A stretch of 64,000 bases of DNA from contig OZ017753.1 in assembly GCA_963969365.1 (NCBI GenBank), positions 372,001 through 436,000 of the forward strand. Direction: 5' to 3'. The stretch's first letter is position 1. Each line of letters starts with the position of its first letter. Positions 1 to 64,000 of the stretch are shown here, in pieces. The notes under the pieces were generated by a model, which made no database searches, was not told where the DNA came from, and saw nothing but the letters and a program-made list of their open reading frames with translations. A program made the position numbers and the translations under genes. This stretch comes from Asterochloris sp. CNOR1 (taxonomy: Eukaryota; Chlorophyta; Trebouxiophyceae; Trebouxiales; Trebouxiaceae).

Positions 1-1240
1 TGTGCTTGGGGGCTCCTGCCCCATACAGCAGACTCATGAATGGCTGAGTGAAACCTGCCTGCTGCCTGACATTTTCGATTGTGCGCTTGGAGGCTCCCGC
101 CATCTCCCCACCATACTCCCTTGCTTGTGCAGACACCTGCACGGCAGATTTCATGAGTCGGAGGCGCGTGGACATGTGAGGCAATGCAGCTGCAGCAGCA
201 GCGCTGTTGGAAAATATGGGCAGCAGCCCAAAGACCATCAGACATGTAGCTGATGCTCTTACCTGCAGGGTAGCCAGATACAGAGCACAGGGGATGCTAC
301 ATGGTGAGGGCGTCTCACCTTCTCTGCTGCACGTGTGCGATTGAGTTGCTCGATGAAGCCATACGAGAAGTCCTCTTGCACCTGCAGCGCACTGAGCCTT
401 TGCTTTGCACTGGAATCAACCGCCGATGGCACACAAGGCAGAAAGCAATGAGCGCTGGAGAGCAGCTTGAACACACAGCTTGCATGTGACACTGATCATC
501 ATTCAGGTGCAAATGAGCGCCCACCTCAAACACTTCATTGCTGCAGTCCACATCCAAAAACTCGTCCAGCCAAGTCTGCAACAGCAGGCATGTCACAGCT
601 TACACAAGGGACTCTGTGCATTTTTTCAAACTCAAGTTGCACATCTGCATCAGCCATGAAGATCTCCAGCAGGAGATTCATCCACATGAGGCTGCCAGAA
701 AGGGCACACATGCGCTGCTTCTGCATACTCAGGAGCCAGGCCAGCAGCAAAGGCCTGCAGTTGGCACACTGTGCTCTGTTTGCCTCAGAACGCAGCTGAG
801 CCAGCAGCAGCTATTCAACAGCCTGCAGGAATTTTCCGCATTTGTGGAGCTTGCGCTACAAGTGCAGTTAGCCCAGTGCCGTAGTGAGTATGTCCATGTT
901 TGTTGACCAGCACTGGCCCCTGCACGGCATGGCTGCTGACCTGCAGGGTGTCCTTATCTGGCACGTCCCAAAGGCTGATGGAGCGCGTGCCAGAGGTGGG
1001 CACGACCTACGCAGGGAAAGAGCTGTGAGTCAACAAGCCCTCTGAGATGAGGCTGGTTCAGGCCGGCACGCCCTCCAGCATTGCAAGGAATGTCATGACA
1101 AGGATTCCAGTCCACAAAGGTGTTTGTCCGTAGGGCTGACACACAGACGACTGTTTCACAGATGGGCCAGCATCAAGATGTCCATAAGAGGAGAGCTGGT
1201 CACTTCAGCTTCAGGTAGCATCCGCTGCCCTGCTGACACA
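1..1240 (-). CDS. Unrecognised multi-exon protein (partial, runs off window start)
   Basis: Several stretches on the minus strand read as protein-like exons bounded by plausible splice sites, in order: around 1340-1255 (PFSMMMLLEHVKKGKDLSPD), 1010-940 (TSGTRSISLWDVPDKDTLQ), 730-570 (CALSGSLMWMNLLLEIFM), 575-500 (TWLDEFLDVDCSNEVFE), 410-310 (QEDFSYGFIEQLNRTRAAEK) and 220-140 (STRLRLMKSAVQVSAQARE). The stretch with SISLWDV could be a WD-repeat strand, but one strand is not enough to name a family. The 3' end lies outside the window and I could not find a start. I do not recognise the product. Its 5' side faces the cyclin-like gene, so the two would be divergent. Exon calls are tentative. Confidence 0.33.
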
Positions 1241-1629
1241 GGGACACGCTCACCATGCGGCAGTGCATGTCAGGGCTGAGGTCCTTGCCCTTTTTGACAT
1301 GCTCGAGCAGCATCATCATGCTGAAGGGAACCTTGGCTCCATGCCCCGCAGGTATGGAGTGCACGACAGCAACCAGCATGCTGATGCTCAGCCGCAATTA
1401 GCACAAAGGCTGTGGGTGGGCACTGCCCTGCACCTGCACCTGCACTGCCATAGCTTCACTTCATAACAGCTGTCCAGCCCCTGGAGCGAACAGATGCTGA
1501 GCAGCTTGATCAAGACCGCTTAATCCAACACGCAGACCCGCATGCAGGACATTCTTACTTGCCCGAGAAGGAGGGGCAAGAATACTTTAAGCAGTCCAGC
1601 TGTTGCCTGTGATTATCCAGAGGTGACAG

Positions 1630-2710
1630 CTGGGCTATATACTGACCAAATACCGCTTGGCGGAGTTGAGTCTGCAAGAAAGCAAGAAGCTACGCAAGGA
1701 ATTTCCCACAAAAATTGGCTTTGCCGATGCACAACCTTTGAAGAGCAAGGGGTGTAGCCTAACTCCACCAATCCAGCCGCATGGCTGTGTCAAGGCAGCA
1801 AGCCGTGGCAACACTGCTTCACATGTGCAACAAACTAGGGCTGGACACCGCCAACAAGTTTCATGCCCTGTGTCTTTTTGCTGATCGTCTGCTGCCATCA
1901 CTGGAGGAGCCTGGAGTGCACTGCTACAGGTGCGCACTGCTGAGTGCTTTGTACTGAACCAGCACCCTCGACACTGCATGCTAGCTGCATCGTGACAGAC
2001 CTGAGCCCACACGGACGGACAAGTTGGGCGTGTTGGCAGCCGTGTGTGTGCTGCTGGCCATGAAGCAGGTCAGCTCTGCCGAGCAGTGCGTAACGTGTGC
2101 CAAAGCGGACAGCCCTGGAGAGCAGCAGCTGGCACCATACACTGCAGGCAGAGCCACAGGCTGATGTGAGTCACCTGCTGAGGCTGACTATCAGTGCAGT
2201 GCAGCCATGGCTCGGCGATCTGTCAGCAAAGCATATGCAAGCAGCCGAGGAGGTGGTCAGCAGGGAGGTCAGTCACCGGCTGACCAATGTGCAGCTCAGG
2301 TCCTACATCTGCTGCACCCTGAGACCGCCTCTCACTCCTCTCTGCAGGTGTCCCTGGAGAGAGGTCTGCTTGTCTCAGATGCCGTGCAGGAACTGCACAC
2401 CAGGATGAGCCAGGGCGGCATGCGAGCGTTCAGCCACGTCAAGCTCAGCACTTGCCATGCCCTGCTGGAGCTGCTGTATGAGGACCCACGCTTTTATGGC
2501 AGCCTGGACGCCGGCGGCACTCTGTTGGCAGCTGGGGTGGTTGCAGCGGCGATGGCTGTGTGCTGCAGACCTTCAGACATGACAGAGCTGGCTGTCAAGG
2601 CGCTCATGGACTGGCTAGCAGACTTGAGCACCACTCCTAAGGACGTCATACTGATTCAGGCTGAGCAGGTGTTGGAGCATACACTTGCAGTCACGAAGCG
2701 TGGAAGATGA
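1630..2710 (+). CDS. Cyclin-fold protein
   Basis: Exon pieces show a cyclin box. About 1825-1935 reads LGLDTANKFHALCLFADRLL, where the family has a helix like 'LxxETxxLAVxLxDRxL'. About 2000-2067 reads KLGVLAAVCVLLAMKQ, the next cyclin helix ('LQLVGVACLLIAAKY'), followed by a GTCAGC donor. A clear last exon from 2348 to the TGA ending at 2710 carries LLAAGVVAAAMAVCCRPSDM, which fits a second, degenerate cyclin fold. Cyclins bind and activate a CDK, or act in transcription complexes; which class this is cannot be told. An exon near 1660-1755 (AELSLQESKKLRKEF) may be the N-terminus, but no secure ATG is visible. The 3' end converges on the acid phosphatase gene, and its last exon has a decayed second copy near 3700. 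The cyclin assignment rests on two helices and is moderately sure. Confidence 0.5.
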
Positions 2711-2814
2711 CCAGATTATCCTAAATGTGTAAGGAATGGTTGATATGGCAGTCACATTCAGATGGGTCAGCTTCCCTGAACCAAGTCCCTGCCCGTGTCC
2801 CATATCATGACTCA

Positions 2815-3075
2815 GCTTGCCTGGCACGTCCCCTTTTGCTGCTGCGCTGTCTGCCCAAAAGGCTCAGCAGGCATCTGCTTCAATGAATCAAGCTTGCAGC
2901 CATGACTTCCCTGTCGGAAGCTGGGCAGCACTGCCCTTGCCAGCATACATGCACCTTGCTCGCCTGGCCGTGATGTGTATATGGATTTCCAATCTACATG
3001 AGGCCATTTCTGGTGCAGGCTGTGATGTATTGTAAGCTGTTCCACAGCTCCAGAATAACATGGCCGCACTTCATT
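2815..3075 (-). pseudogene. Decayed copy of the acid phosphatase 3' exons
   Basis: Read on the minus strand, 3065-3035 gives HVILELWNS where the intact gene has NVVLELWES, and 2890-2820 gives LDSLKQMPAEPFGQTAQQQ where the intact last exon has LDSLKQNFFQPFVLTAEQK. Nothing upstream connects these pieces to the remaining phosphatase exons, because the cyclin-like fragment of unit B lies in between. It is a by-product of the tandem duplication and is probably not expressed as a phosphatase. Confidence 0.7.
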
Positions 3076-3689
3076 GGCTTGTACAGTAGAGCTCATTTGC
3101 AGTTGTTGAGTGTAAACCAGGCTGGAGAACCTACAGGACGGCCGGTTTGATGGAGGCCATGAGCCAGGCTCCACACTGACCTGACATGTTGAGGGCAAGT
3201 GCACAAGGTACTCCTCAAGGCCTCCTGGGATATGCAACAGAAAAATGATGGTCCTGCAGGGCAAGATGTTCAGCTGCATCAAGTACCCAGTCTCAGCCAC
3301 CAAAGGGCATGCTTCTAAGTGCGACGGCCCTTGTCTGCTTTCGTCACCTGTGACACAGCAGAGCTGCCGCCTTGAGCAGGCATTGACATGAGCCTTTGAA
3401 TTGCAGTGCTGCCTGGAAGTAGAGCTGCTGCTGTCGCTGGTGTGATGTCACAGCCAGCGCACATGTCCTGAGCTGCACTGCAAACCACTTGAGAGCAAGA
3501 CGCTGATGGAAGGAGCTCCTATGGGCAACATCCAGAACTGCCATGGATGACATAACGGCCTGAAGCTAAAAGACCACATAAGCGTGCAAGGTGCAGTGGT
3601 GCTTGATGGACGGCCATCTACATGCTCGCACAGCTGCGAAGCCCCAGACACCAGCCCAGACGTTGTGCAGGATTGCACACCAGATTCAG

Positions 3690-3850
3690 GACCAGTCGTG
3701 GCGGTAATGGCTGTCTGCTGCCGACCTGAAGACATGACGGCGCTGGTGTGCAACAGGCTTATTGTCTGGCTTGCAAACTGGAGATCTAAGGAATCGCAGA
3801 TAAGTAAGCTAGCAGCGCTAGGCCTCAAAAGAATGAACACTAAGAGATCT
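3690..3850 (+). pseudogene. Decayed copy of the cyclin-like last exon
   Basis: The frame at 3704 reads MAVCCRPEDMTALVCNRLIV, parallel to MAVCCRPSDMTELAVKALMD in the intact last exon at 2552. Similarity fades after about 30 residues. There are no matching upstream cyclin exons in front of it, so it is an isolated 3' fragment from the tandem duplication. Confidence 0.7.
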
Positions 3851-3947
3851 CTGACTCCTTCTAATGTGGGGTAGATGGCCAAAGCAACTGTAGCTTGGCC
3901 TTCTGGGCTGCGATATGGTCGCAGCACTGCAGTCACACTCAAACAAG

Positions 3948-6900
3948 TCACAGACCCTGAACAGAGTCTCCTCCCTTGCCACCTGGCTCATCGTGACCAA
4001 ATTCGACTCTACACATCTCCTCCTTTTGCTCTGCCGTCAGAACAAATGGCTGGAAGAAGTTCTGCTTCAGAGAATCTAGGGTGCACACATGGCCTGCACG
4101 CAGAGCCGCAGCGGACTCAGATGCATGCTGGCAGCCAGGATACACAACAGGGTACACAACAGCTCGCTCACCTGGCTGCATGTCAGGAAGGTCCACTTCT
4201 TTCTTGTTGAAGATGACTCTGACATAGTGTGTGTCGTGCTGCGGACTCTCCCACAGCTCCAGAACAACATTGCTGCACCACAGGGCATGGCATCAGGTCC
4301 CCACGTAGTGACCTACGCTCCTTGTGCGAGTGGATGTCAGTGCGACTGTGCTTGCCTGCCGGTGTACAAGTATTGCAGCAAAACCAGCTATAACAATGCA
4401 AGTACTAACCTGACATAGGGGGGCCATTGTGTCACATCCTGCTTCAGGGTCTGCAATAGCGGCATAATGGTCCTGCAGAGCAAAAATCTCAGCTGAAAGC
4501 AGCATGCAGCTGCAGCTTGGTCATGCACGCACACTCAGCCAACTGTCATCTGCCACGGCTACCTGTGACACGGCATGGCTGCAGCCTTGGGCAGGTGGTC
4601 TATCTGACATGCGCCACGAGTAGCTACAGCCCTTTTTGGAAACACTGCTGCTGCTAGAAGCTCAAAGCACTGCCCATGAAGTGCTATGAATCGAGCTGCA
4701 CTGCCAACCATATGAGGAGCAGGAGGCCAGCTACAGGTTACCCCTCCATTTGCTGCCAGGATTCAGCAGCACAGCAGCAACATGGAGCCTGGCGCAAATC
4801 GATGCTGCTTGATATTTTGGGCATGACACGGCAGGGGTGAGTGCCAACTGCAGCATGGCGCCTGGCACAGCCCCGCTGCTGCTACGTGAAAGCACACTAG
4901 GCACCAACATCTGGCAAAGCGTGCCCGCATTCCAGCAGGCAGCAGCATGGCATCTGGCGCGGCGCAGTTGCTGCCTTGTGCAGGCACCATTTGAGAGGGT
5001 CATGCAGGCACCCCGGACCCACGTGTCGTGGCCAGAGTAGAGCAGCATCCTGGGCTGAGCCTCGCCCTGCACGGTGGCATCCATGTGATCCACCAGCATG
5101 CTGAACAGACGCCCCATGCTCAGCTGCATCAGCTTCTGGGAGCCCTGCAGTCGAGGCAGGGCCAACCTTAGAAGGCCAACTTCCCGCAGCAGTGATGAGG
5201 CCTGCCCTGGTCAGCCGCATCAGCCTCTGGGATACCTGCACAGCAGGTTTGGCTTTTGAAAGCCCCAGCATAAGGGTGGGTGCAGGGCCAAAACTCAGCC
5301 ACATGAGGCTCTGGGAGCTCTGCACAGCAAGCACGGTTGGCCCCAGCCCAGTAGGCGAGGCCCACATCAAGGTCCATCAGATCCTGGGAGTCCTGCACAG
5401 CCGGCACAATCATGCTTGGCTTCCAGGACCCGCAGCAGTAGGCAGGACCAGGTTGACCTGTGGGAGCGCGGCCTGACAATGCGACTGGATTGCAGTACTG
5501 GTCGATGCCTGAGGCTGTGCACACTCGGCAGCCACTGAAATGGAGCCGCAGCCTGACAAGGCCACCTCATTGCAGTGCTGGTCAGCGTGCTGAGGCTGTG
5601 CATGTCCCAGCCACTGGAACGGAGCGGCCCTACCAGATATGACCGCCACCAGCAGCCAGCAGCGCGGGGCAACCTGCCATATCATTCATGCATGCCATGT
5701 CAGAATGATGGCTGCCCACACAAGGAGCAGGCAGTAATAGCTGGTGGGGCAGCCCACCTCAATATGTGCCTGAGGGGCTACAAGCGCGGTCATGCGCTTG
5801 GCAGCTTCCTGGTCAATGGTCAGCAGGAGGTCCTCGTCAAAACCCTCAGGGATGTGCTTGCCATGGGCAGCCAGCGTCGTCAGCGCGTCGTGCAGGTCCA
5901 CATACACGACAGGCTCTCCCTCTGGAATGTCCATGACCTTGCGCACTTGCGCGTCCACCTCCCTCAGGCGGGCATCCTCCCTGGCCTGCTCTGCAGCAAA
6001 ACTGCATCTGGTATCAGTGCCAATGGCCCATGCATGCTGGGCCTAGAGAAGGGCCTGGCAAGTGGGTGTTGGTGCCTGCATGCCCCATTCATGGGGACAG
6101 GCCAGGGCCAGTGACACAGGGAATTTGAGGCTTAGGCATTGTGAGGGGCTGACTGGTAAGGCCTGCTGCAGCACAGGAAGAGGCAGGGTTTGCTGAACCC
6201 TGCTGCAGCTTGATTCCCACAACCCCTGCTGCAGCTTGCCGTAGTGCCAGAACTGGGGAGCAGCGTGCTGCTGAGTTTGAACTTGCTCCTGCTGAGCTTT
6301 TAAACCACGCTGCTGCTGAGCTGCTGGCAGGCTCGACGTGGTCTCTATGTGCACCCCTGCTGATGCAATTTCTGGGGCAGTTCAGGGTGCTGGGCCTCAC
6401 AATCACTGCCACAACGCATGCATCCCCTGCTGGGCTGGCTGCAGAGCACGTCCCTTTTGCTGAACCCAGACGCTCTCACCTTGCACCTTCTTTTTGGCTG
6501 CATTCATGGCCAGCTTCAGCGACAGGCAGCCTTGCACGTTGGCAAAGAGGACCTCGTCCAGGTCGGCTGCGGTGGTGACAGGGATGGCCTCCAGCGTGTC
6601 AGGGTACAGCCCTGTCAGCACTCCCTGTAGAGTGCCTATCGTCCGCTGGAAGTTGGTGGTCCGCCCCGTCACAGCATCAGCCTGCCTGGCACAGCACGGC
6701 CGTGTGTCAGTGCAGGCAGACAGGTGCAAGGACAGCAATTGGGAATGACCATGCTGGCCAGAATTGCGACATCCAGCGTGAGCCTTCGTGGCATCCTCAG
6801 TGTCATGAACAGGGAGCACACAGTGGGCAACGCTTCCAACCACAAGCACTCCAACGCTGCACACACAAGTCAACACAAACCAGCTCTGCCCTCCAGCAGA

Positions 6901-8004
6901 CTGACCAGGGCTGCCCACTGGCATCATGTCTGCCAGGCCCCAAAGTTCTGACCTGCTCAGGAGTCAATATGGAAGACAGGCAGGGTCAAGTCTGTGATCT
7001 TTGACGCCAGCAGCCCTCAGCTGCTCCCATTTGTATGTGTAAGCCCCCCGTGCCATGGGCTGCTGCGTGGAGCCAGCTGCTCAGCAAGCTGCAGAGACTG
7101 CATGACAGAGGCACTGGAGGCAACTGCAGCTCAGCTCACCTGCCACTGCTGAGGGAGGTACTGCAGCTGCTGCATGTACCTCTGGCGCAGCCACTGCCCC
7201 AGCTCCATGGCCTGCTTCTGGCCAAGTGTGGTCAGCTCGCCCTTGCTGCAGCCGCCAGGCAGCTTCGTCTCCCGCTGCAGGGGCAACCGGCACAGCTGTC
7301 AGCCGCAGGCAGGGAAAGGCTGCTGAAAGGCGCTGCAGAATAAAGTAGGGACTGCCTCATTTGGCAGCACCTATGCCAGGCAACTCCACGGCAGGGGCAG
7401 GCAACAAGCTTCTGCTTGCAAGATGTTGTTGCAGATGGCTTAGCACGCGTCCGCCAGCATGCTGCAAGAGTGAAGGCAGCTGTACACTTTCAGTCCCTTG
7501 TATTGATCCACCTGGGCCTTGTCATGGGCAGAGACTGGCTGAGAACCACCGTCTGCAGCGGAGATGGCCAGGCGCACAGCCTCTGCCTTGCCATGACAAT
7601 CTGGCCAGGTTGCACCCCAGGTCTGCCAGTATCGGTGCGTCAGGGGTGTCCGGGCTCCATGCCTGCAGCGAACATGCTGCTGCATTGCTGCACTGCATGG
7701 CTGCCTTGTGCTGTGGCATGTCATTGAGGTGGGTCCAGTCCTCACATAGCACTCATGGTGCATGCTGGATCAAGCAGTATCAGGCGCCTAGCCTGCTGCC
7801 GGCTGCCAGGCTTGATGTCAAGTATAGCCCTTGAAGATGCTTTGCGCACCTGAAGACCACCTGCACCAGCTTCAGCTTAGCCTGTGGATCCACAGGCAAT
7901 GTCCTGCTCCCATTGTTCTGAGACTGGCACTGTGCCGGTGCTGAGAATCTACAGGCACACAGCATGCCACCTCCAGCAGCCAGGACCGGAGCCAATCGCT
8001 TCAT
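3948..8004 (-). CDS. Histidine acid phosphatase, ACP6-like (lysophosphatidic acid phosphatase type)
   Basis: Branch-2 histidine phosphatases hydrolyse phosphomonoesters; ACP6 members act on lysophosphatidic acid. Minus-strand exons by frame and splice sites are about 8004-7850, 7662-7545, 7274-7140, 6681-6480, 5990-5758, 5144-5023, 4272-4172 and 4093-3948. The first exon ends LKLVQVVF and the second opens HGARTPL, so the catalytic RHGxRxP motif is assembled across a splice junction. GELTTLGQKQAMELGQWLRQ follows, then RTTNFQRTIGTLQGVL (the RSTN..RT region) and a central domain with VDLHDALTTLAAHGKHIPEG. LLYSGHD carries the proton-donor HD pair. The C-terminal part reads NVVLELWESPQHDTHYVRV. 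The ATG at 8004 starts MKRLAPVLAAGG, a possible signal or membrane anchor. The segment between the HD pair and LELWE is not securely modelled. This gene is divergent from TraB and convergent with the cyclin-like gene. Confidence 0.82.
4779..4985. repeat. Three short decayed repeats in a phosphatase intron
   Basis: Three related segments begin near 4779 (AACATGGAGCCTGGCGCAAA), 4853 (AGCATGGCGCCTGGCACAG) and 4945 (AGCATGGCATCTGGCGCGG). Each continues into a CTGCTGCC-like tail. Spacing is about 70-90 bases, close to that of the exon-edge arrays, but I could not tie these to a specific exon edge. Confidence 0.55.
5090..5400 (-). repeat. Four tandem copies of a splice acceptor plus exon start (phosphatase)
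   Basis: On the minus strand the real exon begins at 5144 as CTGCAG|GGCTCCCAGAAGCT. Decayed copies of the same acceptor plus exon start lie upstream in the intron at 5235 (GTGCAG|GTATCCCAGAGGCT), 5319 (GTGCAG|AGCTCCCAGAGCCT) and 5391 (GTGCAG|GACTCCCAGGATCT). Spacings are 91, 84 and 72 bases. Each copy keeps a plausible AG acceptor. Confidence 0.8.
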
Positions 8005-8614
8005 TGGCAGATGCCCTGGCACCTCCTTCGCTGGCAGGGCATCATTGACTTTGACGATTCCCATGAGACACATTTGATGGCAGGCTGCTTTCAACTTGCA
8101 TTAATGCAAGCAGATCCGCGTCAAGCATGCATTCCCAGATGTCACTGTAGCAGGACCTCATGGATTTGCAGGCCCCCAGTCAGGCGAAGGCATGGCAAGC
8201 ACAGGATGCCAGCCTGCCAAGCAGCAGAAGAATCAGTGAGCGCATCAGTTGTGAAGTTCAGCATGGAGGCAGTCAGAAGGGGCTCTAGAGAGGTTTTGAC
8301 AGAGCTGGGCCACCCCAATCTGCTGCCCTTAGTTGAGAATGGTGAGCTGTGCACTCTTGTGGGCACGCATCCTGCTGAAGCTGTCAGCGCACTGGCATAT
8401 AGAGGTGGAGACATGCTGCAGGCACTCTAATAGCATTTCGCAGGCCACCCGATCTCCTCAATCAGCAACGGAGTCGCTGGGAGGCTCTGACCCAAGCTAG
8501 GCTTGAGCACCCTGACAGCTCACAGAAGCCGCTGCCAGCATTTCGGCACTACCAGGTCAGCTTCTTGAGTGTAGAAGGCACCTAGTGCCCTGTCGTGGTC
8601 CAGCATGTGATGCT
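8005..8614. promoter_or_regulatory. Divergent intergenic region, acid phosphatase / TraB
   Basis: This interval lies between the phosphatase ATG (minus, 8004) and the first secure TraB exon (plus). It probably contains both promoters and the undetected 5' exon or exons of the TraB gene. An open stretch near 8257-8430 has no recognisable homology. I see no clear TATA box or repeat. Confidence 0.35.
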
Positions 8615-10317
8615 CTGCAGAGGGGCTTGGCACAGCAAGTGGTGCCTGTGCAGGAGCCAGAGTGTGTGATTGTGCTGGGCACAGCCCACATCTCTACCCA
8701 GTCTGCCCAGGATGTGTACAGAGCCATCTGCCAGCTCCGGCCAGACAGCATCGTGGTGGAGCTGTGCGCCAGCCGCGCCGCCATCATGGCCGAAGAGCCT
8801 CGCTTCGAGCTGTCCCCTGGACCGTGCAGCCAGCCTCTGCTGCCTGCTGGGCAGGCGCAGGCTGCAGCAGAGGCGCAGCGTCAGCCCATGCAGCCAGGGA
8901 AGTCAGGCAACCTGTTCAGTCTCAGGTGATCTCTGGTGTTGGCTGCTTTGGCAGCAACGCAGGGTGGCCAGCCGGCTCCACTGCAAGCTGCAATGCCCTT
9001 GCACTGTCTACCCATCCTGCCCCCTTGCCTGGTAGAAAAGGAGTCGGCGCTTGCCTCAGAAGCCAGGTGCAGTGACCCTGCTCCCATGCTGCACTGCAGG
9101 GGCCGCTCGCTTCTTGAGGCTTTCCAGCAGACCCTGCAGCTGGGTGGGCAGTCAGCACTGATCCTGCGGCTGCTGCTCAGCGCTGCCTACAGCCGCCTGC
9201 AGCACCTGGGGCAGCCAGGGGGGGAGTTCATCGCTGCCCGCATTGCCGGCGAGGCAGTCGGCTGCGACAAGCTTGTGCTTGGTAGGTGGCTGGCTGCCCA
9301 GAACGCACAGTATACTCTGCTCTGGGGTGTCATCTAGAGGATGGATCCAGATTGAGCTGCTGCCCTAGTGCAACAGTCAGCAGCAGCTGCTGCAAGCCTG
9401 CTCAGCTGCAACTGTGACTGACCCAGCTCGGCATGAAGGCAAAGGCCAGCTTGGGGACAGTCTCCTTCAACAGACTTTGTAGCTGCAGCCGGCAGCGTCT
9501 AGGGCTGCTGCCCGTGATCCCCTCTAGACTGACCCCACCGCGGTCACAGCTCAATGTGTTTGCAGGGGATCGCCCTGTGGAGATCACGCTGGAGCGCACC
9601 TGGGCTGCCCTGAAGCTGTGGAAGCGGGCTGCCCTGGTGGTGGCTTGGCTGCCTCTCCTGGTCGTCCTGCCATGGCTAACACTGGACATCGAGGGCTCCA
9701 AAACGGAGGAGAGCCTGGAGGACATGCGCAAATTTGTGGAGAGAACGTGCCCTGAGGCACGCCACGCCTGATGTGCCGCCATTGTGCTTTGCTTTGGTCC
9801 TTTGCTGGAATGCTGCTGTCCACAGACCCTGTGATAACATGAACACCTGCTGCCTGTGCAGGCTGTACTGTTGGGAACAATGGACAGCTCGCAAGCGTGC
9901 TTTGCAGCCAGGCGGGACCTTCATGCCCTCATTGGCAGCCCGGTGTCCTGCAGGTGCTGGAGCCATTGCTGTGCGAGCGAGACCTTTGCCTCAAATGACA
10001 CTGGCTGTTGTGCTGCCCTGCAGGTGCTAGAGCCAATCCTGTACGAACGTGACCGCTACCTCACATGGGCACTGCAGCGTTCCAAGGCTGTGAATGGCAG
10101 CCGTCTGGTGGTGGGGGTGGTGGGCCTCATGCACCTCAGGGGCATCTCAGAGACACTCAGCCATTGGGAGAGCGCAGAGCCTCTGCGCTTCCGCGAAGTC
10201 GTGGGCAGCAGCAGGCGACGCAAGAAGAGAGGAGAGTTCGGCCCAGGCCGCCGCCTGCTTGCAGAGGCTGTAGTTGCTGGAGCTGCTTCTTGGGCATGGC
10301 TCTCTTGGCACCACTAA
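8615..10317 (+). CDS. TraB-domain (TRABD-like) protein
   Basis: TraB proteins are predicted metal-dependent membrane or organelle proteins; plant and animal members are linked to mitochondria, but their chemistry is not settled. Exon 8615?-8925 has the family opening VIVLGTAHISTQSAQDVYRA followed by DSIVVELCASR. Exon 9100-9281 reads GGQSALILRLLLSAAYSRL and then PGGEFIAARIAGEA. Exon 9566-9735 or so has GDRPVEITLERTWAALKLW, a hallmark of the family. The last exon, 10024-10317, has VLEPILYERDRYLTWAL and VVGVVGLMHLRGI and ends at TAA. The GTAH, ExC and GEF positions are present. No ATG is secure upstream of 8637, so the 5' end is open. The boundary of the third exon is uncertain, because the obvious donor leaves the wrong phase. 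Confidence 0.8.
9954..10078 (+). repeat. Duplicated acceptor plus exon start (TraB last exon)
   Basis: The real exon starts CTGCAG|GTGCTAGAGCC at 10024. A copy, CTGCAG|GTGCTGGAGCC, lies exactly 70 bases upstream at 9954. About 50 bases match at roughly three quarters identity by eye, from the acceptor into the codons for VLEPILYERD. The copy contains an in-frame stop soon after, so it cannot replace the exon. Confidence 0.85.
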
Positions 10318-11048
10318 TGGCTGCTGCAGGATGGGCTGTGACTTCACTGATTGTAAGTACCAAATAATGCCCATGCACCTCATTTTGAGATATTGAGATT
10401 GCTGGGGCTGCAGGAGATATCGCCAAAGGCCATACAGAGCCTGTTGGCCTGCTTATCTGGGTGCACTTCTTGCATTTTGCAGTTTGTGTTGTGCCCCATG
10501 ACTGGACTCTTTAAGCTTTGCAATCAGCAGTATTTTCCCTACATCCACAAGAACTTGATCAATGACCACTGTTCAGCCTTGTGGAAGCCTGTCTGGAATA
10601 GAGCTTGCCCTCAGCGCTATCCTTGGGTGGCCTCAGAAACTCTCAGCAGACAAGAGTTGATTCAGCTCTAGCGCTGACTCTCCAAAGCTTCAGGATGGCG
10701 ACTCACTCTTTGTCTTTCAGCCCATGCTGGGCAAACTCAGCATATTTGTTGAGGGGCCTGCCTTGTGCAAGTGCATGTCATGTGCTTCTTTTGGGAACTA
10801 GCGCCTGCAGTACAGGGCAGCACATCTAGCTAAGACCGCAGCTCCAACAGCCAGCCGTGTGGGCATCACGAACTTCTGCCTGAACAGATTGACAAGGCAG
10901 TCAATGTCCCAGCAGCGCAACTTGCATGGGGGCCCACCATTGATCATGTTCGGCACTCTCTGCATGCACTGCTGTCACTCGCCTTTCTGCAGCAGTTGTG
11001 GCATCCGCGCCACGATTGTCACTGAACCCTGCTGTTCCTGCCACTCAC
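10318..11048. other. Intergenic stretch, TraB to SET gene
   Basis: The two genes converge here. The last small exon and the stop of the SET methyltransferase should lie in this interval, because its last recognised exon ends in a good GTGAGT donor at 11048. I could not place that exon. I see no other gene, RNA or repeat. Confidence 0.35.
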
Positions 11049-14000
11049 CTTGACCTGCTCTGCAATGGCTGCAATGGCCTGCAGCAGGACGCGCTTCTTG
11101 CCCAACCTAAACCTGAGCGCCAGCTGCATTTCACTGGACAATGGCTGCCCATCGGTGCCCAGCCCTGTGGCCAGCTGGTGCTCGTCCTCTGAGGGCACAC
11201 TGGGAAACTGCCCCAGCACCAGCGTGCACACTGCTGCCAGCGTCCGTAGGGCCCTCAGCTGCAGGGCAGGCAGTGTTCTCTGAGTTGGCGGAAGGGCCGC
11301 TTCCGCACCAGCATGTCCAGCACCTGGAGAGAGAGCCTGCAGCTGCTATTCAGGCAGGCAAGTGATACGGGGTTATGGAGAGAGGCTGCCCCAGCAGCAG
11401 CCTGCGCACTGCTGCCAGCACCCTCATGGCCCACAGGTGCAGAGCAGACAATCTTATTTTGAAAAGCGCACTGCTGTCAGTGCCAGATGGGCATGCAGCT
11501 CTAGCTCAGACTGGCAGATGACGGGGCACTGGCAGTCATTGCCTGACACTGGGCGGCATCATCAGCTTACCAGCAAGGCCTGTATCGTGATCAGGTCCCC
11601 AGACGCTGTCCAGATAAACAAGCTGTGCAGCCCAGGCCACCCATGGAAGCACCAGCACCCTTTCTTTCCGCTGTGCGAACACAAGGCCCACTATGCAAAC
11701 ACCAGAGCATGCATGAGGCTGCTCAGCAGTGGAGTGCGCACCTCAACAGCAGCGCCCAGCACGGGGCTGCCCCAGGCGCCCAGCTTGCGCATGCTCAGCC
11801 CCTGCACGGACGCCGCCGTCTCAGCATACAGGGCTCGCGTGGCTGCCAGCAGCCTTGCATCCACAGGCTGTGCGCTGCCCCCAACTGCGACCTCCAGCTT
11901 CTCACGTGGGCCAGCCAGCTGGAGCTGCTCCAGAATTTGCCGCTGCCACGGGGCCAGCACTGGCAGGACATCTGCCCCAGCTGCTGTGGATGGGGAGCTG
12001 GCTGGCTGCGGACGACCTAGAGTGGAACCCTGGAGGTGGGCCATCTCTCGGCCTGCCTGCAGGTTCAGCAGGCAGAGCTTGCATTTGTTGAAACTTTGGT
12101 GAACCATGACCTGATATACCTCAACCATCGTATTCAAGATGCGAACCCTGGGGCGACCCAGAAACCGTATGTGAACTTGCCTTGGTGGGCTGTGACAGCG
12201 TGAGTCATTGCAACAAGCTTGAGACTTAGGGTGCCAACACAAATTTGCAGTCTTCAGAAGTGCACGCTACGCAACATCTTACAAAACGCAGGTACAGCTC
12301 TGGGAAGTGCTACGTGCACCCTCTTCACGTTTGCAACTCTCCATTGCCAATTTGTGCTGAAGGAGGCGACCCAGCAGCGCTGAATGCTGCAGGAAAAGGC
12401 AGAGGCGCTTTGCCCTGGAGGCAGCTCAGCTTTGCCGGACCCACAAGAACATACAGCTGCTGCAACAACAGGCTGAGCCCACCTCCAGCAGGCCCAGGTC
12501 AAAGCGCAGCTGCACTGTGTCATGGGGGTTGCCATCCACAAGGAAGCCATAGTCCAGCAGCAGGAAGTCGTTGCTCAGGTCCCCATAGCTCAGCAGCAGG
12601 GGCTGCCCCGCCGCCACTGGGTGCCGCGTCCGCATCTCGACCGTGCCAGATTGCACACGCCTGATCTCGCAGTTGGGCTGGAAGGAGTGGTTGCACAGGT
12701 CGATCAGGGGCAGCATGGCAGGTGGGTGCTGAGTTCCGCGGGTCCGAAAGGCGCGGCTGGTGACGACGCCTAGGCCCCAGCCTGCAGACGAGGGATGTTG
12801 TCAGCGAGCATGCAGCGGCGGCAGGCAGGTACTGATCATCGTGAGCACCTGCACAGGAGCCAGAAGAAAAGGTTGCATCAGGTCACTCAGGCAGAGGGGG
12901 TGTTATGTCCTGTGCCTGCAAAGATATGTTGGCCAGAACAGCCTGCAGGCTGGAAGGCCATCAGGCAACATGCGGCGGTAGGAGGCAGCCGCCGGGACGC
13001 TGCTGTTGGGCACTCTTGAGTAACAGCACAGGGCAGGGGTTGGCAGGACTGGTTGCAGGGATCAGATAGGAAGCGGGTGTATTGGACGCAAGGAAATGCA
13101 TGCCTGGTCACTACCTCTGGCCCCAGTATGCGGGTGGACAGAAGGCCAGTCAAATGCCGTGCTGGCAGGCGCTGCTGAGTTCCTGGAGGGCTGAATTGAA
13201 GAGGGGGCTGTCCTGCTAGTTCCTTTTCGCAATGCAGTCCCAGGAACAGCAGGGATGCCCAGAACAACATTGCAGCCCTCGGACTGCAAGCAATGCGAGC
13301 TAAGGCTGTAAGATCCAATCCACTGCTGTCAATGATCGCAGGTGGCTGCAGCAGAGAGCAGCCTGCCACACTCGCTGTACTGGGTTCCACCCGCCCCTCG
13401 AACAAGCAAACTTGCTCTCTGACTTTGCATTGCACAGTGCTGCAGCTGACCCAGTGCATTGGCATCCACCTGCTCCTGAGCCAGACACTCAGTGCAGGCT
13501 GCAGCTGTTGCTGTTGACTTTCACCTGTTTCTTGATGAACAATCACATTTGAGGTGTTGGCTGCAGCTCACCAAGCGCATTGGCATCCACCTGCCCCTTA
13601 AAGGGGTCCTCAGAAGTGCCTGCCAGCGGCTGCAGACTCTGCGCTGTGAACTGCAGCAGGAAGCGGCAGCGCCGCTGCACCTGGCTGGTCAGAGGGGGGT
13701 ACTGTAGGGCAGCCACGGCCTCGCGGGGAAAGAAGATGGGCAGGCCTTGGATGCCGACAGGGAGGTGGGTGATGTACGTCGAGAAGCGGCTGGCGGAGCC
13801 CCGCACCCTGTGCGCCAGGACCTGCAGGGCAGTGATGAGAGTCGGGGAGCTGCAGAGACCTGTGCAGCAGTTGAAGGGCAGGGATGAGAGTGGGGAGCTG
13901 CAGAGCCCCATACAGCGCTTGATGAAGGCTGGTAGCAGGCTGGGCCTGTTCCAGCAGGAACCTGATGAAGGCTGGTAGCAGGCTGGCGCAGACCCAATGA

Positions 14001-15090
14001 GTAGCAAGCACTTGCTCTACATCAACCTGTTGACAATCAGACATGGAATGACCACATCAGGCTGATATCTGCATGGCATTGCAGCAGACGTGAGCTGCTC
14101 TGATGAATGGTGGCACATGGCTGGTGCAGCAAAGAGATGGGCGAGGTCCTGCACACTGTAGACCAGTGCCTCCATGGACAGAGGTGCGGCCTCAGGGCCA
14201 TGTACAGTTGCCCCCTTCAAGACAGTTGAAGCAACTACATGCTGTCAACTAAGATACCCTGCAACCTGCCAGCAGCTGCAGGGCATACAAGAGCTGCTTC
14301 CTGGGCAGGCTGGCTTGTGCTTGAGCAGCCTTGCAGGACGGAGCCAGCGCACCTCACGACATGTCAGGAGGCAGCACCTGCTGGTACACACAGTGCTCTG
14401 TCCCTGCCTGACCGCGCTGCAGACAAGCTGCAGAACTGTCCTGGGAAGGCGGAACCTCTTGCCAGATTGCACAAACAAGTAGCATCCAGCATGGGGCAGT
14501 GTTGCATAGGTGAACAGGAGGCGCACCTGCAGGGCCAGTCGGGCTCCCCACAGCTCCTCTGGCACGCCCTGGATGAGGCGCAGCACGCGTTCGTCTGTGA
14601 GCCTGTCATATGAGAGGCAGGCGTAGGGGGGAAGCCGCACCAGGGGCTGCCCTGCACCAAGTGCCTGCACAGGCGTCAGGCTGCGTGCGAGCTTGTACTG
14701 TGATGCCTTGACTCAAGCCAGCCAGCTGGGGCATGGATGGTGCCTCTGCACTTTGAGGCTGCAAAGGGTGTCAAGTCACAGACAGAGATGCTCTGCAGCT
14801 GCCTGTAGAGCTCAATGCCCAGCCAGTCAGCTGCCACACCAATGGTGAGCTGACCTGCCAATGCACCACAACCCGAAATCACTTCAGGGCCAGGACTTGA
14901 GATGCTCGCCGCAGGAACGCAGCAGAGTGGGGCACAGCTCTGTACCTGTGCTGCCTTGAGGCCCAGCCCCAGCTGCGAGCCCTCAGCATGGACACTGATG
15001 CCATCGGCCAAGCCGCCCATGCTCTGCACCCACTCCACAAGGGGGTGGGCTGCTGCTGCTGCTGCTGCATGCACCCGCCTGGCACCTGCA
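11049..15090 (-). CDS. SET-domain protein methyltransferase, Rubisco-LSMT/SETD3 type
   Basis: The family transfers methyl groups from S-adenosylmethionine to lysine or histidine of specific proteins, often in the plastid. Exons are about 15090-14946 (WVQSMGGLADGISVHAEGSQ), 14664-14527 (GQPLVRLPPYACLSYDR), 13821-13572 (RFSTYITHLPVGIQGLPIFF), 12781-12483, 12056-11742, one near 11325-11270, and 11258-11049. The 12.7 kb exon holds the catalytic core LPLIDLCNHSFQPNCEI and LLLSYGDLSNDFLLLDYGF, matching the family D-x-x-N-H-S and Y-G motifs. The last two exons form the helical substrate-binding domain (VLDMLVRKRPFRQL; LALRFRLGKKRVLLQAI). The start upstream of 15090 and the final exon after 11049 were not found. 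The substrate cannot be predicted. Confidence 0.85.
13440..13600 (-). repeat. Duplicated exon end plus donor (SET gene)
   Basis: The real exon ends at 13572, reading on the minus strand CAGGTGGATGCCAATGCGCTTG followed by GTGAGCTGCAG. A copy 121 bases further into the intron reads CAGGTGGATGCCAATGCACT before GGGTCAGCTGCAG. About 35 bases are nearly identical and the copy keeps a usable GT. Confidence 0.8.
13840..13990. repeat. Short tandem repeats in a SET-gene intron
   Basis: GTCGGGGAGCTGCAGAG at 13842 recurs as GTGGGGAGCTGCAGAG near 13890, and GATGAAGGCTGGTAGCAGGC occurs at 13921 and again near 13965. The units are about 45-50 bases and lie just upstream of the acceptor at 13822. Confidence 0.75.
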
Positions 15091-15299
15091 GGGACCCAGG
15101 GCATGTTGGACCATGCTTGTGCAGCACAGCCACATGTACAGGTTGCCACTGCACCTGATGTGGGCATTGCATGCTGAAGGAAGTGAGCCACAGCCAGCCT
15201 GCATGGCAGCCTTGGCAACTGGTCTGCACAACTCAGATGGTGCATGCCATTCATGATCTGTGGCAGACTGTCTGAGACAGGCACAAGGAAGGGAAGGAA

Positions 15300-16009
15300 A
15301 CTAAATCAACTGCCTTTTTGTATTTAGCCCAAGGCCTTGACTATGCCTCATCTGTTCCCCATCTACCTAAGCTTTCTGAGCTCATTCTCAGAATTGAACT
15401 CTTTCTTTCTAAACAACTATCACCCAAGAGATGGCAGTCAACCAAGATAATGCATACATGCACAAACTGCATGCCTGATGCTGTCTCAAGCCCCACAAAA
15501 TCGTGGCTGTTGGAGCATGGCAAAGTGAAGCCTCTGAGGCATTGGGGCTCAAATTGAGAGAGGAGCCATGATGTGCAAAGTGGATTGCAGCCCCTTGCTG
15601 CTCATGACATGCCGCTGCAGCAGGCTCTGCGCCTCACCCACAGCTGACAACCTGGCAGGGACTGCAGCGAGGATAGGAGGATCCAGCCTGGAAGTCAGGG
15701 GACCTACAACAATCTCAGGGCTCATGGCGCAAAGGGCACACCCTGAGCATACCAGGCTTCCCTCAGGCTCACCAGCAGCAGCCAGCATTGTCACTGCCTG
15801 CCTGTGCACTTTCCACCTCCTGTTTTGCATTTGATCAATAACATGAAGACTTTCAAACAGGCATGTCTTAACTGGTGTTGACGCGTTTGCAAGACAGCAA
15901 AGGTCGGAGACACGCTCAGAGGTAAGTCTGAGGGCCGGGCACTACCCCTGGACGGCAGCGCTTGCCACTCTCAGGTTGAAGATAGCTGCCATGCCATTGT
16001 GAATGACGA
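15300..16009. other. No gene seen
   Basis: Downstream of L33 and upstream of the SET gene. Reading frames here look like random sequence on both strands; an open stretch at 15549-15830 (minus) has no recognisable motif. A TTT-rich segment at 15312-15420 is lower in GC than its surroundings. The unlocated 5' exon of the SET gene could lie in the first part. Confidence 0.3.
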
Positions 16010-16677
16010 TCACTTGATCTCTTTGTGCACTGTGTGGCGCTTGAGGTACTTGTTGTACTTCTTCAGCTCCATCCTTCCTGAAGTGTTCTTGCGGTTCTGC
16101 AGTGGGGCATGCTGCAATTAGCATCGAGCTCCTGATGCATTGCTGAGTGCAGCCAAGCCCACTGACAGAGCCTTGGTTTGTGCCCTTGCTTTACGAGACC
16201 AAGTGCTGCTGCACTGGTTGCAGCAATCCTAAGGGGGGTTGCCCGGGCAAGGGCGGGCCAGAGCACAGGCACCAGTCAACGAGACCCCACCAGAATGCTC
16301 AGCAGTGTCGTGGATGAGAGTCAGAACTGCGCCTGAGACTGATGCAGCATGGGGAGGCACGATGCACAGACGTGATGCAAAGTAACAGCATGGCTTCTGG
16401 CTGTGCACAGCCAAGACAACACGCTGGACAAGTACCTCAGTCCCCGCATCATGTACAGCCAGGCAGTGTGGCTCACCTTCTGTGTGGTGTAGCGTGAGGG
16501 TGTGGCGCCCAGTCCCCTGGCTTCTGTGCACTCCAGGGTGATGATGCACCTCACACCCTTTTTCTTGGCCATGCAGGTGGTGAGGGGCTGCCGGGCTCCA
16601 GTGCTAGTCTGTGGCCTGGCTGCGACAAAATTGACTGAGGGACGGGTGCCAAGGAAGTTGCTGCGGAGCGCCTGCAT
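16010..16677 (-). CDS. PRPL33: Plastid ribosomal protein bL33, nuclear-encoded
   Basis: A structural protein of the large subunit of the plastid ribosome. There are two exons: 16677-16477 (67 codons) and 16096-16010 (28 codons plus TGA), joined phase 0 by a GTGAGC...TGCAG intron, for 95 residues. The first 35 or so residues ([20 protein letters not shown] onward) are basic and Ser/Thr/Ala-rich, as expected of a plastid transit peptide. The mature part starts [20 protein letters not shown] and continues [20 protein letters not shown], ending HTVHKEIK. This is the cyanobacterial/plastid type, not the mitochondrial type. The zinc-binding cysteines seen in some bacterial L33 are mostly gone. To my knowledge chlorophyte plastid genomes lack rpl33, which fits a nuclear copy. 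Complete and intact. Confidence 0.95.
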
Positions 16678-17848
16678 GGTGACTGGTTCCTCGCTTGCTG
16701 CAGCAGCAGTTTAGGTCAGATCGCCACAGCTGCGGTCATGACAGGCTCTGCCATGAAGAGGGCACAGATGTTGTACTGAACTGATGCCAGCTTCCTTTGC
16801 AGCTGCTGCGTGAATGCTTTTAGAGATACCAACCCTATGCTTTGGGGCCCACACAGAAAACTATTGCGATGCGCCATGCCGTGAGTGGAGCACAGCTGGC
16901 TAGATGAGCAGGGCTGTGAGCCTTTGGGCCCTGCCAACAACAGGAACTGCAAGCTTCAGAGGCAGCACCTGCCAAATGTGTCATGATGCTGACGTTGCCA
17001 CACCCGATCTGCATTCCGCAAGGGCAGGTCTGCACATTGAAAGGCAGCCTGAGCAGACACCAGACAGCCTTTGCCTACATGTTCGCAAGAGCGCAGGTGG
17101 CCAGCACTGTCTCAGCATGTTATCTGGCCTGCACCATGAATGAGCTCCGTCTGCAACTGCACACGGTAGGACCAGGCTTGGTCAGCCCTTTTCCAGGATG
17201 TGAGCTGGCAAGGGCAGCAGCTCTTGCTGCAGCTGGGTGAGCAATGATCATCTGATGCAGGTCAGATAGTTCAGCTTTGTTGCACCTGCTGCCAGGGTCT
17301 GGCACCCGCAGACACAACTCCAGGTGCCAGGGGTTTTGCACCTGCAGCCATTCAGCTCCAGCTGTCCAGGGTTTTGGCACCTGCAGCTCCCAGTGTCTTG
17401 CACCCTGCAGGGTTATAAGTTTCCAGTCTGTGCTGGCAGGCACTGCTGACTGCCACCGCAGAACATTAGGGGCAGCCACCAGCCAGGGTGTGACTGAGTG
17501 TCATCTAATCCCAGAGGGTTCGTCAGGCGATTCCTGGGACCTGTTGCTCCGCAGCTTTCTGGCGCTCAAGTCTGTGCGCTATCGAGCCATGGTTTGCTCT
17601 ATTGACAAAAGAAAGGCTTTGCAACTTCAAAAACCAGAGTTCTCAACTGTACAAGAGCACCTGTCAGCACCAAAAAGTGTTCTGTACTGGCAGCCTGCCC
17701 GCAGCAGCTGCTCTCAGGCAACACTTGATCAGTCAGCAGGCGTTCTGTGAATGTATGTATGTGGCTAGTGTGTGCACATCATGCATTATCTGTGAGGGAC
17801 ACCACAACGTGCACGGGTGCGGCAGAAGAGCTTTGATCAGCGTAATCC
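16678..17848. other. Intergenic stretch with no supported gene
   Basis: It lies upstream of L33 and downstream of the 17.8-21.9 kb gene, both on the minus strand, so it should hold the L33 promoter. A plus-strand open stretch at 17480-17750 has no recognised domain and no splice partners. A short minisatellite sits at 17285-17415. Confidence 0.35.
17285..17415. repeat. Minisatellite of roughly 35-45 base units
   Basis: About four imperfect units contain a TTTTGCACCTGCAG-like core: near 17291 (TCTGGCACCCGCAG), 17333 (TTTTGCACCTGCAG), 17372 (TTTGGCACCTGCAG) and 17397 (CTTGCACCCTGCAG). Confidence 0.75.
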
Positions 17849-20800
17849 TCAGTCCTCCTCCTCCTCATCCTCTTCAGCATGGCTGAACGCATGGTTGATT
17901 GAGTGCACATCGTCGGCGGACACAGCATAGTCAGGGTCGCCGCTGGCCTCTTTCTTCTCTCTCAGCTTCTCCCTGCAGCAGCAAAAGGGCAAAAGGTCAC
18001 GCAAAGTGGTGCTACGCTTGATCAAGATTGGGCACAGACGTCGTGCGCACCCTGGGGGGGGTCTGTGCAGTCTGCCTGCATGTGTGCAGTGGGAGGAGTG
18101 TGAGGCACCTCACCCAGGCCCAGGCAATCCCTTCTGCCATGAGACTGGGGGAGCAGATGCATCCCAAGGTCTGTGCAGTCGCCTGAATGTGTGCTTCGAT
18201 GGGATGGGGGTGAAGGTCCTTGTCCCGCCATGCCCCCTGGCAATCCCTTCTGCCAGTGGTCGAGGGTTGGGGCCTGAACACTTGGCGATGGCACAATCTA
18301 TGGGCAAGCTTGGTCAAGGAGGGTCCTGGACTGGGGGCCGTCCTGCATTGTGCTGCCCTCAAGGAGAAGGGGGCCCAAGCAGTGGTGCCACCCTGCATGC
18401 CCGACTTCTGCTGGCCTGGGGAAGGAGCTGGAGGCACTCACTTAAAGTGGTCAGCAAAGTTGCGGAAACCTGAGGCTATCTGGCGCTGCTTGTCCATGGG
18501 CAGCTGGGCCAGCTGCCGGGTGGCAACTTCTTCAATTGTACAGCCCATGGCCCTGCAGGGCAGTGCTGGGGACGGTGCATTTTGCCTGCCAGTGCACACT
18601 GCCGGACTGTAGGGGAGTGCTGGCTTTGGTGGCATGTTGGCTTCATGCCTGCAGACTGATTTGAGGCACAGTGTTGTTAACACTGTGACTGACCAGATTA
18701 GCTAGCCAGCCAGCTGTGCATGGTCTCAGCCAGTAAAGGGCGGGCAGGCAGCGCCGAAGTGGTCAAGGAACCATGGCGGACAGCTGGCTGACGTTCACAG
18801 CTTCTGCTGAGCAGCAAGTCTTGCCTAGTTGGCTTTGCCAGAACTTGCAGCAGCACATCCTTGGCAGCCAGAAAAAACTTGAGCTGAAGGGTTACAGGCC
18901 ACTCAGGCCAGGAAGCACGCCCTGCGCCCATCACTTTAGCCCCCCACAGCACCTCTGCATGAGACAGTTTGGTGCCAATGCCAGAAGCAGTCCGCAACCC
19001 ACAAGCAGGTGCTCTCGGGCACAGCGTCTGCAGAAATCCTGCAATGGGGCCACAGCCAAAAGATGTCCCTTGTGCAAGTGCAGGCAACCACATTCCTCCT
19101 GGCACAGCTTGCATGGCAGCTCACACCCTGAGCGGGGTTGGCCACTGCACAAAGCAGTCCAGAACAACAAAGGCTAGGTGGCAACCCACAGGAGGCCTCT
19201 TGGGCAATACTTTGCATGTGAGACACCCACCTGTGCAAGGCTATGCTATCAGAGTCCCCATCTGTGCGAAGCCACACAGTCTGGCCGTGCAAGCAGCGCC
19301 AGGCCCACCTCTCAAGTTCCTTAGAGTCCTCCTCGAGGTCCTGGGCCCCAATGGTGTCGTTGACGTCATCCTCAGAGTCCCCACGCGTCTCCCCCTCAAA
19401 GCGCCAGGGCAGCAGGTCGGGATTGTCCATGTGGCGCAGCAGGTCTGCAGCAGAGTCGCGGGTGCCGGTTAGGAGCAAGGGTGGCACTATTTGCAGTGCA
19501 GACCAGTGTGGCCCCAACCTGTGCAGGTCTGCAGCAGGCTTGGGACCTGCCTGAGCAACTTGCACCTAGTCTGCATGGTGCAGCAGATCTGCAGCAGCAT
19601 CCAGGTGCAAGGGAGGATGCTAGCCAAGCAATGGTGGCAGGGATGCAAGACCAAATGCTTATGGGGGCTCAAGTGCAGGTCTGCGGCCGGAGGTGTGTGA
19701 AGCAGGAGCAAAGAGTGTCCCACCGGGAACAGGGCAGCAGGACAGGGGCGGGCATGTGGCAGCAACAGGGGCAGCGCAGGGGTGAGCGTGCTGCCAAGCA
19801 GGGCAGGTTGAGCTTCTGGGGACGCCCATGTACATTTTGTCAGCAAGTGAGGGTGCTGCGTAGTGTGGAGCACAGGTTTGCAGCGACAGGGCACAACAAA
19901 GGTGGGATGAGCCACAACTGTGGGCTGCATGACAGCTTTCAGTGCTCATGATAGGACTGCTGATGGGCAGGGAGTGTGGGGGCTACGCCAGTGAGCATGG
20001 GATGGCACACAGAGTTGACAGTGCGGCTGAGCAGGGTTGCAGGTGTGCAGTCAAGGACCGTCGTGCATAGCAGGCCGAAGAGCTGGAGGTACAGCAGGCA
20101 AGCAGCAGCATGCAGCGCAGGGCACTCTTGACCTGCAGGATTCTGACTGCACCTCAGGGCTGGCTGCCCTAGGCTTGACTGAATGTGTGCAGTCAGCCTT
20201 CTGAATGTCACCTTCAAGTGGAAGGAGAGCTCAGGAAGCAACACATGCAAGGGCACTCACTCTTGTCAATGAACTCGACGTCTGCCTCCTCCTCATCAAA
20301 GTCCTCCATCTTCTCGTACCTGCACCGACAGCATGCACATAAGATCTGGCAGCCACACTTGGAGCCTAGAACAGAGTTTGGGGGCTGGTGCTGCAGCTGA
20401 CTGCTGCCAGGCTTCCGAGATGAGATCACAGCAGACTTCCGCAGCAGAGGGGAGTGGGCAACTGCCCTATAGCTGACCTGTCTGCAAACTTGCGAAGGGG
20501 TGAGTGGAGAGCTGGCTGGCCACGCAAGCAGCCAGACACATTGAGGCTGGGGCAAGCACAGGCCTGTGAAGGCACCTGACAGAACTCGACATGGTAGCAT
20601 GGGTCTACGCAGAGTCATTTAACACAAGGGGTGCACTAGGTACGCAGTCGATCAGCTGTGCGTGACAGAATGTCCCTGTGCAATGCACCACACCTGGTGT
20701 AGAGGTGCAGCTGGTTCTAAACTTGCGAGGGGGGACGCCTTCGCAGACGCACTACACGCAGTGCACAGCTGGGCCTGCAACTGCCCAGCATGCAAGGCAG

Positions 20801-21872
20801 CTTACCTGATGTGGACGGGCCCGGTGCGGCTGGCCGGGACTGTCTCGATGTGCGCCTTCCACCACTGCAGGGTAGCAGTACACACGATTACCAAGCGAGC
20901 CGCATCCCAGCAGGCAGCTCGTTGCCTGTGGTCAATGCTGGTCATGCAGACGCGGGGTGGCCAGCAAGCCACAAGTGGCAGGCAGCAAGAAGCCAGCCGT
21001 CAACACCGAGGCTGCAGGCGACTTGGCTAGCCAGCCACATGCTAGCAGGCAGCATGCTGACAGCAGTCACCACTGAGATGCCTGTCCTGCTGTGCAGCCA
21101 GGCAACAGCATCCAACACAACAGCATCTCATGGTGGCGCGAGGCGGTGCAGCTGCCGCGGGTTGGCAGTGGAGCAGCACAATTGGTACTTGAGTAGGCCT
21201 CATAGTGGACAACAGGCGTTTTGACTTTTGCTGTCGAGACCAGGGGAGGCTCACCAGCAGCGTTGGGGGCTTGGTCTCATCCTCATCGTCTGCAATGATC
21301 CACTTCACCTGCACAGGACGAATGCAGTGCGGTGTCAAGTCCCCACGCCAGGCGCACTGCATCCTTAGTCAACCAGGGAATTCACCTAAGCCAGCTGCTG
21401 AGGGCAAATGCAGGACCTGCGCGGCAGCCAACCCTGCTAGATTCCTTGAGTCAAACAGCCATGCCATGCCCATGCCCGCTGCTCTACAGGACCCTGGGGC
21501 TGGCTTGCTGGCCTGTGTGTGGTGCAGAGTCAACCTCTGCAGGCCTGTCAGTCTGCAGGCCAAGCTGGAAAGTCAACACACCTCAACAACATCCCCCTCT
21601 GTGACTGGGGCTGGAATGGTTGGCAGAGCCTCGGGAGCGACCTCCTGGGGCTCTGCCTGCTGCTGGGGCTCGTCCACCCGTTGCCTCTTAGCCACGGGCT
21701 CCTCCGTGTGGGCCACCGGCTGGGCCGCTGGCTGCGGAGGAGCGGCCTGCACAGGCCTAACGGACTGCATCTGGGGCTGAACTTGAGGCATGGCCTGGTA
21801 CCCCCATGGCAGAGGCTGGCCTGGCAGAGGCTGCCCGGGGGCCATGGCAGGGAAAGGGGGCTGCTGGGACAT
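17849..21872 (-). CDS. Unrecognised acidic protein with Pro/Gln-rich N-terminus
   Basis: The minus-strand ATG at 21872 opens a Pro/Gln-rich segment (MSQQPPFPAMAPGQPLPGQP) with a basic AKRQR patch that could be a nuclear signal. Later exons are near 21310-21245 (VKWIIADDEDETKPPTLLV), 20870-20805 (WWKAHIETVPASRTGPVHI), 20320-20270 (YEKMEDFDEEEADVEFIDK), 19444-19300 (NPDLLPWRFEGETRGDSEDD), 18550-18440 (CTIEEVATRQLAQLPMDKQR) and 17960-17849 (KLREKKEASGDPDYAVSADD, ending in an EEDEEEED tail). The middle, with WII..DDED, WWKA.IE and EEEADVEFID, has the look of a Tudor-like barrel, but that is a guess. A nuclear role is plausible from composition only. It shares a 184-base divergent promoter region with CFAP47. 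Confidence 0.6.
18061..18260. repeat. 108-base tandem duplication in an intron
   Basis: GTCTGTGCAGTCTGCCTGCA at 18061 matches GTCTGTGCAGTCGCCTGAA at 18169. The ends also match: GGCAATCCCTTCTGCCA occurs near 18123 and 18239. Two units are seen. Confidence 0.8.
19435..19605 (-). repeat. Three copies of a splice acceptor plus exon start
   Basis: The real exon begins CTGCTGCAG|ACCTGCTGCGCC near 19444 on the minus strand. Upstream copies read CTGCTGCAG|ACCTGCACAGG near 19529 and CTGCTGCAG|ATCTGCTGCACC near 19587. Spacings are about 85 and 58 bases. Confidence 0.65.
20890..21080. repeat. Intronic tandem repeat, about 65-70 base units
   Basis: GGCCAGCAAGCCACAAGTGG near 20958 and GGCTAGCCAGCCACATGCTA near 21023 begin matching segments that both continue CAGGCAGCA and end near GTCA-ACC. 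A weaker third copy (CGAGCCGCATCCCAGCAGGC) is near 20897. Confidence 0.6.
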
Positions 21873-22056
21873 GGTCTGTTGTGACGGATGAGAGGTGGTG
21901 GGAGCGGTGGCGTTTAAGGGCCCGTTGAAGAGCCCTCGGTGGGATCCTACAGCAGTTGAGCTGTTGTGTCAAAGAAAAGGGGCTGCTAGCTGTGTAGTCG
22001 CTCAAATGCTTGACCTGCATGCACATGTGTGAGGCGCATATAGGCAGTTTTCGATC
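21873..22056. promoter_or_regulatory. Divergent promoter between the acidic-protein gene and CFAP47
   Basis: Only 184 bases separate the minus-strand ATG (21872) from the CFAP47 ATG (22057), so the two genes probably share a bidirectional promoter. A CATATAGG element sits about 20 bases before the CFAP47 ATG; it is too close to the ATG to act as a conventional TATA box unless the 5' leader is tiny. Confidence 0.5.
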
Positions 22057-25000
22057 ATGGCAGCAGCACCCAGCGCTGCGACATGCTTTCAGGTCACTCC
22101 TGTAGTGGTAGAATTCAGGGAAGTGCAACCTGGAGAGCCCCAGTCTGCCCAACTTACCATCAAGGTTTGCTTAAGCCTGGCTTCAGCCCGGACAGCACTG
22201 CTAGATTTGCTGAAAGTGCAGACATCAATCCAGATTGGCAACTGCCTGTGTAACAAACCCTGTTAGAAGTAACACGACATCCTATATGATGCCCTCCTCA
22301 GGCCTGCTGTGAACTGCAGAATGTGGACTCCAGGGTGCGGGGAGTGCGCATTCGTTCCTTTGCCACCAGCAGCTTCCTTCTGAAGGGGCCGCAGGGCAAT
22401 GTCAGGCTGGCGCCAGGCCTCACAGTCTCCTGCGAGGTGAAACACATGACTGTTGCGCGGCTGACCCCAGGCCGATGCGATCAGCGCATCCCAGCGCCTG
22501 CCAGCTGTTGAGCAGATCTGCTTTGTGCTGAGCCCAAGGGGCTCCTGTCGATGGCGAAGGGCGTCCCTGCCGCCTCCTCTGGCGCTGAGTGCAGCAGCTT
22601 CCCTGGTGGCTGCCAGCAGCCGACCCTGGTGCCTCAGCTCACCAGCGCTGTCCAGTGATCCAGATCTCGAAGCGTGGCTGCCTGCAGGTGCTGTTCCAGG
22701 GCTGTGATGGCAGCCGAGAATACCATGACAGGCTGGTCATCATGGCGGACGACAACGGGCGCCTGATGGTGCCATGCAGAGCACTGCCACCCAGGCCGCA
22801 GGTGCGCCAAAGCAGGCAGCAGGGCAGCTCTCTGTGCTGTATGCAGCGTCTCGGCTACTGATGCACAGCCAGCATGGGGCCCAGCTTTCAAAGCGTGCAG
22901 CTGTCGCTTGGACACACACAGCAGTTGCGGCTGAAGGCAACAATCTTCAACGCTGCTCTGCTGCAGATGCACTGGGTGCTGGATTAAGCATCCTCCATGT
23001 GAACCCACTTCAGCCATCCGCAGGATAAGCATGGCATCCCACAGGTCCCAGGCCCATGCTGCTCCTCTTTCCCTGCAGATCACTCTCAACGGCAGCTTGA
23101 ACATGGGCGTCGTGCTGCATGAGTCCTTGACACAGCGGGCGCTGCATCTGACAAATGAGGGGCCCCAGCCAGCCACCTTTCGACTGGAGACAGATGGCTC
23201 CCTGCCAGTCAGAGTCAGCCCTGCAGAGGGCCAGCTAGGTGCCAGGGGCAGCCCAGACAGCAGCCTGCAGGTCAGTCATGCAGCGGGTTCTGCCGATGGC
23301 TGCTCACTGCAGAGAGACCCTACAAGTGAGCAGCAGATGGCCTCTGCCAAAAAGCGTACATTATGCCCGTTCCTGCAAAGCATGCTGCAACTCTGTGCAG
23401 GGGACAGAGGGCATCATGCTGGCCTCTGGGTATGGCGCCTGCGCACAGGCAGCGGCAGCCTGTGGAAGCACCCTAGTGATCAGTGATGGTTGAGATCGCA
23501 GATCAGCAAATGCGATGATGCTGCTGCAGGTCAAGGTGGACTTCACAGCTGACAACACAGGCCCTGTCAGCGGCAAGCTGAGCCTGTTTCAGTTGCCCAG
23601 CGACACTCCTCTGCAGATCCTGGACCTGACGGCCACAGTGGTGTCCCACACGTTCCAGCTGCTGGACTCCGAGGAGCTGGTGATCAATGCTGTTGACTTT
23701 GGCAGCCTGTACTTTGGTGACAGCGCCAGTCGGCGGCTGACGCTGATCAACCATGGGCCCCGCGATGCCCGCTTCTTTGCAGCCTGCGGCAGCCCCAGGG
23801 ATTTCTCAGATGCGGGCGACAGCGGCGCCTCGGCGGATGATGCTGTTGGCAAATTTCTGCAGGTCAGCTTGCTGGCTGAAGTGGTGGACCCTGCAGACGA
23901 TGCCCTGATTGGCAGCCTGCTGCAGGCCTGCTTTGGGCACTTCCTGCAGGTCACTCCGCAGTGCTGCATTCACTATATCAGAGGTGGTCGCCCTGTGGCC
24001 AAGGGCTGAGGGCCTCATGCTGCGCTGCTTTCAGCCTGCTTTGCGGGGCCATGCTGACTGCCTGAGGTGGGGCGCGGGCACTGTCGCTTTCCCGGGCAGC
24101 AGGCTGTGGCAAGCTGCAGATTACCATTGTCTGCCAAGTCATCCTGGGCCTCAGGTGTGCTCATATTACATGTGCTGTGGGCAGGTGCAGCCCTCAGCTG
24201 TCCCTAGATTGCCAAGAAAGCAGGGTGGGTGCAGCACCCTTGCAGGGTCTTGCTTCACCTCCTCTCACCTGCCGCAGGCCGCCCGCCTCAGAGGGAAGCA
24301 GCTCAAGTCCACAGAGCCCAAGCGCTTTGAGCTGCAGCCCTTGAACGCTGTGGTGCCAGCCTATGGGCGGGCCAGCCTCACAGTGGCCTTCAATCCTGGG
24401 AGGCTGGAGCGCAGGAAGGGATTTGATGCTGGAGCAAAGCTGGAGGATGAGCAAGTCACCTACAGTGGGCAGCTGACCTTTGACGGGTAAGGGCAAAGCC
24501 TGTAGCGCTGAGTCAAGGCATCATGCAGGCGCTCGATTGCCAAGCTGTGCGTGAAAGGAGGGCAGGCAGCGTGTTGGCTGGGGCTGCTGTGTGCACTGCC
24601 ACGTACGCTGGTCAAGCTCTGCGATGCTCCCGAGCAGTGGCCAGCATGTGTTCACAGCCTGCAAGGCTGCCTGGCCTGAGTGCTTTCTTGTAAGCAGCTG
24701 GCTGAATGGCATGCCAGCCCTGCAGGTACCCTCAGGAGATCAAGTTTCCCGTGAGGGGACGTGTCCTGGAGGCAAGAGTGGCAGTCTCGCGGTCGCAGCT
24801 TGTCTTTGGCACCCTGCCCACCCACTCGACAGCTGATGAGAATTTGGTGCTGGAGAATCTGTGCCCCCAGCTGCCAGCGCGCTTCAGAATCCCTGCCCAC
24901 TCAGCGTACCATTGCCAGCCGTCTGAAGGTGGGCCTGGAACGAGGTACTTGTGGCAAAGGGAACAGTACAGCACATGTAAGTGACGTCCGCACATGCTGG

Positions 25001-28000
25001 AGTGCCTCTGCTGCACCACCACAAGTCAGCCTGCCTGTGTGCTGGCCCAGCACATATCTGCTGCAGATCCCGAAGTGGTGCCTGCCACTGCACGCAGCCA
25101 GCAACCTCATGCTAAAGGGGGCAGTTGCCCTGGGAGCCACCTGCGCTGCCCTAGTCACTGGATGAGCCAAGGCAGCCAGGATCTTCTGCCCACTCCATGT
25201 GACTCCTGTAGGACGTCAACCTGCTGTGACGAGTCTCTGTTGAGCAGCAGAAGCCCTCCAGCCCAACTGAAAGCCAGATCACCACATGAGCCCGCCCTGG
25301 CTGCAGACCGCTTTTGGTCCCAACTGCCACCTGCGCAGTCCCGGAGGGGACCCTCACTGGGGCAGCCACGCCCTGAACGGACCCATGCTGTGTCTGTAGG
25401 ATGTCACCCTCACCAGTCCCTGCTGACCTGCGAAAGCTCTCCCTCTCTCGAGGCCTACCCATCCCAAAAGTCAGTTCACCATCCTGCCCTGGCTGCAGGC
25501 ACTATCGTCTCTGGAGCCACCTGTGCAGTCCTGGTGACCTTCTGTCCCCGCGCCCTGGGCCAGCACAGCGCTCGCCTGGAGGTGCAGGTGCTGGCCCAGC
25601 ACAGCAGCAGTGTGGTGGCCACCACGCACATCGACGTGCTGGGGCAGTCCGACAGCGTGGGGCGCTACGCGGTTCCTGTGGGCGGGGTCAGCGCGCTGCC
25701 CGAGAGCTTTGCCAAGCCAAGAAAGTACGTGGACCAAGACGAGGTGGGCCTGCACCTCAAAACTCCAACTGCTGGTGCAGAAGACCTATGAGGCAGCAGC
25801 TGGCTGCAACAGTGGAAGGCTGAGGGCAAGTGGTGAGGTGGCCTTGCAGGCAGACCTGGCTGCACAGGCCCCAAGGGTGCGCGTGGCACAATGTATTGAG
25901 CCAATACAAGGGCAAGCAGCGAAGCCAGCATGGTTAAACAGCCAGGTGTTGCTGCAGCAAATGCCAAGGGGGCTGAAGGCAGTATGCCCATTGTGTGACG
26001 ACACCTGCAGCACATGCAGCACAACATCTGCCATTACCTGCCGCCACATGGCTGTAGATGTGCAGCACCCGTGACAGCATACGTCAGCAGCATTGCTGCA
26101 GACTTGTGCTTCAGCAGCCAAGGAAGGCCACTCAGCAGAGCTACACTGGGCACAGCTGCCTGCATCCAAACGGATTTGCTGGCTGTTGGCTGGCAAGATA
26201 TCTGGTGTAACATGCAGCACATGCAGTGCAGCACCTGCTGTTGGCTGTGGCACCCTGGCAGCACAGCTGCAGATGTGCAGTGACCATGACAGCAATCATC
26301 AAGCAGCACTGCTGCAATTCAGCCGGCTGTCAGCTGAGCCAGCCAGGCCTGCAGGTTGTGGAGGAGGCGCCGCACAGTCTTGAGATAGTACTGAAGCTAA
26401 AACGGCAGCGAGCAGGACAAAGTTACAAAACGGAATTTTGCATCTGCAGGCTCTGGAGCAGACACTGCGCAAGATCAAGGCCTACAAGCGCCCGCAGCCC
26501 TGGGAGAACCCAGAGGTGCTGCACTGCTTCGAGCGGCACGTGTCGGCTGGCAGCAAGGAGACCTTCAGCCTGGAGGACTTCAAGCGGCGTGCTGCTCACA
26601 ACGATCGGTCTGTGGGGGCGCTTGCAAACAGAATGGGGCTCTGCACAGCATGGCAGCAATTGTTTGCCTGGGGAAGAATGAATTTAACGGGCTGCCCAAA
26701 GCGATGGGTATGTATATTGAGCCTACGCCTGGCCGCTGAATGCTGGGCTGGAGCACATGCCTGCCAGAGCAGCTGTAGCTCTGCAGCCCTGGAGATCTTC
26801 GGGCGGCGTGCTGCTCGCGTTGACAGGTCTGATGGGGTTTTGCATCACGAATGGGCGTCCAACAGAACCACAACAGCAATGATTTGCCTCGGGGAACCAA
26901 TCACGCGCTGGCAATAACAGCAGGAATGTACCCAGATCAATGTGGTTGCGCCTGGCTACTGGCTACTGGGCTGGAACGCCTGCCTGGCTGAGCATACGTG
27001 GCTGCCTAGCCCTGGAGGCCTTCAAGCGGTGTGCTGCCAACAACGACATGCTGTTTAGACTCATTGCCTCATTGAGGAGAGGCAGCAACACTTATGAGGG
27101 TGGCAGTTTCGGCCAAGCCTGGGGGTTCAATCAGCAGGTTTCCCACAATGACACGCCTATCCTCTCGATTGATGGTGTCTGTACTTTTGTGGCCGTGCTG
27201 GTCTACATGTTCACATGGAAGCCGTCCTGTCTTGCATTGCACACTACTGCATGCAGCATGTCTTCAATATACCTGTAGCTGATACCCTGCTTTCAGAGCA
27301 CTGCTTGGGTGCGTCTGCACTTGGCTGCAAATCTCATTGGCCTGCCCTGCGCAGGTACACATCCTTCATCAGGCAGAACAGGACCCACAAGGGCAAAGCA
27401 AACGAGGCTGAGGACAGCAGGGACTTGGGACTGCAGCCGTACAAGTAAAGTTACTACTGCAGCTTTCATTTGACGCTAAGTAAAGTGCCATCCAGGGCAA
27501 GTCCAGAGCTGGGGCTCGAACTGATCTGATGCGAGCAGCCTGCGCTCCCAGGGTCTTGGAATTGCTGCCCGTTGGGGTGACCAGAGGCAGCCATGCACCC
27601 CTGATGGGCCGCAAGCTTACTCTTTCCTGTGTATGAAGGCTGCTAAACGCAGACTGAGCTGCTGCGTGCACCACTTTGCATCTCACAGCCACTGTCATTG
27701 CTGGCAGCAGCTGGGTCCAGTGCCTGCGCATAGTGGCTCCAGACCACCATCACAGCTGGCAGCAGCCACCATCACACCTGCCAGCAGCTGCCTCTAGCAC
27801 CTGCAGGGGTCTGCGGGGGCCGGAGCAGAGCCTGCCTCGGGTGCAGCATGACGCTCTGTGGCTGGATAAGTCGGCAGCATCAGCACGTCCACAGAACTGC
27901 CCAGCTCTGCCTCTAGAGGTCGTGGAGGACATCCCTCTGCACAAGGACAAGCCCACCACTGAGGAGGAAGCTGGGCAGTGCACGCAGGCTTTGAGCAAGC

Positions 28001-31000
28001 AGGCAAGTGTACTCCATGGCCTTTGTTGCACGCCATACTTGCTCTGCCTGCAAATGCCCCAATGCTGCAGAGCCCTGGCTGTTGGGATCTGCTGGCCGGT
28101 TGCTCAGGCCGGTGGCTGCCGTGCTGCACGATGCTCAGAGAAAGCTGGCCTTCACATCTGCAACAGTATTGCAGGTCTCCTGGGCACTAGGTGGCTGCAT
28201 ATGAGCGTCCCTGTGCCAGCGAGCTGCCATACTCTGCTCTGGTGCTGCCTCGAGACACTAAAAGTTTTTCTCTTTGCAGGACCTGCAGCGCATTGGTGTT
28301 GGGCCGCGTGTGGTGGACTTTGGCAGGGTCAGCGCCTCCAGCAGCAACAATGCTTATCTTCTGGTCAACAACCCCCTGCGCAGCAGCATCCATGTGGTGC
28401 TGGCTGTGGGCGCAGTGCCGGAGCTGAAAGGCAGCGAAGTGTTGAGCCAGGTGTGTACCTGCATCTTGGGGGCAAGCCACAATGTTTCAATCTCATCAGG
28501 CTAGAGATGAAGCCCTTGTCATGCAGCTGGACGGTCTGAGAAAGTGCTGGCCGTTGAGCCGGTGTGGTCTAGGAAGCCGTGGGAACAGCCTGCTTCATGG
28601 GGCGACTGGTGCTGCATGTCACTGAAACACTGTGCTCTTCCTCTTGATGTTGTACATATGCTGTTGCCCCAAGCCTCAGCAAGCTGCTGCCTCAGATGGG
28701 ATCATACATGCAAGCATTGATTCTTGAGGAGTGCAAATTTGTACCTCAGTTGCTAAGGGTAGCCTACTGGCAAGCATAGCTGTGTGCCCCTGAGTCACAG
28801 TCCTTCTGGACCCATCTCTTACTGTTGCCAGTGCTTGGTAATGCTCCTTTCAGGTGGTGCCAGGTGGTGGACAGGCCAAGTTCCCTCTGGTGCTGATGGT
28901 GCCACACGTTCAGAGCTTCTCGCAGAAAGTGGAGTACGTTATCAATGGCTGCCAGTTCTTCACCTTTGAGGCAAGCCCTGCTCTACCCAAATCGCTGGCC
29001 CCTACTTGGTACCTCTGCTCTTGACAGCTTTGCATGCCATTGACAACAGGCAAGTCCATTCATGGCAGGTGACGAATGCCCTATGCCACTCGTGCTGTCT
29101 GCATATCGTGCTTGGGATGCCATTCTGAGACTGCTGTGCTATCCTCAAGCCAGGCCATTGACAGTGCAACACTGTTCACTGGCCGCCAACAAGCCCCTCA
29201 GACAAGATTTCGAGCGCCAGCCACCTGCCTGCAGGTCAGGGCTGAGGTGGTTCCTGTGAGCCTGGAGATCAGCGACGATGAGCTCAGCTTTGCCTTTGGC
29301 CTGGACAACTGGCAGCCCTTTGTTGAGCAGGTCAGCACCTGCCCCTGTTGGGGTGGGCTCTGCCACAAGAAAAGTGCACCGAAGCATGAGTTTTCCTACA
29401 CCCAGCTTGCAGTACACAGTGCAGGCATGCTCAGCTGCCGGTGTTGCCTTGCCTCCTTTTCTGGGAGTTATTGTTCCTTGCAAGAAGTCAGATGTGCTTA
29501 TCTGCCCACGACAGTTGCAAGAAAGCTGACTGCACTAATTGTGGAGTGCAGACGCTCATGCTCAGCAACACGCAGCCCTTCCCAGCAGAATTTAAATGGC
29601 AGCTGGAGGGGCCAGCAGCTGCAGCCTTCAGCGTGAGCCCTGCAGAGGGCACCATCCGGGGCAGCAACTCGCTTCAGTGTACAGTCAAGTGGATGCCCGG
29701 CAGCGACGCCACCCCAGGAGAGCAAGTGGTGAGCCAGTTTTCACCTTCACAGTGCAGGCAGCTGCATCCACGTGAGGGTGATGGCCCTGCTTGCACACCC
29801 TGGTGTCGTGTGGCGGGAAATGCAATGTGTAGCATGGTTGCTGGCAGGCTTGAAGGAGCATGGCATGCCTCTGAGTATAGGTGCCCTCTGACAAGCTGGT
29901 CAGATCCCCTGCGTCACAAGCAGCAGTGGCCACCCACAATTTAGAGGCTTCTGGGGCTGCCATGCTGAGGTTCTTGAATCCCTCATGGTCTTTAGGCAGA
30001 CTGCACAAGCTTTCTCAGGCAGCTTGAGCCTGAGCTACGCACCAGATGCTGTTCTTCAGCGGTGCAACATACACACCAGCCCTGCAGCACTTGTGCAGCT
30101 CTTTGTCCTCCAGAGCCGACACTTAGGGGGCTGTGCTGGATCTCTTGCAGTGTTTCAGTTACTGCTGGGTCTGTCTCGGCCTCGTCCAGATATGTAGTCA
30201 GAGTGCTAATAGCTGCATGACTCCTGTTTCTGCAGTGCACCAGCAGACTCCAATGACGTGTGCTTGCCACACCCATATGAGGCCATCAACTGGGGAACAC
30301 CCACGACTTTCACTGCACCCTGGATGCCTTTACACCTCTGGCACCAGCTCCAAGTCATGTTCTCTGAGCTCCACAGTGCCTCTGCTGCAGACCAGCAATG
30401 TGCTCATCCTGGGTGGTGGCAACATCACATGCCCAGGTTCTCTGTGTCACAGCAACTTGCCCAACTATTGCAGAAAAGCATGGGCTTCATCCTGAAACGC
30501 GGCAGCAGCACACTGCCCCCAGTTCTATATATCGCAACGCTTGCCCCCCCCCGCTGCACATGAGCACGGGCTTCCCTGTCTCACGGCATGGCTCCCCCTG
30601 CAGACCAGCATGGGTCTCACCCTGAAGGGCGGCGACGGCACCTCCCCCCACGTGCAGCTGCGCGCCTCCCTGCCAGAGGGCAAGCTCAGCTTCAAGGAAA
30701 AGGCGCTGGAGCTCGGGAACATTCCTGTGGGTGTGCCGCAGGCAACTGTGGCCGTCCTGCGCAACACAGGGTCTCATGACGGCATCTTTCTGGTACGCCC
30801 GGGGTAGAGGCTGCAGGGTGCAAGCTCTCTGTAATGCAGGCTTCCTGGCAGTAGGTCCCTTGCGTTGGACTCCTCAAATGTTTGCGTGATGTACTGCTCA
30901 GAATCTCACGGCGACAGTAGCCTTCCGGCCATAGGTTTTATGTGTGTGGTCAAGCAAGGAAGTCTGCTGTACTCCTGCCATGCTTTGGCTGGATATGGGA

Positions 31001-34000
31001 GGCCTTGCAGGTCTCAAGGAGCTGCACCCGTGCTGATATGATTGTTTGCAGTTTGCTTCAGCTGATGCTGCTCAACAGCAGTATTGCAAAGCTGTTCACG
31101 GCGTCACTGTGCTGCAGGTGCTGCCCAATGATGCTGTGCGGTGCAACCCTGACAGGGGCAGAATTCAGTCCGGGGGATCCCTGGATCTTGAGCTGACGCT
31201 CAATTTCCTTCAGCCACAGCAGGTGTGACAATTCACAACATGCTCGTCAAGCTGCATGTTGCCTGCTGGCTTCGTATAGATTGTATTTTCATTGCCTGGC
31301 TTGCCAAGCATTACATGCTGCACAGGCCAAATGGCTGCATGCTGATGCCATTCAGCATGAGCTGCAGCAAGGCATGCAACAAATGCATGGCTGATACCAA
31401 TAGCATGAGCTTCAATGCCAAGCCTCTGCATGCGCATCATGTGTGTGCCAAGGACCCCAGCCGTGCTCATGCCATAGCCTGCGCTTCAGTGCATGCCCCT
31501 GCAGGCACCAATATCTGTCCCAAGCACCCCAGAACTGCTGCAGGCAACATTTCACTGGCGCTGCCACTGCTGCAGGTGCAAACCAGGCTGGAGGTGGAGG
31601 TTCGTGGCGGGAAGGCCCTGAGGCTGCCCATCCATGGAGATGCTGTGCTGCCAGCAGTGGACATAAAGGAGGCAGAGCTTGCCTTTGGAGATGTGTACAC
31701 GGGGGTGACCGTCAGGCGCAGTCTCACCGTCATCAACACCTCCCCTGTACCAGCAAGTGAGTTCTGCAATGAGGTCGATACTGCAAAAGGGTGAGGTTGC
31801 CTTTGCGGATGTGTTTATGTGGGGGGACATCACGACCAGGCACATGTTCAATGTTGTTGAACTAACCCATTGCAAATGATTGGGCTTGGCCTTTGACTGA
31901 AGCTCTGCGTCCACACTGACACACTTGACTCATGCTCTGCACAAGCCTGCTGCTCTCGCAAGGTGCAGCTGTAAAGTCCCACTTGCGGCTGACTGCTGAG
32001 ATAGACCCTGCTTAGGATGCTTGCACGGGAGTCAGCACAATCTTATGCTCACTGTCATAGGCACCTCCCGTGTGCCAACAGTTGAGCTCTGTGCTGACTC
32101 CTGCTCTGAACCAATCCTTGTTTTCGTGAGAATGCAGCTGTGCCTCCCACCACCTGCCTGATGTTGAGGCTTTGGGCTGTCAGGAAGTCTATCTATGCAT
32201 CTGCCCCTGGCATAAGAGCTGCAGCACTCCGCTCTGCATGTGCGCTGGGGCATTTGCCACAGCAGTGCAGGTGCCCACATCTATCAAGCTGTCATCCCTT
32301 GCAAGCATGTCACTGCTCTGCAAGCATGGGCTGCGGCGCTGCCACCTAGGGCTGCAGTACCCTGCTCCCTGCAGGCGTCAACTTTGACCTGTCGCTGCGT
32401 CCCGAGTTCAGCCTGGAGCTGCCCAAGGAGAACTGGTCCACCGAGGTGCACGACGAGTGCCCCCTGCTGCGCATGGGGCGCCGCGGGTCTGCTGGCAGCA
32501 GCCGCTCCAGCCGGCGCATGAAGTGAGCCCTCTCAGAGAGCCTGTTGCTGGCAGAAGGCAGTGCCCAGCAGCGGCTTCCAGCATGCCTGGCGCTGGTGCT
32601 GCCGCAGCTAGATGGCACCCATCTGACAGGATGCCCTTTTGAGCAGCACTCCCGGCTGCAGCCTGAGCTGAGACATGAGCAGTCCACACAAAGATGTGAA
32701 CCTGCAGCAAACACAGGTGAGGCTGGCTGCAGCAGTGAGCCTACAAGATCCCGTTGAGGCTTCATCATTTTTTGTACTTCTGCAGGCCCACCGAGGCCGA
32801 GGAGCTTGCCAAGTCCAAGGAGGGGGCGCGCTATCAGCTGAAGATGCTGGCTTCAGAGACGCTGAGCCTGTTCCTGAACTACGCCGCCAGGAGGGAGGCG
32901 CAGCATGCCTTTGACTTGGCAGCCATGCTGGTCGGCTATGGCTTCTCCGTCTCAGGTGAGGGGCTTGCACCAGACGGGACCTAGGTCCTCCAAGTCCCTC
33001 TGAGAGTATCTCCCAATGCATGGACGGCTGCCTAAAGCAGCCTGCGGCAGCCTCAGCACTTCTGCCTGGCAGGGTTGCACCAACTGGGTCTGGACATAAG
33101 GCTGCTGCCCTTGTTGGAGGGGGAGGCGAGCAGTGAGCACTAAACTTGGAACCTGGCACCCTGGCCAGGGCTCAGCCCTGTACATGACATTCAGGCAGCC
33201 AGGCCTGGCAAAACAGGGCTGCGCCGCCAGACATGCGGCATTTTCCACAAGCCTTTTGTGCCACAAAAGGAGACAGAACAAGCAATGATTGCAACAACGC
33301 TGCAATTTAGCTGATGCTCAGATGGAATTCTCAGCTGCAGGCACTTGCCAGCTACAGAGTAATGCACCCTGTACCTGCAGGGGCTGCCATTGTGAAGCGT
33401 AAGGTGACGGCCTCTGGTGTGCGGGCACGTATCACAGCGTCCAAGACCATCTTCGACTTTGGCAAGAGCATCGTGATCAGGGCCAATCAGATGAAGCCGC
33501 CCTACGCCCTGGAGGTCACCTTCACCAGCAACGAGGCTGAGCCTGTCCAGTGGCAGTTTGGCCACGCCAGCACAGAGGGCCAGGAGGGCTGCAAGGGCGT
33601 GTTTGCGGCTGAGCCCAAAAGCGGCAGCCTGCTAAAGGTGGGACCATTCGGGGCATGTGGGATGAGTGTGGCCAGTAGCAGACATGAAAAGCGAGATTTA
33701 ATTGTCTTGAGTTCGCTACTGGCGAGCTCAACACCTGGGACTTTCAGAACAGATTGCTGCAGCTGCCATCTGAATTGCAATGCTGAAGTGCATGATGAAT
33801 GATGATGCTGCCAGGCAGAGCCACATCACGCCCCTGAAACACGTTGACAAGTGCAGGGGCAGTCCTGCACACTGAACGTGCTGTTCTCGCCAAAGGACGG
33901 GCGCGTCTACACTGGCAAGCTGCCCCTCTTCCTGGATGGCAACCTGGCTCAGCCATACTTCACTTTTGAGGTGTGATGCCTTGCACACAGTTGCTGTTGG

Positions 34001-37000
34001 CTTGTCCAACAGCAGCAAGCTGCAGAATGCTTCCGAGCTGCCTGCTGCTGCAGTCATGCTGGTCGGGCCTTTCTGTGCACATCTCTGCCTGAGGCTGCAT
34101 CATTCTGCATGCTCTGATCTAGCCTGAAACCGGGAGCAACAGCAGGCCTGCTGCCATGGCAAGAGGTGCATGTGACAGCGGGCAAACATTATTTAGGCAG
34201 CCACCTGACGACTGCTGGCTGTGTAGGTCAGGGGCGAGGGCGAGTGGCCTCGCCTGAAGTTTGACATGAGGGAGTGCATCCTGCCACCGGTGCCAGTGGG
34301 CATCAGGGCAGAAGCACAGTTCTTCGTCATCAATGATGGTTATGACAACCTGGAGCTTAAGGTGAGCTTGTTTCCTTTTGCTAGCCTCATGGCAATCTCA
34401 GCTTGTTGGTACTGAAGCTATATGCATTGCAGCAAGCTGATGCCCTCAGCAGCAGGGGACCAGGGCAGCAGCTTGGGTGCTCACCTGCGCCACCAGCTGC
34501 ATGCCGAACATTGCAGATCCCCAGTGCTGGCCTTTTGGCATTGCCCTTCTTTTGCTGTGATCCTGCTTGGCAGCTCGCTGGAGCCTTAAAGCACCTTCAT
34601 GCTGCACATCAGCCCTGGACGGCTTGCAGGGCCGGCACAGTGCATTTTGCTGGTGGAAACTGCATGCCTGCCTCTAGACCAACGCAAAGCCTGCGCCTTC
34701 TTTCCATGCAGACCAGGCTGCCGGCTGATGAGCACCACCTCCCCCTGACCCTGGCCTTTCCCGAGGGCACCCTGATTGGGATAGCCAAGGAGCGCCTGCT
34801 CGTCTTAGTGGCCTGCACGGCCACCAGACCCACCAGCTTTACAGCCAACGTAGACTTCCTGGACGATGATGGCAAGCGCTACAGCCTGCCAGTTACAGGC
34901 ACCACCGACGCCTCGCTGCTCAGCATCAAGCCTTTTCTGGACGTGAGACCTTGCTGCAGCTGCTGATGGCATTTTGCAGATGTGGCTTGTAGCCAGAGAG
35001 GCCATGTGAGCATCTGATAAGTCTGCCTACGCAGAGCAAGCTTTGTGGTCCTAGCTTGTGTTCTTTTTGAGCACATCAGCCTTGCTGTGCAAAAGGCAGT
35101 TGTTTTGGCTGTCAGCCTTGCTATATTGTGTTTTCCCACATGCTGTGTGCATCACTGTCCAACGGCTGCACACAGCAAGGTCACCTGTCTTTGAAGCGTT
35201 GCAAAGTGGGGCAGTGCTGCCTGCAGGTCAATGCCGGTGAGCTACTGTGGCGCACCACAGACGCCTCTGCCGTGCTTCTGGACGAGTCGGTTCCCTACAC
35301 GCTGCCAGAGGCTGGCATGGACTCTATTGGGGCCACAGTTCCACCACTGGCTGTCAGCAAGTTCCTGGTGGCTGTGGCAGCCAAGGGGCCCTACCAGAGC
35401 ATTCCAAGCGAGATGGTGGCCTCAAAGGGCCGCCTCATGCTGGAGCTGGTGGAGCTCTTCTCGGGCAAGGCCGTGCCCAACAGGGTGTGTGCTCAACCAA
35501 GTGCCAGCCCTGCCTGCTGCTTACCTTGTGCAAAGAGGGCAACAACTAATTCCCCCATGCTGGAGCTGGTGGACCATCGTTATGGGCAAGGCTGTGCCCA
35601 ACGTGGGCCCTCATAGCAAATGGTCTGCTTTACAGAGTCCTTTGTGGGGCGACGCTGTGCTCCGCAGTGTGAGCAGGTGATGCAGAGCCACTCCGGCTGT
35701 TCGAAGAGACACATGCTGGAGTTGGCAGAGCCGTCCCTGGGGAAGGCTGACCCAGCGGAGTGAGCAGTTGTGGGACTGCTGACCTGAACTACATGCCTCT
35801 CTAGTGACATGCATGCCCACCCACACGGCTCCTGCTAGACTGGTGGAGCTGCCCTTGGGCAACAGGGCTGTGCCTAGCAGGCTTTTGTGGGCATAGGCAG
35901 TACAGTGCTGCATGATGCACAGAGGCCGGCTTAAAACTTACAATGGCTTATGCACAACAATGTGCCGAGAGAACAGTCTGTCTGAGGGCGCACAGCTTGC
36001 GTCTGCAGGAAATAATCTCAATGTGTCGGCACGCAACCAGCACGGTATGGGGCTATAATCTGTATCCCAGGGAAGCACATCTGCCCCACATCCTCTTGCA
36101 TTTGGCATGCTGACGGCCGACAGGACAGAGGCAGGCCTTTCAGGAGCTCATCTCTGGCAAGCCTGGCAAGCTCCTGCAGGCAAACAACTCGTCACCCAGC
36201 CGGTGGGTTGCCATCTATACAGGAGCCCACTTCCTGACATGCTTGGCATGTCTGTGCAGGTAGGCAGCTTGGCGGCCAACAAGAAGGAGGTGGCCCAGCT
36301 GCTGGTGGGGCAGTATGATGCCCTCCTGAGCTTCCTCAAGTCCCACGGCGCCCTGCTGAACGCAGTCAAGCCAGAGCTACTGCTGGACATTGAGGAGTTC
36401 AGGTCTGGCCTGACAGCAGGCTCTGGGCACCAGTCACACACCAAAGGCCTGCCAGGGATGACTTGGTGTGCAGTCACCCAACTGTACACACAGCATGTGC
36501 TCAGAGCAGCAGCCAGCCTGTAGCACTTGCGGGCAGCAGCATCAACCCTTGCTTCTGGCAGATTGCCGTGCAGCCATGATCGGGGCTCGCTGAGACCTGC
36601 CAGCCTCTGGTCAGCCTCTGTGAGGACCAGTGCAGTACATTCTCAACCTTTTTAGATTTACATTGCTTGCATGTAGACAGATTGTTTCACAGCCTTGATA
36701 GGGCCTCTGGACTGAGGCCAGCAATGTGAAGCCTTATGTGGCACCTCTGCATGTCAGTTCCCAAAGTGTTACAGTGGGCGAGGGCTTTGCTGTGGACAGA
36801 TGTTGTTGCTGCATGTGTTGCAGGACCATCCTGGCAAAGAAGGACGCCAAGGTGGTGACTGAGGCCGATGCAGAGGAGATGGAGTTCTGGTACCAGCTTG
36901 AGGACGACTATGAGATCATCTCATTCAAGGCTTGGAACGCAGTCATGTCTCAGGTGCAGCCCCTGACTCTTGCGAGGCAGTACTGCATTACCTGACTCTA

Positions 37001-40000
37001 CATGGAAAGCACCTCTGCGCAGCAAGCGCATGAGCCGTGCACACTTGTGAGGGCTGAACATCAAATTGTGCTGCAATGCAGCGTTGCTGTCATGTTGTAG
37101 GTGCAGATGAGGTCCTACTTGGAGTGCACTGCGTGCACTGAAATATGCTATGTGCTCACTCTACATGGCCCTCCGCAAGTCGATAGCTTTGGCCTGTAGG
37201 CCTGAGCTGCAGCGGGTGTAAGATCACTTGGCGCCCGCGCCACCGCCACAGCGCATGGAAAGCTGCATCAAGGGCATAGTCATAGTCACAGAATTCATTG
37301 AAAAGTGGCTGCCTGGCTGCAGCCTTGCTCAATAGATAACCTAATCACCCTGCAGGGCTGAGCTGATGATGCCCCTGCAGATGCTGAAGATCTTCGTGCT
37401 GGCCAGGGTGACTCCCAAGTCCTTCAAAGCTCTGCCAGGACTGGAGGGCTGCCAGCTGCCGCCTGACAGCACATTGCTGGGCAGCAATGTTTACAGTACA
37501 GCAGAGTCTGTGCTGCTGGCATGGCTGACGGTACACCTCTCCAAGGTGAGCAGGCAGTTGCTTCAAGTCTTATGAAGTCTGGCTGCACCAGCCTGCTGCT
37601 CTTTTTGCCTGCGTCCAGACATCACCACAAGCCCAGCAGCACAACTGGCTTACAATACCCCTGCTCACTGCCTGCCATCAGCCATTCTGCTGACTCATAG
37701 CTTCTGTCCATCATCCTGGCATTCAGCAATGCTGGTCTGCCACCCTGCCCATGGCTGCCAGGCAGGTTCCACAATGTCTTTGATGCCAATCAGCCCTGAA
37801 GGCTGGCCCTGTATGCTTCTCTGCCATCCTGCAGGTGCTGCCCATGGCTGCCAGGCGGATCCAGAACTTTGATGCTGACCTGCGCAGCGGGCTGGCCCTG
37901 TATGCTGTGCTGGTGAGCCACTGGCCGGAGCTGGCGCGCCTGGGGCCCAAGCTGAAGACAGCTCCAGCCGATGAGGGGCACTTGCGAGACAATGCCACCA
38001 TTGTGGTCAAGCTGGTGGAGACACTGCAGCTACCCTACAGCCTGCAGGTCAGACTGAGCAGCTGTACTGCATGCATAGCAGCTCCACTCTTCATACCAAA
38101 GCGCAAGACGCAAGACCAGTCGGGCGGGGGCTGCCTATGCTTTGGGTCCTGCAGGTGGTGCACGTATGGCTTGCTGCACAGGAAGCTTGGTTGAGGTCCT
38201 GATGGCAGTCACCGAATATATCTGTGACCATCTCATCTCGCTATGGCCGGTCCAGTTCTGAGCGCCCTCAGGTTGGGTTCAGTCCAAGATGTGTGTGGGT
38301 ACCTGCTTAGCTGCATCCTGCGCCATCTGGCAGACATCCTGGATATTGCGAGGGTGTTTCTGCAGGTGGACGACATCCTGAAGCCCAATGCGCTGGACAT
38401 GCTGCTCTTTGTGCTCTATCTCTACCAGGCACTGCCTCAGCTGGTGCCGCGTGCCACAGTGGAGTTCATGGGCAGGCTGCAGGAGAAGCAGGTAAGCATG
38501 ATCCTGAGCCAGCTTCCACACAGATGTCAGAAGGTCAGAGTTCACCGCTCCCTGCAGCATAGTTAGGCATTAGGCATCCTGGGTACAGAAGCTGCTGCAG
38601 GACTTTCTGCAGTTGCTCAGGTGCCCCTGAACACGGCATGCAGCAGGCTCTGCATGAAGGACAGATTTGCTGAGCCCTTGATATCCACCTCCTTTTTCTT
38701 GGCTCAGTTGTGAAGCACGTTCTGTACCTGCCCCATCTGCTGGCCGCCAGCTTTTGAGGCAGGTCATCAGCAATCCAGCTCTCAATTTGCCTGCTGTGTC
38801 CTGCATGTGGCTCTCACCTCTGTGTGCCTTAGCAGACCCAGGGGGCTTGCATGTAGGTACATGTTTGTGAGGTCAATGGCCAGCATACTGCCTGCACTGC
38901 TCGTTTTGTGTGCTTCAACTCTCTGTCCGTTTGCTCACTGATGGGGGCATACTTTCTGGTGAAGCTGATTGACATCAGCGACGCAGCCCAGCAAGCCACT
39001 TGCATTGGCCTGTATGTGTCCCACTCTCTCTGCACCAACGGGGCTACATACAGGCCAAGCTCAGTGCAGTCAGCAACTCAGCCAGCAAGCTGCCTGCCTC
39101 CCTCGCCTTGCATGTGTCCCTTGCATTTCATTGCCTTGCTGCACTGACAGGCTCTGCATGCAGGTCAAGCATATTGAGGTCAGCAACCCCACTAGATAAA
39201 TTCTGTCGCTGCCCTGCAATCCATGCTGCAAGTCCCCATTCTGTTTGCAATGCCCCACCCATTTGTGACTCCACCAGGCTTCCATGCGGGTCAACTTGAC
39301 GCAGATCAGCAACCAGCCAGCTGCCTCACCTCAGAGTGCATGCTGCTTACGCATCAGCTTTGCATACAGGTGAAATACATCGAGGTCAGCAACCCAGCCA
39401 GCAAGCCAATTGCCTACACTGCCCGGTTGGAGGGGCACTCAGACTTTGCACTGGAGGCGCCCACCATCAGGATCGAGCCCAAGGGGTCTACCCGCATTGC
39501 AGTGCTGTGCAAGTCCAGCACCACTAACCCTCAGGTGCATGCGGGGGATTTGCAGTGGTGCTGCAGCTTGCCTCGATGATTTCTGGGGGGCCCAGGTGAT
39601 GCATAAAGGTTGTCGGTACTAATTGAAAGGGTCCGGCAGGGATTGCAGCTGGCCAGCTGCAATCTGCCTGGCAAAGCCTGCTGTTGGTCAGAGCTTCTAA
39701 GAGCCAGATGGAGTTGGGCTCCAGTGACCAGACAGCAGTTTGCAATGCTTTTAATGGGTATGTGGAACAGCCTCTGTCTGCTGCAGACCTCCAAGCTCAT
39801 TCTGACCAGCAAGCGAGATGGCAGTGCCCTAGCAGCTACCATGGTGTTTGCCCTCAGAGCTGAGGTGGACGCCAGGGGGCCTCTGAAACGATTCAAGGCA
39901 GATGCCCAGTTGTATGAGTTCAAGGAGTTTGAGGTCAAGCTGACCAACCCCTTCCAGGTGAAGCCTGCAGAGCTCGAAATTGCCTGGCAGCATTGGCTAG

Positions 40001-43000
40001 AGCTTGAGAACCCCATATGGTCCTATGTCCTGCGTGCATAGCAGTGGCGTGCCAGATCCTTTGTCCCTTAGGCTTTTGCCCACTAGGCTTGCCCCACAGG
40101 GTGCTGCTGCAAACAGAACGAGTCACAATCCCGCCTCTGGACATGTTCCAAGGCAAGCGTGCTGCAGTAGCCACCTCTGTTCTGCAGGTGGATTGTGAGT
40201 TCACCATCAGAGTTGTGCATGCAGCAGCTGCAGAGCTGGACCTCGCTCGCTTGGCAGGGACTGACAGGAAGAGGACAGCTGCTCAGAGGTGGGCATTGTT
40301 TGGAGCGAATGGAGGAGCTGCCTCCTGGACTTTGTGTGCCCAGTCTGGAGCAGATATGGGAGCTGCCTCCTTGAGGTGCCGGTTGTGACCCTCTGCAACA
40401 ATTCCTAAGCAGGTTGAAGACCCCTAAGTTTGAAACAGTCGTGGTGGCACACCTGAGAGCTGTTTGCATGTGCCTCACTGGCGTGTGCACACTGCAATGA
40501 ATGCACAGCTCTGCATTGGCCTCTCTGCAGCAAGAAATTAGGTTGTTTGTGCCAGATATTCCAATGCACAGCTCCGCATGCAGGAGCAAGAAGAATCAGA
40601 AAGACCTCCAAGACAGTGAGGAGAAGCCCAGGTGCTTCCCCAATCCCTTTGGAGTGGACAAGCTCAGGATACGGCTGAAGGTCAGGATTGAGATAGCTAT
40701 GCTTCAAGACTCAGCTGCCATTACACATGCAGCAAGATTGCACTTCACTTCTGTGCCCCACAGACAAGAGGGGCTCTCAGCTGCTGTGCTTTGTAACGCA
40801 TAGCATTGTCATCTGTTGTGGAGCGTGGTGGTGCTCAAGATCTGAGCTGGGATCTTGCTATTCATGGGGCCTCTCTGCTGCAGGCAAATGCAGAGGAGAC
40901 TCTGCGGGCAGCCTTCCTGCCCTTCACTCTAGAGAGCCACGTCTGCTGTATTGTTTTTGAGGACCTGCAATGCGGCAAATTTGTGTATGAGGTCTCAGGA
41001 GAGACCAGGCTGCCACCGGTTTTCAAGGAGTACAAGTTTCAGGTGAACCAGAAGACATGAGAATGGTACATTTAGAACGATTGCTGTTCCTGGTTGGCCC
41101 AGCTGACTCGATGCCTGGGCCACGACAATGCAGCAGCCACACCTGGCACCGACATCCTCACCATTTTGCAGCCACAGCCAATGCACCTGCACAAAGCAGT
41201 AAAAGGAGGGTTGGGCCTTCAAGTCCAGCTGAGGCCATGCCAACCCTGTCTCAAGCAGGCAACGTGCCCAACTGACGAGGGCAGGTGGCATGTTGCCAGC
41301 AACTCAGCTTCCTATCAGAAGCTCCCTCTGCTGTCCGGCAGGGTTGCCACGAGCACAGAAGCGTCCTTACCGGGCTGCCTTTGAACATCTCTGTCCAGAA
41401 GCTGTCACATGTGCCTTGCGTTAGGCGGCAGGCCCCACACCCTCATGCTGCTTGCTGCGCCTGCAGGTGGCAGCGGAGGGTGCGCAGGTACGGGACATCC
41501 AGCTGCCCTGGGCCAATGGGCAGATTGAGGCTGCTCGGCGGGCATTCCTCGATAAGCACCCCAACAACAAGCACAAGGACCAGTCTCAGCTGGCCAAGGG
41601 CGATAGTGAGCGAGCACTCCCTGACTTGGATGAGGTTTGCCCCACACGTAACAGAGGGGAGTGTTTTCAAGCTGATTGGCCTGGGCCGCAGGTTGCTGTG
41701 CGCCACTTTGCAGTGGCGACAAATTGTGCTTCGGCAAGCGTCACTCACATCCTGAGGTAGAGTTTACGGCTGAATGCTAAGCGTCACGTGTTGTCATTCT
41801 CTGAAGCAGGCAGCCTTTCTAACAAGGGAGTGCTGAGCTCGCTTTTGGTTGTGATACCTGCTGGTGATCTGCTGGGCTGGCGTGACACACCAAGGGCCGA
41901 CTGTGTTTGCCAGGCTTTGGTGACCTGATTTGAGCTGGTCTTGCAGGCGATGGCCCCACTGCCATCACCTTTGCCGTTGACAAGAGCAACACGCGTGTGG
42001 AAACAATGGAGACCATGCTGCTGTACAAGAGCATCACAGCTGCTCCCAAAGCTGTTGCTGAGCCAGCAGGGGAGGCCACTGGAGGTGCAGGTGACTCGTC
42101 CGTACATGCAGTTGCGCCACACAGCAGGTTGCGGCTGCCCAAACTCACTGTCGCCCTACATGCCTACGCTGCTGAGCATCGTTGTGTGAGATTGCACACC
42201 ACAAAGCCTTGCTTGTATGCAGACACGGGCGTAGCTGTCAGGACACTGGGAGGGCAGCTGCAAGGGCTCTGCCTGTTCCAGCTCTTCTGGATATGCAGAG
42301 CATGTGTGAGCAAGCACTTCATCAGCAGGCATCATTTCGCTCAACCCCTGCTGCCCACATGCAGGTATCAGTGACGCTGCACGTGCAGCAGAGAGCCCCC
42401 CGCCCAACACGCTGCGCCTGGTGCTGCACCCTGTCGGGGCAGGGCAGTACCCCTGCCGGGTGCTGCTGCAGAGTGCAAGGGATGTGCGTCTGCTGGAGGT
42501 GGAGTTCACAGCCGTCAAGACGGGGCAGACTGTTGTACTCGAGTTTGACAGCCCTGCCAGGGAAAGAGTTGTGCAGGAGGTGAGGCATAGGGCATGCACA
42601 CTGTCGCCCGGATGAGGGAGGCTGCTGTGCCTGACACCCTTGCAATGGAGAAGGTAGCGCAGGAAGGGGAGCTGCTCTGCATGCACACAGCCGTCAAGGT
42701 GGGGCCGGCGGCCGTGCTGAAACTCTGACAAGCCTGCCAGGAAGAGGGCCGTGCAGGAGCTGAGCTGCTGTTCTGGGGCAGGTGGGGTTACATACAGTCA
42801 CCAGGCTGGGGTTGTATCTCTCAGCCAGCAAGACGGTTATGCAGGCAGTGCCGGAACTCATGATGTGGTCATGGGTGGGCTGTCCGTGCCATGCATGTGT
42901 GTCAGACCCTTATGCTGATGTCTGGCTGCAAGGATGGGAGTGTAAAGCTTGGCACCCCTGCCATGGTGGACACGCACAATTTGAAGGTGTGCGGGAGTGC

Positions 43001-46000
43001 ACCCAGGCTCAGGTGGCTGCTGCAGCCCACCTGTGGCAGACAACTAGCCATGCTGTCCTGTAATTTTGGCTCCTGCGGTGGTGGCAGGCCTGCCGCTGCT
43101 GCACGCTGCGTTTTGAGTGCAGACCTGTGCTGCGCTGCACCACGTCACAACCGGCCTGCACGTCTGGTGCCTGCAGATCCCCATAGTGAACCCTGGCGCT
43201 GCCTCTCTCACAGTCACTGCAGACTGCCGTGGGGAGGCCTTCAGTGGTCCGCGCACCTTTGAGGTGCCGCCGGGCATGACCCTGGGTTACCCACTCACCT
43301 TCTCTGCCCCTTGGATCGGGGAATATGCTGGCGCGCTGGAGATGAGCTTTGCTGCCACAGGTGGGGTGCCTGCAAGTTGCACCAATGACAGGGTTTCCTG
43401 CCTGCCTGCCTGTCACAGGCAGAGGTGCTGCCACAGGTACGGCAAAGGATGCTGCCGCTTGGCTTGCAAGCATACTTTTACAGGAAGGTGCTACATGCTG
43501 TGTGGGCTTGCCGAAGATGAGCCTGCTGCCGCCCGGGGGAGTTGCTGCCTGCCACAGGGCGTCATCAGCTACAAGGCTCCTGCCACAGGGGTGCCTCATT
43601 GCCTTGGGTGGTGACACTGTCGTGGGTGGTGGCGTCACAGACTTGCCACTTGGCCTCGGGCACACAATAAGTGCAACTAGCCTGTTTCGTTCCCCTGCAG
43701 GCGAGAAGAACACCTATGCCCTGCTGGGCAAGGCGACTGACCCTGTGGCAGAGGGCCACATTGTGCTGGACTGCCAGGCGCGCACCCACCAGGGCAAGCG
43801 TGTGGCCGTGCCCAACGTGGTGCCCAAGAAGGCAGCTGAGTACAGGTATGCTGTGGTACCCTGTGCGAATTGCTGGGGGTGCAGCCCCGAGGCTTTTGTG
43901 TCTCAGGCTCGAAGAAGAATGGGGCAGCAGATACTGTGTCTTGCACAGGTGGGGTGTTTTGCAATCCTCTAAGGCCCAGCCCAGGCGCTGCCTTGCCTTC
44001 TGGGGTGTCAGTGCTCGCAGAAGAGAGGGCACGCCCCATGCACCAGAGGCTGCATGGGAGCACTGACGCTCCCAAAGAGGGAGCACACCCTGTGCAGCCC
44101 CTGCCAGTGGAAAGCCGCCTGCAGGCTGCGCTTCAAAGGAACCAATGCTGCATCCTGACCATGTCTCTCTTCCTCTGCAGGATCTTCAGCGACCTGGACT
44201 GTGTGGGGGGCAAGGACTCTGTGACCGTGCAGCCTGGTCAGACAGGGACGTACACGCTGCATGTTGTGGCGCCGCGGCCAGGGATGATCCAGGGGAGCGT
44301 GACATTCATGGCAGAGTCAGGTGAGTAGGGCCGGGACTGCAATGCATTTGGTCCAACAAGGTGGTTCAGGCAGAATGGGTCATGGCAGAGAGATTTGCTG
44401 AAGCATCTAGCGACCATGCATGAGCAGTGCAGGTCAGTGTGGAGGTCAGAGCTGCCAGCAGGGCCACATCTGTGGCGCTCTCTCTCACAGCAAGCTCTGA
44501 CAGCTATCATGCATGCAAAGTTACAAGGCCTCGTCCACACCTTTTATGAGCTGAGCAGCCAAAGTGCGCAGCTAGGAGGATCACTTTCTGCTGGCCGGAT
44601 GCAGCACCCCGGGCTAGCTGGTGGCCCACCCCATCAGTGCACGGACTGTCTCAGCAACATAGTCGCAACTTCCTGGCCTCAGCGCCAAGCAGGGAGGGCC
44701 CCAGCTCACTCCAACTTCCCTGCCGCTGCAGGGCACTACATCTGGTACTACCTGACCCTGAACGTGACAGAGGCGCCGCCCATCGCAACCATTGACGTCT
44801 CCGCTGCCGTGCGCAAGGCCGTCGCGGTGCAGCTGGACATCAGCAACCCCCTGAACGAGCCTGCCAGCTTCAGTGTTGCCTACGGCAGCAATATGCTGGT
44901 CGGCCCACGGCATGTGGCCCTCGCGCCGCTGCAGTCCATGCACTTTGAACTGTTCTATGCACCGCTGCTGCCAGGGGACAGCGAGGCAGAGCTCGTCTTC
45001 TCCAGCATCAAGGTGTGCTGGGCTTACAGGCTGCAGGTGGTTCCAGTCCCTGACGCTGCAGAGGCAGGAGGAGACCATGTTTGCTGGCTTGCTTGTGGCT
45101 TGCAGTTGTAGCTGCTCTTTGTGCCCCTGCTGCCTGCTGACGGCAAGGCAGAGCTTGTTCTCTCCAGCATCAAGTTAGGCACGGTGTGTTGATGTGGCTA
45201 GGGGACCTGCCTTTTATGAGCTTCCTCACACCCTACTGACTCAGGAGCCTAGCATGGCAGATCCAGCACCCTGTTGTGCAAGCATGCCGCTGCCCTGTGG
45301 CTGCCTGTACCGTCTGCAGCTAACCTGGACCAGGCACCTGTAATCTTTGACTGCCCTGTTTGCCAGGCAGCGGTTGAGAAAGTACATGACGCCCTATTTG
45401 CAGCATCTGAGTGCTTGCAGCAGCAAGCATGCCTGCCTGAACCTGGGAGCTCTCTCTGTCCCAACCACCTTGGCCAGTTACTACTGTCACTGGGCTTGCA
45501 AATCTGGTAGGCCTGCCTGTTGTGGAGCATCACCATCAGACGTCTTGTGTGACCTGCCCTGCGCACGCCTACACATCTACCATGCCTGCTGCAGCTGGGC
45601 AACTTCTCATACATCATCAAGATGCACGCCGACGATGCGCCCGCGGAGGTACTGCCTGAGCAGTCCGCACAGCTGGGCTGCACCGCACGGCAGACTGTCG
45701 AGATCCAGAACCCCACAGAGGACGACGCAGTCCTGGAGGTCTCCAGCAGCAACCCTCACAACTTCATTGTGGGGTCGCCGGCCCTCATGCTGGGCCCTTA
45801 CGGGGTGGGGCACCTCACGATTGAATATCTCCCAAGCTCCCTCAGTGAGTGGTACCCTGGCTATGTACGTTGGCCAGAGACGGGGCGACTGAGGGTTTCT
45901 TGTCAGAGCCTTGAGATGGGACCAGGCACCTCACCATGCCGAGCTCCCTGATTGAGTGAAGCCCTGGCTGCGTGACCTGGCTGCGATCCAAACTAATGCC

Positions 46001-49000
46001 TCCATACGGCACCCTGGGCAATGTCATGTCACAGCATGATGCTAGGCTTCTTCACAGGTCACACCACGATTCACTCCCTCCCCAGCTCCCTCAGAGGGAG
46101 ATCCCCTAACTGGTGTGATCTGGCTGTGGCCTGCATGGGGTCTGCCAGTCCCCTGGGTTTAGCTCTGTTCTTCATGAATTCAGAAGGCCATCCTTGTCCT
46201 GGCCCTGACCGGCGGCAGTGGGGCCGGCAACAACCCAGGTATTGGCTGTGGAGGCTGTGAGAGCTGATCTGCCTGGTGCTGAGCGGCCCTGGCATGACCT
46301 TGACCTCTGAGTGCCCCCAGGCATTCCCTGCAGGCACAGTGGAGCAGGGCACCGTCACCCTGCAGAGCGCCGCGTTGGGGACGTGGGAGTATGCCTGCAG
46401 CGGGACTGGGCGGCGTCCAGACGTGATGGAGCCCACCGTGCTGACGGCCATTCTGGGGCAGGATGGCAGCTCCTTTGTGACCTGGCGGAACCCTTTTGCG
46501 GAGCCTGCAAGGGTGAGCATGTGACTGGGGGCTTGTTGAAGGTGGTGACCAGCCGAGCTGGGTCTGTGCACCGGAGTGCAACTCCCCCTGTCCTGACGGC
46601 TTTTGCTTTTCTCCTTGTTGAGGTGGGAACCGTCTGCGCTCTTGACCTGGGTTTTGGTTGACAGCCAGCAGGAACAAGATGGCTAAGGGTCGCCTGCAGA
46701 TTGATCTGCCAGGAGGGGTGCTATGCGTGTGCTGATTGAAGCTGTTGGAGCAGCACGGCATTGTATGCTGTGCGCATATATCGCCAGCAGAGGCCGCCTG
46801 CACTGCCCTCAACAGCCTTCGAGCCCCCAACTGTCTCCAGACTTCTTGGGGCAGACAACGTCTGCGGCTTGCAGGGTGGCCACAGAGCACTGCCCTGCTT
46901 TCTGTGCAGGTGGACGTGTCCCTCAGCAATGCTGGGGATGAGCAGGCTGCTGCAGCTGCAGCAGCCCTGGAGGACAGAGGAGGGGCAGGGGCGGCCTCTG
47001 CTGCTGAGGAAGTGCCCGCCAACCGATTTGACATGGTCATGAAGAAGACTCGGGGCATCAGCGTGGTGCCTTATGGGCTCCTTCAGGTGACTGCCCATGT
47101 CAGGTGCATGTTGGCATCAGGCGCACAGCCGGACCTGGTCCAAGCGTTATGGTGCAAGGCAGAAGGGGCTTCCGCAATTAGTTTCACAGCCGAGTACGGC
47201 ACAGGGTCCTGCATGTGTACATGCAGAGAGTGTGCATGTCACCTGCGTGCAGCTTAACAAGCTCAATGCGCAGAGCTGCTCCTCGGTGCTTGCCGCACAA
47301 TGCTGCTGCCTCTGCAGGTCCCCATCACCGCTGCGGCGGTGTGCCTGCCAGGCCCTGGCAGGTCTTGTGTATACATCTGCGCTCGACAGTGTTGGAGCTC
47401 TGCATGGTCCCCTGACTATAATTCGGCCCTGGCTGCAGATCCCCATCACCTTTGCTGCGGTGTGCCTGGAGGTGCATCATGGGGAGGTGCAGGTGACCAT
47501 GGAGGCGCCGCTGGATGCAGAGGCATTGGTCTGGCGCTTCCCCTTGCAGGTATCGCAGGTTGCAGGGTTGTGTGGGGGCTTTGGGGCAGCTTATAGTGTC
47601 ATCAGAGTGTGTGTGGGGCTTCCCCTGACGGTGTGGCAGGCTGCTGTGTAGCCTTGAGGCGGGTCTGGAAGTCAAACTTGCCTGGGCTGCTCTCAAGGAG
47701 GTCTGGGATGCGCTCCTGCAGTTGTGACTGGGTGTTTTGTTGCCTTCCCGCACGGATGCACGTCAAGCTTGAGGCTTCAAAGGCAGGTGTGGGGGTTGGC
47801 ATCTGCAAATGAGGCAGGATGGCAGCCCCATAAGCTGCCTGAGCAGTTCCAAAGTGGGCGCAATGTGAAGCTGACTGGGGTTGAGTGGTGTGCCTGATGA
47901 CTGAGTTGCTGGCAGAAGGACGTGCTGGATGACACGTGTGGGGAGGTTATGGGTGCCTCATGCTTGCTTGGTGTGCTGCAACAACGCGTTTACTGGCCAA
48001 GCTGCACACAACCTGTCGTGCTCTCTGCACCTGCATTCCTGACACGCAGTGTACACTGAGTCGCCAGACTCCCTGCCCCTTCCGTGCAGGGCATGTCTGA
48101 GGCTGAGACCTCCCACGAGGTGTACCGCTTCACCTGCCAGGCGCGCTCCAAGCTGGAGGATCACCTCGACCTGCGCCTTGAAGGGCTGGGGCGCCTCAGC
48201 GGCACAGAGGTGTTCTCACACGAGCTCCTCATCCCCCCCAGCAAGCAGTCGGCCCTGGGGCATGCTCTGCAGCTGACGCTGGTGCCCGGCTGCCTCAAAC
48301 AGCCGGGGGACCCTTTGAGGTGGGACAGGGGTGGAGTGTGGTCTCTCAGCAGAGCAGCTGACAAGGAACAGGCATGGTCCTGTGGAGGCAGGGTGTGGCA
48401 GTCAGTGACCTCCTCAGCTTCAGACCCAACATGGCTGCGTTCCACAACACTGTATGCAGCTCTCTTCACTGCCCAGTACCTCCAGGAGCACAGCCTCCTC
48501 AGCCCTGCAGCGCAAATCGGCACCCAGCTGCAGCCCTGCAGCCATTGCTCCAGCAACAGTTCAGCAGTTCCTGTGCAGCCCTGTCTAGCGCAGCTTGCCA
48601 CGCAGCCTGCCTGGCTTGCCAGACATGCGGTTGGCTGCCAGGTGTTGTGCACAAGAGCGGCTTTGTGAGCCCTTGACTGTCCTGGTGTCCCAACCCTGCA
48701 AGGGCATGCAGACCCTTGTTTTGCTGAGAGCCACTGAGGCCTGACGCCCTGACTGTGCAGGTGCAGGGTTCCCTGTTGCTGCAGAGCCCTGCTGCCCTAG
48801 CCCAGCAGGTGCAAGCTGACTTCCGTAGCAAGGCTGCTGCCTGCACCCTGCAGGTACCAGTTGACCTTTGCCCCTCAGAAGACGGTGAAGGCCAACGTGG
48901 GCCTGGTGGTCCAGAAGAGCACAGGCGGGCGCTGGCGCTTTGAGCTCAAGCTGGAGGCCACCCAGCCTGAGATGGACGGCAGCATCATCATTGAGGCTGC

Positions 49001-49674
49001 CCCTGGGCAGGCTGCCACAGCCCCAGTGTGGCTATTCAGCCCAGTGGACTGGCCACTGCCCTTCACCTGCCACTTCACCCACGACAGTTCCATCCAGTTC
49101 GACATGTGGCCCACAGAGGTGGGCTGTCCATGTCCACTCAGCTCACTCGCGGCTGCACCAGCTCAGATTTCAGGCGCTGCAGGCCAGCAGGCTACCCCGG
49201 CCCAGCTCGCTGGATGACTGCTGCCTCCAGCTCTGTGCGTACATCCCAAGATTCGGCCTGCATGCCACCCACTCACGCCTGTACCAGTCTGGCGGGTCTT
49301 GATGAGTGGCTGCAAGGCAGTCACTGCTGGACACTCCCCAAGCTGTGCGCTGCCTGCTGCAGGGCCTGTTGCCCACACAGCGTGCTCCAGGCATGAAGCA
49401 GCCTGAGCCGCCCATCACCGTAAAGTACTTTGCCAAAGGCTATGGCAAGTCACCCATTGGCAAGCTGGTCATCCTGACAGAAGACCAGCAGTGGACATAC
49501 GTGATCAAGGGTGTCCAGCCCAAGTATCTAGCCCCAGACAAGGCCAAAATGGCATCCCACCTTGACAACTGTCTGCCTGACGAAGTGCAAAGCAGGCTGG
49601 ATGTGGCAGCTGCCAGTGGCAAAACTAGAAACTACCTCGTACACAATGCAACTGCTATGCGCAAGAAGCTTTAG
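22057..49674 (+). CDS. CFAP47: CFAP47, ciliary central-apparatus protein
   Basis: A giant ASPM/SPD-2/Hydin-like (ASH) repeat protein with a calponin-homology domain; in Chlamydomonas (FAP47) and animals it belongs to the central pair apparatus of motile cilia. About 50 exons total about 2,900 residues, the usual family size. The start ATG at 22057 gives MAAAPSAATCFQVTPVVVEF, an N-terminal ASH strand. ASH-like modules follow, e.g. 23078-23270, 23530-23861 (VDFGSLYFGDSASRRLTLIN), 28280-28449 (RVVDFGRVSASSSNNAYLLV) and 31577-31757 (ELAFGDVYTGVTVRRSLTVI). The CH domain spans about 37503-38492 (ESVLLAWLTVHLSK; NFDADLRSGLALYAVLVSHW). More modules follow to the last exon, 49363-49674, which has QWTYVIKGVQPKYLAP, then RNYLVHN, and ends MRKKL before TAG. 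Frames stay open throughout, so the gene looks functional. Two introns need GC donors (28003, 28971). Confidence 0.93.
25100..25545 (+). repeat. 190-base tandem repeat ending in a CFAP47 exon
   Basis: GCCACCTGCGCTGCCCTAG at 25136, GCCACCTGCGCAGTCCCGG at 25326 and GCCACCTGTGCAGTCCTGG at 25516 are spaced exactly 190 bases apart. GCCCTGGCTGCAG at 25294 and 25486, and CTGTAGGACGTCAACC near 25205 against CTGTAGGATGTCACCC near 25395, give nearly the same offset. The third unit contains the real acceptor and exon start (ctgcag|GCACTATCGTC). Confidence 0.85.
26500..27060 (+). repeat. About 220-base tandem repeat carrying a CFAP47 exon
   Basis: The exon text CTGGAGGACTTCAAGCGGCG at 26570 recurs as CTGGAGATCTTCGGGCGGCG at 26789 and CTGGAGGCCTTCAAGCGGTG at 27012. 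Flanks match too: CAGCAATTGTTTGCCTGGGG at 26651 against CAGCAATGATTTGCCTCGGG at 26874, and TGCTGGGCTGGAG near 26742 against TACTGGGCTGGAA near 26963. Spacings are 219-223 bases. The first copy is in frame with the conserved protein. Confidence 0.85.
30385..30660 (+). repeat. Three copies of acceptor plus exon start (CFAP47)
   Basis: The real start is ctgcag|ACCAGCATGGGTCTC at 30604. Upstream are ttgcag|AAAAGCATGGGCTTC at 30474 and ctgcag|ACCAGCAATGTGCTC at 30391. Each continues into CCTGAAGGGCGGCGACGGCA or a decayed match. Confidence 0.82.
31681..32085 (+). repeat. Exon-end copies after a CFAP47 donor
   Basis: The exon end GCCTTTGGAGATGTGTACAC at 31681 recurs as GCCTTTGCGGATGTGTTTAT at 31799. 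A third, shorter copy near 32050 (GCTCACTGTCATAGGCACCT) matches TCTCACCGTCATCAACACCT at 31721. Confidence 0.72.
35433..35885 (+). repeat. Four copies of an exon end (CFAP47)
   Basis: ATGCTGGAGCTGGTGGAGCT at 35438 (real exon) recurs as ATGCTGGAGCTGGTGGACCA at 35557, ATGCTGGAGTTGGCAGAGCC at 35713 and, weaker, ACTGGTGGAGCTGCCCTTGG at 35839. Each is followed by a GGGCAAGGC-GTGCCCAACA-like tail, the last of them partly decayed. Spacings are 119, 156 and about 126 bases. Confidence 0.85.
37740..37910 (+). repeat. Duplicated CH-domain exon start (CFAP47)
   Basis: CTGCCCATGGCTGCCAGGC at 37838 (real exon) has a copy at 37745, and GGCTGGCCCTGTATGCT at 37890 has a copy at 37801. The offset is about 90 bases. 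Confidence 0.85.
38955..39415 (+). repeat. Five tandem copies of acceptor plus exon start (CFAP47)
   Basis: The real exon starts at 39370 as GTGAAATACATCGAGGTCAG (VKYIEVSNPASKPIAYTARL). Decayed copies begin at 38959 (GTGAAGCTGATTGACATCAG), 39054 (GCCAAGCTCAGTGCAGTCAG), 39164 (GTCAAGCATATTGAGGTCAG) and 39290 (GTCAACTTGACGCAGATCAG). Spacings are 95, 110, 126 and 80 bases. Three of the four copies are preceded by an AG or a near-AG acceptor. Confidence 0.88.
40300..40380 (+). repeat. About 45-base tandem duplication (CFAP47 intron)
   Basis: GGAGGAGCTGCCTCCTGGAC near 40310 and TGGGAGCTGCCTCCTTGAGG near 40358 share about 30 bases, with matching upstream GGAGC-GAATG / GGAGCAGATATG segments. Confidence 0.7.
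42480..42765 (+). repeat. Exon-end copy after a CFAP47 donor
   Basis: ACAGCCGTCAAGACGGGGC at 42508 (exon) recurs as ACAGCCGTCAAGGTGGGGC at 42687, and CCTGCCAGGGAAAGAGTTGT near 42556 as CCTGCCAGGAAGAGGGCCGT near 42733. The offset is about 178 bases over roughly 90 aligned bases. Confidence 0.83.
43335..43605 (+). repeat. Repeated CTGCCACAG donor-edge motif (CFAP47)
   Basis: The exon end TTTGCTGCCACAG|GTGGGG at 43361 recurs downstream as GTGCTGCCACAG|GTACGG near 43437 and, weaker, as GCCTGCCACAGGGCGTCA near 43551 and CCTGCCACAGGGGTGCCT near 43580. Confidence 0.55.
44945..45175 (+). repeat. Exon-end copy after a CFAP47 donor
   Basis: The exon end CTGTTCTATGCACCGCTGCT (44950) to TCCAGCATCAAG (45011) recurs as CTGCTCTTTGTGCCCCTGCT (45114) to TCCAGCATCAAG (45174). 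About 60 bases match at roughly 80 per cent by eye. In the copy the GT donor has become TTAGG. Confidence 0.88.
45805..46100 (+). repeat. Three copies of an exon end (CFAP47)
   Basis: CACCTCACGATTGAATATCT at 45811 (exon), CACCTCACCATGCCGAGCTC at 45927 and CACACCACGATTCACTCCCT at 46060 each run into AGCTCCCT-A-GAG. Spacings are 116 and 133 bases. Confidence 0.8.
47310..47475 (+). repeat. Duplicated acceptor plus exon start (CFAP47)
   Basis: ctgcag|ATCCCCATCACCTTTGCTG at 47439 (real) and ctgcag|GTCCCCATCACCGCTGCGG at 47319 are exactly 120 bases apart and match through GCGGTGTGCCTGG. Confidence 0.88.
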
Positions 49675-49836
49675 CACACTTGACTTGATACATTCAACTT
49701 TTTAACAGTCCCTGCTGTTGGCGCGATACATGAACAAGCTCTGTGTAGACTTTTCGAGGGTTTGAGAAAGAGCAGGCTCACGCCCATCAGCTGGCTGCTG
49801 CTGGCCAAAAGCCAGGAGCTTCAAGCTGCCCAGCAC

Positions 49837-52031
49837 TCATTCCTGAATGGTGTCAAGGATGTCCTGCATGCCACCCTGCATGCGCTCTGCAACTGCACCA
49901 GTCTCGCCAGTGCGCCTGCAAGGAGACAAAGTCTCATCGTAGTGTACAGGCAGCAGCGCAATGGTCTCTTGGCACATGCACTGACTGCCACTCCAGGTGC
50001 GGCATCAGTGTGACAGGGGCACTCACACTCGTACGACATCGGCTACAGGGACAATGAAAATCTTGCCATCACCGATCTCTCCTGTGTGAGCAGCCTGGCT
50101 GACTGTTCTAACAACAGTGTTGACCTGCGTCCTGCAGATGGCACCGATGCATCTGTCAGCCATACGGCCTGGCTGTGTCAAACACAACAGCTATTGCGCA
50201 TGTGCAGCTGGGCTGCCCTGTCATCCTCGGAACCCAGTTCGTCACGCCAAGCAGCCATCACCTGAACACCTGCAGGGCAGGGCGGGCAGCCTCATCAGCA
50301 GGGCGAGAGAGAGAGGGCTGCTTGCTCAGCATGCAGCTTGCATTGCATGCAGATCTTGAGCAGCAGGAGGGAAGCAGGCCAGGCAGCCACGCGTTTTGCT
50401 GCATGCGCTGGTGCAGGCACCATTGCATGCCTCACACAGGCTGCCAAACCAATCTTGCTCTTCAGCAGTGGCCGTGAAACAGCCAGCTGGCGCTAACTTG
50501 TGGGCCACTTCAGCAAGCAGGCAGAGAACCAGCAGGTCATGCAAAAGCCCACCACGATGTCCAGCTTGGCCTTCTCCACCAGGTTGTCCACCCCATACTC
50601 TGTCCCCTTGTACCGTTCCCGCTTGCCTGCATGGCACCGTGCATGCAGCTGTCATGCAGTGTGGTTGCACCCTGCAGCTGCCTGACAGCCGCTGCTGCTC
50701 TTGCTTGCATGCATGGGCGCAGCATGTGATAATGCCAGACAGAGGATTGCGTCAGCAGAGAAGCGCCCTCGTGACCAGCTGTGACACTCCCACTTGCTAA
50801 CAGCTGCCAGGGAAGCACCTGTCCTGCAGGCTGTTCAGACCCTGTAGCTGTCTGGCAGCCTGTACTGCACAGGTGGACACCAAAGCTGCTGAAAGCCTGC
50901 TGGGACTCCTTGAGATGGCTTTGAGGTCTCCTTGCAGCACAGAGCCGGCTGGAGGATGCATGCGCCTCTCCAGCACGGTATAGAGACATGAGGAGCTGCC
51001 CACAAGTACACCCAACCATCTCACAACTTGCCTCCCTGCACTCCAGCACCGCGAACACGTGTGGCTGTCAGGCCATAGATGCCCACTTTGCTGAGCTCCG
51101 CCACAACATGGCTCAACCTCCAAGGGCGCACGATAGCCTGCACAGCCGGGGTGGCGGCAGCTTCATTCCTGTCAGGCAGGGTTGTGTCTGCGCTGCACGA
51201 GCAGCTGCAAGTGCCCTCAGCCCAAAGGGGCGCCACTTGGCTCAATGGTCCCCACTGCACATTGACCTGCACACCCAGGACAGCATAGCCTCTGTTCTTG
51301 GCTTGACAACGCGCAGCACAGGTCCTTCTGGCACCATGCCATCTGTCTTTTCACTCGGCTGGCCAAGAAGCCTGAGGTTTCCCTGAAGTTGCAGCCACCA
51401 GCATTGCATTGCAGGCAGCAAGTGTGCTGCCGCTGCACAAGCAGCTTTGGGTGACTCAGTCTTATGCTGCGGCTGTCGATGACGAGTTCGTTGTGCCTGC
51501 CAAGGGCTCCCTGCGCTTTGAGCTGTGCTGCTGCTTGCAGCTGGCACTGCACTGTTCCTGACAGCACTCTGTTGGACTTTGCTGCCGCTGAGAGTGGTGT
51601 TTGGCCCACCTCAACACGGAAGAACTCGCAGTCAGGGAACTTGCTCAGGTCACAGTGCAGGCGCTCCAGGAGCTTGTAGGGGGCAGCAGCTTGGGCAACA
51701 CCATTGTCATCTGCACACGCAGGGCCAGCATGGTGCAAGCCTCTTCGATCAGCAGTGTAATCCTGTTCAATGCAGATAAACATCAGGCCAGCTGTGTGCA
51801 GCTCAAATCCAGCTACGCATCCACCTGAGGCTCTAACTCTGCATGCCAAGTGGCGTGTAGTCCTTGGAGCTGCAATTCTTGCAGGTAGCTGTACAGGCTG
51901 GCTGTGGCATTTCTGGACCCTACATCAATGCCAGACCAGGTGAGCACATTGGCAGGGGCAAAACCTTGACACCGAAATGCTTGCCGTAGATGGAGTCCAG
52001 GAAGCTGCCTGCCAACGATGGTGCCCTGCAT
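49837..52031 (-). CDS. GLB1: Plastid PII nitrogen/carbon signalling protein (GlnB family)
   Basis: PII trimers sense ATP/ADP and 2-oxoglutarate and, in green plants, control N-acetylglutamate kinase in the plastid. Exons on the minus strand are about 52031-51935 (transit peptide, [19 protein letters not shown]), 51710-51610 ([13 protein letters not shown]), 51137-51032 ([20 protein letters not shown]), about 50630-50555 ([20 protein letters not shown], the T-loop), about 50131-50027 ([17 protein letters not shown], the B-loop PII signature) and 49915-49837 ([20 protein letters not shown], ending in TGA). The C-terminus has the plant-type extension that forms the glutamine-binding Q-loop in many algae and plants. 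One intron needs a GC donor at 51031-51030. The junction between the T-loop and B-loop exons and the first-exon donor are uncertain. It converges on CFAP47, with 162 bases between the stops. Confidence 0.87.
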
Positions 52032-53155
52032 TGGACTGAAACGCGAGGCTTCTGTCAGATATTCCTGGAATGTCAGATGCCTTCCGAGTCCCCTTCAATG
52101 AGCAGGTCACGATATCCCCGCCCCCTCCCCACAGGCCATGTGACACCCGCAACATGATGCCGGCTGTGCATTGACACACACACACACACGATGATTGCTG
52201 CTCGTATTTTAAATCGTGCCTCATTGAGCTTGGGCATTAGGAATTTGCTAAAGTGGACAGTCCAACTGGAGTGGCACTGCAGTACAGCCTTGAGATCAGC
52301 AGCATTGGCTGGCTCAACAGTAGCAAACCAGCTTTTGGGCGTTTCTGCAGTCCTCTGGCATAGATCATGTCTTCCAGCAAACATGGCCAATAGCTGTCAC
52401 CCATGCACTCAGATGGTGCCCTTTGATGACACTGCACCTTGCAACATGCAGGCCTCACCCTACCGCTGGCTGGGTTGCACAAAAGGCACTCGAACTGCTC
52501 AACTGCCTTGTGAACTGCGGCATGCTTGAGCACAAGCTTGTGCATGACAAAGCCTGCAACTCTGGCCTGTACATTCATATGCAGCGCAGACCTGCAATGG
52601 CTTGCAGGCATCTAGGTCTGCACATTACCAACCCCTAGGTGCCCTGGCCGCAGGTAGCAACCATGGTAGTAACCAAGTTGCTGGTGTGAATAACATCAAT
52701 ATGATGTTAGACCTGGCTCAAGAGTGTCTGCGCACCATGGGCTATGGATATGGTTTGTGTTCTCAGCACACTTGGGGCAGCTCAGGTGGGCATCACTCTC
52801 AGAGCATTTTGGGTGCACAGAGCGATGGTGTCACCAGTCTCAGCTAAAGGGGAACGATTGTTGCTTGGATCTGCAGGTGAGTGCTGCATATGCACCGCGT
52901 GCAGAGCGACCATGTCAGCCCCTGTGAACATTTGTAAAAGTGATTGGTGTTGGCCCTACATGCTGAACATGGCAATGACTACAGGCTCCGCACTGGGTGC
53001 CATAGACTGACACAGCACTGGTTTGCAGCAAATAATGACTTGTTTGCTACTCAAATGGTCATGGCGTCAGTAGTGTAACATCAAAAAGTCCCTTGCTTCG
53101 TGTCCTGCATTGCCTACCACCTTTATGCAATGCATTGTTTGCTGTTCATGTGATG
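52032..53155. other. Intergenic stretch, no gene seen
   Basis: Upstream of GLB1 and downstream of the Crinkler-like element. Open stretches on both strands (for example 52237-52611 minus and 52602-52847 plus) have no recognisable motif or splice partner. It should contain the GLB1 promoter. Confidence 0.35.
52174..52189. repeat. (AC)n microsatellite
   Basis: Eight perfect AC repeats. Confidence 0.9.
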
Positions 53156-53159
53156 AATC

Positions 53160-55975
53160 TCAGCCTCCTTGAAATCGCCACCAAACAACACAGTGTACAG
53201 GTGAGGTTGGTTCACCTTGGGGGCTGCCTGCTGAGCAGTGCTTGTTGATGGGCTGCGCAAGTCTACGATGGCATGCTCCCTGACAATGTTGGTCTTTATG
53301 AGAGGGGTGTACCTGCCAGCATTCAAGAATCGTGCAGAGTGTTCCCGATGCCCTTCCCATCCCGGGTCACCTCCAAGGCCAGACCACGCGCTGGCGTGAC
53401 AAAGTCCACCATGCCTGCAATGCCGAACTCCTGCAGCACATCAGCTGTGCGCTTCAATGAGAATATAAGTGGTGCCTGCACTGCAGGCCCCAACAAGCCA
53501 TCTCAGGCACCAGACATGCAATCCAGAAACCCCGCGTCTTTGCTGGTGCAATCTTAAGCATAGTTGCACTGGCATATGTGGGTATCACACGTTGCCTACA
53601 TCTGGCGACAGCCAGTGCTCTGGTGGCAGCACGCAAGCTGCAGCCCTATAGATCTCCATCTGCCAGGCACGCTCCAGCAGCTGGTGCTGAACACCATGAC
53701 CACATGCTGTCTGCAGCACCAGGGGTTCCATGCGCTCCAAGATGCGCACAAGCAGCTCTGCCACGCCCAGGTCTTGTGGCAGGTGTTGTTGCTGGCCCCT
53801 GAGGAAGTACACCCTATGCAATGGGCTCGTGAACTTCAGCCTGCAGGCCAATGGACTGCAGTCAGCAACAAGAGGACTTGCTTGCACAAAGCTGTGCCGC
53901 TTGGTGGGTGCTGGCATCTTGGAGGACCAGTCACAGACTTTGCCATGTTAACCTGCCAGCGTGGCAGGCTGACCTGCTTTACTGGACTTGACAGACCCTC
54001 TCAACACACCTGAGGCCGGATGCAAGGCTTTGAATTGCAAGCAGCCTAATGCTGCTCAATGTGGTGTTTTGCAAGGAGCAGCTGATGTGGGGCTTACTCG
54101 TTGTTGTCGCTTATGGTTTGCCCGTTCCTGATGAGCTGTCTTGCTGCTGCAGCAGCCACTTCTGAGTCACGTGGGTAGGTAGAGGCTCCCGCCATAGCAG
54201 CTGCCTCAGAAAGGCATGGCCGCCTGTCATTTGCTGCAGTGTCTCATAGGTGAGGACTGCGCGCTGGTCTGGAAGCTGATTGATACACCTCTCAGACCCC
54301 AGTTTGTATCTGCAGCAGGTGCAGCACGACATGGGCGCCGCACAGGTGACCACCATAAGGCAGGCAGCAGAATTTGGGGGCAGAATGGGCCTGCAGGAGG
54401 GGCCAACTGGCAACTCACAGGTCATACTCACACGGCATTGGCCGGAGCGCTTGCTGGCTCGGCAAGGGCACCCTTCAGCTCCTTTGTCAGGTTGTCCAGG
54501 CAGGTCATGAGGAGGCCTACCTGCATGCAGAAATGGCTAGAAGCTTCCGAAAATGGGTCACAGCCCTGCCTCAGTGCACAGTCATATCCAACAAAGGCAA
54601 GCAGCAGCGACCAGCAGACTGCATGAGCTCAAAGGTAGACTGGCTCCACAGGTTGCATGCAGACAAAGTCTAGATCAACAGTCCTGCAGCTTACCTGCCC
54701 ACCACAAATGCTCCATATGAACCCCTGCACATCTGATCTCAGGGGTAAGCCGGTCTGGCTAAGGAAGCCTCCCCACAGTACTTCCCACTCGACCATGGTC
54801 AGCTGGAGGCTGCCAGTACTGGCAGTGGCGCAGTGGCAGGCGCCAAGGAGACCAGCTGCTCCTCTGCCAGGTCCAGAGGGGTACCGACTGGGCTTTCTGG
54901 GCTAGCACTCCCTTGGAAGTCACTGCATTTGTCGCCATATGCTGCAGCCATGATGATGAGGGTATGAATGGGGGCCCCCCGCTGCGACTGGCACGCTTTT
55001 ACCCACTGCCAGAAGTCCGAGCTGCGCTGCCCACGGTCCTTGTACAGCTGCTGCACCTCATCAAAGAGACAGGCACGGAGGTGACCACCTGCAAACACCG
55101 AGCAAAGTCAGTCTTCATGCAAGCAAGTATGCTATCATGTTGCTGCTGCCATGGCATGACTGCCTTGCATGGCTGATGTGCTGCCTCCTGACAGGACCCT
55201 TTCACAGGCTCACAGCAACAGTACCAGAATGAGTGACGACGCTGCTGCTGTGATGCAGCCCATCTCTGCATACTGGGTCTGTCTCTTTTCTGCACCTGCT
55301 GTGATGTCCTGCCAGCTGCAATTGGCGTGGCGCTCAACACAGTTGACCAGATCGTCCCTGGCTGTCAGCGTGAGGAAGCTGATGTGGACCGCTTCAATAC
55401 GACGGGCGTGAGCTCTCAGCCAGCGCTTCAGCAGCTGCAGCTGAGAGGTCTTGCCGGTGCAAGGCAGTGCCTTGATGAGCACCACACACTTCTTGCTCAT
55501 GATATTGAACAGCCTCGCACAGGAGTCTGCTCGAAGTGTGACAAAGGTGCCGGCTTGCACCCTGCCCATCACGCCTTCATGGGTGTTCTCCAGCGGGCCA
55601 AGATCATCTAGGACTGCAGTCACGCATCCAGGACTGCAGTCAGCCCAAGGAGCATGCCATATGGACCTTCCTGAATCAGGCATCCTTCCTGGTTGCCACA
55701 AAGGCCAAGAGTATAGGGCAGGGAGTGAGTGTGGACGCCGAAGGTGCCTGTTCATTGCGCAGCAAGTCAGCCTCTCACCCGGCCCTGCCAGGCGGACCTC
55801 CTTCTGCAGCAGCGCAGTCCTGCTCTGCACCAGCGCGGTTGATGAGATTGAGAGTCGCGCTCCGCGACTGGGCGCCCTCACAGCTCTCCAGCATCTTCTC
55901 ATAGCGCTGGATGTCCTGCCTGACCTCGGCCAGCTGCATGGCGACCTCAGCCGCGGCGTCTGAAGTACCCGCCAT
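53160..55975 (-). pseudogene. Crinkler-like (CR-type) P-loop NTPase plus nuclease element, apparently broken
   Basis: Treated as a fossil of a eukaryotic effector/toxin-type family. Parts in order on the minus strand: an N-terminal helical segment (about 55975-55800); a segment with QAGTFVTLRADSCARLFNIM and the P-loop ALPCTGKTSQLQLL (about 55580-55430); a Walker-B-like block with ACLFDEVQQLYKDRG and the family-typical VGTPLDL (about 55090-54850); a winged-helix-like block (about 54290-54150); and a C-terminal restriction-endonuclease-like domain (about 53850-53165) with MVDFVTPARGLALEVTRDG and LYTVLFGGDF. The order matches Crinkler/CR effectors, whose NTPase and nuclease are thought to derive from transposons. 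It appears to be broken in about two places, although introns cloud that judgement. Motifs are still well preserved, suggesting recent decay. Confidence 0.65.
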
Positions 55976-56283
55976 CTGCAGGCAATGAAACCCATTTGGT
56001 GGGTGCAGGCTTCCTGAACTTGTGGCTTCAGCCAGCAGCAATATGCCCTGGCTGCTGCAGTCCAACACCATCCTGTAGTGCGGTCACTGCTCTCAGCGGT
56101 GGCAAGTAGCTTCAGGCTGCGAGCTTCCCAGCCGCTGCATGGCCAGTCTGCCTTTATCTGCTTCAGCGGTCTCTTCATGCAAGGGCATGAGCACCATGAC
56201 TTAGTTATGTCGGAGCAGGCTCTCAAGTTTGTTGCAGGTCTCATGGCTTACTATAGATTTTGGAATGCATATTTTAGCTGTTT

Positions 56284-59200
56284 TTAGCTTATCTTACCAG
56301 CCTGCTTTGACAGATCAAATTCAAAGCTGGCCTCTGCTTCTGCAGCAGCTACGTCCTTTTCAAGCAGATTGACTTCACCATGAAGCAGGTATGGCTTCAC
56401 CCAGAGGACCGCGCTGCACACTGCCAGCACCATTGCATACTGAGGAGGGATCTTGTCAGAAGAGGCCACAACAGACCTGGCTGTCATGCTCAGCCTATGT
56501 TGTACATGCCCAGCCGGCTTGACAGGGCCCTGGTTGCAGCACTCCTCTGGCTGATCGTCAAGATCTGCAAGAGCAGGAAAAGTAACTTCTGGAGTGTTTT
56601 ATATTGGCCTAGGTTTGGCAGGGAGGCAACTCTGAGGTGTGCCCACACGTGCCTGGGGGCGTGCCTGGGCGCTACAGGCCAAACAACATCTGAAGTGCTC
56701 ATGCTTGCCTGGGGGCTGCAGCAGCTCTAAATCCAGCCTGTCCTCTGCAATGGCCCTCAGCAGGCGCTCACAGTCTGCTAGCTCCTCACTGACTGCTGCC
56801 CCCACAAAGGCCTGCTCTGACAGGTACGTCAGGTACTGGTTCAGCTCAGGGCCAGCCAAATTTGTGGCCTGCACAGCAGCGCCATCAGTGGTATAGCTAA
56901 GGCAGTCTCAGGGCTTGATCCCAGTGATCATGACTGGTGCTGACAGGCTTCAAGCCACACCTGCGGCTTGGACCACAATTGTCTGCTCTAAGACACTCAG
57001 TGCAACTGGGCCACATAGTGGGGCCAGATAACGCCAGTCAGCTTCCCCAGTAGCCCACCACACAAGGCGCAGATCTAGATTTCCTAAGCAGAAGGAGACG
57101 TGCTGAGTGCAGTACAAACGATGCCTTGCCACACTGACCTCCTCAGTACTGCGGGGCCACACAGTGGGGCCAGACAGCCGCCGCAACGCCTGGCGCGCCC
57201 ACTTCTGCCAGTCAGGTGCCGGAGGCAGCCCCTCCACTGGGGGCCGTCCTTGTCCATCAAGCCCATACATCACCTGCAGGGCCCAAAAGGGGCATAATGC
57301 TGCGTGGCTTGAGGACCGTCATGCTGCTTGGCTTAAGCTGCAAGCCTTGAGTGGGGAGGGTGCGCATCCTTTAACCGCACACATCATCTGTACAGCTTAG
57401 ATCAACGTGAGGAAGTGCTGCAGATCAAAGCCTCTGGTAGATTTGCTTACTCAGCCACAGATGTCCTGCAGCACGGCTGCCAGCCTGCCCTAGACTCCCC
57501 AAGCTGATCTGGCCTTGAAAAGGGCCTCACACCCAAATGCAGGCACAGGCCACGGCGGCTGGTTGTGATGCAAAAGTCACCTTTAGGGTGACAAGCAGGA
57601 CAGCCACGGCCTGGGAATGTGGGGTGGCAGCCATGCGCCGCTGCAGGCGCATGGGCGGTGTCCCAGCACGATGGAGCTCGTGCAGCTTCAGGGCGGCAGG
57701 GAGCAGGCCCTGCACCACAAGAAGGAGATGTCCTGCTGGGTGGCTGCACATGCAGCCTCAGTGCTGCATGCAACACGCGCTCAGGGTTGCAGAAGGCTGC
57801 TGCAAACCTGTGCAAATGATTAGGCAGCTGACATCTGGCCTGCAGGATGCTGCACTTGTCATGGCTGTGGCTGGGCGCCAGGCACTTAGCTCTGGGCAGG
57901 TTCAGGACTCAAGAAAGAATCTCAGCAGCGGCATGAGCCTGATGCAGCAGGGCGCAAGGAGCCGCCTGAAGCGGTCCAGTGGCAGCCCTGCCCAGCCAGC
58001 GCATATTCAGCTCAACAACAAAGGTCTGTGCGACAGTGTGCTTCAGGGCGCTGCCTAAGGCGCAGCACAACAGCCCAACCCACCTGAGGCATGCCCAGCT
58101 CAGCGATGAAGCGCTGCAGCACCAGCGGCGCGTTGAGCGGTGGGAGCTGCATGCCCATGGTGACCGCCATCTCGACGCCTTCCTGGGCAATGTGCAGGGC
58201 TGAGGGGAGGCCTGCAGGCCAGCCACTGCGTGGGAGCAGGCCGATGCCAGCTGCTGCACAGGCTACATGCTCAAGACTGAGGGCACGCCTGCAAACAGCT
58301 GTCTGGCTGTTATGAGCTGTGACATAGAGTCCACTGTGCCCACAACCATACAAAGCTCTGGCTCAGTATTGTGTGGTTGCTGAACAGCAGGGGCATCCTG
58401 CAGCACAGCTGCCCCTGAGCACTGCACTTAGCTCTTCAATGTTACTGAGGGCAAGGCTGCAGACTCATATTGCGCTCAAGGGCTGCACAGTAAGCGGGCG
58501 TGACATCACGTGCAGACTGAAAGGTAAGCTGCACCTGTGACTGATCTGTCACTCGAGGGCACACAGTGCATGGCTCTGAACAAGCCAGTGACAGCAACTG
58601 CATTCCACCTTGCAAGTTGGCTGCAGTCACTGCCATACTGCACCCGCAACAGCTGTACAGCACGGCATCCATCGGGGCCAGCAAGCAGTGAATTGCCTGC
58701 CTTCTCATGCAGGTACCATCAGCTGAGGGCATTGCCATGCACGCTGCGCACTGCCCTGGACACACACAGGCACCGACCTGCCAGGGGGTTACCTGCCTCC
58801 TAGAGCGGGTGCCCTCAGTGCTGCAGCAGCTCTTTGGGACAGGTACTGTTCATGAAAGATGATGCTCTCCGCCTCACATCATCATGCTCACCGCCGTGGC
58901 CATGCATCGGCGCCAGCAAGGTGGCTGCCAGGGGACTGCCTGCTGCCTCCACCAGGTGCCGGCAGCGCTGAGGCATGTCCAGGTAGGGGAGGGCCCCATG
59001 CAGTGCCGCAGTCAGAAGGTCTGAGGCCATCAGGGCTTCGCGGCTCAGCCAGCAGACCAGGAAGCAGATGGACAGGAGCGTGCTGACCGGGAGCACCTGA
59101 AGGTGGCAGGCAGCTCAGCACATGTGCATGGGAGACTTCACCCATGGGCCCTGCCCTCTGATGCAGCATCCTGCTCTGCCGCTGGCAAACCACAGGCCGG

Positions 59201-60601
59201 GGCTGCCTGTGAGGCAGGTGCGAGCTTGGCATATGGCCGCAGTTGCCAAACTGGCTGGAGCTGCTGGGTGTCACGTGCAAGCCAGCTCCAACGCTTGCCC
59301 AGGCAGGCGGAGTTTCCTGACAATGTGGGCCCATCTGGCTGCTGTTCAGCACGTCTTCTGAGTGCAAAAGGCACCACATGCCCTGCTGGCAACGAATGCT
59401 TCTCCAATATTGGCTGCCGCCATCCCTGGGCAGCCCATCTGGTATGCTGACCTTGTGCAGGAAGTTTGGCAGGGTGGCCTTCGGCCCCATCTTTGAGCCC
59501 AAATGCTCCTCTTCCTCCTGCTCGCTGTCATCGTCGTCGGGAGGCAGTGAAGGGCGCTCCTGCTTGCCCTTGGCTGAAACTTCCACCTTGCTGCAGTTCC
59601 AGGCACACTCCTGTGCCGTGAGGGCAGGCGGCAGTGGTGGGCTCGCCCAAAGACAGCTGGTCAGCAAAGGACTTCAACTGGGTCATGGCACTGTGACTTG
59701 TCATGGCCAGGGCAGAGCAGCTACCAGGGCACTCCAGGGCAGGACCATGCAATGAAACAGCGTGCAGCTGCACCTTTGGCGCCAGAAACTGAGCCAACTC
59801 AGAGCTTCAAAGAACATCGCAGCAGGAGTGCCTCCAGCGCAAGCTGCATGATGCAACACAGGGAGTGCAGCATGGCAAGGGGTGCTTCAGGCATGTTTCT
59901 CCCACCTTGTGAAGCCACTGCTGAGGACCCCGCTGTTTGTGAGGACGCTGAACCAGATCTGGCGGGCTGCGTCCATGCAGTTGGGGTCCACCCCAAAGTC
60001 ATCAATGAGGCTCTGCACCTGGACCTGCAAATGCCCTTGGGCAACTCAGTGGTGCACTTACAAGCTGGGGCGAGGCAAAGTGAGCATAGCAGCAAGCACA
60101 GAGGCAGAATCTCCAGAGATCTGGACTCCAGGGGTCTAGTATAGGATATCGCCACTGGCTATACGCCGAGGAAACTGCCTGTTGAGGCAGAGAGTGGTAT
60201 GAGACCCTCTGGGCAGCATGGCAGCCGGCATGCTTGCCTGCAGCATGTGCTGCATGCAGCGGCAGTAGCAGCGGACGGCGCCTGGGACATCAAACGTCTG
60301 CTCCTTGGGCGCTGTCAGGGACTTCCTGCGCGACAGGCCAGCCACGCGGCGGCGCTGGCCGGCATGCACGCCTGCCTCATATTCTGCCGTCTCCTCAAAG
60401 AACTCCTGCATGGGCAGGGCAGAGGACATCGGGCTGCATGACGCCCGTTTAAAGCATGCACAGGATTGGGGATGGGGCATGCACGCTGCAGCTTCCCACC
60501 TGTGACTGTGTGCCGCATACATCACACACCAGGATGCCCCCCTCCTGAGGCACCAGGGTCCCTGTCCAGCAGGCAGTGCATGTCTGATCTGCAGCTGCCA
60601 T
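56284..60601 (-). CDS. TAF1B: TAF1B/Rrn7, RNA polymerase I TFIIB-like initiation factor
   Basis: A subunit of the RNA polymerase I core factor (SL1 in animals) that starts rRNA transcription in the nucleolus. Exon 1 (60601-60500, 34 codons) is a zinc ribbon: MAAADQTCTACWTGTLVPQE then VCDVCGTQSQ, i.e. C-x2-C and C-x2-C. Next, 60405-60238 is a linker (EETAEYEAGVHAGQRRRVAG) that appears to end in a GC donor. Near 60030-59910 is VQVQSLIDDFGVDPNCMDAA, the first cyclin-fold helix. 59606-59451 is acidic (DDDDSEQEEEEHL). Near 59096-58880 is STLLSICFLVCWLSREALMA. Near 58255-58085 is NAPLVLQRFIAELGMPQ. Near 57755-57600 and 57275-57140, VAVLLVTLK and MYGLDGQGRPP give the family K-x-L-YGLD signature. 56870-56720 and a final exon ending at 56284 (QYAMVLAVCSAVLWVKPYLL) complete it. 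An in-frame ATG also exists at 60673. Confidence 0.85.
57000..57190 (-). repeat. Duplicated exon end (TAF1B)
   Basis: On the plus strand, GGGGCCACACAGTGGGGCCA at 57153 (in the exon coding GPTVWPRSTEE) has a copy, TGGGCCACATAGTGGGGCCA, near 57008, further into the intron. About 40 bases match at an offset of about 145. Confidence 0.78.
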
Positions 60602-60671
60602 GGAGACCCACTGGATGAGCTTGAGCAGAACACCCCAGATCTCATGCTGGCCTGAGTTTAAAGAATTGACC
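60602..60671. promoter_or_regulatory. Very short head-to-head promoter, TAF1B / PFC1
   Basis: The TAF1B ATG (minus, 60601-60599) and the PFC1 ATG (plus, 60672) are separated by 70 bases. The TAF1B start sits in the palindrome CCATGG, which also provides an in-frame upstream ATG (60600) for the PFC1 reading frame; conversely, a minus ATG at 60673 is in frame with TAF1B. The start codons of the two genes may therefore overlap, depending on transcript ends. Confidence 0.6.
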
Positions 60672-62736
60672 ATGATTCAGATTCCAAATTCAGCTTTGAT
60701 CGGCATGTGTCCTCTGAGCTGCCACACGCCATCCCTGACCAGACCACCCGTGCAATTGAGGCTGCAGATCGTGTGCAAGCAGCATGCCAACACCAAGCAA
60801 CATGCCAGGAAAACTGCCGGCCAGCTCAAGGTGAGCTGCAACAACCAGCCAGCCCTGCAGGCCACCGCAGTAGACATGTCTCAAAGCCAATAGCTGCCTG
60901 CAGGGCCAGCCGCAGGCCAAGAAAAGTCTTGGCCAAAACTTCATGGTGTCGGAAACAGTGCTTGAGAGGATGACAGCTGCTGCCAAGCTGGCAGCTGGTG
61001 ATGCTGTCCTGGAGATCGGACCGGGCAAGTGCTAAGAGTAGCTCTGAGCATGCAATAAGAGACCTCTGCTGAGCCTGGCATATTGTTGCAGGGCGAGGAG
61101 CTTTGACTAGGTACCTTTTGAGGGCGGGAGCACGCGTCACAGCTGTCGAGAAAGATGACAGGCTGATAGGTCTATTGCAAAGTGCTTTTGAGATGGTGAG
61201 TAGCGCGGCATCTCTCAGCTGCAGCATGCTCACACTGCAGTAGTCATGACTGCATCCCTTGTCTCATGTGCTGCAGGAGCCCCTGCGTCTTATTCATGCA
61301 GATGTCCTGCTGCTGGACAAGGACGAGCTGCTGCAGTCGATGGCCACAGCAGCTGGAGGGACCCCTCAGTGAGCTCATGTTTGCAGGACGCACCTGAACA
61401 CTCCCCTCCACTTGCTGCTGTGCTGGGGGCAGCAGGCACAGTCTAATGATCACCCTTGCTGCTGCCAGGACGCGAATCAAGGTGGTCGCAAACATTCCGT
61501 AAGTTTGAACTGCTTGCAAAGCCTGCTCACTGGTGCAAGGTATTCACTCCTCAGCTGCCTGAGGTGCCCTTACCTTGTGAAATGCACCGGCTGCCTGCTG
61601 ACTTCGCTTGCACAGGCATTCACATGAGAGGTGTCGTCTGTCTCTGTGTGCCCAGTCTGACAGCAAAAGGCACACGCTGCAGGTATTACATCTCCTCACA
61701 GCTGCTGAAACAGTTGCTGCCCCTTGGAGACCGCATCTCACATCTCTACCTGATGCTCCAGGCAAGCACTAGGGGCAGTGCGCTCGGCAACAGCAGCGTG
61801 CAGTGTGCTCGACTGTACCCTGCAGCCCGTTCACGTCAGACAGCAGCAAGTTTGCAGAGCATGTGAGGGCTGCCTCTACTCAGCAGACAGCAGCAAGCCT
61901 GCTGCAGCAGCGCATGCTGTTTCAGTGCCTGATGGGCCTGCTGCATTTTGGGTGCCTTGCTCATGCCTGACAGCAGCTGGCCCACCCAGATGCTCCCAAG
62001 TCCCTGCTGCCTGCGCTACCTGACAGCAGCAGGGGGCCAGAGGCAGTGTGTTGGCTGCCAACCTTATGAGCCAGCTTGTGCCTGACGGCAGCCTCTGCAT
62101 TCAGGATGAGGTTGCGAGGCGCCTGACGCTGACACAGCCTGGGGCATCAGGCTGGCGAGCCATGACGATTGAGACGCAGTACTACTCAAAGCCTAGATAC
62201 TGTTTCAAGGTGGGTGTGCTGGCTGCCGGCCATGTCGTACCTACATCAGCTCTGCCCCATCCAGCATGTCATGCAAACATTCTGAAGTGAGACCTGCTGC
62301 AGGTCAGTAGGAAAGACTTTGACCCTGTTCCTGGCGTTGACGGGGCTGTGGTCGAATTTGTGCTGAGGGCACCAGCAGAACAGGCGCTCCCAGGCAGCGA
62401 GGAGGCATTCCTGAGTATGGTGCGCTGAGTGCATGCTGCTCTCTGCTGACAGTGGTGGACAGCGCCCATCACCTGTTGCTTTACTGGGCTGTGCAGGTCA
62501 ACCAGGCCTTTTCTGGGAAACGCAAGACCCTGCGCAACAGTCTGCAGGGACCATATGAACCTGACTCTGTTGAATCAGCCTGTGAACAAGCAGGCATCCC
62601 TGCTGATGCAAGGGCTCAAAATCTAACACTGGAAGAAATGCTGCTGCTCTTTCAGCACTTGCCCCCACCGAAGAAGAACAGCACGAATTTGAGACACATG
62701 AAGTTGAAAGCACTGCTTCAAACAGAAGTGACATAG
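60672..62736 (+). CDS. PFC1: Plastid rRNA adenine dimethyltransferase (KsgA/PFC1 type)
   Basis: Dimethylates two adjacent adenines near the 3' end of small-subunit rRNA. Nine exons close exactly in frame: 60672-60830, 60904-61024, 61092-61195, 61277-61368, 61469-61498 (only 30 bases), 61683-61761, 62105-62209, 62303-62419 and 62497-62736, giving 348 residues plus TAG (plant PFC1 is about the same). Residues 1-53 look like a transit peptide. Then KKSLGQNFMVSETVLERM and EIGPGRGALTRYLLRAG form SAM motif I, VTAVEKDD motif II, IKVVANIPYYISSQLLKQLL the NIPY catalytic motif IV, MLQDEVARRL, and VPGVDGAVVEF a late family motif. Introns after exons 2 and 6 need GC donors (61025, 61762). Intact. Targeting to plastid rather than mitochondrion is inferred from the family match. 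Confidence 0.94.
61955..62125 (+). repeat. Partial acceptor-edge copies in a PFC1 intron
   Basis: The sequence before and across the acceptor, GTGCCTGACGGCAGCCTCTG..CATTCAG|GATGAG (62078-62110), resembles ATGCCTGACAGCAGCTGGCC..ACCCAG|ATGCTC near 61965-61995 and TACCTGACAGCAGCAGGGGG near 62020. The match is mostly on the intron side. Confidence 0.5.
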
Positions 62737-62963
62737 CTCCGTCTGTGTTCGTTTGACCAGCTCTTTAGCATTCCTCCGGAGGATCCATTAGTCAGGAAAC
62801 TTACACAGATTGGCTTCTTGTAAGTCATAGAGTACATGTCCGGCCATGTCAAGGCAATGTGCAGAGAGCTGAGGGGTACGACTGCCTGCATGTACAGTAG
62901 CAAAAGGTCATGCATTTTGGTGCTTGTTTTGTTGGGTTATAAACAACACATACCTGTCTGCAG
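62737..62963 (+). other. Short interval PFC1 to JMJD7
   Basis: Contains the PFC1 3' region and presumably the JMJD7 promoter or first exon. An open segment (62737-62818: FDQLFSIPPEDPLVRKLTQI) ends at a strong GTAAGT donor and is protein-like, but it has no ATG and does not join in phase to the next JMJD7 exon. Confidence 0.3.
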
Positions 62964-64000
62964 AGCTGGACGTGGGCTGGGACATCAGGGTGCTGCATGA
63001 TGCACCAGATGCTCTCACCTTCCTGCGCGACTATGTCAGCTGCAGCAAGCCTGTGCTGATCAGAGGCCACGCAGCTGCCTGGCCCGCAGTCGAGCACTGG
63101 AACAAGGAGTTCCTGGTGCAGAGGCTCAGCGGCAAAGAGGTCAGACATTTGCATCTGCAGCTGCAGTGCACAATGCTGGGCTGTCCTGCAGGGGAGCCCC
63201 AGTCACTGCTTCTGTCGCATTCTGGTCATAGGCTTGGCAGCTTGCAAAGGGGCTCCTGTCAGCTTCTCAATCCACTGAGTCTTGGCTGCCCTCACACTGC
63301 AGGTCACTGTTGCAGTCACCCCAAACGGCAGAGCTGACGCTGTCACGCCTCTGCGGGACGTCGGCGGCGCTTGCCGGCAGTGCTTCGCTCTGCCCCACGA
63401 GGAGAGCATGTCTTTCACTTTGTTCATGCACAATGTCACGAAGCAGGTACAGCAGCAGGAGCTGAGCAACCCTGCGCAGCAAGAAAGGCCTGACCAACTG
63501 AAAGGCTCAACTCAACAGAGCGACCTCATAGTCTACCTGCAGCAGCAGAACAGCAACCTGACAGAGCACTTTCCTGAGCTCCTGAAAGATGTGGAGCCCA
63601 GCATCCCGTGGGCGGCCGAGGCGCTTGGGATGCAGCCAGAGGCAGTCAACCTTTGGATTGGCAGCTCTGCCTCGCTTTCCTCCTTCCACAAGGACCACTA
63701 TGAGAATCTCTACACAGTTGTTGTGGGGCAGAAGACATTCACCCTGCTCCCTCCAGCAGAGGGCCTGTGCCGCCTTCAGCTCCAACCATTCCCTGTTGCT
63801 CAGTGGCGGCCAGACACCTCTGGGAAGCTGCACCTTGAGACGATGGAGCCCCTCCAGCATGTCCAGTGGTCACCTGTTGTGCACGGCCCTGAACCCTCTG
63901 TGCTTGACACTGACGGACTGCCAGCTCCTTTGACTGTCACTCTTGAGGCTGGCGACACGCTCTACCTGCCCAGCATGTGGTGGCACCAGGTGGAGCAGCA
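62964..64000 (+). CDS. JmjC-domain protein, JMJD7-like (partial)
   Basis: JMJD7 is a 2-oxoglutarate/Fe(II) (S)-3-lysyl hydroxylase acting on translation-factor-type GTPases in animals; protease activity has also been claimed. Exon 62964-63139 reads FLRDYVSCSKPVLIRGHAAA, the JmjC entry. A GTCAGA...CTGCAG intron follows. A long exon from 63303 runs to the window end with VTVAVTPNGRADAVTP, PWAAEALGMQPEAVNLWIG, the metal-binding HKDHYENLYTVVVGQKTFTL (His and Asp at about 63687-63695) and YLPSMWWHQVEQ, where the second metal His should be. It is in frame throughout. The first exon and ATG upstream of 62964 were not found, and the C-terminus is cut by the window. JMJD7 is favoured over other JmjC hydroxylases by the VTVAVTPNG...HKDHYENLY combination. 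Confidence 0.88.

Follow-up and report, generated by a model that had tools for sequence, protein, structure and literature searches.

Introns of several unrelated genes in the window, a stretch of 64,000 nt from Asterochloris sp. CNOR1, carry decayed copies of the edge of the neighbouring exon, splice site included. How did such copies arise, and is their origin tied to exon–intron junctions? A preliminary description had attributed them to repeated tandem duplication across these junctions, as a habit of the genome rather than of one locus. The question was addressed in a sample of 304 kb, six contigs of one green-alga-like genome, of which the window is part. Gene models were self-trained from DNA sequence alone, and edges and junctions are given as predicted. 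A later set of models was used for the main counts (edge matches, placement, splice-site and frame counts, whole-period test); the flank tests and the comparison of spacing with intron length derive from an earlier set, whose starting model had a faulty codon table. Pairs were defined as direct repeats with a gapped score of at least 80 or at least 100 and a spacing of 40–350 bp. Length-matched introns of other contigs, dinucleotide shuffles and pairs at 4 kb distance served as controls, and one contig was held out for a repeat of the own-intron test.

The sample contained 185 direct repeat pairs with a score of at least 100 at a spacing of 40–350 bp, against none in shuffles and none at 4 kb distance. 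In the window, 55 pairs scored at least 80, of which 31 reached at least 100. The density of ungapped repeats at 60–150 bp spacing was about 30–40 times that at 3–12 kb. At equal threshold, 264 kb yielded 275 direct versus 16 inverted pairs; six strong inverted pairs within 160 bp indicate that inverted copies are not wholly absent. The copies are thus direct and close together, as in local tandem duplication. Merged units that can still be recognised occupy ca. 7–10% of the sample (20–29 of 304 kb), older ones being no longer visible. Exon-edge pairs were present in all six contigs and in genes of both strands, which bears out that this is a trait of the genome and not of one locus.

Self-alignment of introns against their flanking exons, the check put forward in the preliminary description, gave a strong excess of exon-edge matches over controls across the 304 kb. 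Of 476 exon starts, 32 matched the intron directly upstream (expected, 0.6), and of 482 exon ends, 26 matched the one directly downstream (expected, 0.65), whereas matches on the opposite side of the exon were few (3/405 and 7/405). The held-out contig gave 6/76 and 2/76 own-intron matches versus 0.45 and 0.2 expected. At a score of at least 80, about one in ten introns (60/573) carried an exon-edge copy; their median length was ca. 410 nt versus 226 nt, although long introns also offer more room for a match. Acceptor copies form arrays of several, irregularly spaced. The spacing came within 10% of the intron length for only one of the 42 acceptor-edge copies and for none of the 31 at donor edges (earlier gene models), implying that existing introns grew and disfavouring intron gain by duplication of a whole unit.

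Table 1. Predicted exon edges and their copies in the window.
Gene	Feature	Position	Strand	Remarks
ACP6-like histidine phosphatase	Acceptor and exon start (exon 4898–5144)	5114–5149	-	Taken as real edge; Pfam His_Phos_2 on predicted protein
ACP6-like	Three acceptor/exon-start copies	5205–5397	-	First exon bases 5235, 5319, 5392; spacings 91, 84, 73
TraB	Decayed acceptor/exon-start copy	9944–9997	+	80% over 54 nt, spacing 70; stop after 14 codons
TraB	Real acceptor and exon start	10014–10067	+	Pfam TraB on hand-joined exons; homologs in green algae and plants
SET	Pair 11208–11277/11386–11455	11208–11455	-	80% over 70 nt, spacing 178
SET	Pair 13439–13477/13560–13598	13439–13598	-	90% over 39 nt, spacing 121; both called exon
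CFAP47	Two acceptor-edge copies upstream of edge at junction 30604	30385–30650	+	
CFAP47	Donor-edge pair	31690–32091	+	Donor after 31756, copy at +325/326
CFAP47	Donor-edge pair 35433–35481/35553–35602	35433–35602	+	Donor after 35484, copy at +120/121
CFAP47	Acceptor-edge copy 37745–37817 of edge at 37835 (pair partner 37838–37906)	37745–37906	+	Spacing 93; splice site of copy broken
CFAP47	Donor-edge pair 44939–45012/45101–45174	44939–45174	+	Copy without GT at matching place
CFAP47	Donor-edge pair	45808–46107	+	Donor after 45844, copy at +249
CFAP47	Acceptor-edge copy	47312–47347	+	89%, CTGCAG kept; recognisable in relatives P0061 and P0063
CFAP47	Real acceptor and exon start	47433–47468	+	FAP47 aligns through LLQ|IPITFAAVCL, copy omitted by hand
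P-II-like	Donor-edge pair	50617–50868	-	Spacing 170/171
TAF1B/Rrn7	Donor-edge pair 56996–57028/57142–57174	56996–57174	-	Spacing 146; Pfam Rrn7_cyclin_C

The copies described earlier were real, being found at the places given for them and far above chance and shuffles. Pairs were recovered at the ACP6-like, TraB, SET, CFAP47 and TAF1B genes (Table 1); PFC1, also named, was not identified (the open frame 60136–60657, the single frame searched, had no match in Pfam), and the gene at 17.8–21.9 kb has only weak models with putative edges. CFAP47 was identified through Pfam and FAP47 of PDB 7n6g, and SET by the Pfam SET domain in part of its predicted protein; a PDB search with TraB gave no match. 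In the ACP6-like array, TGCAG precedes the first exon base in all four members (5144, 5235, 5319 and 5392), and the gene finder takes 5366–5392 as a putative exon.

The fate of the copies was read from their mismatches with the exon. These amounted to 0.199, 0.218 and 0.305 at codon positions 1, 2 and 3, respectively (bootstrap 95% CI of the difference, 0.063–0.129), a bias absent from chance matches in the earlier gene models. Gaps were not a multiple of three in 27 of 30 cases, and 24 of 77 copies were frameshifted and 9 of 77 contained a stop. Decay of the copies follows a non-coding pattern and constraint persists on the exon side, in agreement with the claim that their coding part decays. 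Most copies (60/77) extend to within 8 nt of the junction. An AG lay no more than 3 nt from the projected acceptor in 21 of 34 copies (chance, 41%) and TGCAG in 10 of 34 (chance, 5%); at the projected donor, 18 of 26 had GT (chance, 30%) and 9 of 26 a common donor 5-mer (chance, 3%). The statement that most copies keep CTGCAG or GT therefore holds for the bare dinucleotide but not for the full motif. Eight of 34 acceptor and five of 26 donor copies scored at least as high as the weakest tenth of real sites.

With regard to placement relative to genes, pairs lying wholly in non-coding DNA numbered 139, where random placement expects 151. Pairs with one copy in an exon and the other in non-coding DNA were 27% more frequent than expected (131 versus 103; binomial p ~0.001, pairs treated as independent), and exon–exon pairs 37% less frequent (27 versus 43). 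Placement is roughly random and most of the duplication appears to have no tie to junctions; the excess of exon/non-coding pairs, which is not put down to chance, perhaps reflects better detection, perhaps some preference for junctions. Of the original proposal, local duplication that crosses junctions and leaves a spare to decay as intron sequence is upheld, but it accounts for a part of the pairs only. The whole period was aligned, or further homology was found in its remainder, for 60 of 76 non-coding, 37 of 77 exon/non-coding and 9 of 14 exon–exon pairs, compared to 66–96% in simulations. In the earlier gene models, 8 of 37 edge copies had an intron-side flank that surpassed every one of 30 controls, versus 38–83% in simulations depending on age and indel rate, and similarity fell off some 6 nt into the intron. 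The shortfalls in period and flank homology weigh against local tandem duplication, though they may be due to nested events and greater age.

Young copies are few in the sample: identity of at least 85% was observed in 2 of 106 non-coding pairs, both at one locus, whereas a simulated steady process gives a third. In this respect, too, the original proposal is not fully upheld: duplication looks largely past and not continuing. The proposed comparison with sister species proved informative on age, since exon-edge copies at two loci, TraB and CFAP47, are common to relatives. The TraB copy aligns gap-free in relatives P0053, P0055 and P0056. In relatives the exon part is identical at 36–37 of 37 residues, and the read-through intron part with the copy at 17/54 to 24/27.

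These observations are best explained, with a probability of about 0.78, by local tandem duplication that struck at random, for the most part in the distant past, and was then sifted by selection, with events crossing junctions lengthening introns. Stretches of ~40–250 bp would have been duplicated in tandem repeatedly, at more or less random places in the genome, through what we take to be replication slippage or flap mis-processing. Duplications within exons would have been thinned by selection, and those in introns or intergenic DNA retained, losing resemblance on both sides. Junction-crossing ones would have been tolerated because the exon-adjacent splice site still yields the old protein: splicing presumably keeps the proximal copy, and the spare exon edge and splice site would have become intronic and decayed neutrally, in contrast to the constrained exon. 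With one side under exon constraint, exon-edge pairs would stay recognisable longest. The scarcity of young copies suggests a past pulse of duplication. More tentatively, an ancestor of this algal lineage might have undergone a burst of short tandem duplication, in a mutator or replication-defect period or under weak selection, that lengthened introns by exon-edge copying and has since nearly stopped, leaving fossils datable by codon position and relatives.

Duplication might instead be targeted to exon–intron junctions, by CTGCAG microhomology or an RNA-linked process, so that edges with ~6 nt of splice site were preferentially copied. The point at which similarity stops inside the intron, the flank homology below that simulated, the surplus of exon/non-coding pairs and the irregular acceptor arrays would all fit such a process. 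However, the 6-nt boundary would also be the limit of constraint on the real site, the whole period is visible in nearly half of the exon/non-coding pairs, and the near-random number of non-coding-only pairs implies that many events ignore junctions; we regard targeting as unlikely. A function of the copies under selection, as alternative exons or as decoy splice sites, is more doubtful still: the better-scoring acceptor and donor copies and the intact TGCAG of the ACP6-like array point that way, but frameshifting gaps, stops, ~20% mismatch at first and second codon positions and the near-identity in relatives of the exon part versus the intron part argue against it. Frameshifts and stops likewise speak against duplicated alternative exons as a general explanation, although single copies may differ. 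Error-prone copying at birth is disfavoured as the main source of divergence because the higher mismatch at third positions takes time under selection to build up; a minor part may have arisen in this way.

Chance similarity from a TGCAG/CAG-rich, CpG-poor composition is highly improbable. CTGCAG and related words are abundant and matches of score 50–60 are mostly due to chance, but for scores of at least 80 the controls speak against it, with few strong matches in length-matched introns, dinucleotide shuffles or 4-kb-distant pairs, and composition gives neither the codon-position effect nor the side-specificity. An equally slim probability, with no observation in its favour, attaches to the insertion into introns of dispersed elements such as introner-like sequences or fragments of transposons. 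Introner elements are similar introns forming a family dispersed over many genes; here each copy resembles its own exon, and none of 155 repeat units matched elsewhere within the 304 kb, the part of the genome searched (a further 56 Mb lay outside), so that within this sample the copies are not a dispersed repeat. End-joining with templated insertion uses nearby templates in both orientations, and the preponderance of direct over inverted pairs argues against it, the six strong inverted pairs notwithstanding.

In titles and abstract openings of the algal and general literature, with few subscription journals covered, the exon-edge pattern was not found as a genome-wide phenomenon. Junction-crossing tandem duplication is already described in potato: in an RdRp gene, a tandem duplication crosses the intron–exon boundary, the unit joining, as in the alga, a 3′ intron portion to the 5′ portion of the following exon, splice site included, and the gene also carries a tandem duplication of 83 bp within an intron (Ma, Lan and Niu 2016, PMC4974935). 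There a new intron arose at one young locus, whereas in the alga many loci have lengthened introns with old copies. Intron gain by whole-unit duplication shares local tandem duplication and duplicated splice signals with the alga, but it derives an entire new intron from one exonic unit, which would make the spacing equal to the intron. For short insertions in flies and primates, inferred from alignments, tandem duplication is likewise the main source of inserted sequence (PMC2374710, which cites Messer and Arndt 2007); in the alga the spacing is 40–250 bp and the copies are old. Old local duplications of up to ~50 bp in fly regulatory DNA, for whose frequent occurrence yeast gave no evidence in that report (PMC3188502), similarly left sequence similarity, at regulatory sites instead of exon edges. 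In Drosophila, novel positions of introns attributed to sliding or to tandem duplication, in 31 near-intron pairs (PMC2891723), also tie tandem duplication to changed intron structure, there as new positions and in the alga as lengthening.

The origin of intron sequence is an old question, for which exon-edge copies provide datable traces: because protein constraint anchors one side, a single genome suffices to read how old the copies are, how fast they decay and what becomes of spare splice sites. If it extends to the whole genome, the scarcity of young copies would indicate that the duplication rate changed within one lineage. Such copies also mislead gene finders, so annotations of comparable genomes may carry false short exons. 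In CFAP47, 45112–45183 and 47318–47338 were called exon; the gene finder probably took a copy for an exon in this gene, FAP47 having no extra residues at the 47439 junction. In a prolyl endopeptidase gene it took 13 residues from a copy that are absent from prolyl endopeptidase structures. At this locus and at CFAP47 47439, homologs without copy-derived residues fix the real exon.

In the window, ungapped direct repeats spaced 60–150 bp apart were ca. 30–40-fold denser than pairs 3–12 kb apart, and the same short-spacing excess was observed in four 50-kb blocks from other contigs and was absent from shuffled sequences. A gapped detector (spacing 40–350 bp), run on 304 kb from six contigs, found 297 pairs at a score of at least 80, versus 6 in shuffles and 8 at a distance of 4.0–4.3 kb, and 185 pairs at a score of at least 100, versus none in either control. 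A 50-kb stretch of E. coli gave 8 and 3 pairs, respectively, a control of the method rather than a eukaryotic yardstick for repeat load. At equal threshold, direct repeats numbered 275 versus 16 inverted ones in 264 kb, although six stronger inverted repeats had copies within 160 bp. A dispersed repeat had been considered as a source, and none of 155 units searched (one copy per pair, at least 40 columns, score at least 100) matched at another place in the 304 kb.

The position of copies relative to exons was analyzed with a small gene finder trained on the window and the four blocks (496 introns); a 40-kb block of contig C12 (77 introns) was held out. Exon edges of 50 nt were compared with introns at a score of at least 80, length-matched introns from other contigs providing the expectation. 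Exon starts matched their own upstream intron in 32/476 cases (0.6 expected) and exon ends their own downstream intron in 26/482 (0.65 expected), versus 3/405 (0.55) for exon starts against the next intron and 7/405 (1.2) for exon ends against the previous one. The corresponding held-out counts were 6/76 (0.45), 2/76 (0.2), 0/67 (0.0) and 1/67 (0.05). Therefore, as the preliminary description had proposed, introns carry copies of the adjoining exon edge, mostly on the side expected from junction-crossing duplication. Across all models, 60 of 573 introns bore copies; their median length was ca. 410 nt versus 226 nt, a difference to which the greater room in longer introns may contribute.

In 77 exon-edge copies, mismatch at codon positions 1, 2 and 3 was 0.199, 0.218 and 0.305 (bootstrap CI of the third-position excess, 0.063–0.129), and no codon-position bias was seen in chance matches. 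Frameshifting gaps occurred in 24 of the 77 and stops in nine; 27 of 30 gap lengths were not multiples of three. These results indicate protein constraint on the exon since duplication, and none on the copies taken together, in line with the coding decay initially noticed. The splice consensus from the gene models was TGCAG at acceptors and AG/GTGAG at donors. Among 60 copies extending to within 8 nt of the junction, the 34 acceptor copies had AG within 3 nt in 21 (chance 41%) and TGCAG in 10 (5%), and the 26 donor copies had GT in 18 (30%) and common donor 5-mers in nine (3%). Splice signals have thus worn away as well; the claim that most copies keep CTGCAG or GT held for GT and AG, and failed for TGCAG. 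Scores at least equal to the weakest tenth of real sites were reached by 8/34 acceptor and 5/26 donor copies.

Individual loci illustrate which copy is real. In the prolyl endopeptidase gene, the gene finder added 13 residues without counterpart in the best PDB match, 1e5t (pig). Its array of acceptor copies shows spacings of 88, 204, 265 and 389 in alignments, and perhaps a further copy at 319 by eye; one copy possibly could serve as an alternative exon, judging from its open frame. When one CFAP47 copy was removed by hand, FAP47 (PDB 7n6g) aligned across the join with no extra residues. TraB exons joined by hand matched Pfam TraB and gave 58 protein matches, including the window's own open frame. 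In the ACP6-like array, GCTGTGCAG was seen by eye to be common to the three spare copies, preceding the exon start.

Coordinates of genes, copies and arrays (C2 and C12 are contigs)
Feature	Location	Observation
Prolyl endopeptidase gene	C2 block 36143-44834	
False exon in prolyl endopeptidase gene	C2 block 39690-39728	length exactly the 13 extra residues; belongs to a group of acceptor copies that precede the true exon at 39956
Acceptor-edge copies	C2 block 39540-40050	four to five, irregularly spaced, ahead of prolyl endopeptidase exon
Candidate alternative exon	C2 block ~39750-39839	88% identity kept, frame open across matched part
CFAP47 copy	window 47312-47347	
CFAP47/FAP47, long gene	window ~36107-49674, perhaps starting 21790	homology clear at 36-38.5 kb and 47-49 kb
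P-II-like nitrogen regulator gene	window 50258-52237 (-)	
Three-copy array	window 26569-27046	spacing ~220; classed non-coding, yet one unit overlaps predicted exon 26450-26607
Period-68 array	C12:500545-500748	~three copies, 93-96% identity

A simulated steady process placed 205 of 607 detectable pairs (at least 40 columns) at 85% identity or more; the observed counts were 2/106 for non-coding, 3/84 for exon/non-coding and 0/12 for exon-exon pairs. Both non-coding pairs belong to the 68-bp array on C12, the sole non-coding local array in 304 kb with at least 85% identity, at least 40 columns and a spacing of 40–350. Close relatives are present in ENA/NCBI (TraB proteins P0053, P0055 and P0056; CFAP47 proteins P0061–P0063), one on a 3.1-Mb contig, and their called proteins read through introns, making intron sequence available in translation. 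All three TraB relatives (94–96% over the matched stretch) aligned to the copy, gapless as far as the junction, with 36–37 of 37 residues identical in the exon part and 24/27, 24/43 and 27/43 in the read-through intron part. The CFAP47 copy was recognisable in P0061 and, in a different frame, in P0063; P0062 starts within it. On these translated alignments, the TraB and CFAP47 duplications predate the splits from those relatives. The proposed dating by sister species was thereby achieved for two loci; the remaining duplications, aged by divergence, appear old.

Under random placement, 151 non-coding, 103 exon/non-coding and 43 exon-exon pairs were expected, and 139, 131 and 27 were observed; of the non-coding pairs, 27 lay between genes (52 kb) and 112 within introns (168 kb). 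Assuming independent pairs, the exon/non-coding excess has p ~0.001 and the exon-exon deficit p ~0.008. The deficit would follow if selection acts against within-exon duplications. The excess, being beyond chance on that assumption, may reflect some preference for exon-intron junctions; it slightly raises the weight of duplication targeted to them and slightly lowers that of random placement. It is also expected if one constrained copy prolongs recognition, and targeting is considered improbable. The best reading, with a probability of about 0.78, is random local tandem duplication, mostly old and filtered by selection. The proposed source is replication slippage or flap mis-processing, either of which would generate tandem duplications at random sites; those breaking exons would be purged, whereas splicing at the exon-proximal site would render junction-crossing ones neutral, and the spare copy would then decay.

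Whether pairs represent whole tandem units was assessed at scores of at least 100 and spacings of 60–350, a unit filling the spacing or the remainder having extra homology. This was so for 60/76 non-coding, 37/77 exon/non-coding and 9/14 exon-exon pairs, and for 66–96% of simulated tandem duplications. The intron-side flanks of edge copies beat all controls in just 8/37 cases (38–83% in simulation), mean similarity reaching background ca. 6 nt inside the intron. This weak flank homology counts against a simple tandem-unit view; older exon-anchored pairs and nested later events may explain the shortfall. Tandem duplication and single junction-crossing cases are already known, according to passages in PMC4974935, PMC3443670, PMC2374710 and PMC3188502; the novelty may lie in the many datable exon-edge fossils and in how few of them are young.

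The genome comprises 21 contigs (56.4 Mb), and the window corresponds to C8:372001-436000. GC was ca. 58% in the window, and the window and sampled blocks showed strong depletion of CpG (observed/expected 0.37) and TA (0.42) with CTGCAG in excess (values for the window); predicted exons (CpG 0.47) were less CpG-poor than introns (0.32). Gene content (FAP47/CFAP47, and TraB with green-alga and plant homologs) and splice sites fit a green alga. Pfam matches back the His_Phos_2, SET, P-II and Rrn7/TAF1B genes in the window. The P-II-like model may hold a false exon, because 69 residues of its predicted protein match just 44 profile positions. CFAP47/FAP47 belongs to the flagellar central apparatus, and its gene is relevant to whether the alga is thought to be flagella-less.
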